Source: Allacma fusca (Eukaryota > Arthropoda > Collembola > Symphypleona > Sminthuridae). Taken from it: a stretch of DNA of 64,000 nt. The notes below the pieces were generated by a model, which was not told the origin of the DNA, did not search any database, and was given only the letters and a program-made list of their open reading frames with translations. Positions 1-64,000 of this stretch are shown here, one piece after another. The stretch spans positions 55,004,386 through 55,068,385 of the forward strand of contig OX359248.1 in the NCBI GenBank assembly GCA_947179485.1, written 5' to 3'. Each line of letters opens with the position of its first letter. Positions within the stretch are counted from its first letter, which is position 1. The position numbers were made by a program, and so were the translations under genes.

Positions 1-3000
1 GTTGTCTTGCGGTGGCTCCAGTTAAATTCGTAACTACCCTTGTGGTACTTTGGGTATTTGGAGGTATATTAGTTGGTGCTGGGATAGGTATTGGCTGACT
101 TACGGGTGCAACCTGTACTTCGGTTTCGTTATCGGGTGGTTGTTGCTCTTCTTCCGGTTCGGTGATTAACGTCCCTCCGGGTATCCGCGTTCTATCCCCT
201 CGGGCTAATCTTCGTAATAATTCTCTTGCATTTGCTAGTACCCTATAGATACCTCTTCTTCCTGTTGGTGGACTGTTGAATACTGATCCGTTTGGTGATT
301 GATAGACCGTGATCTGTTCTGAATTGGTAGGAGCTTGGAAATATGTTCCGGTATCTGCGTTTCGGAGGGTTCTAATTGTTGTCTCTGAACCTGCCCGTCG
401 TCGGGTATTTCTTCCGGCTTCCACGAGTTGTTGTAGTTCCGGGAAGGTGACGGTTCTTTCTTCAGCTTGCAGATTATGTAGAGGTGGATGTATGTATACT
501 CGACCTCCTGGTGATTGGTAGACTTGCTGTGGTCTAATAGTATGAGTGTTGTCTTGAACGACTTCTCGTTCTCTATAGAGTCTTGTTGCTACCGCTTCTT
601 GTCGAGCTGTTCTGATTGGTGAAGTCCCTATTGTAACCGTCGATGGTTGTGTCTCATCCGGGGTTTCTACTTCCGGATGGGTTGCTAATCTGGTCTGTAA
701 ATTGGTAGGTCTGACTACGGGTCGGTGTTCTGGAGTTGTTTCCAATGTCCGTTGAATTCGAGATGTCACTTGAGTTGACGTTGACGGTTGTTGTGTGTCT
801 GGACTTGGCTGAGAATTCTGTTGACTTTCTTGCGAAATAATCTTGCGTGGCGTAACTGCCGGTGCTTTACTTGGGGTGTTAGTAGTAGGTGAGGGTCTTG
901 TACTACTAGCTTCTGAAATAGTCGGAGTGCTGTTCGTGGATGTAATTTCCCTTCGGGTGATGGTGGGTCGTAACCTTGGTAATTGTGATAAATCTTGTTC
1001 CAAACGTGAGCCTCTGCTCGTTAAATCTCTAAGTTGTTGTTGACTTTCTAAATATCGCCGCACGTGGTCTGTTATTATTTGGCGACCTGTTGTAGGTGAG
1101 TTACTATAGATTGGTCTCAAAAATCTTGGTCTTGGATTTACTTCAGTTGTTGATGTTTGTACAGTTGTGGTTGCAGTACCTTCTGTACCTTGGCGTTCTG
1201 ATTGTTCGGGTTGTCGTACGTCTTCGGGACTATTCCTTCTTCGTCTTCGAAGTCGTGATCTCCGATCCCTGTCTGGATTTCTGGGGTTAACTACTGTAAT
1301 GTACGGTCTTCTATCGTTGAAAAATATCTGTTCATCCGTAACTCCTGACCTACTGCGAATTGATAAAAATCTTCTCTCCAATAAATGTTGGATTACATCA
1401 GTTGAGACTTCCACGTTTTGTTCAAGGTCTCTTGCTTGTTCCTCAGCTCTTTCCCATAAGGTGGTTATTATTTGTTCGCCTGGTCTACGATTGGTTTCTC
1501 TTTCGTAGATTCCAAGGGCAATCCTAAAGAAAAGGTGTGACCACTGCACTCTTCCTATGTGTCTTGAATTGGCAGTAATGTGTCGTACGCTGAGCCACTG
1601 GGCGTCTAGTCGGTCGATTTCTAAAAAATTTGACCGTGAATTCCTTCTTGCATCCGAAATTCTAGCCAAAATGTCATGTACGACTGATATGTCAGCTTCA
1701 AATTCGAATTGTCCTTCTTGAGCTAGTCCTCGTATTGCGTTTTCGCTCTCTCTACGCTCGGTTCGTTGTTGTTGGGATGTTTCCGAAATCCTGGTATTTG
1801 TGTATAATTCCGTTACGGTCTCTTCGGAATTATTAACACCGTCAGTTATACCTGAAAAAGCTTCTAAATTGTGTGTTCCGAGGTCCGTCAATATGAATTG
1901 CGATCCTGTCAATGCTTCTAGGTTTTCAAGTCTGTCTGGGCTTCTCTGTCTAGTCTGTGTGGTTGTTACCGGTGGAATGTCGGTGCTGGAATGCTGGTCA
2001 ACAGCTGATGCTTGCTGGCTATGGTCGGTCGGTGGTACTGGAACTTGATTTCCGGCGTTTGCAAAATATTCTGCTTGTGCTACTTCATCCCATAGGCTTG
2101 GTCTACGCTGTTCCGTAAAAGGACTACTACCACTTGCTTGGTTATCTTCTGCAACTATTTCCCTGGTATGTTCATCCCCTATGTCCTCTTGTGGGGTTGT
2201 TGGTGCGTTAGGCGATTTTGTCTTTTCGGGTGATGATGGTTGAGTAGTCTCGTTTGTTGGACCAGCCGGTCTCTCTGGAAATGGGATGTTTTCTGTTACT
2301 CGTTGTAAGTCATTCTCCGTAGTGTTGACTGGATTTGTCAATGTATCTTGTGGAATGACATCCGGTGTAAGTTCCCTTGTATCTTCTTCCAGCTCATCAT
2401 CGCTGTCCATCGTTTTGTCTGCGTTATCCGGAATCCTTTCCATGTCTGAACTAGTAGCTGGGCTATCTTTGTCCGCAACTATTTCAAAAGATGACGTGGC
2501 TTGGCTACTTGCAGACCCTGCTCTTTCTTCAGTATTCTGTGACAGTATTTCCTTGATAATTGAACCTGCTTGACTAGTAACAAAAATTACTTCTCCTGCA
2601 GCATTTTTCATGAATTCTCCTAGGACTTCTTCTTCGGAATCTCCCTCTTCTTTTGCGTTTTCTGCCGAATGAATTTCTTCCATGATAACCTGGTCGCGGT
2701 CTGTTAGGTCATCATGGGTTGAGGATGTTGCCTCTGGATGGATTGACTCTTCATTCCCATTATGTCCACGCGGTCTAGTGTCGGTATTTTCACCAACTAT
2801 AACGGACTGGGAAAAACTGCTGGAGTTTTCAGATGGTAGAGTTGAAAGTTCGGAATCGTGAGTATTGGATCTATTCTCACGGTCCCTTCTTCTTTCTTCT
2901 CTTCGTTCTCTCCGTATTCTTGCATTTAATTCATCCAAGGTCTCCTCATTTTCGGCGACTGGACCTGCTGATCTTGTGTTGGTCCTAGCCTGGAGCGTAT

Positions 3001-3043
3001 TGGGATGTCGCTCCTGTGGGTCATTCTTACCTTTGTTGGGCAT
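1..3043 (-). CDS. Giant low-complexity gag-like ORF, runs off left edge (partial)
   Basis: An uninterrupted reading frame starts at the ATG at 3043 (minus strand) and stays open for 1,014 codons to the window edge; I read it codon by codon and met no stop. The protein is hydrophilic. The first ~330 residues are acidic (Glu/Asp/Ser/Thr), with an Arg/Glu-rich patch near residues 45-60. A more ordered middle part has Trp, Leu and Ile (roughly 2000-1300). The C-terminal half seen here is Pro/Thr/Gln/Arg-rich. A short motif beginning VYQSP and ending in PP occurs twice (about 494-527 and 285-311), suggesting an internal duplication. I do not recognise the family. The position behind a long leader and a possible LTR suggests a Gag-type structural protein of a retroelement, but no zinc knuckle, protease or RT lies in the window. 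Codons are A- and C-rich, unlike the host exons downstream. Confidence 0.75.
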   Translation of the reverse strand, partial: MPNKGKNDPQERHPNTLQARTNTRSAGPVAENEETLDELNARIRRERREERRRDRENRSNTHDSELSTLPSENSSSFSQSVIVGENTDTRPRGHNGNEESIHPEATSSTHDDLTDRDQVIMEEIHSAENAKEEGDSEEEVLGEFMKNAAGEVIFVTSQAGSIIKEILSQNTEERAGSASSQATSSFEIVADKDSPATSSDMERIPDNADKTMDSDDELEEDTRELTPDVIPQDTLTNPVNTTENDLQRVTENIPFPERPAGPTNETTQPSSPEKTKSPNAPTTPQEDIGDEHTREIVAEDNQASGSSPFTEQRRPSLWDEVAQAEYFANAGNQVPVPPTDHSQQASAVDQHSSTDIPPVTTTQTRQRSPDRLENLEALTGSQFILTDLGTHNLEAFSGITDGVNNSEETVTELYTNTRISETSQQQRTERRESENAIRGLAQEGQFEFEADISVVHDILARISDARRNSRSNFLEIDRLDAQWLSVRHITANSRHIGRVQWSHLFFRIALGIYERETNRRPGEQIITTLWERAEEQARDLEQNVEVSTDVIQHLLERRFLSIRSRSGVTDEQIFFNDRRPYITVVNPRNPDRDRRSRLRRRRRNSPEDVRQPEQSERQGTEGTATTTVQTSTTEVNPRPRFLRPIYSNSPTTGRQIITDHVRRYLESQQQLRDLTSRGSRLEQDLSQLPRLRPTITRREITSTNSTPTISEASSTRPSPTTNTPSKAPAVTPRKIISQESQQNSQPSPDTQQPSTSTQVTSRIQRTLETTPEHRPVVRPTNLQTRLATHPEVETPDETQPSTVTIGTSPIRTARQEAVATRLYREREVVQDNTHTIRPQQVYQSPGGRVYIHPPLHNLQAEERTVTFPELQQLVEAGRNTRRRAGSETTIRTLRNADTGTYFQAPTNSEQITVYQSPNGSVFNSPPTGRRGIYRVLANARELLRRLARGDRTRIPGGTLITEPEEEQQPPDNETEVQVAPVSQPIPIPAPTNIPPNTQSTTRVVTNLTGATARQ

Positions 3044-5741
3044 GACCTCTGAAATAAACTTTCAATGCTTCCGGTGGTCTAAGCTGAAAGTATGAGCTTG
3101 TATTTTCCTAAGATGTTGTTTTTTGGAAAATTTAGCTTTTATTCCCTGGTGATGTTATGTGGGAATGTATGCGCTTGCCTTTCCCTAAGATGTTGGTGAG
3201 AGAGGTGCGCAAAATGTAGTACCTTTGTAAAATTTGTTTTTCTCAGAATTGAGAGGGTTTCTGAAAAATTCTGTCTTTACTAGCTTTTACATGAACTCAA
3301 ACCGTGTTGTGGTATCCCTACGCATAACCCAGCGAAGGATATACCTGCTCTAAAATTATCTTTCTTAACCTATCGTTGCTGAAACTCTATTTTTAATCCT
3401 AACTCCTTTTTATCCTTAAACTCTATCTACACCTTCTCCAGTCATTTGATTGGATGTAGCCTAAATTGTCCCTAATACTCCTAAAATGAAATCTCTCTAT
3501 TTCAATCAGGACTGTATCCGCTCCAAATTTGTCAGGTCCTTTAGACAAAATTGTGTTCTAAAACCCTAAGCTATTCCTTGAAATAAGCCTGCTCTTACCA
3601 AAGACTATAAGCATACGCGATCTCCCAAAAATTAAAGTCACTAATTAGTGGTGTCATAAGTTTTCCCTAAACCAGCTCCGTGGTTGCTTATGCCTACTCA
3701 CTTCTACTACTGCGAGTTCCTTCGTGGTGGCTAACTTATATAACCAATTACCGGTTATGTTAGAAGAACATATAGAAAAATGAAAGTCCCATAAATACCA
3801 TTCGTACCTAGCATGGTTATTTATGGTTTTAAAGAGGCGTCTCCGTGACTTGGATCCGCGGCCCCTGTTATCCTAGCTAGTTTCCTAGCCCTCCAAACCT
3901 TCGGGTATTGAACTATGTTACCAACTCGCCTAGGGTCGGGCAAAAACAAAAACCTAAAATTCTGCGCTCACTTGTAGCCTCTACAATTACCTCTAACAGG
4001 ATCTAGGCGTATTGTTGCTTGCTGTCGGCGTTTCAGAAAAATCCGATATTCCAATAAAAATTGTTAAAAGATATGCTATAATAAATTCCTTTATATCACA
4101 ACATTGTTCCTTCTAATTTTTACCTATAGGAAAAATCGTTCCTACTGGAGATACCTTACCAGACGCTAAAATTAACACGACAATGTTGGCGCTCATATGC
4201 GGCCCTTCCAACCCTAAAACTACGAAAACCTTTGGAATAAATTCTAAAACCTTATTGAATCCAGTACTTCGGATTATAAATTTTCAAAATCGAAGAATAA
4301 ACAAATGCCTCCTGAACACAGTACTTCGGTTCATTCAGTAAAATTTTAATCCTAATATGTCAGTACTTCGACATGGATTTGCGAATCACCCCGTATCAGT
4401 ACCTCGATACGAGTAGAGTTTAGTGTAAAAGAAAAATGATAGAGTCCTTATTGAGTTTAGATTTCAGCTACTAAACTCTAACTAAAATTTTGGAAAAGTT
4501 CCAAATGCTCTAACAGCAGTCCTTCGCTTGTTGAGTGAAGAATAATTTATAAAGAGTTGTAAAGAAATTTCCGCGCGTTAAACGCATCACGAAAATTCAC
4601 TCAGAAAACGTACTTTATTTCTAAGCCACAGGAAAAACTATCAATTCCGTCTGTTAATTCTTCCTTACATAAAGAGAAACACTAAACTATTCCTTTATCC
4701 AAAAAAATGGCCTAAGGAAAGTAAAATATACAGTACACACAAACACTTTATATCGGTGCTCACTGCCTCGGCCCTTCCGATTTCTAAAAAGATAGGAAAA
4801 GATGACGTCATAGTTTGAGAAGAGTTACTACCTATTTAATTTTTGAAAATTTGAACGTATGAAAAAATTCTAAGTCTGGGTCATGACTTCCAAAACTAAA
4901 ATATTTCTCGCAAAATTTTCGGTATACCCTGTATTTTTATGCTCCTGAAATTTTAATTCCCAAAAATATTGTAATTCGATACTTAGCTTTTGTTGACGCC
5001 TTCCTTCCAGAATTTCCAGTTGGAAATGGACATCATTTAGCTGCACTCGGGATGAAATCTTGATCAGAAATCTCATTCCGGGTGGAATAATTCCTTAAAG
5101 TTGTAATTCAGGAACCACAAAATGATCTAAGTCTGAATCCTGCTTACTGGATCTATGTAAGTAACATCTATTGTACTCGCGAGAATATCCATGGATTATC
5201 TCGAAAATTCCGTTGACTGGTTGACTCTATGGTTCTATGAGTATTCCCAGTTTGTCCGTGAAAAAGTTCTTAAGTCCACAGGATTCTGTTGAAATTTCTC
5301 GAAATTCTCCAGCTTGTAAGTCTCGTCTATTGAAACTCAAGCGTGGGCTGGTCTTATGTACATACTGTGTGTAGTCCGTGCTATAATATAGTACTATGGG
5401 TCTTGACTTTAGTCTCAAAAATCTCTGTGATTTTCTTGACTCGGACTCATCCCAGGGTTCGGGACCCTCCAAATTTTCCCCGAAAATTGGAGGCCTGGCA
5501 GAAACAGCATGTAACGAGATTATTGGATGTTAAATCTCGTGCCCAAGTTCGGAACGAGTCGAGTAATGATGTGTAGTATTTTTGATGATAATAAAATAAT
5601 CGTTGGCTAAAAATAAGTTTATACTGAATAATAATCTTGTATTAATTTATTCTAATTGAAATCAAAGATAAAATAAACTTGAAATGATAAAAGGATCTTA
5701 AAAATAAATCTTCCGTGTTGAAATTCCTCCATGGGAAGTCT
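3044..5741 (-). other. Long leader or intergenic segment with hairpin array
   Basis: There is no convincing coding sequence here; the short open frames are not coding-like. Relative to the ORF at 1-3043 the strand composition is inverted: here the plus strand is A/C/T-rich and G-poor. The segment contains the five-hairpin array at 4258-4535. If the unit is a minus-strand LTR element this is its 5' leader, which would be unusually long (about 2.5 kb). I could not find a convincing primer-binding site. Confidence 0.5.
4258..4535. repeat. Array of five stem-loops with a shared 8-nt apical loop
   Basis: Five small hairpins lie at 4258-4275, 4313-4333, 4357-4374, 4392-4411 and 4508-4535. On the plus strand each has a closing C-G pair around an 8-nt loop: AGTACTTC in three, AGTACCTC in one, AGTCCTTC in one. 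The stems differ in sequence but stay paired: AATCC/GGATT, TGAAC(a)C/GGTTCA, ATGTC/GACAT, CGTATC/GATACG, and a 9-bp stem with two bulges. Changed stems with a conserved loop are what selection on RNA structure would leave. A weaker relative (loop AGTTCCTT, stem with G-U pairs in plus-strand RNA) is near 3707-3733. Function and the transcribed strand are unknown. Confidence 0.6.
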
Positions 5742-6222
5742 CCATGAATTATATTGGGATCCAGGGATCTTTTCCCAATATAATTCTCCGCATGGCTGTG
5801 AATCTTCAAGCCTTGGGCAGGGGCGGTAATGGATACGGATCTATGTCGCGAGCTTTGATCCGAACCATACGAGTGCCTCCCAAGAACTTACTGTCTCCAC
5901 TTGCTTGACTTAATCTAGAGATTTGGTCTAGGACTATTTACATAGTATGTACATAATTACATTTCAACACAATCATCATAATTATTGTTTGTAATAACAA
6001 TAGATTGAATTGGTGTTAATGGGTTTCGCATTCCACTCTTTATTCGTTCTTCTTTCCAAACTGCTGAGTGGAATTGCTGATTGATTCAAAAGGTTAAATC
6101 TTCCCTTTTGAGATCTGTGGACGTGGTCTTTTATTTTCTGCTAACGTGACATCACGCGATCTTGTGTCACGTAGCCTCCGTCTTTTGTCACGTTCCTCAG
6201 GTGTGCGGATTGGGACGTAACA
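5511..6222 (-). mobile_element. Possible 5' LTR of the minus-strand retroelement
   Basis: On the minus strand, position 6222 begins TGTTACGTCCC, a start typical of arthropod Gypsy-type LTRs. A candidate end reading CTCGTTACA on the minus strand lies at 5511, giving a TGT...ACA unit of about 0.7 kb. Only one copy is in the window, so neither LTR identity nor the target duplication can be confirmed. No clear TGG-starting primer-binding site follows. The outer end is more credible than the inner one. Confidence 0.3.
5742..5795. repeat. Long imperfect inverted repeat (hairpin)
   Basis: Arms GAATTATATTGGG (5746-5758) and CCCAATATAATTC (5774-5786) are perfect 13-bp complements around a 15-nt centre that itself contains GATC...GATC. 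A further CCATG/CATGG pairing lies outside a small internal loop. It falls inside the putative LTR. Such a structure could be a terminator, a polyadenylation-region hairpin, or the trace of an older insertion. Confidence 0.55.
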
Positions 6223-6535
6223 ATATTGTATTTTGATTTTCCAGAAAACTTTCACACACGTAAGACAATGCGAATTCCGAATTTTAGTTTGGCCTCATGT
6301 GCTGTTTCATTCGTTTTTCTATCACAGCTGGAATCACCTTCGTTGAAAATATCCATCTGTGAAAGTAATTTTTTAAATAAAAAACTAGAAGCTTTCTATT
6401 ATAATAAATATGCACACTTTTAGGGAGAATAATTAACATGGTCGTAAATAGGGAAGTTTCAAAATAGAAAAGGTCGTATAAATAGTATAACGAAAGTCCA
6501 ATGCGAATTCAAAATTAACCCATCAAAACACTTAC

Positions 6536-9500
6536 CTTCTACTCTGGCATGGATTTGAAAGTCCTGATTATTTCTCGGATGCTTATGTTGTTGGAATTGG
6601 GGTAAATTTTCTTGGGGCGGATTGAGTGTAACTATATTTTGCGTGAATTCCTCAGGGCGTTGTTTCCGGAAACCATTATTATAATAATTAATATTATTAT
6701 CGTTACTTTTCGTTACATTCCCATCCTCCAGCTCCTCATCCAAATCGTCCAAATGAGATCCAATTAGTAGAATGTACATGATGGTTCCAATTACGGCCCC
6801 AATTATAGGACCCACAATCCCAACCATCCACCAATGACTGCCGTTCCTGCAAACATTGAAAAAAAATTATACTTCAGAATTCAAGGTATCTGTATTTTTA
6901 AGGAAATTAGAATTTATGAACGGAGTAAAAAGCATACGCTGTAAATATTTGATCTACGGAGTATCCAACTGTCAAGGCCATCAAACGTGGGCCCAGATCT
7001 CTGGCAGGATTAATAACAGCTCCGGCATTGTACCCGTAACACATGGCAATACCGGATACAATTAAGCAGAAGAAAAATGCTATCATGTGCTTCGGAACCC
7101 CCATATTTCGCTGGTCAATTACTGCCATCACAGCTAGCATTAGAATACTAGTGGTCACTACCTATGTATCAAATAGGACGTTAGATTTAACTCTATTACT
7201 TAATGCTGTATAAATATGTCATATAAGCATTTATAACACTACATACCTGATCGAGAATTCCATTGGCAAAAGGTGTATCTACTACAGGGCTAAAAACTGA
7301 AGCTGGGTAAAAGTTTGAGAAGCTGCTTCCGTTCTGCTCAGCTACCCCTATGATTATATTATTATTATTTTAATATGTCACGCGGATCATGATATATATT
7401 ATTATAATAAATAATAATTATGATCATGTTGGCAAAAAATCTTGACAAAAATAAAGTCATTTTTAGAAGAACATTTGTATAGCAATATCTGGCTCGTTTT
7501 CATAATTTTAGTCGCAAATTGTAATCTGGGCTCATAAAATAAAATGTCATTGTAAATGGCATGTAAATTGTAAATATGGAGAGAAATTTGCAACGTATCA
7601 TAAATCCAGAAAAATTTTACTACCATATTTTCACCCCAACTACAAAAAAGTTCTTGTAAGGGGAACCGCTATAGTAAAAGTGATGTGTGTAGGTACATAC
7701 TGCATTGACAATTTTGCAGAAACTGTCGATGGATAAAAAATACTGAGGCTTACATGAGTAAGTTGCCACGGCAATGCCAGCTCCGAAGTAAGCTCCTAAA
7801 ATCTGAGCCAGCCAATATAACGGAACCTTCAACCAGCTTATTTCCCCAGCTAGAGCCAATCCGAAAGTAACGGCTGGGTTTAGATGTGCACCTGTTTATA
7901 AGTAGATATAAGAGCACAATGTCAATGATAGAGTATGAAAGTAAGTACATAAGACGTATCTATCTATACGTGCTGGTTCAGTCGAGGAAAAACTTCTTGT
8001 GAAGATTATCCCCGCCTGAGCGGTAACTTGGAAGAGACGAGATTAAATTCCCCATGTGCAAGTATTATATTTTGAACGCATGCAGTGACCACTGTTTATA
8101 AGAGCACTCGTATTAAAGGAGCGCAAATTCCTCTTACCGTCATCAATATGCTTTAATAACGACTAATATATATATAGTGTTAAATGGCACACTTTGCCGC
8201 TAAAAAGAAAATTATCAAAGCAGAAAAACCAACTTTGTGGTCAAGAGTGATCTGTGTATTTTAAAGAAGCCATTTGTTTGGAAGGGGTCTCTAATAGGGA
8301 GGATACACTGCTTGAGTATTTTTTGTAGTTACCTGATGCTCCTCCAGAAATTAAAATGGCTGTCATAAGTCCAAACAAGGCCCCGAAAATAGGCTGTATT
8401 GAGTCATTACCGGGTTGGAGAAAGTGCTGAATGGCTCCACCAACAGCGTAAGTCTAAAATAAAAGGCAAGAAATACATAAGCCCGACGTAAATTTGTACT
8501 ATACATTTATGTGACTACATGAATTAGATGCAAAGCCTTGCAAATCTCTTTCCCCACTCACCTCGAGCTCGTACGAGGGAGCATGTGAAAACGCATTTTT
8601 TGATTACTCTGTCTTGCAGATATATTTTCAGGATTTTTCAAAAATATCTAGATGACCTATTTGATGTGACACCCGTAAATTGAGTGACGAAAAGTAAGTT
8701 TCAGATTTTGTGATTTACAATTTTGAATTCCTGCAAAATTTTTTTAACAATAATTTTGACTGATTTGTAAGGAATTTTACTGACTTTTCAATGCAGTCTG
8801 GTAAGTATTTCGGTTGAGAATTGTAGGCGTGGACAGAAAAATTATGGGCAAATGATAAACTCAGTCTCGGGAGCGAATGTGCGGGAGATGAGAAGTATGA
8901 CTAATTCCTGGCACTGCAATTTTTTCATACAAGTTTTAGCCATAGTTTTATATTAAAAATTTCTATAAACACTACGCGTGTAAGAAATTTCATGGGAACT
9001 AATTTCCATCCTATATCATGGGCCAAGATTAAAATTTGCGACCACGGATCCCATACTCCTATGGGATTTGAACTTATGTACAATGAGTTAAAGCATGAAT
9101 ATTTTATTGAACACAGCTCCATTACCTACTGTATACCCAAGCTAAGCTTATGTACTTGTTGTCGAGATCGCTTAATTAATTACATTGGATTTAAATAATT
9201 ACATGCGTTACATTCTGGTTATATAACTATCTATGCATAATAAATGATCTGTCTCCTGGTTATATTCCAGGGCAGAAAGTAGGGTATCACATAACGAGTA
9301 CTATCATAGTCCCTTATAAGGTCTAAGCAGAGAAATACTTTGTAGTTGTAGCACCCTGTATGTATGTAGGCATGGATACTGTATACTCTTCCTACTTGGG
9401 ACCCCTTTATAGGAGCACTTACACCGTAGAGTTAAAATGCACATCGCTCCTTTATTAGTTACATTACTTCGGTATACACGCAAACGATATGCGTAGGAGA

Positions 9501-10781
9501 GACTGCCGTAATAGAAACAGGCAGAAAATTGATAGATACATATTTACAGATCCTTTATTGAGAGGCCGACTAGGAAGACTTGTGTTATAGAAAATTTCGT
9601 CATACAAAGATTCCTATATTTTGGAAGCTTCTGTTCTCCTATAATTTAACACTTAATTACATACATACATGATGTTGGGAAAACCTACGCCAGGCTGTAT
9701 ATAATTTGTAGACATAGTCGCTCAAGAGAAACGGATCCTTACAATGTAGCTGTGCTGTACTCCATTTAATGCTAAACACCCAATGGCAATTTCAGACTAT
9801 TCCGGCAGACTTAAAGGCATTAATGGGAACGGCGCTAATTCTCTAAAACTCCATGAGATAAATTCGTGGAAATGAGCAAAGTAAACGAGCAGCTTATGAT
9901 TTGGCCGTGTCAAGAAGCAAAAGCATGAGTTGTTAATTTACTTACAGAAGCCCCGTCTCAAACGAAGATTGATTATCTCCCAAAGGTAAAACGAATTTAA
10001 TGAATGATTAATCTGCTGATGGCAGGACCGTTGTATCGCCTCACAACATATGCTTAGTTTACATAGCCTCGATACCTGGATGAATATCCCTCTTATAATA
10101 TATTCTACACTTCTCACAAACTATACTCTGCCAACTTTAATGGAATTTCAGAATTGTTGCAGTAGAGTAATTATCTATCTTTATAAGATCTTCCCTAATA
10201 ACAGCGTGTTATCTACAGGAGCAAATAAATTATATCCGAACACGTTTCCACGAATGTGCGTGTAGTAAAATTTTATAGTAAAATTTTACTTTCATGTCAT
10301 TTCTAGTAGTTATTGGCATTTAGGAAATAATGAAGTTTAAATGTGAAGAAAATTTCAAAGCCGAAAATAATTTTTACTCTGAAATGTGAAGGGAGGAAAA
10401 TATTTAGACACGACATATTATTTCCAAGCAAAATAGTAATTAATCATGTTATTTTTCCCTATTAATTGAATAAAAATTGTGAAATCTGGTGGGTCTTTTA
10501 AATAGAAGAAGAAAATTCAAGAGAATGGAATTTATAGCATTAATAGTAATTATTTAAGCAGTAAATAATGTAATTATGTATTTCTCACCCCAACAAGTGT
10601 ATCCCCGAGGCACTCCGACATGGCTTCTCTAATGAATTCATTTCGAATTCTAAATTTCCTTCTCGCAATGGCACAAAGTGGGGTGACAAATGATTTTCCT
10701 TTTCCCATATTCTCCGGAATTTTGTATCCAACTAAATTTCCTGACTTGTATGATTGCTCAAATTGTTTCCAATTTTCTGCC
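6536..10781 (-). CDS. Aquaglyceroporin (host gene, six exons, both ends missing)
   Basis: A membrane channel for water and glycerol of the MIP family. Exons on the minus strand are 10781-10589, 8453-8333, 7891-7754, 7347-7247, 7161-6938 and 6846-6536. All introns are GT-AG and all phases agree. In order they carry a cytosolic N-terminal part ending in an E-C-L-G segment (first helix), the second helix, the first NPA box (HLNPAVTFG), helix three, the loop before helix four, the second box (NPARD, whose Asp marks glycerol-permeable members), and the last helix (WWMVGIVGPIIGAV) followed by an Asn/Gln-rich cytosolic tail. About 362 residues are recovered. The first coding exon(s) lie above 10781. 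The last exon ends at a strong GTAAGT donor (6535), so a terminal exon lies below it, probably beyond the retroelement; reading through instead gives a stop at 6459. Confidence 0.93.
8454..10588 (-). other. Aquaglyceroporin intron with a dispersed repeat
   Basis: A 2.1-kb intron between two phase-matched aquaglyceroporin exons. No coding-like frame is visible. It contains the repeat copy at about 9040-9400, which recurs inverted at 44740-45060. Confidence 0.7.
9040..9400 (-). repeat. Dispersed repeat, copy 1 (inverted relative to copy 2)
   Basis: The reverse complement of this segment matches 44740-45060 along most of its length. It shares an AAATCCCATA-type box, the AATATTCATG segment, the AATTAATTAC/TGTAATTATTTAAATCCAATGTAATT region, and a TCCTTATAAGGGAC block. 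On the minus strand it contains GTTCAAATC, which fits the RNA polymerase III B-box consensus GWTCRANNC, so a SINE-like origin is possible. The ends are not resolved. Confidence 0.5.
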
Positions 10782-13746
10782 CTGTAAAATGTCTTTGGTT
10801 TCTTTTAAATTAAAACTTTTTAAATACAGCTCTAAAGAATATTATATTTAATTCTGCCCTTTAAAGATATTTTAAAATATTTGTAATGTATTCTAATGTT
10901 TTTAAAATCTTGTTTTATATAATTGTATTCCAATTTAAAAATTGTATTGTCGCTTAATGGAGATCCAGCAATAGTTTGAACGAACACGTGTAGGGAGTTG
11001 CGGTTTTTATACAAATTGCCTTATCAAAAATTTTATGCAACGAAATGTATTAAAACTCTTAAGTGTTGACCGATTTTTCCTTTACTATAAATATGTTTTA
11101 ACTGCGGGAACGTATAGCCGAAAGTATGACATTAAAGTCGTCATTAATTAAAAACACTTGTAAACAAACAATGATGGGATTAAATATGACTCCGTCATTA
11201 GCACCTGATAGGAATATTTATTCATTACGTCCTTAATTTTGGACTATTAAATTCCCTACCACATGACTTTTGAATGATACTTTGCTAACAAGTACGTGGC
11301 TTCATGACGGCACAAATTCATTACATCACAATTAATCTTTCGAATTATCGTATATCTCGTATCAATGTTTTTTCAATTGTCAAACTTCAATTGTTTTAAT
11401 GTCATTCATTTTCAAAGTGTCCATGCATTTTCAAAAGCAATAATAATAAATATTGTATTTACATATAGCAGAATGCTTAAGCATATATATGTATGTCTGT
11501 AGTTCTTAGGTTGCTTTTAAATGTATCAGGTAGGATTTAATTATATTTAAGTCAAGTGTTAATTATAAAATCAATAATCATTAAAACTGGAAACGTTTGT
11601 AAAAATCACTTGGAGCTGTCTACTTTGAATGATAAACTCATAAAGAGCTGTTGTTAAGTAATAAAAAATACATAGATACATATGCTGAATTTAATGCAAT
11701 GCACTAAAACTATTATAGTTATACATACATAAAATTGTAAGTTTAACTATTCCGGGCGGACAATGAATCAACCAAGCTTAGGAATAGTTTTAGGCAAACA
11801 CAAATTTTAAGAACTCAACATTAACACTGATTTTAAAATAAATAAAGTAGGTATTTACATATACATGCATAGTAGCAAACTATTATGATAGTCAAGTTTT
11901 ACTACTTTCTGGGTATTTTGTGGATATAATTTGTGGCTTGTCTCTACACATTACTGAAAGCGAGGTGAAAAGATGTTGCTGGGGTACATTGAGACAGCCT
12001 TATATTTCGATATTTTAAAATCTTATTATGGATAGGAGAGTAATTGCTGTACTGAATCAATAAGACAATAATTATTCACTCTCGATGTAACATCCTCCAT
12101 TATTTCTAAGAACCTTTCTAGAAAAAATGCTGACATTATCACAGTTCCTTTACTTCTGCATCTAGAGTTGCTGGTTTGTAGTGAGATGAAATCAATTTTA
12201 AAATATCTGAACGGAAACTCACTATATGGGAAACAATTGTTTTGGAAAAACCTTGATATGGGCTCTGGGGGTAGAATAGTAAAATAGTAATTTGCGTCAC
12301 CCTATACATTTTCAAACATCTCCATGACAAAATCCTGATTTTGAAATGGAAATATGGTTCTTTCGCTTTTGCAAAAAAAAGACAAATTCTTTAAAAAAGC
12401 TTTGAAAGGGTCTGAAGGCTCCATGTATTCTACTCTGACAATACGATTAAATTATAGCATGCTCTGAATTATTTCAATAGAAATGAGCCTTGGGGTAATT
12501 TAGCTAGAGCTTCTACTATAAATTAAATAAAACACGTGGAATTACGTTCCTTTTAATTTTGGCTGGAGGAAATAAAACGGAGCTGCGGAATAATAAATAA
12601 ATAATAATAATTGAGCTCAGCCAGGTGGAACCATCTTCTTTTACTAGTCGTTTCAATTGATGACTTTTCACTTGAATTTGAATACATTCAAAAGGCTATT
12701 GGTTGGTTTGAGAACTCATCCTTTTCATTTCTTTTGAAACTTTCCATACGAAGTGGGGTATCAGACTGCGTATCCACCCGTGTTATCAATCATACTATAT
12801 TTTAATGAAATTTTAGAATTGGTATTCAGAGATAGCTCACTCTCTCCTCAAGGACACTCCCTAGAGTAACTTGTTTACTTCGGCAGCCCAGTGAAATAAT
12901 CCCCGACATATGTATTTCCCCCCTAAAAACTATGCTTTCACAGCACTTCCCTTGCAAACGTACAAACTTCGACAGAAAGGATTTGGAATTCCAAAAATAG
13001 TTGAGTGTGTTTTTCCTGAAGATTTACATTTACCGACAAAACCTTGAAGCACTTTTCTTTTTCCTGTTCCCATCAAGTATTCAATATTGAATATAGTAGT
13101 CTCAGGTGGTGTATTTTAGAATGCCTTTGATATTTTTCAAACATTTGCTTCAAACCTTTGTTTAAGACTTTGAAATTTGAATAAAAATTTATGAGTTTTA
13201 ATATTTAACTTTTACCAAGTAAATTTTGACTTTTTCCCCCTTTTCCCGAAAGTTTTTCGCCTAGTAGGATGACATTTTTTTAAATTGTAGTTTTGCTATA
13301 AAAAGGAACTAAATTCCCATTAATCTTCAATAAGGGGAAGAAACAGATTTTGTGGCACCTTTTTTATTAATATTTAATTTTTTAGGTTTTTAATTATTAT
13401 TATAGTATGGTTATGGTTTTATAATTTTTAGTAGTTTTATATAGTCGTAGTGAGAGGTCGAGTTTATTTGACAACACATTTCAAAGCTTTACAGAATGTT
13501 TTAAATAAAGAATGGTGGTAGTTTTCTAATGGGGAAGGCTGAATTATTGAAAAAATTAATATAACACGTAATTGACTGACGTAGAAGACTGTATTTCAAT
13601 AAATATTTTTATAAACTTTTTGTGCGGCTCTTGAAACTTCTAACGTTTTTAGTACTATTTCCGAAAAAACAATGTGCAAAGTTCTTTTGTTTTTTGAGCA
13701 AATATCACCTAGTACATTTTGCATTGAGAGAAACTGTGAGTATTTA
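10782..13746. other. Non-coding stretch between the aquaglyceroporin exon and the Polinton
   Basis: AT-rich sequence without coding-like frames or obvious elements. It probably holds intron or upstream sequence of the aquaglyceroporin gene, whose first exon was not recognised. Confidence 0.5.
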
Positions 13747-13752
13747 TGCAAT
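13747..13752. repeat. Target-site duplication TGCAAT (left)
   Basis: TGCAAT abuts the left terminal inverted repeat and is repeated exactly at 39282-39287 beyond the right one. Six base pairs is the duplication length made by Polinton integrases. Confidence 0.93.
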
Positions 13753-13851
13753 AGTAGTATAATATACTTTACTTATTTTTCCTGCAAAAGGATACTCCCG
13801 GAATTTCGGGAGCAGTGGGTTACTCCCGAAATTTCGGGAGCAGCAGGTTAC
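13753..13851 (+). repeat. Left terminal inverted repeat of the Polinton
   Basis: Starts AGTAGTATAATATACTTTAC and matches the reverse complement of 39183-39281 at 98 of 99 positions. It contains the near-palindrome CTCCCGGAATTTCGGGAG (13795-13812) and the perfect palindrome CTCCCGAAATTTCGGGAG (13823-13840). A decayed third copy begins at 13851, giving an exact 28-bp period. Confidence 0.95.
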
Positions 13852-14235
13852 ATCCGAATTTTCGGGTTTTTCCCCTATACCTTCAACATGGGTGTGTTGA
13901 AGGTATGGGAGGAAAAGTGAAGGGAGACAAAATTATTTTTGTCGTGGACAAAGGGCAGCGGCACTTCCAATAAACTGGCCGCTGTCCCTCCGACTCCACG
14001 GGAGATTTTGATGGGATGCAGCTGCAGCCATGGAATGTTTATGGCTTGCAGCTGCATCCTGTTTACTTCAAATGCTCCTATTTTAACATATATTGTCCAT
14101 GAGAATGTTTCCAGGTTTGATGATTCAGTTTGACTTTGGATTTTCATGCTTGTGTAGTATTCCTTTCGGTTTGTAAAAAAAATATTGTTGTATCCCGTAA
14201 CCAGTTTAATATTGTTTTAATGTTTTAAAAATTGC

Positions 14236-14348
14236 GCCAAGGTGTAAATTAGTAACATTTTGTAAAGGTGCAACAAGTCGTGAACTATTAACAATTGTAA
14301 GGGTGCAATAAGTCGTGAACTAGTAACATTTTGTTAAGGTGCAAAACG
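14236..14348 (+). repeat. Short degenerate minisatellite
   Basis: About three imperfect copies of a unit with the core AAGGTGCAA(C/T)AAGTCGTGAACTA, separated by TAACA-TTTTGT. The period is about 37-45 bp. Confidence 0.6.
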
Positions 14349-17300
14349 TTGGGAGATTTTAGAGTGTGATTGGGTGCTGTGTATCTGGTGCTTTTTTTAA
14401 GTTTGGTTAAATACAAGGAAAAATATGGACCCATTTTTGATTTTGGTAAAGAATATATTTTTTTTGTATCAATTATGCTTTGCTATGGTCAAGCTTTTAA
14501 TTGAATGAGAGGCGTCATTTGAAATGATGTCGCTCAATAGCTACTCATTTGTAATGGATAGCTATTGGTTCACCATTGATTGGTGTACCAACGTAAATTG
14601 CAGAAGTAGCTCTTTATTAAATTCTGTTTCCGCCTTGAATTAACTGGCATCAGTCTGACTGCTGGAGATCAGAGCATTATAATCATATCAATGTCGGGCT
14701 TGTTGTTTTACCCATTTTGTTACCTGTGGCTGGGGCTCTTTTTAATGAGAGCAAACTTTCGTGACATAAAATTTTACATATATTTAGACATGTGCCGATA
14801 GCTTTGATAATTGCAAGAAAATCTTCGCATACTTTTTTCTACATGCATTTTCAAAAAATTGTTTCCGTAAATTCAAGGGCGAATATAAGAGTCAGAACTA
14901 TATTGAAGCAGTTAAATCAGAAAAATATTTCTGGTAGGAAAAATCTTAAAGACAAGGGATTGTTCGGGGTTTGACTTCGTTGACATTTTCATTGCCACGG
15001 ATTAGGGATTTTTAATATGAAGCTAATATCCTGTAGATGCTTGCACCGCTATTTCCTCCCAATGATCTTCAGCATGTTCCCCTTTTGAGGTCGTATTGGA
15101 GGAACAAGTTCAACACATGTCAACCTTTTCGCTCCGTGGTGTGTTGACAAGCGACTCCTTTTGATGGCTTAATTAGATAATGTGTCTTGAACTTTTGGCA
15201 TAAAGCCCGTGTCAATTTTGTAATTGTTTTACTTTCAATTTCCAACCCGAGCCCCATACATTTCTTCCCCCCCCCCCTCCCCTCTCCCTCCAACCCTATT
15301 CCTTATTTAAATAAAATAAATAGTGAGACACGTTTAGTAATTTTGATTTCCCATTTGTTTTGTGTAGAGGGGGATTTGAGGATGAACTGTCAATGTTGGA
15401 AATAATAGAGATTGGTGAGACTGTAATGAGTGTGGGGGGATGAAATAGTGAGAAGATAAAAAAATGAGATGATTTATTCCAAGTTATGGAGTAATGAATC
15501 AAAAGATTGACTGTCCGTAAGGAATTTAATGGGCTACCTTATGGTGAAATGATGAAATGATGGATTTAAGCATTTAATACATGTTCAATAATTACACAAG
15601 AATGGTGATTCCACATAATAAATAAAGTTCAATGCTCTGTTTCTGTTTCGTAATGACTGCACGGTCTAAGAAAATCGGTCACGACGCGTAAATATGCAGT
15701 ACACTGAGTACACTTGATCATCTCCAAATGCCTAGGCATATATCATGCACTCACAATGAGATTATAATGCCAACGGCGTCACCTACACCTATATAGTCCT
15801 TGTAGGTATAGGGCCTGGTATGGGTATGTACATATATAGGGATAGGGCTGGTGAGTACACGCATCACAATGGATATTGACAAACTCCAAGAATATATGCT
15901 CAGCATTAACTTAAATATTAGTTTCAATTTTCAAACGTGTATTTTCAACACTTCTGTCGCACCGTGTCGTACTTGCATTGACTACCACCAAGTGTGTTCC
16001 TCATGCCCAGCTCTTGTGTAGGCAATAACCATATTGTGCATTGTTCCCAAAAAGAAAGGATCACTTGTGGGAGAGTGGGAGGGGATGGAGTCAGCTCTTT
16101 AGATTCAATTCTACATATATATATATGGGACTTCTCCCATTGAATGCACCTCTCAAGAGAAAAAAATTAGCATTGAGGCAAAATGGAACTGTCTCCAAAT
16201 ATTTGGTCTTCTACAGACATCCAACCCTCCGCTCAATGCTGACCATTATAAGGAGATGTTCTGCAAATGAGTTCTCATAAGGATAAAAATTACCATTGTT
16301 TTTTATACGTGACTCCCAGGACACTTTTGCTCCTACAAAGGAAAGGTTCTGACGGTGAGAGGCCGTCATATCGAAAGTTAACTGTGAGCCCGGACTGGAG
16401 ATAGAGAATTACATGCGGACACTTGAGAATAGCCAATAAAGCTAAAGTAAGCACTCTCATTCCAATTCCCTTTTAGCATATTCAAGTAAATACCTAGGAG
16501 TAGTTGAGGGGAGTTGGGGCTAAGGGGGAAAAAAATAAAAAGTCCCCACTCAAATGACTGGAGCAAGTTGGGAAAGTAGATCACTTGTTCTGGAATTAAT
16601 ACAAACGTTCCGTGGGACTCGGAATGAGCTAATTTAAAATTTAAATGACAGCAAAGTGCAATTATTTGCTGTTAATTTTAAATCGTCCTTCGCTCTCAAC
16701 TCCTCTCGCGTAAATACAAATTCATTCAGTTACATCCACCTCAGACGGCACACGTAGAGTACAGTGCACTCTCACTCTGAGAGTCCTCCTCCAAGGACAT
16801 TGTACATATAGATATATTCCGGGACAAAAAATAATTACTGGGACAGAGTTCCAGTCACCACAATGTTCATTCGTACCCTTAGGAGAGCGTGTCATTAAAA
16901 GTGACTAGATTCAGAGCTCTTCATGGGGCACAGTATTAGGGAGAGTACAATCGACTCTAACTATAATGACTCTCCAGATACCAGTCCTTCCATCCTCTGA
17001 CTACAGTCTGGGATCCTACCTGGAGAATGTATGAAACACATATATGCTAGAGTATAGCTCGACGCAATAACAAGTAGGTACATTTCGCATACAGGACTCC
17101 ACTCGTGTACAATAGCAAATAGATATCTACATATATGTACCTTGAGACAAAATGAATCAAGTCCAAGCTACTCTAAATTCTCTACCAACTCCGCATCCCA
17201 CTCTCAGTCTGTCTACAGTCGACTCTCCATGGACTTCAAGTTTCCTCCCGTTATAAGGAACGTAGCCTTTGTAGGGATTCATATAACTTCACATGTAAAT

Positions 17301-18299
17301 AATTACGTATGTATAGATACATAAGATCTGCAGGGAGAGTCCCACCGTGTGGTTATACACTAGGAAGTATCCTCATGATAGGGAGAACTGTTATAGGGAG
17401 AATTGACTGCTAAAACTTTCCAGTCAAGAAAAAGTCTTGAACTGGAGAATAGAAATAAACTTGCTGTTTAAATAAGTTCTTAAAATATCAAACTGGAATT
17501 GCTATTATCTATTGATAATTACTGTACTCTTAGTGGGACTTGAACTGGACAGATGTAAGACCAGTGGAATTGAACTGTTCAAATATAAGTGAATAAAGTC
17601 AACTTGCCCTATGAGGGTTCCTTTCATGATGGGACTTCGAATGTAACTGTCCCTTATAACGAGGGAAAAAATTCATGCCGACATAGTGTCATCATAAAGA
17701 TAAGGAACTGTACCGAATTTTTCCATGGAAATGTATTTACAGTATGAACTGCGGTCCTTACATTGGCGAAAATGTTTGTCATGATTGTTGTACATACTTA
17801 TGTAATGACAATGCACTCTCCATGTAAGAGCACGCCTAAGGATCACAAATTGGTCTCTTGGAATGCCTTGATGTGTTAAGGAGAAAAATTGTGGGAAAAA
17901 AGGGAATGTGACAAAATATGCCTGCGGTTTTGGGTCTCTTCATAATGGTAAGCATACTAAAACGAGCAATTACAGTAAAATATAAGTAGATACTAATACA
18001 TATGACTATAAAATATGAACATTAAACTCTTTCAAAGAATTCAAAATTTAAAGGGAAGCATCTCTGATTAAATTATACTGCTAAGTACAAAGTTAAGAGA
18101 TACTTTAATTTTGAATTCGATTTTGCAATTTCAAAGAATTATTCAGTGAATAGTAAATTTCTGCATTATGTATTACAGTGATATGACATCTCTGCAGATA
18201 TGATTGAGTGCACAGAAGTCCTCTCATTACTTTCCCCTGCTCCAGATGTAAATAAGCCAGAATGAGGCTTTGCATGAGGAACAATTACTCTATGTGCAG

Positions 18300-18480
18300 A
18301 ATTTTTGAACTTAATGGAAATACATACTAATTGTAAATATTGGGAAAGTCTTTGAGTGTTAAACTGTAAAAGTCGGAGTCTCGTACTGAGAGTTGTTCCT
18401 TCCACATGTTAATTTTATTCTTATACATGGGTCTTTTATCACTTTCCTTTTCCTTTTATATATGGAATAAATGAATAGCC
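18300..18480 (+). repeat. Dispersed repeat inside the Polinton left arm (copy A)
   Basis: The segment around CTGAGAGTTGTTCCTTCCAC and the following CTTTCCTTTTCC...GAATAAAT stretch matches 53060-53230 in the same orientation (CTGAGAGTTATTCCTTCCAC ... CCTTTCCTTTTTCATTTCC ... GAATAAATA). The copies are diverged. This supports a host origin for part of the left arm. Confidence 0.45.
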
Positions 18481-20024
18481 TTCTTGTTATTACTCCAATT
18501 TCATTATTTATCCATGCATCTCAATTATTCAGTAAAGGACGATGCATTAATTTATTTTTGATAAGAAAAGTAGAACTCTCTTTAAAAATTTTGAAGCCCA
18601 CAAGATAAACTTTTGTTCATAAAAATAAAATAATACATCGAAATTTCATGAATAAATAATTAGCGATACCTTCGAGTCAGGACTTCTGGGCACTCAATCA
18701 CAACTGGAGAGTGTGTCAAAGTAAAAACGTTGTAAAGTATTGTTAAAATTTTTCAAGGTAGCATTATCTTACAGTAAGTTTTAATTAGTTAAAGACGCGA
18801 AGTGAAATATATATAATATATTAAATAAGGTTAGAAGTTCACTTTTAACACAAGGCTTATATTTTATTCGCAGCAACGTTTCGAGCTTTTACTCTTCGTC
18901 AGGCAAATGATATACTAGTAGTAACATTCAATATAATGCATACTACAATCAATAAAAATTGAAAAATTGAAATTATTGATTTTTCGATTATTTAAAATAA
19001 TCATAATAAACTATTTTTTAAAAATATGAATTAGTTAAGCCATTTAAAAAATTTTTTTTTGTACAAGAAAGACATGAATTCAAATTGAATCAAAGTATTT
19101 TTCCTCATATTCTCAATGTATGTATTCAGTACACTCTCCTCCTTGTAGGAGCAGGCTCTGGAGAAACATTTGATATTGACAATGTCATATAAGGGGAAAC
19201 ATTTACATTGGAGGAAATAAATGGAACTGTGACAAAATATTTGTTCTCCTTGAGATAAAATGTTCTTGCCTAAGGAAGTCTCTTAGAATCATCAAGTATA
19301 CAGTGAAAGTAATCTGCATCAAATTAATTGTGAACTATTGGACGGGTTTAGATCTATCTCTGGTTTTCAACAGGGATTCTGTTTTGTGTGTAGGAACCCA
19401 CTGAGTAATTAAAAAAATGAGCAATCGAAAATGGTAAATTAATTAAATGAGTAAATGTTTCCTGTTCTAGTGAAGGATTAACAGGATGAAATGGTTTTTG
19501 GTCGGACCTGTGGGTTTGTTAATTTTGCTGCCTGGACCGAGCTTTATAGTTGAACTTTAATTTCGGGGCGAACGGGTACGGACCTAAGATATCCTAAGGG
19601 GAGATGCTCTAATAGATGCGCGCATGATATCGTATGCACTTACGTATTACTACATTAAAATGCAATAGAGGCGTACACTTATATCTTCATTGAGCACAAA
19701 CGTTAAGATTAATGAGTCCCAATGGCATGATCTGTAGGTTTGAAATACGCACAATACATGTAAAAGAAATTTAATGCCATGTCTGCCGAATCTGTACACA
19801 ATGCTCACTTACACTTAAATAATAATATTTGTTTGCGTATCAATACAGAAACGAGATCTAAAGCCCGTATTCTATCAGTAAAAACTCCGTCTTTGCTTGC
19901 AGTTAAAATCTATACAAATCTTGCATACACATTTAGAAGATACTAATCCTTATGACCGGGTAAATTTCATATAACTATATATATATAGATACAAAACATC
20001 TTTCATCATTCGTGTAAACAATCT

Positions 20025-21357
20025 CTAAACTTGCGGAATCACACCTTGAATCAACGGATTTTCATGATGTGGGAGTGATTCCAGCCTGTCCCACACAAAA
20101 TTCATGCGAAGTTGCTGGTCATCAGAGTTGTCACCATCGGAGGAAACTGCATCAAATACGTTTCCAGGGCTAGTACACAAATTGTCGAGAATATCTTCTG
20201 ACAAATTCACATCTTGAATGTCCTTGAAACAATCGTCTTCAATACCTTCGAGCTCGATAAATTGTAAATCTTCCGGAATCAGCATATCCTTTGTGGGAAA
20301 TTCGTCAGGATCGCCAGGACACAGGGTCTGTTGATCACAAAGCCCAAGCGCTTCAATGTCGTTAATATTTTCAAATGCATCTGCAAGTACATCATTGAAA
20401 TTGGGATCTCCCTTTTCGTTTTCTGTTAAGTCAATACAAAGAGCATCATTCCCTGAATATACATTATGAATCTTTTGAAAAGATTTATATTCTGTTAGTT
20501 TCGTCTGCTTGTACTTACGAGCATCCGACGGGGGATCAATTTCAAGTTGGTAATTACTCCTTTGTAATGTCTGTTCGGACGGCAGCCTTACAACAGGTGT
20601 AGTTTCTGTCGTAGGTGGTGAAGTCGGAGGACAATAAATGGCTGCATACAAAGCCAAAATACCGACATTAGGTCCGGCTGCAAAGAAGCAGAAACAATTT
20701 TGCTATAATAACTGATTTGTCAATGTCATCCTCACTAAAACTACTGCTATGGCTAATAGTTAAATTTAACTTACGGTTAAAAATAGTAGCTGGCCGACCA
20801 AATTCATCCACGTAGACGAGATGGGCTGGCTGGCCTCCATTAGTGAGTAGGTTTGCCTCAGCAGTCACTACATAAAGACAAATTATGTAGTTTCACTCTA
20901 ATCCTTTTTGTCTGATACAGAGGAATACAGATATGAAAAATAAATATTAAAACTTACGTTTAATTACGCCATACCATCGGAAACTGTTGACATTCTTCTT
21001 TTTGGAAACGTTCAGCTGCGAGAATTTGCTCAAGCTAAATGGACACTCTTCTGCATTGCACTTAAACTTGTAATCTTGAGGACAGTTTCTCGCAAAGAAT
21101 TCTGTGCTGAATTCCAGCAAGAGACACTGTACATGATATTTATGTGAAATAGAACCCTCGCCGTTGTGAAAGACGTAGCCAATGTTTCTCCACAATGCTT
21201 GTCCTCTATAGTTACACTCATCTAATATGTTAGGAACTGCTCCTACCTGCCCGTAATAAAATGGTGTTAGAAACGGAAGAACAATCTGCTTCTGGTTCTC
21301 AGGTGGCATGCTGAATGCCTTCTTCTTACATATAGTACAAAACCTATGTTTACTCAT
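20025..21357 (-). CDS. Spliced zinc-binding/acidic protein, unknown function (381 aa)
   Basis: Three exons, 21357-20958, 20867-20775 and 20677-20025, join in phase through GTAAGT donors and TGTAG/TGCAG acceptors. The first usable ATG is at 21357. Residues 1-110 hold C7-x2-C10, a YHVQC pair (H75, C78), C92, C100 and C105, which resembles a RING or treble-clef zinc site without a full match. The C-terminal 200 residues are acidic and look disordered. They contain a PIP-box-like QTKLTEY, which lacks the second aromatic. I do not recognise the family. A zinc fold plus an acidic tail would fit a transcription or replication regulator, but that is inference. It is the last gene of the leftward block. 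Confidence 0.72.
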
Positions 21358-21538
21358 GGTAAAGTCTTGCAAGTCAACCTATTCTCTTCACTGACAACAA
21401 CGACTGAAATAACCGTGAAATGGACAACAATATTCTGAGCATGTTTACTTCACAATAAATTTATTAGACAATGAAAATTCACCCAAAATAGAAAAATTGA
21501 ATTCACACTCTTAGGACTCGAAGTCCCGGGGTGGGTAT

Positions 21539-22199
21539 TTAGGTAATTGGGACATTCACGTAAGTGCGCAATCCATAGTGGACAATGGGACAGATGGGTC
21601 GAACATGATCCGTTGGAGGCTCCTCGTATGTAGCTTCAGCGAAGCTATTGGAGTCAACACTCTCCCGCGTATACGAAACAAAAGGAATGTCCTCAAGTCC
21701 TCCACGGACATTAATTGCCCTCTCCCGCTTTTGTGTGCACATCCAAATAACCGTCCCTATTGTTAGGGCCAACAAAATCAGCACGACAAGTGTTACTGTA
21801 ATTAATAGACACAATATACCTTTAAGAGCTTAAATTCGAGCATATTCATTTCCCTCATCCCATTTCAAAAGAACGAAGTTGTTCAAAGAAGACAAAATAT
21901 TGGCTTATACCCCAAAAGATGGATGCTGCAGACATTGGTTGACTGGGACAGTCCGAGAGACTCCTTGCCACCGAAATGACTGCATCGTCCAATGTGCCCA
22001 GATTTGCCACGCAGCAAATAATATGGTGCACTGTTTCCACAAAATAATTTCCCCAATGCACGCATTCGAGGCAGCTGCCAGTATACTCACAGACTGTTAT
22101 AAATAAATAAATAAAGGTCAACCAGTATGCTCGGATATGTCACAACTAAGCGTACAATGCACTTCAAACGACTAATTGCTTACCGTCCTGTGGATTCAT
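21539..22199 (-). CDS. Spliced single-pass membrane protein (151 aa)
   Basis: Three exons, 22199-22184, 22093-21911 and 21795-21539, join in phase 1 at both junctions to one 151-residue frame. The N-terminal ~67 residues are Cys-rich (seven Cys) and look like a small extracellular module. They are followed by a strongly hydrophobic segment (VTLVVLILLALTIGTVIW) and a basic stop-transfer KRER. The ~60-residue tail includes EEPP and several tyrosines. No signal peptide is visible in this model. An acceptor-like TTATTTTCAG at about 22208 suggests a further upstream exon, so the true N-terminus may differ. It sits between the helicase and the zinc/acidic gene on the same strand. An envelope, receptor-binding or host-modulating role is possible but unproven. 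Confidence 0.65.
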
Positions 22200-22604
22200 T
22201 GCGTCACCTGAAAATAAGCTTGAATCTCAGAAACACCCGGAATAAAATCCTTTCAATAAACAAATGCACAGAAAATTTCTTAAAACTCTCAAGCAGACCG
22301 TTTCGACCTCAGAAATATTACTGACAGACTGATTTCTGGTTTGTCAACCCATCCAACTGTCCATGAGACGCAGTTTAGATTTTGCATCCAGCTTATCGGT
22401 GTAATACTATGCTTTATCATTGTACGTGCTTTTCTCCAATTATGAAATTGTAAACAGTAAAAAGTATCAATTTCGTTTACACAAAAGTAATCATGTAAAT
22501 GCGATATGCCAAGTTATATGTCCGCATCAGCAATATGGGTATATACAACATGCATTTTATTCCATAATTAGTTGTCAAGTTTACATATTTACACAACAAT
22601 CTTA

Positions 22605-24143
22605 TTAGACTCCTAGCGTCCGATTTTTCCAGTATGTAGCAACATTTCCCTGTGAGCTCTTACTCTCCAAAGCAAGGAGTCGTCTTTCCTCGTAGCACTG
22701 CAAAGAAGACTTGTGTTTATCATGACGAAACCTGTAGGGTGTAATAACATTATCTAAAATCATAATGTCCTCCAGTTTCCGAACGCGAGACAATGCCACA
22801 TAATCCATCCCCGATGAGTTTTCTTGGAATCCAAGATGTATGGCTATTTTGTCCATTGTCAGTCCCATGACTTTGTGAATGGTCAATCCATAACACAGGC
22901 GAAGTGGGTAGACTTTGTAATCAAAGCACTCCCTTGTAAATGGACTGTATTCGCTGTATTTGAATACAGGAATTCCCCTTGTTCCTCTGCTAGTTACATA
23001 TTGATGCACTCCCTCGTATTGAGGAAAATTAACTAGAATGCACAGAGGCTTGGTCTTGTCTTCATAATTGTTGAAAATGATGTCGGTGACGGTTCCGCAA
23101 CTACCGTTGCACAGACCCCAAGGGGTCATTATGTTTTTCAATAACATAACAGGACATCCTATTGCCAAATGCAGAACTTCAAACCCATTTGGGATTGATA
23201 TAATTTTCTCCTCGGGATACATTCCTCTCAGCATAATATAATTATGCATGTCGACCTGAGCCCTTCGAGGAAATACATGCGGGCATAGTGCGAATGTGTC
23301 CCTCTCTGCCTGGCTTAAATTACACTTCAGGCGTTTCCGCAACAGCACAATGTCATTGTTTGTGGTTGACCTATGTCTGACACGATCCAGAAACGCTCTA
23401 AATTCCACTTGCTCATCACTGTCGCCAATTTGGCGAAAAACGGTTCTAAGCACAAACACGTTTGTAAACAGCGTGTAGAGCTGATGGCCCTGCACGCAGT
23501 ATTTACTTTCTGGATTAGCATTGAAGAGTTGAGTGTCGCCAATGGGACCGATCTGGAATATGTCCCCTATAAGGCACACACTCCTCCCGGCGAAGGGCTT
23601 GTCATTATTGGCAGCATCGTATTTTCGCATTAGTTTGTCAATTGTGAACAAACATCTTGCGCCCACAAAGGAAAACTCGTCAATTAAAATAAAGTTGATT
23701 TTCCCAAGTTCTTTAGCTCTAGGAGAAGCAATGTTCACATCCCGAATAAAATTCTCCAACTCCTCTTCCCTGCAGTGAATAGGGAGCCCCAGAGCTGAAT
23801 GCAAAGTTGTACCTTTGATATTGAATGCAGATACTCCGGTATATGCACAGAGTATAAAACTGAACTGCGGATTATACTTTGACTGCATCTCAAGAATATA
23901 CTTGAGATGCTGGCACACTAGGCTTTTGCCACTGCCGGCCATTCCCGAGCAAAGCAGCAGCAGTGGGTCACTAAACTGTTGCCTAATTTTTTGCTTAACG
24001 TGTCTTTCAACTGTAGAGACAATTTGTCTTTGCTGAAAGGTCAGTTCCTCAAATGGAATTTTAGGAGGTTCTCCAAGTGTAGGTATCCACCCAAGTTTCC
24101 AAACATTAAAAATGTTTTTGTTCAAACTTGGTTGCGCCGCCAT
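22605..24143 (-). CDS. PIF1-family SF1B DNA helicase (512 aa)
   Basis: A 5'-3' DNA helicase domain with all main motifs: I GMAGSGKS (67-74), Ia YTGVSAFNIKGTTLHSA (101-117), II IDEFSF (154-159), III GDIFQIGP (193-200), the PIF1-type VMLLKN block (332-337), V YGLTIHKVMGLT (418-429) and VI YVALSRVR (448-455). Motif V usually reads HKSQG in this family; here it is HKVMG. The length fits a bare helicase core. There is no Rep nuclease domain, which argues against a Helitron origin. The start ATG lies three bases after the stop of the upstream Cys-rich gene, and an in-frame TGA sits two codons before it. PIF1 helicases are not part of the standard Polinton core. This one probably assists element replication or resolves structured DNA. 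Confidence 0.95.
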   Translation of the reverse strand: MAAQPSLNKNIFNVWKLGWIPTLGEPPKIPFEELTFQQRQIVSTVERHVKQKIRQQFSDPLLLLCSGMAGSGKSLVCQHLKYILEMQSKYNPQFSFILCAYTGVSAFNIKGTTLHSALGLPIHCREEELENFIRDVNIASPRAKELGKINFILIDEFSFVGARCLFTIDKLMRKYDAANNDKPFAGRSVCLIGDIFQIGPIGDTQLFNANPESKYCVQGHQLYTLFTNVFVLRTVFRQIGDSDEQVEFRAFLDRVRHRSTTNNDIVLLRKRLKCNLSQAERDTFALCPHVFPRRAQVDMHNYIMLRGMYPEEKIISIPNGFEVLHLAIGCPVMLLKNIMTPWGLCNGSCGTVTDIIFNNYEDKTKPLCILVNFPQYEGVHQYVTSRGTRGIPVFKYSEYSPFTRECFDYKVYPLRLCYGLTIHKVMGLTMDKIAIHLGFQENSSGMDYVALSRVRKLEDIMILDNVITPYRFRHDKHKSSLQCYEERRLLALESKSSQGNVATYWKNRTLGV

Positions 24144-24146
24144 AAC

Positions 24147-24545
24147 TCAGTAGGGCCGCAGTAAGACACTGCGTTTAAATGAACTAGTCAACGGTCTTGC
24201 ACTCACAATCAGCAAACAATTACACTTTTTAATTCGCCCACCTCTCCTTGAACTGAAGCAAACGGAGCAGAGTCGGTGGTTAGGATATAGATTAAAAGTA
24301 AAAATTGCGACTCTTTCTTTAGCTGATGGGACTCTTTGATCAAATATATGATCTAGTTCGTTGCAGTTGTTGTGACACAGACAGGATTTGGAGAGAATTT
24401 CAAGATCAACTAACGTCCAGCAATTGTCGTCATTGTATTCCAGAATAGTACACTTTGCTGCCCGAAACCAAGTTTGGGTGACGGCTTGGTCGTGCATGGT
24501 TGTCATTGAAATGAAACCCGGGAGGAGAGAGAGAGATTGTTGCAT
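24147..24545 (-). CDS. Small Cys-rich protein, unknown (132 aa)
   Basis: The frame runs from ATG 24545 to TGA 24147 and is followed after three bases by the helicase ATG, the same tight packing seen elsewhere in the element. It has grouped cysteines and histidines: CLCHNNC near residue 56, then a HxxCxxC pair and CNC around residues 91-110. This fits a small zinc-binding domain, but I recognise no family. It is the first gene of the leftward block, next to the divergent promoter region. A GTGAGT inside its 3' end could act as a donor, so the C-terminus is uncertain. Confidence 0.55.
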   Translation of the reverse strand: MQQSLSLLPGFISMTTMHDQAVTQTWFRAAKCTILEYNDDNCWTLVDLEILSKSCLCHNNCNELDHIFDQRVPSAKERVAIFTFNLYPNHRLCSVCFSSRRGGRIKKCNCLLIVSARPLTSSFKRSVLLRPY

Positions 24546-24908
24546 TGACGGGGGATTATTTCCTCAGTCAGACTGTTAGAATAAATTGGTTTGACTGCGG
24601 ATGTTACAATTGTAGGTGACTCAACACGACTACTCAATGAGATCATAGGCACTCTTGCTATTGCGAGAGATTAAATCCTAAACGATCATTAAGGGTAAAA
24701 TCTCAAACGTTAAAATCTAACGGAAGTGCCCCAAAAACTCACGACAAAAATGGAGCTAGGTTGAAAACGGGTATATGTAAATAAAGTTTGTTTTTCACCA
24801 GTCCAACAAACGCTGATACTTTACGTAAATCAATAAATGAAATATCCTATAGAGGTCCTATATATCAGTATAACCTACGCGATGTCATACTGATCGGGCT
24901 TCTTCAAA
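24546..24908. promoter_or_regulatory. Divergent promoter region between the two Polinton gene blocks
   Basis: Both gene blocks start outward from this 363-bp gap. On the right side a TATA box (CTATATATCAG, 24859-24869) lies about 50 bp before the first ATG and about 120 bp before the preferred penton start. No clear TATA element is visible for the leftward block. Confidence 0.55.
24859..24869 (+). promoter_or_regulatory. TATA box of the rightward (virion) block
   Basis: CTATATATCAG sits upstream of the penton gene with no other gene between. The expected transcription start is about 25-30 bp downstream, near 24888. Confidence 0.5.
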
Positions 24909-24986
24909 ATGTATTTATACGAAATCATTACGGTATTTTTGCTCATTGATTCGTGTTCAGTAGAAGGTGAAGGCAAGGAGTGCACA

Positions 24987-26585
24987 ATGATACATTCCCA
25001 ATATAATGCGTTCGTCCCATTCGAGGACAGGGAGCATTACATGTACTTGAAAAATTCTGCTAATCTTGGCGAATTAAAAAATCAGAGCAATATTATACAA
25101 CAATTTCCCGCCGACCTGTCTTTTCCGAGGGGGCACTACAAAGTAGGTCTAACCGATTTAAGATTCACACAGAGTAAACCAACTGTTGCGAATGTATTGA
25201 AACGTCTTAGCGAGAAAAGGGTTAGACGAACTAGGAAGCGGTACACAATGCTACACTTGTCAGCAGTGCCCGTCGGTCCCCTCTTTCCAGACTATGTTCC
25301 ACCAATAGTAAAAGTATACAGTGTGACTAAGCCAAAAGGTCAAGAGATATCTGTTTTTGCATTAAATTTTAATAGGACCGTTGGTAAAGACATAAACATG
25401 ACGATTGCTCAAACATATGTTGGGGACGGTTTTTCAGACTGTATCCCGGGTCTGGCCATAAGTAAGCTAAAACAAGGATCTTGGCTAATATTGTCAAATA
25501 CTTTTGCCACGGCATTGGGATTCAACCGACGTTGTTTCAACGAGGGAATGCACAATTCCCAATGGGTCATTAAACAGTCTATGCTAGACAAATATGACAT
25601 CCATAGTGACTTTTCAATACAGGTTTACGACTTTAACAACTACAGGGCAAATACTATTATGATAAATCAGCAATTTAGTTCTTTGTTTGTTATTAGGCCT
25701 CGCAAAAAGGAAAGTTACCAGAGCTTTTTTACGCGCCTGATAAACCTCTTGGAAGAAGCTGGTTTCAGAACCTCATTTTCCTTTGACAAGGATGAGGTAT
25801 GTACTATAGTCATGGGTGCTCCACTCCCGAATGAAAGAGATTACATGATTTTGCCCGCAGCGCTTCTCGAGTGTCTAGGCTTTGAGAACGATAAATTTAT
25901 GTTCTCAAAGCAATACAGAGCAAACGCGGCGTTCAACAAATCAAAATTTGAAGCTATACCGGTGAAAGCAAATTTGTTTATAACTATTCGTTATTATGAT
26001 ACGCAGTTTATAAATATGAAGGAACCCAAGACCCTGAGTGTTCCGGACGTAATTTCCGAAATTAATGGAACATTCGCCGAACAATTCTATAAGCAAGTGC
26101 CAATACAATTTTCGTATTCAGACGGAGAATTACTTGTTAATGAAATTCCCGCTGATATGGAAATTGCGTTGCCCAGTCCAGTTCTAAATTATTTTGGACT
26201 ACCCCTAGGTACTGTGTTTAAGTCGCAGAACAGTTATCCGGTAAGGAAAGAAGTAGTGGAGCAGGAGGAGGAAATCGAGCACCATGAGGAGGAAGGTGAG
26301 CCTCCAAGTCTGGGCTCTAAGAAACGCTTGCTTGTGCTTACTAACCTAATTGAGAATCAGTCATACGAACGGGTAAAAGCACCCATTCTTAAAGAGCTCA
26401 AGCTAAGCGAGGAGTATAATAAGGAACAAGAGTATAACTTCTACCCAGTTACATATCTACCTTTACAGGGAAAGGAGGTTGCGGATATTCGGATTTCATT
26501 TGTCGATGAGAAATTAAACCCCATAGACTTTGGCAAAGGAGCCGAAACAGCAGTTACGCTACATTTTAAACCTAAATATTTGTAA
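24987..26585 (+). CDS. Polinton minor capsid (penton-like) protein (532 aa)
   Basis: A virion vertex protein of the Polinton/adintovirus minor-capsid type. Near the N-terminus the block PRGHYKVGLTDLRF matches the family's conserved GxWEVGLxEI-type strand. The C-terminal part (LVLTNLIEN...KAPILKEL...VTLHFKPKYL) matches the family's conserved end, where such proteins close with a TLHF-type strand. An acidic linker (about 26256-26300) precedes that domain. The same frame has an upstream ATG at 24909, which would add 26 hydrophobic residues. I prefer 24987 because capsid proteins carry no signal peptide, the family starts here, and a CAG acceptor-like site lies just before. The stop is followed by TAATAATG into the next gene. 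Confidence 0.82.
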   Translation: MIHSQYNAFVPFEDREHYMYLKNSANLGELKNQSNIIQQFPADLSFPRGHYKVGLTDLRFTQSKPTVANVLKRLSEKRVRRTRKRYTMLHLSAVPVGPLFPDYVPPIVKVYSVTKPKGQEISVFALNFNRTVGKDINMTIAQTYVGDGFSDCIPGLAISKLKQGSWLILSNTFATALGFNRRCFNEGMHNSQWVIKQSMLDKYDIHSDFSIQVYDFNNYRANTIMINQQFSSLFVIRPRKKESYQSFFTRLINLLEEAGFRTSFSFDKDEVCTIVMGAPLPNERDYMILPAALLECLGFENDKFMFSKQYRANAAFNKSKFEAIPVKANLFITIRYYDTQFINMKEPKTLSVPDVISEINGTFAEQFYKQVPIQFSYSDGELLVNEIPADMEIALPSPVLNYFGLPLGTVFKSQNSYPVRKEVVEQEEEIEHHEEEGEPPSLGSKKRLLVLTNLIENQSYERVKAPILKELKLSEEYNKEQEYNFYPVTYLPLQGKEVADIRISFVDEKLNPIDFGKGAETAVTLHFKPKYL

Positions 26586-26587
26586 TA

Positions 26588-26947
26588 ATGCGGCAGGTGT
26601 TATGCGATGAAAAGGCTTGCGTGCTTGAGCCAGGCTCACAGACGCAGAAAGGCGGTGGAGCAGACAACACAATTTCCTACATGGCTAGCGGAGGACTTAA
26701 CCCAGAAGCATCTTCATACCTAATCCCACTAAGAAGTGCAGGTAGTGCCACCAAGTCCCGTAGAGTTCGAAAATCTCAGACCGGAGGAGGCGGAAGCAGA
26801 AGAAGGCGGCAGACAGTCGCGAATCAAGTCGGTGCAGGACGGAGACGCGGGCGAAGACGTACAAAGAGAGTGGGTAGGCGAAGGGTGCAAATTGGCTTTG
26901 GACGAAGGACGGGAAAGAGACGGTGTGTACGGCGAAAATCCGGTTAA
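26588..26947 (+). CDS. Basic core-like protein with protease-site-like motifs (119 aa)
   Basis: The N-terminal half is moderately polar. The C-terminal half (from residue 57) is almost entirely Arg, Lys and Gly, as in DNA-condensing core proteins of adenovirus type (pVII/mu-like). Two Gly runs, QKGGGA (20-25) and TGGGGS (65-70), look like maturation-protease sites; the first recurs exactly in the 159-aa gene product. It lies between the two capsid genes with TAATAATG junctions on both sides. A role in packing element DNA in the virion is inference from composition and position. Confidence 0.75.
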   Translation: MRQVLCDEKACVLEPGSQTQKGGGADNTISYMASGGLNPEASSYLIPLRSAGSATKSRRVRKSQTGGGGSRRRRQTVANQVGAGRRRGRRRTKRVGRRRVQIGFGRRTGKRRCVRRKSG

Positions 26948-26949
26948 TA

Positions 26950-28433
26950 ATGGACCTTAACGCCGTGTTTCAGGAGAAGCCAACAGTTTACGAGGGGTCG
27001 CAACAAAGTGCACGCTCAGAGGTGCAACTATTTGAGCTTCCACCTACGGATCTTACGACTCAACTTAGCAGTGACTACATACAAGCTTTTCCTCTTGTAA
27101 GCATTAAGGAGTCGTACAATCCTCTGGAGTTTCTCATCCAGCTGGACTCTTCGGGATATTTTGACCCTGCAGACTCATTCCTGTCGTTGACCTGTAGAAT
27201 AGTTAAGCAAGATGGAACACTTTGTGATGACAATGACGTTGTTGCCCCCTCAAACCTCTTTTTTCAAACAATGTTTTCCAATTTGGAAATCTACCTGAAT
27301 GGACAGCTGGTCTCGGACTCTGGAAACCACTATGCACAAGTAGCCTACCTCCAAAGGTTACTTGCCTCAAGCCCCGCGGAGAAGAAGGGGAGGTTGCTAA
27401 ATGAGTTTTATTATCCCAATAGCAAACCGGAAGCTTATACTACGGCAGATGCCGGTTTTTCATTACGCTTTAACAAGACTAAAAGTTCGCAACCCTTCAC
27501 ATTACTTGGCAGCTTGGTTGCGAACATTTTCAACCAAAATCGCTACCTCCCAAGTAATTCGGAAATTCGCATAGTTCTCCGGAGGAACCTTCCCGAGCTA
27601 TGCTTGACGGCTGCTTATGACACCAAAGCAGGATTCAATGGCTGCCCCTACAACTATCAAATCACCAACGCGGTCTACTATGCATCAAAGAGGGTTATAT
27701 CCAAACCCATTATAGATGCACATCGTCACCAGCTGAGTTTAGGGCATACATTCAAGTATCCCACAACAGAGGTAGAACTGAAAACCTTTACAATAGCTCA
27801 GGGACTGACCAGCGTAACTACGGATTCCGTAGTATTTGGAAAAATCCCTCGTGTACTTGTCCTGGGAATAGTGCCAAGCATTGCATTCCTAGGCAAGCTT
27901 AGCAAGTCCCCCTTTAATTATGTGGACAAGAACTTGTCCGAGCTAGGGTTTACGTGGAATGGCGAGACCGTTGAGCATCGCACATTCCCCTTCAACTTTA
28001 GGAAGGCGCGCACTGCAACCGTGGCTGGCAAGGAAGTAACAGTCTACTCTGGCGTTGACGACTTCCTACTCGCTGTGCGGTCATTAGAAAAGACAGCCGG
28101 GAACGCTGCGTTGGGCAACGGCATAAATCGGGACACGTTTACTGCTGGTAAGTGTAAATTAAATTATATATACTAGTTAACTTTAACTTGGACTAAAGTG
28201 TGGAACAGACTACTTGACATATAATTTACGTTACATTTACAGGTAACGTACTGACTGCTGTGGAGCTGCTGCCTAACAGTGGAAACGCCCTCAGTGTAAA
28301 CAGACGTGGACAGGTCAAGGTGCAGCTGAAGTTCCGGGAACCTTTGGACGAGCCGGTGAACGTCGTTATCTACACCCAGTATCAGTCAATTGTAGAAATT
28401 GACGGCAACAAGCAAGTCATATTCGATCACTAG
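26950..28433 (+). CDS. Polinton major capsid protein, double jelly-roll (462 aa, one intron)
   Basis: Hexon-like major capsid protein of the Polinton family, seen in many animal genomes as F54H12.2-like proteins. Exon 1 is 26950-28147; a 95-bp GTAAGT...CAG intron (28148-28242) follows; exon 2 is 28243-28433. Phases match. Without splicing the frame stops at 28176 and would lose the conserved C-terminus, which ends in a VVIYTQYQSIVEID block as in relatives. Recognisable segments are the N-terminal jelly-roll strands (SNLFFQTMFSNLEIYLNGQL) and the central FNGCPYNYQITNAVYY/HRHQL region. The length fits the family. The stop is one base before the protease ATG. Confidence 0.92.
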
Positions 28434-28434
28434 G

Positions 28435-28974
28435 ATGAATACTCATTCCTTGCTCGAGGGTCTACGTCTACTTCTGAGCACGCGGAAGTGTGAGACTCAA
28501 TATTTTGTTGTGTCCGCCGACCGTGTGCTTGAGCAGGAAATTAAGAGCTATCCGTGTATATTTATAGTAAACACAGACCTAGCTCCCGACAGAGGCAAAC
28601 ACTGGATTGCATTTTTTCTATTGTCGCCAAGTGCGTACGAATACTTTGATTCGTTTGGCAAACCCAGATCTTATTATCGGAATGTGCAGCGTCCTCGAGG
28701 GAAGCTCATTAAGGAAAACTGTTTGCCCATACAAAGTCAGTTTTCCGATACATGCGGACACTTTTGCCTATACTTTTCCTACCTCCGTTCTTTGGGTGTG
28801 CCCTACGAAAAAATTCTTAGACTGTTCAATGCGAATCTGACGGGCAATGAGCATTTTGTGGAAAAGTTTGTTCGCAACATTCCCAACTTGCAGGAACGGG
28901 GAATTTATAACATTGATCGCAAAATTCAAACTTGCGTTTCGCTTGTGTACGATTTAAGGTGTAAAAAACAGTAA
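28435..28974 (+). CDS. Adenain-like cysteine protease (179 aa)
   Basis: Virion maturation protease of the adenovirus/Ulp1 clan. GKHWIAFF supplies the catalytic His (H56), FDSFG the acidic residue (D72), IQSQFSDTCGHFC the Gln (Q100) and the nucleophile Cys (C107). The start is the ATG at 28435, one base after the capsid stop. The length fits Polinton proteases. Likely substrates are the basic core-like protein and the 159-aa protein, both of which carry QKGGGA. Confidence 0.92.
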   Translation: MNTHSLLEGLRLLLSTRKCETQYFVVSADRVLEQEIKSYPCIFIVNTDLAPDRGKHWIAFFLLSPSAYEYFDSFGKPRSYYRNVQRPRGKLIKENCLPIQSQFSDTCGHFCLYFSYLRSLGVPYEKILRLFNANLTGNEHFVEKFVRNIPNLQERGIYNIDRKIQTCVSLVYDLRCKKQ

Positions 28975-29201
28975 AGCTCCCCACCACACCTATTTGGCCA
29001 ATCCGTGCAAATATGTATATTTTAACATTGTAATTGCTACTGATGAAACTAATTATAAGCTTGCACTATATTTACCATACATAATTTTCAGATTATACTC
29101 TAATACATTTAATCGAATAAAACATTTTAATGTAAATTTTGTAAATGCTCTGGTATTAGAAAAACTGAAGTTAGTACTGCATAGTAAGTAGAGTGAATAA
29201 G
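28975..29201 (+). other. Short spacer before the ATPase
   Basis: AT-rich sequence of 227 bp, the only sizeable gap in the rightward block. It may carry a promoter or a 5' leader for the second half of the block. No distinct signal is recognised. Confidence 0.4.
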
Positions 29202-29849
29202 ATGGATTTCATTGAGTTTAAGCTAGCGCACCCCTGCACGGCAACACTTCAAGGTCCCACAGGAAGTGGGAAATCAGTCCTGGCTATGGAAATAATCCGC
29301 AGAAGGAATGAAGTATTCGACGTACCCATTGAAAAGGTCATATATGTATATTCAGACTATCAGACTAGCTTTCATAAACTACAACAGGAGGATTCAAACA
29401 TAATATTTACAACTAACATCAACGACATTGAGGAGTTGGCTAGGGACCCCTGCCTAATTGTAGTTGACGATCAGCAAAGTGAAATCGCAAAGGGTGCATC
29501 AAATGACTTGGTGACTCGATTTTTCACAAAGCATTCACATCATAGGGGAGCGTCAATTATACTAATTCTTCAAAATAGCTACGCCAAGGGTATGCGAGAT
29601 ATTAATATCAACACGCAATGGACGTGTCTGTTTGACTCGAGACGTGACAGGTCCACTATTACATCAATCGCAAAGCAAATTTGTCCTGGACAAGTCGCAT
29701 TTTTGCAAGAGGCGTACATGAAGGCTGTTACAGCTAGAGACTATGGCTATATTATTTTGGACCTTCACCCCAAGCATCGACAGTACAAGTACTGGGTAAG
29801 GTCAGAGCTGTTCCCCTTGGAGAGCTGCCTTGTTTTCGCACCCAAATGA
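29202..29849 (+). CDS. FtsK/HerA-type genome-packaging ATPase (215 aa)
   Basis: Packages DNA into the capsid using ATP; the A32-like ATPase of Polintons and related viruses. Walker A is GPTGSGKS (18-25), Walker B LIVVDD (85-90), and an FFTKHSHHRGASIILILQN segment (about 107-125) is typical of the family's sensor region. The start is the ATG at 29202; an upstream in-frame GTG is not used. The length fits the family. A six-base spacer leads to the next gene. Confidence 0.93.
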   Translation: MDFIEFKLAHPCTATLQGPTGSGKSVLAMEIIRRRNEVFDVPIEKVIYVYSDYQTSFHKLQQEDSNIIFTTNINDIEELARDPCLIVVDDQQSEIAKGASNDLVTRFFTKHSHHRGASIILILQNSYAKGMRDININTQWTCLFDSRRDRSTITSIAKQICPGQVAFLQEAYMKAVTARDYGYIILDLHPKHRQYKYWVRSELFPLESCLVFAPK

Positions 29850-29855
29850 GTTAGA

Positions 29856-30182
29856 ATGCATAATAACTCCAGCAGGTTTGAAAAACGGATAAAACTTATT
29901 CATACGCTCGCCCTTTCCAGCACAAAGTCATTTAAAGAAATTATTAATAGCTGCGACCAGGAGGATCTAAAGACAGTAGTGGAGTGTCTCGCTAACTTAA
30001 ACCTTTTTCTCCCACGGACATATTCTCTGACAGGTTTACGGAATTCTACCGTGCTAAAACAGGACTTGGTTAGAAAGGCTAGATTCGTCAGGGCGGCACT
30101 TGCCGAAATCGTGCTGCATGTATTAATAGGCGAGGTTTTGAGCATCATATGTAGCAATGGCAAAGGTGATGCGAGTGATTGA
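29856..30182 (+). CDS. Small conserved Polinton protein (108 aa)
   Basis: The pattern of the first half (LIHTLALSSTKSFKEIINSC followed by a CLANL segment) resembles a small helical protein found next to capsid genes in many animal Polintons. In those proteins a run like LxKA(K/T)xxQRKALL is followed by a conserved LxECAxNxL block. I base this on recall of the pattern, not on a search. The C-terminus is hydrophobic (ALAEIVLHVLIGEVLSII), which could be a membrane-active helix. Function unknown. It overlaps the next gene by 26 bp. Confidence 0.65.
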   Translation: MHNNSSRFEKRIKLIHTLALSSTKSFKEIINSCDQEDLKTVVECLANLNLFLPRTYSLTGLRNSTVLKQDLVRKARFVRAALAEIVLHVLIGEVLSIICSNGKGDASD

Positions 30183-30636
30183 GCCCTCCTTATACGATAA
30201 ACTAATGAAACTTGCTGCTCACGACCCCGCTGAGACCAGTCAAGGTGGCGAAGAATCAAAGCATAATGAGGAGAAGGAGGAGAAAATAGAAAAACCTGAA
30301 TCTAAGTCAGATGAATTAAGTACACCAACAGACGTAACGAAGCACACACCTCATCACGTTTGCTGTTGTAAACTTAAGAAGAGACAACTTGAGCCAGAGT
30401 GGAAGGCTTTCGAGGATTTAGACTGGCCAAAAGAAGAGCGGCAAGGAAAAGCCAATCTGCCCGACGATTCCCTGAAGGATGCTGCTAGTTTAGTTGAAGA
30501 AACACCAGTCGTTCAATCTGAGAAAGTAGAGGAGACGAGGCGGCGTGTACTACGCCCCCGCAAACAAAAAGGAGGGGGTGCAAGGAAAATTAAAAAACAT
30601 CCGTCCAAACCAAAGTACCGCTATTACTATCGTTGA
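30157..30636 (+). CDS. Small acidic/basic virion-type protein with QKGGGA site (159 aa)
   Basis: It starts MAKVMRVIEPSLYDKLM, which resembles a small Polinton protein with an N-terminal VLVPxxxYxxLL block. A Glu/Lys-rich disordered middle and an HHVCCC cluster (66-71) follow. The C-terminus is basic after QKGGGA (137-142), the same six residues as in the basic core-like protein. Cleavage there would release a ~17-residue Lys/Tyr/Arg tail. The stop overlaps the integrase ATG (TGATG). Confidence 0.7.
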   Translation: MAKVMRVIEPSLYDKLMKLAAHDPAETSQGGEESKHNEEKEEKIEKPESKSDELSTPTDVTKHTPHHVCCCKLKKRQLEPEWKAFEDLDWPKEERQGKANLPDDSLKDAASLVEETPVVQSEKVEETRRRVLRPRKQKGGGARKIKKHPSKPKYRYYYR

Positions 30637-31616
30637 TGTCACAGCTTGTAAAGTCCAGTTATTTAGACCAGAGATTGGCTGGAGCCTTCTCGGGTATCTC
30701 AGGGTTTCTTCGCAACCATCCGGAATTCAAAGATAAAGATGTGGTTAGTCGGGAGTTGAGAAAACTGGACGGATATTCCCTGCACAAGCAGGTCAGGCGT
30801 AAATACAAACGCCGGCGCATTATGGTGCACTTTATTAACGAAGTTTGGAGCTCCGATCTTAAAGACATTGAAAATATCGCACCATATAATGAGTGCAATT
30901 TTTTTGTCCTAATTGTCGTAGACAGTTTCAGTAAGAAGGCCTACACTAGACTTATAAAGAACAAGAACTCCGAGTCAATGATACAAGCCTTCACTTCTGT
31001 GTTCAAAGAAGCAAAGGCGAAGCCTATGTATCTCTTTAGCGATAGGGGGAAAGAGTTTGTGTCCTCTGCATTCACATCGTTCCTTGAAAAGAACGATATT
31101 AAGCCTTATCATATATATTCAATAGTTAAGGCTTCGATAGCTGAGCGTTTCATACGCACGCTTTTCGCAAAACTACAACGCTTCATGACGCAAAACAACA
31201 CGAAAAATATTAGCAAAGTTTTGCAGGACTTTACCAATACCTATAACAATTCATTTCATAGTTCAATTGGGCGAGCGCCCAACGAAATAAATGTCAAGAA
31301 TGCTTTTGACACTTGGCGATACCTATACAGACGTCACCTGGAGGAGGCTAAACTCCCTAGGCCTCCTCCAAAGCTAGCAGTAGGTGACGTCGTCAGAATT
31401 TCTCGAGCAAAATTATTGTTTGAGAAGGGATATGCTGAGAATTACAGTAGGGAATTGTTTAAAATATCAGAGGTATTGACGCAAAACTTTCCCTATACAT
31501 ATAAGATTGTAGATATGTCGGGTGAGGAAATTGCAGGTCAGTATTATGACTATGATTTAAACTTGGTGACTACAGCCGATGAGGCAAAATATGTTCCCAA
31601 AGTCAGTGCAATATAA
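30636..31616 (+). CDS. Polinton retroviral-type (DDE) integrase (326 aa)
   Basis: Inserts the element DNA and makes the 6-bp duplication. The catalytic triad is visible as D74 (WSSDLKDI), D136 (YLFSDRGKEF) and E170 (VKASIAERFIRT). The C-terminal part (KLAVGDVVRISRAKLLFEKG) is the SH3-like domain typical of Polinton and Ty3-type integrases. The start ATG shares its first base with the preceding stop codon. It is the last gene of the rightward block. No frame damage is seen. Confidence 0.95.
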   Translation: MSQLVKSSYLDQRLAGAFSGISGFLRNHPEFKDKDVVSRELRKLDGYSLHKQVRRKYKRRRIMVHFINEVWSSDLKDIENIAPYNECNFFVLIVVDSFSKKAYTRLIKNKNSESMIQAFTSVFKEAKAKPMYLFSDRGKEFVSSAFTSFLEKNDIKPYHIYSIVKASIAERFIRTLFAKLQRFMTQNNTKNISKVLQDFTNTYNNSFHSSIGRAPNEINVKNAFDTWRYLYRRHLEEAKLPRPPPKLAVGDVVRISRAKLLFEKGYAENYSRELFKISEVLTQNFPYTYKIVDMSGEEIAGQYYDYDLNLVTTADEAKYVPKVSAI

Positions 31617-31681
31617 CTAAAGCAACTGATAAATTATACCAGTATAGTAATAGTATAAATAATACCAGAAGGGGGTCACTT

Positions 31682-31699
31682 CGTTCTATGCATAGAACG
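31682..31699. promoter_or_regulatory. Perfect 18-bp palindrome, possible operator
   Basis: CGTTCTATGCATAGAACG is its own reverse complement and lies about 90 bp before a TATA box. It could be the binding site of a dimeric factor, host- or element-encoded. Confidence 0.5.
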
Positions 31700-31784
31700 T
31701 TCTAGTGTCCGGTCAAGTGTCGGATAATCCCCCAATAGTCGTGATATTCAAGGATGCTTAAAGTCAATTAATGCTTTTGCCTAA

Positions 31785-31793
31785 GTATATAAG
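31785..31793 (+). promoter_or_regulatory. TATA box of the 237-aa gene
   Basis: GTATATAAG, with the expected start of transcription around 31815-31820 (GCCAGTCCC) and the ATG at 31879. Confidence 0.6.
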
Positions 31794-31878
31794 ACCCTCT
31801 AAACATCATCGCCAGTCCCTCATTTCTTCATCTGACATTATCCTGGCCGTACCTCTGAAAATTTTACATCTTGTGAAA

Positions 31879-32592
31879 ATGAGTAAGTTTTATCTGGAAC
31901 GTCGTTTCAACGAAAGTGCGAATGGAGGGAAGCCAAGTGAAAAGAGAACTAGGCCAAAGTTGAAGCCATTCGACTCTAGTCTATCATCATCAGTATCATC
32001 TCCTGCTGCTGCTGCTGCTGCTTCCTACAAGGACGAGTCGCCGTTTACTTGGAACTTTTTCGAGAACGCAAAAGACTCCTACTTTATTGACAGCGAGACG
32101 TTGGTGCGTTCAGCCTTTAACGACCGGCATAGGTGCACTTTTGTGCACCTGGGACGTCGCAACCGAACAGGAGGCGTAACTACAGTCAACTTTTCGCAGA
32201 ACGAGGGAAAACACCTTTTGCAGTTCCTTGGAGAACTACTCGACCAATTGACAGTGCATCCCATACAAGGCCGGAGCTTTGACGACTTGATTCCCTTCTT
32301 TGACAAGGATCCCTTGAGAGCATATCACTCCCCGGATTCCAGAAAGGATTTTTGGAAGACACCCGATTTTGAGAGTTCATCTGTCCGGGCAAGACTTGTG
32401 TTTAACCGGATTCTAGGGTCGTACGAGCTGCTGATCAACCGCCCCATCAGTGACGCACTTGCCTTGAAATTCAAAAATTGGCTTGGGCCAACGCTCTACC
32501 TGAAGTTGCAGGGGATGCGAAATTTGGAGTCGTATTTATCGTCCGAGTCTACTTTGGACGCGGAAGAAAAAGATCTAGTCATGGACGTGTGA
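31879..32592 (+). CDS. Unknown Polinton protein, possible PC4-like ssDNA-binding fold (237 aa)
   Basis: The frame also has an ATG at 31771, but that lies before the TATA box, so I use the ATG at 31879. The N-terminal ~50 residues are Ser/Ala/Lys-rich (nuclear-signal-like KRTRPKLK and an alanine run). The core around residues 64-120 (FIDSETLVRSAF...CTFVHLGRR...GVTTVNFS..EGKHLLQFLGELL) follows the strand-strand-strand-helix order of PC4/p15-type ssDNA-binding domains. The resemblance is in pattern only. If right, it could be the element's ssDNA-binding protein. A poly(A) signal AATAAA lies at 32693-32698. It converges on PolB. Confidence 0.7.
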   Translation: MSKFYLERRFNESANGGKPSEKRTRPKLKPFDSSLSSSVSSPAAAAAASYKDESPFTWNFFENAKDSYFIDSETLVRSAFNDRHRCTFVHLGRRNRTGGVTTVNFSQNEGKHLLQFLGELLDQLTVHPIQGRSFDDLIPFFDKDPLRAYHSPDSRKDFWKTPDFESSSVRARLVFNRILGSYELLINRPISDALALKFKNWLGPTLYLKLQGMRNLESYLSSESTLDAEEKDLVMDV

Positions 32593-32921
32593 AGCAACTG
32601 TAACATTTTGTAAATATATACTCATTATTGTAAAGGTGTATTTGCGTACTTGCTTATTTGCGATTTATATTGTACATATGTGTTTGCGTGAAAATAAAAT
32701 GTTTGTTTCGAAAATTCAATCATGATTACGAGTTATAGGTTATTGTTATACTTTCATTTATCCTTATGCATATATTAGATTCATTAAAGGGAGCGTGCAT
32801 TTATGGTACGTTTAATATCACTTCATGGGTAATAGCCTTTAGAAATAAGGTGCACCGGGTTCAGAAAATTAACTATTTGCACATTTTACATCGTATATTT
32901 TATTCCACTTTTAAATTGCAT
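32593..32921. terminator. Convergent 3' region with poly(A) signals on both strands
   Basis: AATAAA for the plus-strand gene lies at 32693-32698. The minus-strand AATAAA for PolB is at 32903-32898, about 20 bp after its stop. No coding sequence is seen. Confidence 0.65.
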
Positions 32922-35900
32922 TCATACATTTTTCAGCTTATAATGCCCCAAGGGCAAACTAAAGTTAATATCTGAAGGGTCTGGATAAATTCTATATACA
33001 TCCAAGCTATGAAATCCAATTTTATTAACACTAATAAAATACAGAGTATGCTTTACACTACGAATGTACTTCACATTCATCTTAACAATACTATTTTCTA
33101 AAACTACATCTTTATATTTCTGATGAGAAAATAATTTTAAGGACGAGAAAGGAATCCCTTTGGCTTTCATTTCCTCGTCCTTGTTAGAATAAAGTATCGA
33201 GTACTGCTTGGACTTTAGCGTCACGACCTCGGATATATTTAGCGACTCGATTTTCCATTTACCTGACTCCCCAGCGTTCATCATTCTCAGATCTGGTATA
33301 TGGGCAAACAACTTAAAAAATTCATGATTCTCTGGAATTTTGGAGAAATCAAAATATTGACGATTCTTTACTAAGTCGAGCCACAGTCTATTTTCAGGGT
33401 CTTTAATGATGGATATACTGGAATCAGTGTCCATGTATAGATTGTAGATACGTTCCCCAAAAACACGCTTTAGTTGTTGATAGTAACCCTGATAGAATAT
33501 AACTTTAGCAAGGTCTAGGACAGTAAACCCGGCGGCCGTAGGTTTGTTCATTACGACTTTCTTCGGCTGAAGCATTACAATGCTAACATTTTCAGTTACG
33601 GGCATAAAGTCTACACACTCTGGTTTTGAAAGGAGGTGACGACTTTGTGCTCTAGAACTACAAAATTTTATCCGATTATTATTTTTATTGGATTGAAGGC
33701 ACTTCCCATAGGCATTGTTGTTTTGATCTTTCAAAAACTTACGCATAGATTCGCTTCTAGCAACCTTCCTGCGATCAATATTAAACTGAATATAGTCTCG
33801 GAAGTACGCCTTTTCGGTAAACGAAATACCCTTATGAATTTCTAGTAATGTCAGTCCCATTTGCAAATAATATTTCAACGCCTTGTAATGTACAGTATAT
33901 TCTTCTCTGTTGTAGCAGTGCAGCATTAGACGGGACTGTGAAAGGAACGATTTTTTTGTACTGATTCCCAGACTGTTCATTACTCTCTGTTGATTTGCAC
34001 TCAGCTCATCTACTTGTATCAACCGTTTCTCAGGTGCAAGTGGTAAATCAACTGTCTTGTCTTGTACATCGTTCGGGTAGCCTAACGTAACTTGAAGTAT
34101 GTATCCTTTGTCATCCGCTCCGTCGTACGAGGTCCAATCTATAGCATCCAGTTCCTGCTTCTCCACCCACTTGTAGTTTGAATACGGAAATTTATCTAAC
34201 AACGCTGTAGCGTACAGGCTAACTTTATCTAGATAAATAATATGTGTCCTTTCCTTTTCCGAGTCATAATGTTCAGAATTTCGCTCATTGTTTGCTGTCT
34301 GTATTTTTCGCGTGCAAAATGTTGTACCCCCTCGGATACCTTGTGATAAAAGTTTTATCATACTACTATCTCGAACATATTCCACTTCAGCTTTAGTCTT
34401 AAACAAGAAACACTGCCAGGAATAACCACTACCTGTGCACATATAGGTCGGGTCTAGCCCATACATTTCAATTCCATTACGTCTAAAATTTTCCCAAATT
34501 ACTGCTAACAGTACAGTATCGATAATAGTGTAAAGTCTTGTGAATTGCTTGAAGTCGTGAATATTAAATGCCTCACACACCTTCCCCACTCTTTCCCACT
34601 CTTCGTCTGTACACGTATCATTACAAAGGTCATTGTCGAAGTGTTGTCTACTTGGAATAGGATGATTCGCAGTCAAAACGTCTTTCGATGACAGATACCT
34701 GTAGGGATATACTAGTTTCTCAAACAACAAGTTAACTGTCTCATCATTTAGATCTACTTTTAGTCTCTTTGATGATGGTTCACCATCTGTTTCAAGGATG
34801 TACGGAATGCTATCCCGTATCAACTTCAGCGTGCTGGCATTTTCTTTTTTAAGTGCTACAGCTAAACTACCTAAACTATTTTGCAAAAACTGGCACGAAT
34901 CAATGAATCTTAGTTTTACCTTCCTATTCCCTGCCCAGCCACCAACCGCTTTGTGCGCCGTGTTGTACTGAAAGTTAAGTCTGGGAACATACCTGTCGCG
35001 CGCAGGTATCTCAAGCTGCACAAATTTTTCCGAGTTCTTAGATATTATGGAAATGTCCTTGACATCGAATATGGGGTTTTCTAAATGTTTTATTAGCAAA
35101 TGAAAATCAAAACCGGCTGCATTATGCGCTATGCAGACAAGTTCGTGTTTGTATTTAACTTTTAAGTTACATCCTACACATAACGTATTTAGATACTTAC
35201 CAGACTGATGACAATGGTGATAGGTTTTTGTTACCCTTTTGCCTGCAGCAGCGTGTTCATTGGTTTCGTTCTTTTCTGCATCGCATGTAAGCAGGGTTCC
35301 CGCATCATCAATGTTGACACGAATTGAACTGTCCTCTGCGTCTTGGGGTGACGTAAACTCACGATTGCAAAAATCACAATGAGTCGCATTGTTGTGACGC
35401 TCAGCTTCCTCGGAGGTTGGAACGATGAAATTATTCGTTGTTCTTATGGACCAAAGTATATCTTCTGCATGCCTAAACACACGTTCGAAGAAATGCGCTA
35501 CTACGTTGTCTCCATCGTAATACTCCAGAGCATATATGCTCTGCGTAGTGGCGTGGCTGTGTACAATGCATAGAGAATATGAGGCAGGTTCAAATTTAGT
35601 TTCTATAGTTGTAGAATGACCTAGAATGCTTTTGTCTGATACATCCTGTGAAAAACATTCAAAGTCCCAGTATAGTACGTAGGGATATGGTAAGGTTAGT
35701 TCCGGTCTTGTGAATTTTAACTTTTCTCCTTCCTTAGGAAAAGTTTCGATTACGTCTATTCCTTTTTTACATTTCTCAATGTGTTGTGATAAGGCTCTTA
35801 CATTTGCAAATGATCTTAGACAGTGATCACAAAAGTAAGCTTTTGTAGGTCTTTGATAACCAAGGAATTTATTCAGACATGTAATTAAAGCCAAATGATA

Positions 35901-37040
35901 CGAAATAGTCTTTCTAACCTTCTTATGAATTAAGAATAGATGTACTACTTTTTCCGTGCGAAGTGAGCTGCTTCGTATCATAACTACCGCGTCACCTCGA
36001 TGGCTTAATATATTTACTGCTATGCCATTCATACCTTCAAACTTAGGTACGTCATTATATATATTAACCATACCTGTTATACAGGAAAAATCAAAACGAG
36101 TAATGTATTTTTCCCACGTTTTATGTGAGGCGAGATTCTTGTTATCCTTTCCCATCCTCTGATTTTCCAACTTTTGCTCTTCATAAAAGATGCTAGCTGC
36201 TACACAATATTGAAAACATCTTGCATCTTTGTTCTTGAAATTAATATATCCCTGTCTAGATTTAAAAGGCATATCCAAATACCCGCTAGCTCTAGAATTC
36301 ATAAACAGCCTAATTTCACCTATTTTAATTTCAAAGGAATTTACTTTTACTAGATTCCAGGACGAACCATTCTCTATAAACGAATTTTTCTTTTCAATTA
36401 TCTGCGAAGCACTTTGTAAAAGAATGCTGTTAATTGAACCAGCCGTCTGAAGCTCGTAATGAGGACTCTTAAAATAAACCGTAGCTTGCTTAAGACTTAA
36501 ACTACCATCCTCTTCTACAATTTCCTTCTCCATAACAACTCCTATACTAATTTCTATTTTTGATAAAGTATGTATACGGTAAAGTTCAGTTAGGAGCCTT
36601 TTTGCGGACGGAGCTACAACCGAAAATGTTGATTCTACATCTGCGGTGTTTAACTCATGTTTATATTTGTAACTAACCATACTACCACCATGGCTCCTAC
36701 TGAACTCTACAAAGTCAGTAAGGTCAAGTTGTTCACCGGCATCAGTATGACCCAAGCGCTGTCCGGTCATTAAACATTGATGATTGTCCAGATCCGGATA
36801 ATAGTTAGCACAATCCATGCACAAATGCCTATTTTCCAAATGTCCCTCATAGTTAACGTAAGACCTACAATAAAACGGACAATTTTGCAGAGAACACCTC
36901 AGGACCTGCAATTAAATAATTTAGTTTTAGTAACTATGTTCTAAATCCGTACACTAAACTAGGGATACAAAATATTTGATACTTACCGAATTATTCCCTC
37001 CGGCCCGTATAGGTTGCGGTGGTTCGCTTGTGCCACTCAT
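32922..37040 (-). CDS. Protein-primed DNA polymerase B (1,345 aa, two exons)
   Basis: Replicates the linear element from its protein-bound ends. Exon 1 is 37040-36987 (18 codons); exon 2 is 36905-32922, joined in phase 0 through GTAAGT and TTGCAG. Without the first exon the long frame has no ATG at its start. Domains in order (residues of the spliced product): an N-terminal Cys/His cluster, a second C2HC finger (CDHC...H..C, about 377-397), Exo I WDFE (about 431-434), Exo II HNAAGFD (612-618), Exo III YTIID (810-814), Pol A DKVSLY (911-916), Pol B KFLKDQNNNAYGK (1074-1086) and Pol C YMDTDS (about 1175-1180). All exonuclease and polymerase catalytic acids are present. The length fits Polinton polymerases. 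Confidence 0.95.
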
Positions 37041-37081
37041 TCTGGTTTCCGGGTGGTAGAACGACTGGATGAATCATTGGT

Positions 37082-37560
37082 TCAACCGCCGGTTTCTTCT
37101 TCCTTTGCTACCCTCGTCTCTTTCCAGGTTATGTAGATTGCCCGTCCTACTTTCAACAGCTTAGCAAGAACATATAGAACCAGTATAGTCAGGAGTACTA
37201 TTTAAAGAAAGCATCTTGTTGCAGCATTGCAATCTAATACACCTATCTATTATAAATGTGTCTAGCACTATTTCTATACTTACTAATCCAGTTTTCGGAT
37301 TGCGATGTTGCTCCACCCCAGACCATATGCATATTATCGGTTTCATTCCCTCTGCTTTGCTGAGCCAACATTTTTTTCAAAATTATCTCTAGCCCACTTG
37401 CTATAATTTCACTGCCACTGCTAGCAAAATCACTTTGACGCATTTCTTTAAGCTGCAATTTGTCCTCTATGCTATTGAGAACCTCTGTAGAATTTAGTGC
37501 CGCCACTTGCAACAACAAAATGCAAAAGCTTGCACCGCCGATCGCTATTGCTTTCCTCAT
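37082..37560 (-). CDS. Spliced type I membrane protein (130 aa)
   Basis: Exon 1 (37560-37284) and exon 2 (37197-37082) join in phase 1 through GTAAGT and AAATAG. The N-terminus is a clear signal peptide (MRKAIAIGGASFCILLLQVAA). About 70 residues of ectodomain with N-glycosylation sequons (NST, NET) follow. Splicing then creates a hydrophobic segment (ILLTILVLYVLAKLL) and a basic/acidic tail of about 25 residues. If unspliced, the protein would stop before any anchor. The gene precedes PolB on the same strand, 41 bp upstream of its first exon. I recognise no family. A membrane protein with this layout on a virus-like element suggests a role at membranes, such as entry, egress or host interaction, but this is inference. 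Confidence 0.7.
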
Positions 37561-37633
37561 GCTGATAAATTGATGACTGAAAAAATACTAGCTGAATGTT
37601 TAATTTTAAACCCCAATTTTTGCATAATTGCAG

Positions 37634-38982
37634 GACACCATTCCCGCTGAAGTTGCGCATGAAGATGAACTAATTGTTCAGGTTCCTCCAGAGAAGGAGG
37701 TAAATGTCAACGACGAATTTGCGGGTGCTGATGCTGTCGACGTCTTGCTCACACCACTCGTCATTCGCGAGCATGCTCCAACTCCATCCCCAACTTTTTC
37801 GTCCCCATTGGATTTTCTTTTCTCGTCTCTATCATCCTCATCAGCATCCGACTCATCATCATCATCAGAGTCTCCGCCCCCACGTCCCGCCAGAAACCGC
37901 AAAAGGGTCATTAACAGCGAGTCCGAATCGCCGGACACTCTACCCACTAAGCGCCTCCCCTCAACGATAAAGAAGACATGCACCAAAAAGATAGAAGTCT
38001 CAAGATCCCGGGTGCATCCAGAAAATCTAATCCTACAGATGAGTTTAACGTCTGTTCGGAAACAACTAGCGGAGAAGCAGAAAGAAACTGATGACTTGAC
38101 AAAAGCACTTCAAGCAGCACGGGAAGAAATCGCAGCGTTGAAGACAGCGGACGGGCAGCGAGAAGCCAAGTTCAACGCAGTATTTGGGAACGAACGCCGG
38201 GCCAAGGATGACGTTGTTAAACTTCTGGAGGTGTCCCAGCAACAACTTCAGGATTTCAAGACCAACTTGGAAAACAGCCAAACCGATCTTCAGCAGCACA
38301 AGGATGCCGTTGCCCAACTCACCGCTCAGCTGGACGCGCGTTCCAACGAATTGAAATGCGCAAACATGAAAATATCCATTCTGGAGTCCCAACATACCAG
38401 CAGCACTCCCGCCATAGTTCAACACATCTATGGCCCTGGCAATCTCCAACAGCGCAGGCGAAACGCGCCACAAATCCAGAACACTTCGAAGGTAAGCTAA
38501 ATAAATTCATAACAACTTCTTCTTCAGTATATAATGTTTCCCCGACTTTGCAGGTCAACAATTATTTCAAGTACATATTTATAACTTGAATTATTATATT
38601 TCAGTATCCGGTTGGATTTGCTCCCTCTATTGGTATGTTTTTTGTTAAATGCGCCACTCACCGGCAAGAAAAGGAGTTTGAAAAACTCGGACACGATCTG
38701 GTAATCCATGCCGTGAAAGCTGTATTTGGACCAACCTCCTCCATTACCAGATACAGATTTGCCGTGAAGGTCTTCTTTCCGACTCTGCACGAGGCCCAGG
38801 AAGCATACAACATGACTCCTGTGAAGAATATTTGGATTCCCTACACCGATGTTTTTTTAAATGTAAGTCTAATTTTTTCAGCGTTTCTATCGAGCGTATT
38901 TGTGCAACACAACTTACTTAAACATTTTATCATGTTTCAGATTGAAGCGCCATCTCCCGACAATTACATCAGAGGCCAATAG
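37634..38982 (+). CDS. Spliced Ser-rich coiled-coil protein, first exon missing (at least 385 aa)
   Basis: Exons 37634-38491, 38605-38862 and 38941-38982 join in phase 0 at both junctions with good GTAAG donors and TTTCAG acceptors. The first of these begins at a TTGCAG acceptor with no in-frame ATG nearby, so the start lies in an unrecognised upstream exon. The N-terminal part has an acidic stretch, a Ser run followed by a Pro/Arg-rich basic segment (nuclear-signal-like RNRKR) and a long heptad-type coiled coil (about 38040-38400, KQLAEKQKETDDLTKALQ and onward). A compact C-terminal domain of about 90 residues, with aromatic strands (YRFAVKVFF, IWIPYTDVFLN), follows. I do not recognise it. 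Poly(A) signal AATAAA at 39103-39108. Confidence 0.68.
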
Positions 38983-39102
38983 TTCAACCATCATTTATTT
39001 TTAAATATTTTCACATTATATTTTTATAAACCATACATTACCGTTAACTGACATATGCTCAATGATGCGTGCCAACCAAAACAGGGGTCCCTGTATATGT
39101 AC

Positions 39103-39108
39103 AATAAA
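39103..39108 (+). terminator. Poly(A) signal of the coiled-coil gene
   Basis: AATAAA about 120 bp after the stop and 75 bp before the right terminal repeat. Confidence 0.5.
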
Positions 39109-39182
39109 ATTATTTTTCATTCCATTACCCTATCTTCAATGTATGAATAATTTCGGTGCACCCTGTACACTAAAAACCCAGA

Positions 39183-39281
39183 GTAACCTGCTGCTCCCGA
39201 AATTTCGGGAGTAACCCACTGCTCCCGAAATTCCGGGAGTATCCTTTTGCAGGAAAAAAAAGTAAAGTATATTATACTACT
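39183..39281 (-). repeat. Right terminal inverted repeat of the Polinton
   Basis: The reverse complement equals 13753-13851 apart from one position in a T run. It carries the two palindromes at 39194-39211 and 39222-39239. It lacks the decayed third copy seen on the left. Confidence 0.95.
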
Positions 39282-39287
39282 TGCAAT
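39282..39287. repeat. Target-site duplication TGCAAT (right)
   Basis: Identical to 13747-13752 and directly abuts the right terminal repeat. Confidence 0.93.
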
Positions 39288-41310
39288 ATCTCTTGTTTTT
39301 ATTCAGAAATACATGCAGCCCAGTTAACCTTTTCAACGACCATATATTCTGTATTCGTGGTTCATACAATTTATATTTCATTCACCAATGATTTCAATGT
39401 TCTTTTGTTTTTTGCCCGTTCATGTGGACCTTTATTTATAATGGTCTACAAACTATATCAACGTGATCAAAGCCCCACATCATCAGAAGGAGACTTTAAT
39501 GATATGAGGTACTTGTGCGCTGTACTCTCGTAATCAGGGACCTCTTTAATAAAACCTATTTTTGAGTAAGTGCTTAGAAATATTCTCATTTAATACAACG
39601 TGAATACTTAGGCTTATATCCAAAATCTTACATTTATGTGCTTTTATAATAGCAAATTGTTTGTGTTTTAGAGTTATGGCTATAAGCACAGTGTACTGTG
39701 CTCTGACGGAACGATTGTGGTAGGAGAAATAAACTTCCCAAGCAAATTCAAACATGTCCCATGATATTATTGAGCGTTCCTGGAACTGACTCTTCTCCTT
39801 TCCGCGATGAGCATCCTTCTCGTTCCTCATGAATACAGACTATGCTGTGTGTGTGAAAGTGTTAAAAACGCTTCGAGTATTTAGTAAACATGAAGTGTGT
39901 GTACGTGGAAAAATGCACGGCTTGCTGAATTGATTCACACAGGAAAGAGAGAATCCTGGATGAGCATTTGCAGCTGGAAAATAGGAAAGTCGTGGAAGTA
40001 TGAATAGACAATATACTCTCAGCTCACGTATAGAATTCAATAATATAAAGAAATTCTGAATTTTTCTCGCTGCAATTACTTCGAATACATTTTTTTATCC
40101 CAGCAATTCAGATTAATATAATTATAATGAATTGAACCCCTCTTGTATTTGAATTTCGAATGTTATGTCGAATTCCATCACTCAACCGTTGATGTAACGT
40201 TAAATTCTGAATCCCTTGAATTTCTGGGTTCGTTATCTTTCTATTATCAGTAGAATCTCTCTATCACCATAGAGCATTTCACCATAACGACATTCCCTAT
40301 AAATAATTCTCTTTAATTTACACGTCAAATTATTATTCCCATAGGGCGACATCTCCAAGTTAACGGCACCAGGACTTAATTTTGAAACCATGATGTTAAT
40401 TCATGTGTCTGCACATAACACTACTTTATTATAGTCGCTCTTTTGAGGGCATTCTTAAAGAGAACATCGTTGTGGCACCGTTAATTCTTGTATTTATATT
40501 TGGTCGGCCATTACTGAAGAACTCATTATAAAGAGGATTTTAATAGGGTAGAATTACTAAACTTACGTGTACATCTTTATTCGAAGAAACCTTATCCTAA
40601 AATGACAGGATCAGTCATAGTCAGCAGGCTCCGCAACTCATTTTACATTTTTTTATTCAATGCTCATAGCATTACATTTTGCCAATCTGGCATTTCATAA
40701 AATAATAATAGTCGTGATATTGAAAATTCAGTTATTTCACACTTCCAATCATATTATTTTCAATAACAATAATCTTCATCACAAAGGGGGAAGCGCGGGG
40801 GATATAGAAATGTGACCAAACTGTCTTCACTCTGTGATCACGTGTGGGCAAATGATGCGCGCCATAAAAATATACTAGTAAAAGTCCTGTTTCACAGGGG
40901 CAATTACTTGGAGAGTGGTAAGTTAGAAATTAAAAGCTAAACGGCTTATGAATCAAGCCCTGTCGTGGAGAACTATTGCATATATGTAACTATATGTATG
41001 TACTTATGAATAAACGAATAGGTAGTGCTCTTTAATAATAAGGATAAAGATACTGTCGTTGTAGATTTCAGTGAATATTTATATTACTGGCTTCCTAAAA
41101 CATTTATTGGTGTCTTATTATGCAAGGATAATGCGTTTTTTTAATTCCTCACTGTGACAATTTCATGTCAGCCATGCAGATGTAATTATTTCCCTAATAG
41201 TAACATTCCAAGAGTTTCTTGTGGACTTAAAAATGGCGCAATATTACTAACTGGTCTGCCTTATTACACATTACAATGTTTTTACAAGGGAACCCCTTAA
41301 AGGATCAAAG
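39288..41310. other. Non-coding host DNA right of the Polinton
   Basis: No coding-like frame is seen. Around 40250-40380 there is a run of degenerate CACCATA(G/A)AG / CCATAACGACATTCCC-type phrases, akin to the TTATAA-centred phrases found elsewhere in the window. Confidence 0.4.
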
Positions 41311-42301
41311 TTTACAACTATAGCTCCTCACGAGTACGAGTAGATACTCGAGTTTCGAGTTCGAGTACGAGTACGGGTCGAGTACGGTATCAACTTATAT
41401 TGGTACTTGTACTCGTCGGTCGAGTATCCGTTTTCGTACTCGAACTTGAGTATATTTCTAACGAGTATCAGAGCGAGTACGAGTACGTTCAAAGTGCTTG
41501 AACCAAATCACGAGTACGAGTTCGGGTATTAATTTAAAAGCACTTGAACCCGTACTTGGATTTACATTTGATACTCGAGTAATTTTCTCCAGCACAAAGT
41601 TCACATCCATATTTTCTGATTATAAAAAAGTTGTTGTTATTCCGAAGCAGAAAGGAAAAGCGGTTAAATTCAAAATTACTACGAATAGCATGAAACGTTA
41701 CACCTACAGCGTAAGTTATTGTTACATCTCCGAATTGAGTATCACTGTAGGTACTATTTGTAAGTATTTACCTATCGCCGTAAAATGTAATGGAACAGGA
41801 GAATAGGGCAGAATTAATGGAGGTTAGAATGAGATTGACCTGACTAAAGAGAATCCAGTCGATATGACTGGCAGAATCAAATCTTGATCTATTGTTCATC
41901 GGTATTTTAATCTCGTTGGAGAAAATTTTCAATGAAAACACTGTTCGTAAGTTGCAGTTACAAATTCTTGTTATTTGAATCTACTATTTGTTTTCTATGT
42001 CAATCTCTCTTTAACAAAACGTCTATAAAAATTTTTTCGGTGTACTTGATACTCGAGTACGGTTCGAGTACGAGTTCAAGTACGGGTCGGTCGGTATAAA
42101 CGTTTTATACTCGAAAGTACGGTCCAAGTTCGGTAAAAAATTAAGAAATATAATACCGTACTCCGAGTTCAGGATTTTTTACTTGTACTTGAAGACACAA
42201 GTCCGGGTCAAGGGGAAATTCGGGCCGACAATTCGAGTACGGTTCCAAGTGCGAGTACGGTATGGATAACTACTCGACCCGTGAGGAGCTATATTTACAA
42301 C
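41311..42301. mobile_element. hAT-like MITE with GAGTAC-repeat subterminal regions
   Basis: The ends TATAGCTCCTCACG (41319) and CGTGAGGAGCTATA (to 42293) are inverted copies, flanked on both sides by the 8-bp direct repeat TTTACAAC (41311-41318 and 42294-42301). Eight base pairs is the hAT duplication length. The subterminal 200-250 bp at each end are dense in CGAGTAC/GTACTCG words, which is usual for hAT MITEs. No transposase is encoded; the open frame at 41498-41806 is not coding-like. Confidence 0.85.
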
Positions 42302-42653
42302 AGTAGAAAACTGCAAAATTCATTATATGTCATACTGGAAAACATGAGACGCGTGTTTTGCAGCTTTCAGAAAATGGTAATTCAAGGGCGTTCTTTGTGA
42401 AGAAAGTACGTTGTGGCTGGTGCAACAAAGAAATTAGACAGTATATATTATCTGTCGGCCGGGGTTATCACATTCGGAAGTTCCGGATCTGAGTGGAATA
42501 AAAAAGTGAATGTTATAACAGGAATTTTTCTTCTCCTTGAATCATGACATGTGAATCATTCATAAGCTAGAATTTAAATGGAATCACATCTGTAAAGGAA
42601 AGGGTCTATTCAACGAAAATTTGAGATAGAAATATCAATTTTTCAAAGTAATC

Positions 42654-45600
42654 ATGCCGTGTCAGATGAAAATAGACGAGGATGCTGAGTCAAAGGCTCT
42701 GTCGTCAGTAAGTACTCGGTTGACAGGTCTAAACCATTTCTTATCTGTCTTCTTGTATCTTCTTTCTCTTTGCATGTGTCATTCTCACGAGTAAGCAGCA
42801 TGAGAGGCCTAAACCGCGAGATGTGGAATTGGATGCTCTATTTATAAATTCATCCCAAAAAAATAAAATTACTTCGTTGAATTTTTAAACGTGAACAGAG
42901 AAATCAACAATGCTCAAAACAATTAGCACAATATAGGTGAGAATTTTCCTAAAATCTGTCCCTTGTAGTAATATTTCCATGTATAATTACTAAAGTTAGA
43001 GCAAATATATTTAATAATAAAAAGCCGTACAAGTGAATGATTAAGGACTTAAACACGTTATCTAGATCATTTTTCTCTCCCTAAGCCTATATGCATGTGT
43101 AAGTAAGTGTTGATTTCCCATGTTGTAGCAAATGTTCTTCCAGGTTTTCCAAAAAAAAAATTAATTGCCCTGGTAATCTAAAATACCCTGATAAGCGCAA
43201 TACGGCTTCGTGATATGGGGAACGAAGTAACATAACGTGGAGAAACTGCAACCCAGGCCCCTCAAAACAATCCGGGTTGTCTCAAACGTAACACCAGACC
43301 ATGTATTAAGACTCAAAACTTGATGCATATCAAATAAATTAGCAGTCATGAAGAAAATAATCACAACCATAAAGAACTCAATCTTTCCTAATCACGCCTC
43401 CGAGGAAGGACTCCCTAAGATACCATAAAAAGCGGGATACCCAACGTACGAACCTGAACGTATTAACGCAATGGAGCCCCTTGTCCAAAAAGATAACATG
43501 GAAAAGAAGCCAATCTGAGCTTGGAATATTTTGCAAAACACGGAAAGGTTATTTTCAACAAGGTAGAGTGAACACTGATTAACGAAGACTTCGCAATGAT
43601 GCTCAGATGCGAAATTCATCATACACCACATTAAAAACACATCTTCATTGAAACTTTCTATGAGGAGAAAAGAAGTTGGCTATTTACAAAATTTATCCAA
43701 AACATAAGATTCAAAAACTCCAGGGTGTGGACAAACAATTGGGTTATTAAACAAAACGCAATATGGGTCATATGGAAGAAATCCGCGACTGAAAGAATCA
43801 CGGCATGTAACAAGTGTGATTGCCTAATAGAAGATGTTTTGCCGGGGGTTACGGCTGCGGGTGTATTTACCCTATGAGTCTGAACTTATGAAGTAAACTG
43901 GGGAAAGTGAGACACCTTTTGTCAACTTAAAAACTCAGATTTATTTTAGCTTTAAAAAGAGAACAAGTGTTCAGGTGAGTTGCTGGAAACATTCCTTCAA
44001 GCTTGTGATCCTACATTAGTTACTGGGCACAATAGTCCAATATTTTTATTAGTGTTACTACTTTCAAAAGGCGATCAAAATTGTAAAATTTTATCAACAG
44101 TACTTATGGTTTAATATTCAGATTCAGATTTATTAACTACCACTTCAATCAAATCAAGGATTTGATTGAAATGTTTTCACATCACAATTTAGCAGAGGTG
44201 TATTTATAATAATATTAGACGGTAGGATATATATATATATATGGTCATGTACGATATGATTTAAGTCTGCTTCCATTTTTGTCTCTGAGAAGTTGTGTTT
44301 TACCAGATTGATGCATTTCACCAACTCGTGAATTCAGGTGTTATTTCACTTTATGATTTGATTGGTAATACTTTGTAAGATTATATTGCTGCTTCGAATA
44401 CTACATTTAATAATAGATGCCCTTGATGCCAACCTTAAAGTACATCCTGGGGAACTATTGGTTGTACCCAAGAACCTTCGTAAGAAAATCTATTGGATCA
44501 TGCCTTTAATTAGTGAACATCCGAAAATGAATTGCGTGCAAGAGAATTGACAGTGCAAATGCCTTAAAAAGTTTCAAGTTATGCAGTTTCCCGAAATACG
44601 TAATCAATGTATTTCACATAATACTGAATAACGAGAAAATGTGTTTTGCACACCCGTTTACTAAGAGCCGATTTTTTTGTCGGAAAATAATTTCTGAATT
44701 TTTCTGCCAAATTTCATTTCCTTGTAGGAAGGTTCATATGTACATACAGGGCTCTATAAAGTATTTATGTCCATCGTCCTTATAAGGGACTATGGTGGTA
44801 CTGGATATAGTGATGAATCATTTTCTGTCCTAGAATATAAGTCGTAGGCAGATCATTCGTAATGCATAGATATGTATACAACGAGAATGCAACGCATGTA
44901 ATTATTTAAATCCAATGTAATTAATTAAGCCAGCACGGAAGCAAGTGCGTAAGCTTAGCTTGGTATGGGTAATAAAGCCGTGCTTAATAGAATATTCATG
45001 ATTTACTTAATTGTAGGGTCAAATCCCATAAGAGTATGGATCAGTGGTTACATCTATGGTCCCAGGGGTCACGGGTCGGGTTTTTGTAAATCCACAAATT
45101 TCCAATTTCGAATGCTATGCGTTTTATAAAGTAGATTTGAACGAAAAAGTACTTACAAATAATTTAGTTTTAAGAATTTATCGCAGTACGTTTTAATATC
45201 AGCAAAACAACGCGGTAACTGAACGAACGAAAAGTATAATAATGTATGTTCAATACATGAACTTCCTCCTTTTATACTCTAATGAATTGATTCCGCTACC
45301 TGATCGACCGACAAGCCGATCAGATATTGCAACTTCTCGGTCTCTGATAGGTTGCAGCGGTAGTGAACAGACTGTATAAGTCTGTCCTTGACCGGAAGCC
45401 TTTTTTCTTGCAGATTTAGACTAAGTGAGTGACATGCTGTGAGGATACTGTGAGGATGCTATGAGCAGATGATTGCCTGGAAAAGTTTACACGTAGGACG
45501 ACCTTCATGTAATGGCAAAATTAAAGTAATTATTTATTACTTTGCAGAGAAAAAATGTAGAAACATAGTTTGGAGTGTGAGTGACAGAGTCACGGTGAGA

Positions 45601-48600
45601 GAGAATATTAGTCTTTTACTACGATTAGGACTACTACAACGACTACGAGCACGTCGACTTGTCCAAGCACATTTTGTAGCCTTTATTGGTAGCTGGGAGA
45701 TTGGAGTCTTGCAGTCTCCCATTCACTAAATATAAGTTCAAGGTTGTTGGAGGTTAGATTTTTCCGGAGAAGATAAGAACAAATTCTAAAGACTAAATTC
45801 AATAGGTAAGAATTACTAGGTCAATTTATTAGTAGATTGAGGCAAATACTCATCTAGAAGACATTCGGATTTAAATTAGCTAGATTAGAGTTTAGCATAC
45901 TATCCGTCTCTACACCTTTCCTTGAATGTAAAGCTGGCAAGAGTAAGTGTGGGCAGCTTTGATTGGTGGACCAAGGGAGTGACAACTGACAACGGGTGGT
46001 TGCTGTTTAGCACAGGATTTCACAATCAAAACTTTTGTCAGTGTATTCAGCACATTTGGCTTATTTTTATATGCGTTTCTCGTAATGCCTCATTATGGAC
46101 TGATTGTGTTTTGATTTTGTATCCTTCATTTGTAAACCCATGCATCGGGCCCACTACATAAGAAGAGACTGGAGAAAGTCCGCAGTTTTGCATTTTAAGT
46201 AACTTCTACAATCATCTTCTCCCATTTGTTTATTACTTGATGCCTTTCTAAACACTTACAAATCAAATCCTCCGCGTATGCACCGTAGTTTTTATTCTTG
46301 TGTGGTTTTTTTATTAGTGATTCGTGCCGAATTTTCGGCACTGCTGTTTCGTTTTCGGCTAAAGGTAGCCTTCTTGTTTTTACTTTTGTGTTTTTATTGT
46401 TGGACCAAGCATTTTGGTTGAAAACTTACCTATTTTTGCTCATCTGGCTACACTTTGGCCAGCTTATTTTCATTTTGGGTATAGTTTAAGTTCACTCATC
46501 GAATCACACAGCTCCTAGACAGTGATTACTGTTTTTGGTATTTTCTTTTCAAAGGAGCTCCTTATTCCTTGTATTATTTCGGTTGATTCCTTCAGAAATC
46601 CCCACCTTTCGGATTTATTTTCAATTCTGACGTATTTACGCTAACGGATAAATTACGTCATCCAAAAGTACTTTTCACTGTACTGTATTGATTATAACAA
46701 CTACTGCCGTATGCGCAGTGCAATTCGTGGAAATAAACTAGAGTAAGTATAGATAATAATACAACACAAGGTTGGTTGTGGAGAAATAGTTTAAACGATC
46801 CACCCGTTCCTTGCAAAATTGAATAGCAATTTTTGCAAATTTCGGTTGGTTCCCAAAATTTCCCAAAAATAGTTTTCAACTGCAACATAGGATAAATAAT
46901 ACCGATGAGGCCGTTCTTAACGGTTTTCTGTTGGAGAAAACAATTGTTAAATTTTAGTCCCAATATCAAAAATACGGTAATTTTGATTCCCCAGTATAAA
47001 AAGCATAGTATATTCGTGGTCAATAAATGGCGTCATCCTCAACAATCCATTAGAATCCGTACGTTAAGCTTTTGTTTCAGAAGTTACAATGTAATACAGA
47101 AAACTACAGATTTATCTCCTGTCCCAATATTAAACGAGAAGTATCGATCAAGTTGGTTTAATTTTTGTATCAATTAAAGAACTTTCAAACAAACTACTAA
47201 CGACTAAGAGTTATTGAGGAGTTTAAGGGCCGTATATAGCTTGGAAATATAGTAAACTGATAGCAGTACCTATGTTCCTGATAGGTACTTCATCAGCTAC
47301 CAACTCCTCTGCAGAGCGAGATCACCGTGATGTGTACGATTTCCCTTTAATTAAGGCAGTCCAAAAGGTTCTCTTGTAAGGGAAATCAGAAAACACACTG
47401 AATTTGACTTCCAAGCTTGGACAAATGTGAAGCGTAAAAGCTGTAGTAAACGTACATTCATATTCTATACACACCCTATTCACACGTGCTTCCATATCTC
47501 CATTCTTATTTCGCATAGTGTATTTGTGTGTCCTTTGTAAGAACCCATGTACAGGGTGAAGCAAAACATTTGCTCCTGGTATCTGGTAAAAGGGGTAATA
47601 GTGAAAAACATTCGATTCCCCTATTCTGTAGTAATATTTGTCTCTAGTTTGTACCAAATATGTTTCACCCTTTTAGTTCAAAAAATTGGATACAGCCTTG
47701 AAGGATTTGGGTGAGTAAGCAGTTTTCTAGAAAAACTGAAAATTTGACTTTGAAATTTTACGCAAGTTTCCTAATTATTGCAAGAGAATATTTGGCACTG
47801 GATTGTATTAAATTTCATTGGCTTTTAAACGAGCATCTTAAACAGTGAAATACTGTACTTCAAGAATTGTGGGCAAGAGTCAGACAAATAGGGAGAAGGG
47901 TTGGGGGAATTCATCTTCAGGGACAAAGATGCGGAAATGAGAGTTTCTGGTGTTGTCGCCGACAGAACCGGGGGCAGCACCAATCCTGCCCATTGGTAGC
48001 TCAGGGAGATATGACATAGGTTTAAACTGTAGGGACAAAGTACTTTACTTAACAACCAACCGCATAAGCACCATGAATGGGTGTAGGAATCCACTAAGTG
48101 TGTGTGTGAACCTACAACGTCTAATCTTTTAACTAAACTCTAACAATGTCAAATACAACCCTTAAATACAACCTCAAAGCCCGGAATTTCTAACTGCAAT
48201 CAGAATAAGCAGGTAAGACCAAAATACAATAATTATCTACACCAAATAATTTCTTAGATTAAGCACAAATTGGAACGAAAGTTTTTAGAACAAAATAATA
48301 TCACTTTGGTATTAACACAAATAAATAATTCCTAATTACTTGACCAAAGTTGACGTTATCGTTTGCAAACGTTCCAACCTTGGGATAAAGGAAATGAACG
48401 ATACGAAAAGACTTATTTGACTCTTCGGATTCAGCACTTGGGAAAGTGCCGAGATTTACAAGGCTTATAAACCTTCAACGAGTTTCAACTCCGAAGTAAG
48501 GTATTGCGGCTGGACGTCGCACTTCAAAACGCTATGAACTTCACAATATCAATTATAACACTAACGTCACACTTATTGTTAGTACTAAGATACAAGCTAA

Positions 48601-51600
48601 TTTCCAAAACTTGCAAACGTTCGTGGGTACTACGATCACTACCGTTCCGTGCATTCGGCCATGTTTCGGAACATTTCCTGAGGCAGTCAGTATTACTGGA
48701 AAAGTCGCCTATGGCATTTCAGTTACTTTCAAAGTCACGCGTACCATAACAAAATGTAATTTATGCCGACACTTGTTGCTATTTGTTCAGGGGCGGTCTG
48801 TTGTCCATAAAAAGGTTTCGGAACACTAAGTTGGTAGTAAATGTTATTGGGATTAATTTGAGTCTAACAATATCTTCCCAAGTCAAAAATTACAGCTCCC
48901 GAATTCAGATACGTAAGGCAAGATCGAATTAAATAAAACGTATTTACTTTTATTACAATTTGTTTAAATCAATTCACCAACTATTCCTGGGGAAGACAAA
49001 GGTTTTACTGCATCCTTTACACAAAAACAGTATGTTTGTACATGAAATATTGACGGTAATGCTAAAATGTAGAAACAGTGCCATTTCCGTGTGTTGCACT
49101 CTTGGGGTGTCAAACATCTACCTAGAATTAGAAACGACTAGACACACGCAGCCGTTGTATACTATGGCGATAAGCTCAACTCAAACGGGAGCAAAATCTG
49201 CTCATAAAAAACATTCTCTTTAAATAAGAAAGAATAATATCGAGGTAAACCAAATTTCTACAAATATTTTGCACCCGATCGAGAATATGAAGATTAGAAA
49301 GAGGCGTGCAAAAGCAAGAGCTCATTGAACACATCGTCGCTGAAGAGGCAAAATGGCCTAAGTGATGTACAAAAGCATGCGCAAGTAGACCATTTTTCCT
49401 CTTCAGTGACGATTTTCTTATAAAGAGAGAATTTAACATTGTGGTTGTTAATGGGAATTTATGGAAATGATTGCAATTATACTTTTGTCCCTGTAAAGAA
49501 AATACTTCCATAAATATATGTGTCCCTTATAACAAAGGTGCTCTGTATTTATAAAATGATACTAAAAGAGAAAAAGTGCATTTGAAACCACAAACTAAAT
49601 CTCGGCAATAATGTGTGCATCCCTTTAACTCTTGAATAATGAACGCCGTGATATTCTTGAAGAAATTTTGATTAATAACTATTAGTTGGATGAGAAAAAA
49701 TAAATTTCCCTTTCATTGAGAAATCGTCATTTCAATGTGACTATGCTTTCGTGAATGTAACTGCAAGTAACAAATCGTCCAAGAATGTATGTTTCATAAA
49801 CATCTTTAACTTACGGCAGTTTCCCTATTTCCTGAGCTTTCAAAGAGTCATACAATGAATCCTCTCCCCAATAAGTCCCATTATCAATGGAGACAATGCT
49901 GAATACATGGGAAAGCAAGTATTATTACTGCATATGTGTACGTATATAATGCACATATTTGTAAATACGTACATATTTACTTATCCAAATGAATGCACGG
50001 GAAGCCCTAATGCGAAAAGATACGAAGAAATTGTACAGATAGAAAGAAAATGTTTTGTTCCGGCTGATCAAAGCACTGGCGGTATTGACAATGACAGTGG
50101 GATGACAAGAGTAATCATAATTTCTCTCCTTGAATTCCCTTCAGCTCGGCACATTCCTTTCATACGAGAGGAAACATTGTTGGAACATGCTTAATAAATC
50201 CTTCCCCGTGAATGACTTCCGTATAAAATCAACGTTTCCAATCTCACAACAAAAACGTTTAAAGATAAGAAAATATTTTTGGGAATCTACTCTCGAAGAA
50301 ATTTTGTACAAAGCAATCCAATGCTTCAATCTCAGTATATACAGTAGAAGTTCTTTTTAACGAACAACTCTGTTTAACATCATCAATGCTATACTAGAGT
50401 CATTCATTTTTTCTTTCAATGTATGCATCCTGTAGTAAGTCAATTTGTAATATGATTACTACTCTCTTGATGACGGTTACACATAGATATTATTAAAGTA
50501 CAGTGTTTTACATGTTTACACTGAAATCCTACTATATATAATATTATATCTTACTATTATATAAGAGCCTTCTTAAAAGAAAATATTCTATAAATTGGAG
50601 TAAATATACTCAGACACCGTTTTTGGGCACATATTTTTTCCATTAATAGTAATTATTTATATTATCAACGACTCCGATTTCATTTCAAATTTGTTAATTA
50701 AAAGTGCAATTAAATTGCTTAAGCTCTTGATTGCCGAAATAACAAACCCCAGCCAAAGGTTATTACAATTTTTCCATAAGAAATATGGTTCGATCTTAAA
50801 TATAGATTACAGCGAGAGTTTACTGCATTATATACAGGAATAAAATCGTAGTCACATATGTAGGCTGGATTCTACTCGATTTTCCCTTCAATATGCCTTT
50901 ACATATGAAATGTGTATTAAATGAACATGAAAGGGTACTTTGAGACGCTTCCCCATTATTACCATAATGTTAATTTAGATTGGAACAACTATTCATTACT
51001 GGAGCAAAATTTAGGAGCTTCTAGGGATGCTCTAAATAAATAATACATTATATTATGAGTGAAGATTAAAATTTCAAGTCGTGTTGCCGATCTCTCGTTG
51101 AATAAAAATGTAAATAGGGATTAGATAGATATGAAGGCATAGTTATGTAAAAAAGGAAGAGTAATATCATACCATTGAATAACTTATTATGTTCGAATCA
51201 TTGTGACTTATTCTTATTTACTCCACGATCTGCCATGAAGCAATCTTTGCCTTACTATATACATAAATGGACTGACTCTATTTTAAGCCGTTTTGTAAAG
51301 TATTTTCTCAGAAAAATATAAATGTAATTATATATAATTATATATATGTAATTATGTGCATGACCAACTGTATCACAAATCACAGTCATATACTTACTTA
51401 TGGGCTTGTCCTTGCCCCAGGAAAGTTCTTGTGCAGGACCATATTTTTGTACAAGCTTGCTTACAACACCTTTTCTATTTTAGAGGCAGAAATATTTGGA
51501 CATATCTGTATTTCTTTCTTGCACAATGTTATTTTTTTATTACTGATAGACGAGCCCATATATTGCAGTTAGTTATGAAGTGAATGCATAGAATTCATAG

Positions 51601-52004
51601 CACTAGAGATGCAAAAATATTTGAATGCATTCCAGTTTATCGCAATTCAAATTTTTGCCCATGGCACAATAACAATCCCGTTGGGTAAGAAGTTTTGCTT
51701 TATTTAGCTATTTCGTAGAGAAAACCCGTGTTTAGTTATTACAGAAATAAGTTCAATAGGTTATAATATCCCTACAGAGTTGGATATTTCAACATCCTAT
51801 GATTACGGCTACCAGTACAGTCATGAATATGCGTTGTGCAAACTCAGTCATTCATAGATTAAAGCCTTGAAGGAATGTATGCAGATGAGAGAAATGGAAT
51901 TAGAAATAAGATCTGGAAGCTCCATTGAAAACGAGAGTTCTAGTCCGGATTATGATTTAGAATCGGAAATTCGACAATCATGGGAAAGTAGATACCGAAA
52001 CTAG
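42654..52004 (+). CDS. Weak candidate two-exon host gene (first and last exon)
   Basis: An 18-codon frame from ATG 42654 ends at a strong GTAAGT donor (42708) in phase 0. At 51858 a CATTCATAG acceptor opens a phase-0, coding-like frame of 48 codons ending at TAG (52002-52004). The second piece is rich in Glu, Ser, Met and Arg (ECMQMREMELEIRSGSS ...), unlike the surrounding AT-rich noise. Joining the two, with or without exons between, is a guess based on phase and order only. Confidence 0.25.
44740..45060 (+). repeat. Dispersed repeat, copy 2
   Basis: Matches the reverse complement of 9040-9400 over most of its length with scattered differences. It contains the box GGTCAAATCCCATAAGAG. Confidence 0.5.
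49332..49414. repeat. Foldback hairpin with ~29-bp arms
   Basis: CATCGTCGCTGAAGAGGCAA and the following bases pair with the segment 49386-49414 (TAGACCATTTTTCCTCTTCA and onward) with about four mismatches. A loop of about 24 nt separates them. Size and shape are close to a pre-miRNA, but a small foldback element is as likely. Confidence 0.45.
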
Positions 52005-53059
52005 ATGAAAGTCCCAAGTGAAATGCATAACGCCTCAGTTATATTACCCCATTTATTATTCCAAATGCCATCATGTGCATCCTTTTTTAACTTTATCACT
52101 CTATTCGTTGCCACATCAACAGTCTACAATTTCTTCGCTTAAGAGAAATTAACTACTTGTTGTATTAGTAGTATCCTTGTAACAGGGATTGCTCAATCAG
52201 GGAGAAAAAATTTAGCGAATTCCCAAGTTTAAATATCACCTAATAAGTTTTTAGAAAGTCGAGACTTACCGTCTAAAATACTTTTACTTACGTGGCTCAG
52301 AATGAGAGGTTAGATGTATTGATATGTTATACAGCTAATCAAAAAGTGCTGCTGTAGCTGTAGTTTTTTTCATTCCTTCTCAGCTCTGCATTGCAGTTTC
52401 TCTGAATTTCCCTTCATTTCTAGGAATTTTGCTTTCACACATACACTATGATATTTGCCTTTTTTACTGGATGTATTGCTGAAGGTAGAATTGCAATATT
52501 CCCATTAAATATATTTATGAAGAAAGCTTCGCCGGCTTTAATTAATTAATTTGCAATTTCTTAACAAGTTTTATTTCTTACTAAGGAAACTGTGGTACAT
52601 TATGTGTACAGGAAAGTCTCGTTATAACGTCAACTCTGTGAGTGTCGATTTAATCCACTATAGAATTTATCCTTTAAGTGCACTATTCAAAAACCTGGGG
52701 TAACAAGATAGGTAAATGTAGCACCAAATCCGCTATAGCCATCCTTTACAGAAAGGTTTGACTCTAATCCTTTCTCTGCATACATGGCGGGTTTTCTGAC
52801 TATGTACTACACCGTGTTTTGTTTTTGTTCATGCATTATTGTTAGATATCGTTATAAAAAATAGTTTATCAAGATTTATCTATCGAGCAAATAGACTCCT
52901 AAAATGTATTGCAAATGACTCGTTATTCATCAGTTCATCAGTTGTAAGTGCAGAGCGAAAAATCCTAACTCAGCCGTTTCAAGCTCTCCAGAGTGAGTTG
53001 AAACCCATCATCGGGAGTGTAAATTACATGTGAAGTAATTCACTACCATCTTGATGTAA

Positions 53060-53230
53060 TTACATAATGTTAGATGCAAAAATCTTATTTTTAGTTTAAT
53101 TTGTGAGACTCTCAGTCCAGCGCTGAGAGTTATTCCTTCCACTTGTACTTATGTTTAGTTGTTGATCTTCCAGCCTTTCCTTTTTCATTTCCCAGAATAA
53201 ATAACTATAAAATAATTTTGTTTAAAATCA
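53060..53230 (+). repeat. Dispersed repeat copy B (related to 18300-18480)
   Basis: Shares CTGAGAGTT(A/G)TTCCTTCCAC, the CTTTCC-rich stretch and GAATAAAT with the copy in the Polinton left arm. It contains a perfect ACTCTCAG/CTGAGAGT hairpin (about 53107-53129). Confidence 0.45.
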
Positions 53231-55763
53231 TTCATCGAAAATTGATTTTAAAAAATTGTGTGCATTGTGTAATTAAATAATCTATTACTTGCCTTTTAGT
53301 AAATGATGATGGATGATGACAGTCTGTTAGATGACGAAAGCCTGCATATAATTTTGCTTGTTTAATAAAGTTAACTATGTAAGCCAAAGATATGGAATTT
53401 ATTAACTATCCTTCGGGTTTTTATTCAGATATCGAGTTTATTCAATCATTAATTTACATCCTTCATTAAAATCACGATCATTCAGCTCATTCAAATGTTT
53501 AGTTTATTTACAATTGCGTGAGCTATTCCAAACTAAACTTGTAATGGACTTTCTCGACAACCTGTGTTTGTGAATTACTTTGAATTTTGGCACAGTACAC
53601 TCGCGTTATAAACGGGAACGTTATAAGAATATTTTCTCTGTCGGGGTAACAAGGTTTCGGCGCTTGTTGATTTTTTGCTGTTATTAAAGCACGTCCCTGT
53701 AGGTGGCAAAAGTTACTGCGTTTATAGATGCACTTATTGGAGAGTTTAAATTGTGCCATAATGTCCAGGTGAAATGCGAAACAATTGATAATAGCATTCA
53801 TGTCGTTGGTTTAAGCGGAATTTTACTACCAATGGATTTTTGTCTACTCTTTAAACGTACATACGTGTTTGATACGTAGTTTGAATAAACACTCAGTTTC
53901 CCGGTAATATACATAGATATGTACATACAACAGGGGCTGAGTTCTACTTACCCGTTTAGAAATCATATACCAATAACTGGTACATTTTTGTTGAATCATC
54001 ATTTTAAATTACCAAAGGTTCAAAATTTACAAACTTATAATATTATCAAAAAACTATTTTTACTAAAATAAATTTGTATTAATTGAACAATAATATTATT
54101 GATTTTCGCCAGTATCAGGTCTAACTAAAATTATTATTGTTTTCCTAAATTTTGTGATTACGTTTTAGTTTCGAAGAGTTTTGATGAAATTGCGTTGGGA
54201 ATGTGAATAGGAATAATTCTTCCTGAATCAGGTTTTAACTGACTTGATGTTTCCAAATTTTTTTTTTGGAAATCTGGATTTAATCTGGCATAAATGAACT
54301 GGATGAAGGCTTCCTATGAGGCTCTTATAGAGTACGTAGGATACGTGAATCTCTCTACAATGGAATAAATTAAGGTCTGCTGAAGTACTTACTGTAGGAA
54401 ATAGGGACATTTTAATGAGAAAATTTGTTCTGTAAACCATGAGGTGGAAAGAAAATGGCTCTTTTACAAATACAGCAATGGTTTATTCTTATCCACGTAC
54501 CGTTAATAAATATATACTTTTCTATACAGATAGCATCTGCATTAAATGCACACGTGGGGAATAAAATCCTTTATTCCCGGAGTAAAGCAAATCCAGGCCT
54601 CGTGAAATCTTCTGTGTATTCGCATTTCCACAAAAAAATTATTTTTATGGATTTTTTTCAATCTAGAATTTTACGTAATTGGAATTTACGCGGCACATGT
54701 GCGTTACATTCTATGAATAATTTAATTTTTTTTACATAGAACTATTCCTCTACTGACTACTTTTTATTTTTTAATATTTATGGAGCTTACAATTCCTTTC
54801 CATTGGTCATTCATCGGTCAAAAGACAATGTCAAATGTCATCGATACATATTTTCGGAAAAAAATTCTCATAAGTAGTTAATTTTGCTATAGACAAACTC
54901 CATGTATATCAAATTAAAAAATATCTAGAACTAAGTCATTTTGCCTCATCACCGACAGCATACAAATAATTCGTTTCTCATGAGCAACTTTCCTCGACAT
55001 ACTTGGAAAATGCAATAATTTTTCGAGAATTACTTTACTTAGATTTTGGAATGATTTCGGGGCAACCAGAATTATTGACAGATCGTAATTCGCTGGTGTC
55101 CCAATCTTCGAGGCATAACCTGGGTCGATTGTTTTGAATTTTAGGCACAAAAGCGGAACAGAAATATTGTCCCCGTGTCCAAATTTTCAGTCCAAACGGA
55201 GACAACAAGATTGTCCGCCAAATTATCCCCGTGGGTAAGCTGGATGGAATTTATGTCCTATGTATAATCTCTAATTTTGTTCCTATTTTTGGGACAAATC
55301 AAAATTTAAAAACCCCAATTGAGGATGTCATGTTGCACGTCTGTCCTGAGTTTCTATACTTAGACCAGTAATTCTCGTTGTTGTTTGTTGCATAAATACT
55401 TCGTGAATGTGTGTATTAAATTTCAGTACCGTTTCGTATTTAGGTGAAAGTGGTAGTAGAGCTGTGGAACAGGAAGCAGCACTATTTTTTTGCTCCGTAT
55501 TTGGGGTTTGAGTGGATAGGATGGGGTGTGATATCATTGATGATATATTTGGGTACGGGCAATTAAGTCATGCAGATTACGAATTTCGAATTAATTTGGG
55601 GTTAAATTTTCACCTTTTGGTAATACAAGGGGATTTTATATTTATTTGGGGATTATTGAAGCTATATTCATAGATGAAATTAGCATTGCTATTTTTTTCA
55701 GTGAAAAAAAAAATTAAAAACATTATTTAATAATTTGAACAAGTTATTCATTTTTTATAAAAA

Positions 55764-58673
55764 ATGTCAAGAAAAGAGAAACAAACAAAAATTGCAAAAT
55801 TAACAAAAGAATGTCCGCATTGTCACGCTCACTTTTTAAATCTTAAAAGTCACATTACTAAAAAACATCAAGAAATAGCTCGTGCAAATATAGTTGATCA
55901 ATATCAAGTGATACAAGAAACTTGTGAAAATACTGAAAGTGACGAAAATAAGACAATTTTAAAAAGACTGAACGATGAACTAGCAAGGATCAACAATGTG
56001 TTAAGTGCAATGATTGATGATAAGCCTTCCCAGAATGATTTTGATGAAAAAGTGAATGAAGTGTCCATTGTATTGAAAAATTCAATTGATCAACTACCAG
56101 GTCCGAAACATCCTGCAAGAAAATATTATGAGGTTCGCAAACGTGAACAACTTAAGAATTTTCAACAAACACATAAACGTTCTTCTAACCCTGAAAGAAC
56201 ATCTAAAAGGAAGACGGATGATAATAGAGCTCAGTATAACTATGAATTGATTCAGTATCAATATTATAATTCAAGAAGGAAAGTAGTTCGGAAATTACTT
56301 AAACTAACATCTCCTTCAACTAAATGCACAATGCCACAAGAAGAAGTATTTGAATATTTTAATACCAGATGGAGCACTCCTAATCATATGACTCTTGAGG
56401 ATTATGGACCACAATTAGATCTAACATTACAAACTAGCATTGATGAAGGATACACGACAATTATTTCACCGGATGAAATTTTGGATGCGTTAAAAGGAAT
56501 GAACATTGATACAGGAGCTGGTTTAGATTAAGTTACTATTAGAAGTTTCAAAAGGCTTAAATCTAAAAATGTACTTGCATCTATTGCATCCATCATGTAG
56601 AAATGGAATATTGTTCCAGAGTCATTCCGAAAAGCACATACCATTTTGATTTACAAGAAGAAGGGTGACAAAAATGACATTATAAATTGGAGACCAATAT
56701 CAATTTGTTCTGTAATTAGAAGAATTATCGAAAGAGTAATAGACAAGAAATTACGTCAATTTGTTACAATTAATGAAAATCAACGAGGATTTGTTCATAC
56801 ACCGGGATGCCAGATCAATTCTTCCATTATAGCTGGAATTCTCAGAAAGACAAAAAGTCAGAGGGGTAGCTGTTGCATTTTATTTTTTGATGTTGATAAA
56901 GCTTTCGAAGAGTCATCTCATGATCACATGATACTTTCAATGAAACATACAATAATTCCGACAAATTTGAGGAATATGTCCATCAATTTGATGCAAGGTA
57001 ATCAAACCCAGATAATGACTCAACATGGATTATCCAAACCAATTGAAGTAAAGAAAGGAGTATTTCAAGGTTTGCCATGTTCGCCTTTACAATTTAATAT
57101 CTCAACTAACCATGTTCATAAAGAGCTGTCGGAAATAGAAGTAGCCAATAGATATGGTTTTGAGATACATCCTGATGTCATGAAATTTACCAATGCGGGG
57201 TTTGCAGATGATCTAGCCGTAGCCTCGGAGTCAATAGAAGGAGCAGCTGAGTTGGGTCGGATAGCATTGTTTAATTTGAACAAAGTCGGTTATAACTCAA
57301 ACCCAAGTAAATGTAAGGCTATTATAATTAACAACGGAATGTTAGTTAACCAACAAGTTCAAATTAGTAATGATTTTATCATTCCTGCCATTGAAGTGGA
57401 TGAGCCCATAAAATATTTAGGTGTCACTTATAATGATGAAATCGTTTTTGATATGCCAACCGTGATAAAAAATTTCGGTAAAGATCTCCAAAATTTAGTA
57501 TCAACGCCAATGTTAAGACCTGATCAGAAGTTAAATATTATCAATCAGTACATATGGCCTACATTAATTTATCCATTGCAATGCGCGCCGTTAAATAAGA
57601 TCCCAATGTCGTTTTTAAAAACTTTAAATAAGCTAATTTCAAGTGTTATCAAAGAAATAATTGGATTACCAAATGACATTCCAAATGCAATGCTGTACAC
57701 ATCAAGAAAATTACGTGGATTAGAAATGATGAATGCAGAATGGGAAGGGTTCCTACAACATTATAATATCTTTTTAGCTTTGTTAAAAGCTAATGACAAA
57801 TCCATCCCTTACGTAAGAGATATTGGACTTGAAATTGAAGAATGTATAGCAGCTCTGAAGATGACTTTAGAACAGGTTACAAACTTGCAGGTAGCAAATA
57901 AAAAATCGAAAATAACTAAATTGATAAGAAACAAACTACGAGATGATCAGTTTCAAGAATGGTGCTCTAAACCTCATCGTGGAGCTGGTGTTGAATTATT
58001 TGAAGAATGTGAATTTGGAAACAAGTTAATATTAAATAAAAATGGAATTACAAGTTCGGAGTGGCTTTCAATTTTAAAAATGTCTACAAATGTTTTCCCA
58101 GTAAGATCTATTCCAGGCAGAAGTCAAGATGGTCCCTTGTGCAGACATGTTGGATGTACTAGGAGAGAAACCCTACCTCATATTCTTGGCGACTGTGAAA
58201 AAGGAGATCTTTTGAGAAATAATAGGCACAATCAGATTCGAACATTAATTGCAAATGAATTTAGAAAGAAAGAAAATTATGCGGTTGCAGAAGAAGTTCA
58301 TTGTTTGGAAACAAATGGATCAACTAGAAGAGTTGACATCTTATGCATTGATAAGAAGAATAAGACAGGTTTAATTACAGATCCAATAATAAGATGGGAA
58401 CAGGGCCATCACCAGCCTGATGATGTTGATAAAGAGAAAAAATCTATTTATGAGCCATGTATTACATATTTTCAACAGAAATATGGTCTAAAAACAATTG
58501 ATGTCATTGGATTGATGATTGGTGCTCGTGGCACGATAACTAAACGTTTTGAAGATTTTCGGAATCGATTTGGTTTGAAGAAGGAATTTTTAGAAGAAAT
58601 AATAATATGTGTTATTAGAGGATCTTATAAGATAGCTCATAATCACTTGTATAATGTTAATACAAAAAAATAA
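55764..58673 (+). pseudogene. R2-clade-like non-LTR retrotransposon ORF with two nonsense codons
   Basis: A single frame of 970 codons encodes a target-primed reverse transcriptase element protein. The N-terminus has a C2H2 finger (C17, C20, H30, H35). The RT domain runs from YKKKGDKNDIINWRPISI, through FFDVDKAF (motif A) and GVFQGLPCSPLQFN, to FADD (about 57201-57212; the usual form is YADD). Near the C-terminus come a C-C-H-C knuckle (CRHVGC...H..C, about 58141-58194) and a restriction-like endonuclease core (RVDILCID...ITDPIIRWE). This domain order defines the R2/CRE-type elements. TAA at 56529-56531 and TAG at 56598-56600 interrupt the frame just before the RT domain, with no frameshift, so the copy is young but dead as it stands. 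The 3' tail has an AAATAAATAAAT run at about 58763. The target duplication is unresolved. Confidence 0.88.
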
Positions 58674-61600
58674 TAATTCTATAAAATGTGATTTAATTGT
58701 AGTTACAATATTATAACTAAATATACTGTGTCTATAGGCAAGCACTGTTGAAGTGTCAGTGAAATAAATAAATTTCTATCTCTCTATTTAAATGACTGCA
58801 TACAAGTGTATATCCGTCATTTAAAGATCAAAATTTCTGCCGTAAATAATTATTCATAAGTTGTACCCTCAATATAAGTCAGCTCGCTTATTTTTAAGAG
58901 ATAATTTTTGTCCAGGGTTAAAAATATTTAGAAACTGTTCATTTATCGAATTAATACATATTTTTTCGACTTGTAAGAACATGCAATTTCAGAGTCAACA
59001 TTTTCATCTTCAAATGCTAATAAGTGTTCGTACAGAATAACGCCCCTGTCAGTATGTACGGTTAGGTTAAATTACCAGGAAAAGCAGATTTGCCTTACTA
59101 CTTGAATAACCACACCCGCAGTGCAATTATATAAACCGCAGTAACTGACAATTTCCTGACCCATTTTGTTTTGAATGAAATGAAAAACTTTCAAGGATAC
59201 CAGCAAGTCTAGGGAAAATTGGGAAAATTCCTTGCAGGTCATTTATTGAGGGTTCACTCAAGACCCCAATAGAGAAGTATATATTAAAATATCCGTGGCT
59301 TCATTATCATTTTACTTTTACTGGAATCAATGTGTGTTCCCTCAATTTTTTACATTCCCACAAGAGTTCTTCCTCAAATGTATGTAATTTCTTCCATGAA
59401 TACGTAATAACGATTATTACTGCAAAACTCAATAAAGTTGTTTTGAATATTTTTAGAAAATATTTTTTATAAAGAGTGCTGGGTCAAAACTCAATGAAAC
59501 CGTTCTAGTGTATATAATGCTCTGACTTACTTCCGGTTTAGGTTATTGGGAATTTGAAACAGTGCTCTCTCTCTTCTCCTAATAGCATCAAATTATAACT
59601 CTTACAACAAGGATGTCAGTGCGTTTTCGTTTAGAGGAGTTCACTTTAGAGCGTTTCACTCAGTCCTGATAAAGACTGCTAATTGTACATCAATTCAGAA
59701 ATCAAATTTTTAGAGGTGGTCCAACAAAATTTGACTACATAATTACTTCATGAAAAAATGAACATTTATTCGTAAAAAGGAGTGTCAAATATTGTTGACC
59801 CTTAAGTAATAATGTTCTTAAAAAGAGATCTCTAACAACGAGGTCCAATTGCACAAATCTTCAAAAAATGATGAGTACTAAATTATTACAAGTGACGTCG
59901 TTTTAGCACACTCTCAATTAACTAGATAAGTGCTAATGTATACAATAAGTTATGCTTCCACTAATTGTTACAATATCCACTCAGTATTAGGGCTGACATG
60001 TAAGACCATTTTCTTAACATTTTGGCCACACTATCGTTTATTAAAAATTTAATTTTGTACTTCTAGGATCAATTTGTTAGGAACCAAATTACCCTGCTCT
60101 CAATGATTTCTTTATTGAGTGATTGTATTTTAGACACAAGTTTCAGATGTTCTAAAAGCAGGCTATTCCATAGCTTTAGTTTCCTGAGATGAAATTTCCG
60201 GGTACCATATGTTTTGCTTTTCGTTATTTGATTTGCACACACTACACCTAGTACAAAGAATTCTCTGCAGTGCAACCTATGGCACTGCAAATTATGGCTG
60301 CTATAATAGTAAACGTTGTTCAAAGGAAATTTTTTAATACTGTGGTTAATAACACGTGGCCAAGATAATTTTCTAGCTGTAAACTCCATTATTTAGGGTG
60401 CTCCTTATTGTGTCACCAGGCTACACTTGCTCAGACGGAAAAAGCGAATCCTTAGACAATTTAATTTTCCATCCGAGATTCACGGAAATGATTTCATTAA
60501 ATAACACACGTGGCGGAGAATTAAGACGGTTGAGCGATTTCTCTCGAAACTTCAGAAAGTATGAATTTAGAATTAATACGTTTTCTCCTGACTGCTTAAC
60601 GTGCAGCAATTGGGAATTGAGAAGACCAATTCAAGCGCATTTCAAGCTTGTGCATTGCCTTTTCATAGTATTTTTAAATTCTTTCAAATTGACATTTACA
60701 GTCTCGACTGTGTTTACAGATTAGAAACAATTTACTTCTCAGTGTAGGGGAGTACGATGAAATAATGAAATGATTCTCTCCATATGGACAAGGTCGCTTA
60801 TTACAGTTATTGACCAGGAAAAATCATTACTATGTTGGACACTATGGACAAAATTTTAATACAAAATGGACACCCTTTATGAATAAGGGGACTACTATGG
60901 TTTCCCTACACAGTATATATCAGAGGAATAAAATACATTTCTCAATAGGATGTAAGCATCAAAGAAATTGCATGATCACTAATCACGTTGATAATTAATG
61001 TTATATTATAAGTTGAAATATCATGAAACAATACGTATTTAAAAGCGGATGTTTGCTGCTTTTTCGTGTGTACTAAAACATTGCAAAATGCAATTGCAGC
61101 ATCAGATTTATTGATATTTCCTCGTTATCGAATTTAATGAAGCAACTTTTTCAGTTTTTCGATGATGACCCCTATCTTACAGAAGCGACACCAGCCGTCA
61201 AGTACTGTATATACAAGTTGTTGTTATAAACGGGGTAAACCATGGAATTACAGTACAGGTTCTCTTTCAAGAAGCGATAAGACAGGGTTCGGATTTTTGT
61301 AGGAAGACGGGAAGATTCTTCCCAGGGAACAAGAATTCTGACGGAAAATTTCAAAGAAAAGGGATCTTTTTTTGTCAACAGGCTTCTCAAAATTGTTAAA
61401 GCGTTTCAGAGAAATTTGGAATGCAGACAGAGATTCTTTTTATTGATTTACCATCTTTGGCAAAGATTTGACGTCCAGAAGGTAAAGTAATGTCAAAAGG
61501 GATTTTGAAAATCGTTGGCCTTTTTTTCAGCAGGGATTTTTGAAATTGTTGAGTACTTTCGTGCAGGGACATCACATTCAGCAGGGAAATTCAAAAATGA

Positions 61601-64000
61601 TTTTTACAGGGAGATTTACAAAAATCCGACCACTGCGGACATGAGTGCTCTGAAAATAATATAATTTAATTATGATATGGTGGTAATTTTATAAGTAAAT
61701 TTTCAAGTTATATTATTTGAATAACTACTGAATGGGGAAGTCTTAAAAAACGTTTGCTCTTTCAGAGTACAGTCGATTCTCTTCGGGCTAATGGAATGAA
61801 ATGGAAACGGTTTCCTTTGAAATTTTCTACAAGCGCAACATTTTAAAGAAATAATTAAAAAAACCTGGTCTTGCTTGCATACAAAATGCTCGTTCTCCCA
61901 TCTTCACGTTGGTCTATATCTCATCTTTTTATTCTACGCCTACATCTCCCAATTATTGGAGTGAACCAGCAAACTGCAGTCGGGTAATTCTATAAAGCGA
62001 TATATGAAAATAACTTGTTTTAACATTTGGTACAGAAAAATTGTTGGTTTTGTCATAATAAAGAATCCGAGCTTTGCTTGATATTTTGAGCATTTTGAAC
62101 AAAAATATTTACATAAATCACTGGAGTAACTCAGTTTCGTGTGCCTACCCGGAAACAATTTATTTAATGAAGTCATTATAAATTGAAATGAAAACTGAAT
62201 GTCAATGAGAATTCGTATGTGTTTTACTTTTCAGCTTTTATGTCCCAATTTCTGTTGGCTTTCATATAGTCTGTAGATTTGCTCCTGTTTTGTATTTTAT
62301 AGAGGAATTTATCATCTTACTTGAATTCCACACGAAATCCCTGGTTTCCTGCTACGCTGAAGATCCCTTGGGTCATATAATTTTGCAATAAAAGATTCAC
62401 CTGGAAAAATAGAAATATCTAGCACAAGGCAATGCATTACTTTTGCAGCGGTCTGATAGAAATGTTTTAAAACAGCAGAAAAAATCACATGGCCTTGAAC
62501 TTTAAAGTAAGTATCGCAGTGAGGGATTGCTGCAAAATGCTTGGCTTTTGTGTTCAGCCTTTTGTGGATTTTTTGGTCAACATTGATTAAATTTGTTTGA
62601 ACATTATATTGATAGCAATTTTTGTGCAGCTGCTTTTCGGAAACAATTATTTTTCCCATGTGAACTAGTGACCAGGATAACACATTCCGCATTATTTTTA
62701 GAGTGAGAATTGTTTCCGCGTATCAGCTGAACATTCAAAGTTCAATGTTTCACCTCTCGTTATAAGGGATTGGGATTTGCAGTCCCAATTGCAATTTCCT
62801 CAATGTATAAGACTGCTTATGAAGGATAATGTTTGTAAATGACAAATTTTGCCAGTCCATTGGGAAATAATGATAGCGAGAGTTGATTGTAAGTTAATGA
62901 ACCACAAAAGGCACTTGGAGGACATACTTAAATAAAGTAGAATGAGCAAAATCACCTCGTAGTTGTTGTACATTTTTTTAAAAACATTCTTTTGTATTTT
63001 TCGATATGGTTTATTTCAATGGTCCGTTTCTTAGGGCAGTTTTGGTGAAAAACGATAGGTGCAATATTACATAATAAAAACGTTTTGAGAGAAATAAAAC
63101 AATTATTCATTGACACTGACCAGCTACATTCAGTTTTTGTCCTTTTGGATTCAGCATAGCATCAAAATTGTTTATGATATCATTGGAAAAATGTGGGCGC
63201 TCAACTTAATTGAAATTACATTTCATCATGTAAGAAGAAAAGAGTACAAAAACCAGCCATTGCCAGGTACTAATATTATTTGTCGCTAATTCTTATTCAA
63301 CACTAAAATCAAGAAAAAATGGTCGGGGAGGCAGCGCGTGGATTCCTTTCGGTTAACTTTATGAAAAACGGGAACTCATTTCTCGTAACGAGAAAGTATG
63401 AGAGATTGCCATTGCCCTTCATTTTTCAAAACGAAATGTCACAACTTTCAATTTCAGGTTACTATTATTATTATTCATTAGCCATTCAAAACATACACAC
63501 AAATGGCACCTTTATAAATGATATGATCATTAGGTAGCCGCAGCATGAAGATATCAATGACACACAGTTCCAATATTAAATACTAACGTCAATTATACTA
63601 TTTAAAATGTTCTAAAATGTAATAAAACTTGAAGGACTTTTGCTAAAATGAAGAAACGGCATTATCTTGACTTTATATTAATTCTGTTTTTTGACTAGTT
63701 AATTTTACTCGTAATTTTCTGCCAAAAACTTGCTTCAACCTTCCTTCAACGTGTACAGTAATTAACGCAAGGTCATTTGCTGTGTTTGTTGGAAAATCCT
63801 TCAAACTTTCTTGAAAAAAATCCAGACTTTGCTTCACTTCTTTGTTACCGAGTTTTCGGGCTAGTGGTTTAAACTAAATTAAGTAAGAACTGTTAAAAGG
63901 GAGAAATTGATATTTTTTACCATCACTCCTTAGATGAGCTGCGCGGGCTCAAATTGTTTCTTGGAAACTTTTCCTTGGAAGTAAATAATAATTTTATTAT
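58674..64000. other. Non-coding host DNA to the right edge
   Basis: No recognised genes. A frame on the minus strand at 60389-60069 has a WNSL-containing stretch reminiscent of the far C-terminus of jockey/RTE reverse transcriptases, but it is too short and degenerate to call. The rest is AT-rich with simple runs. Confidence 0.45.

Follow-up and report, generated by a model that had tools for sequence, protein, structure and literature searches.

Architecture of the integrated element

The window, a 64,000-nucleotide stretch of the Allacma fusca contig OX359248.1 (assembly GCA_947179485.1), contains an element of 25,529 bp (positions 13753–39281) that lies between terminal inverted repeats and has predicted genes on both strands (Table 1). 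The left and right 99-bp repeats are identical at 98 of 99 positions, with a sole mismatch at 13775 (A versus T), and the element is flanked by a perfect duplication of TGCAAT. The first-pass annotation of this DNA had given these coordinates, termini and duplication exactly to the base, and the 5′-AG start that it described is, more specifically, an AGTAGT start matched by an ACTACT end. Each end of the element also has a 28-nt tandem array that contains the palindrome CCCGAAATTTCGGG (13789–13866 and 39181–39245); these arrays lie partly beyond the matching 99 bp, the left one starting inside the repeat. Close identity between such repeats need not reveal the age of an insertion, since replication that starts at the ends can keep them alike. 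The pairing of terminal inverted repeats with a 6-bp target site duplication is a mark of Polintons (Mavericks) in a vertebrate survey (PMC8097293).

The longest stop-to-stop frames in the element comprise 1329, 563, 513, 432 and 340 amino acids, compared with a mean maximum of 143 and a highest value of 218 amino acids in 100 randomised versions of the same sequence generated with a first-order Markov model. In 2-kb windows, the G+C content is 0.39–0.46 across 20–40 kb and 0.31–0.40 in the left part of the element (14–20 kb); in the flanks it is 0.30–0.375, except for the first 4 kb (0.42–0.45). That left part has almost no coding signal apart from a single borderline stretch of 150 nt near 14.0 kb. 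A search there for a nested transposon found a longest inverted repeat of 33 nt and, elsewhere in the window, three short, weak matches (best E 0.007). The two arms of this 33-nt repeat (88% identical; 18190–18222 and 18679–18711) lie 456 nt apart and could bound a small non-autonomous insert. The heptamer ACTCTCC occurs eight times between 14 and 20 kb against 0.75 expected from the flanks, a weak excess, since it was chosen from all 7-mers. Rfam gave no match at its gathering thresholds.

Several features lie outside the element. Aquaporin-family (MIP) exons occupy 6907–7892 (−), about 6 kb from its left end, and a polar-rich, 1020-amino-acid open frame at 2–3061 (−), without a Pfam match, runs past the window edge. 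Two short tandem arrays with an 11-nt unit like TCGAGTACGGT lie at 41330–42089. Further right, 55761–58670 (+) looks like a decayed non-LTR retroelement: a reverse transcriptase (RVT_1 1.2e-28 in 56601–58670) is preceded by a second frame (55761–56528), with a break near 56530–56600.

Table 1 Features of the element, in order along the window
Feature	Position	Strand	Basis or remark
Left target site duplication	13747–13752		TGCAAT, directly outside left repeat
Left terminal inverted repeat	13753–13851	+	Opens with AGTAGT
Roughly 6 kb without coding signal	14000–20000		No nested element recognised
Predicted three-exon accessory gene	20025–21357	−	Exons 21357–20958, 20867–20775, 20677–20025; Cys/His-rich first exon
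Predicted three-exon accessory gene	21539–22199	−	Exons 22199–22184, 22093–21911, 21795–21539
PIF1/Dda-like superfamily 1 helicase, about 512 aa	22605–24143	−	Pfam PIF1 4.7e-22; PHROG Dda-like helicase 1.9e-41
Open frame upstream of helicase	24147–24563	−	Same frame as helicase, TGA-ended
Penton (minor capsid) candidate	24909–26585	+	Length; one gene upstream of capsid gene
Small Arg-rich protein	26588–26947	+	Composition; no Pfam match
Major capsid protein	26950–28433	+	Exons 26950–28147, 28243–28433; predicted 95-nt intron 28148–28242
Adenain-like cysteine protease	28435–28974	+	PDB 6lj9 (ASFV S273R), E 0.0017
P-loop ATPase	29202–29849	+	Weak matches to several P-loop families; position among capsid genes
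Small open frame	29856–30182	+	
Small open frame	30157–30636	+	Lys/Arg-rich end
RVE-family integrase	30636–31616	+	Pfam rve 1.4e-12; PDB integrase 7z0h 0.0011
Open frame	31762–32592	+	
Family B DNA polymerase, Polinton type	32922–37040	−	Exons 37040–36987, 36905–32922; predicted 81-nt intron 36986–36906
Small open frame	37243–37560	−	Signal-peptide-like start
Open frame	37628–38500	+	Ser/Pro-rich, then coiled-coil-like; opposite-strand overlapping frames also score as coding
Right terminal inverted repeat	39183–39281	−	Closes with ACTACT
Right target site duplication	39282–39287		TGCAAT, directly outside right repeat

Capsid, protease, ATPase and integrase genes

A fold search with the predicted model of the capsid protein (tested range residues 39–346, without the last exon) returned a double jelly-roll fold, which supports its assignment as the major capsid protein. 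At rank 33 (E 4.4e-4) the model also matches an adintovirus protein labelled as a penton, so the labels of both capsid genes deserve a check. A protein search found 21 relatives of the capsid protein at 26–81% identity, and the PDB, searched by sequence with the capsid frame, gave no match. The penton is a candidate by its length and by a position near the capsid gene like that described for Polintons (PMC4028283); its predicted model, from a two-row alignment, has a pLDDT of 29.9. The composition of the small Arg-rich protein makes a virion core protein possible.

In the protease, the GKHW and Cys regions align with those of ASFV S273R, as in an adenovirus-like cysteine protease; its match to Pfam Peptidase_C5 (E 0.033) falls below the cut-off. 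The ATPase, from its weak generic P-loop family matches, is probably the packaging ATPase, and the integrase belongs to the RVE family found in Polintons. In NCBIfam, the capsid protein, protease and polymerase had no match, and the integrase and helicase matched only below the curated cut-offs. The first-pass annotation had credited the element with all replication and virion genes; this holds for the polymerase, integrase, protease and major capsid protein, and is less secure for the ATPase and the penton. Its view that the core genes are open, and that the element is a Polinton, was borne out.

Polymerase and helicase

Aligned to the seven relatives found by protein search (26–46% identity), the polymerase retains the exonuclease I–III motifs and the polymerase A, B and C motifs. 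Three of the five relatives scanned match PF03175; the polymerase of the element itself and the relatives P0023 and P0028 do not. Together, the alignment and the PF03175 matches of the relatives point to a protein-primed family B polymerase, as expected of a Polinton. The INPHARED phages contained no polymerase match at E 0.001, and in the PDB the polymerase sequence recovered a sub-significant zinc-finger chain and the polymerase profile no match.

The helicase has its best PDB match in 8bnv (2.4e-28), with PIF1 helicases among 19 matches. A match to Helraiser (3.7e-14) is weaker than those to the best PIF1-type chains, which argues against Helitron debris. The best relative of the helicase is another Allacma fusca protein, P0029 (40% identity over 63%); the remaining 98 of the 99 hits show 22–32% identity, most over at least 70% of the query, apart from a single one with 49% over 10%, and the organisms named among them are a slime mould and bacteria. 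We also considered whether a premature stop splits the helicase from the open frame directly upstream. Compared with 127 retrieved proteins, that frame gave no match at E 0.5 and thus no sign of a severed helicase N terminus; a splice may join the two.

According to a 2024 preprint (PMC11071308), the gain of a helicase in this virus group is accompanied by the loss of the exonuclease, for which it is suggested to compensate. The present element has both an exonuclease-bearing polymerase and a superfamily 1 helicase, as separate genes. S3H helicases have been described in virophages and near Polintons (PMC3671162), and a limited look at the literature found no PIF1-type gene in a Polinton.

Predicted introns and accessory genes

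The introns that the first-pass annotation placed in the capsid and polymerase genes are supported as predictions by frame-keeping GT-AG sites and, for the capsid gene, by a shared break point. The capsid frame departs from the consensus of its relatives at a glycine codon that GTAAGT interrupts, and past TTTACAG the sequence resumes as in relatives that read on. We aligned 19 of the 21 capsid relatives, omitting P0015 and P0001, the latter an apparently chimeric gene model. Twelve reach the glycine, of which eight depart directly after it and four (P0007, P0009, P0010 and P0021) read on; P0002 stops just before it and six end or diverge earlier. The four that read on may represent intronless genes or spliced transcripts. 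In the polymerase gene, the predicted intron follows an 18-codon first exon and is proposed from GT-AG sites and frame, without comparative support.

Both predicted accessory genes have GT-AG sites and frames that are consistent at every junction, and the parts searched gave no clear family for either. The gene at 20025–21357 has an acidic C-terminal part, a sub-threshold RING-H2 match (E 0.23) and a last exon without a Pfam match. The gene at 21539–22199 encodes a Cys-rich segment, a single hydrophobic, transmembrane-like stretch and a short tail; its second exon has no Pfam match.

Comparison with related elements

The element shares with the intact vertebrate Mavericks (PMC8097293) the 6-bp duplication and, exactly, the (AGT)2//(ACT)2 ends; genes for the polymerase, integrase, capsid, protease and, probably, the packaging ATPase; and the placement of the capsid/integrase block and the polymerase on opposite, mutually facing strands. 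Its 99-bp repeats fall inside the vertebrate range (46–1447 bp), and its length slightly exceeds theirs (12,723–24,620 bp). Unlike the vertebrate elements, it places the ATPase with the capsid genes and has a PIF1/Dda-like helicase. Furthermore, whereas the conserved frames of the 134 intact vertebrate elements are intronless (PMC8097293), two core genes here carry predicted introns and the capsid frame stops short of the C terminus of its relatives.

Organism names are attached to five of the 28 capsid and polymerase relatives (three of 21 and two of seven), each being Allacma fusca. The three capsid relatives, unnamed protein products, show 81% identity over 72% (P0001), 65% over 81% (P0003) and 48% over 74% (P0016), and the two polymerase relatives 45% over 90% (P0022) and 42% over 65% (P0025) of the searched region; all are known as proteins alone, partly as fragments or chimeric gene models. 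P0001 shows 81% identity to the capsid protein and 56% to a 289-residue stretch of the polymerase, and its sequence suggests that it comes from a related but different element.

In IMG/VR, no relatives came from searches with the capsid protein or its alignment, with the ATPase, with the penton candidate or with a 22-mer from the terminus; the polymerase alignment found a sole contig, L001 (IMGVR_UViG_3300028392_002905). Its polymerase is 28% identical over residues 205–1323 (E 3e-113) and its RVE integrase 28% identical (tblastn, E 1e-15). Over 15,363 of its 17,398 bases, two of 16 window frames match, these being the polymerase and the integrase, and the other 14, including the helicase, capsid, protease and ATPase, match no better than E 0.076. 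L001 itself encodes, in 3052–14062, a Pox_A32-type ATPase, an RVE integrase, a Polinton-type polymerase and a probable capsid protein, and is a distant relative.

Identity of the element and alternative readings

The ends, the target duplication, the open core genes, the polymerase motifs and the capsid fold support the identification of this element as a Polinton. It bears most of the published marks of that already known kind and, judged from sequence, adds a free-standing helicase and, by prediction, introns in two core genes, those of the capsid and the polymerase. We therefore regard it as very probably a structurally complete Polinton integrated in an arthropod genome, a confidence that attaches to the identity and not to each step of the mechanism proposed below.

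A helicase of superfamily 1 also occurs in polinton-like elements of the Tlr1 type, which share RVE integrase and capsid genes with the present one and to which, or to virophages, it might instead belong. In the Tlr1 type, however, the helicase forms a fusion with a polymerase palm that has no exonuclease (PMC11071308), whereas here it has a frame to itself and the exonuclease motifs persist in the polymerase. With a single stated exception, virophages carry an S3H helicase (PMC3671162), and no S3H family appeared among the element frames scanned; we consider either assignment the least probable of all. Scarcely more credible is control or domestication by the host, with the capsid genes serving it. 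Maverick genes are linked to bracovirus in parasitoid wasps, the capsid fold finds its best viral match in a protein of Cotesia sesamiae bracovirus, and core genes have predicted introns, but the exact ends, the target duplication and the open replication and integration genes better fit an autonomous element.

A far more serious reading, to which we give close to an even chance, is compatible with Polinton identity: the insertion could be young but silent, intact just from recency, unexpressed and forming no particles in this host. The roughly 6 kb without coding signal is consistent with this, as is the vertebrate survey, which found 134 intact elements and degradation at 96% of loci (PMC8097293). 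Against it, the open core frames retain catalytic motifs, and the persistence of these proteins in relatives (26–81% identity for the capsid, 26–46% for the polymerase) indicates a lineage under constraint. The first-pass annotation had called the element no fossil, a claim that the data back in part: no core gene contains a premature stop.

For a functional Polinton of this kind, the family suggests the following cycle. The RVE integrase would insert the linear element at a cut with a 6-bp stagger, and the TGCAAT duplication would result. A terminal protein at the repeats would prime the polymerase, which would copy the element by strand displacement, perhaps aided by the separate superfamily 1 helicase. 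Copies would be packaged by the ATPase into a capsid of double jelly-roll type, whose maturation would fall to the protease, and would move within, and possibly between, hosts.

Implications

No publication on springtail Polintons came up in our literature search. We tentatively propose, as a possibility less likely than not to hold in full, a springtail-associated Polinton lineage that combines a protein-primed polymerase still bearing its exonuclease with a PIF1/Dda-like helicase of its own, at odds with the suggested trade-off between exonuclease and helicase; a capsid gene needing host-nuclear splicing at a conserved position; and a spliced membrane-protein gene possibly acting at the particle or cell surface. 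Virion production by Polintons is a long-standing open question, particles being unobserved (PMC8097293). An apparently complete copy whose ends are defined to the base, in a small soil-dwelling arthropod, offers a definite empty-site test, and the predicted introns provide definite splice junctions to seek in RNA. With its helicase in a gene of its own and exonuclease motifs in its polymerase, the element can also serve to test the rule suggested for polymerase evolution in this virus group.
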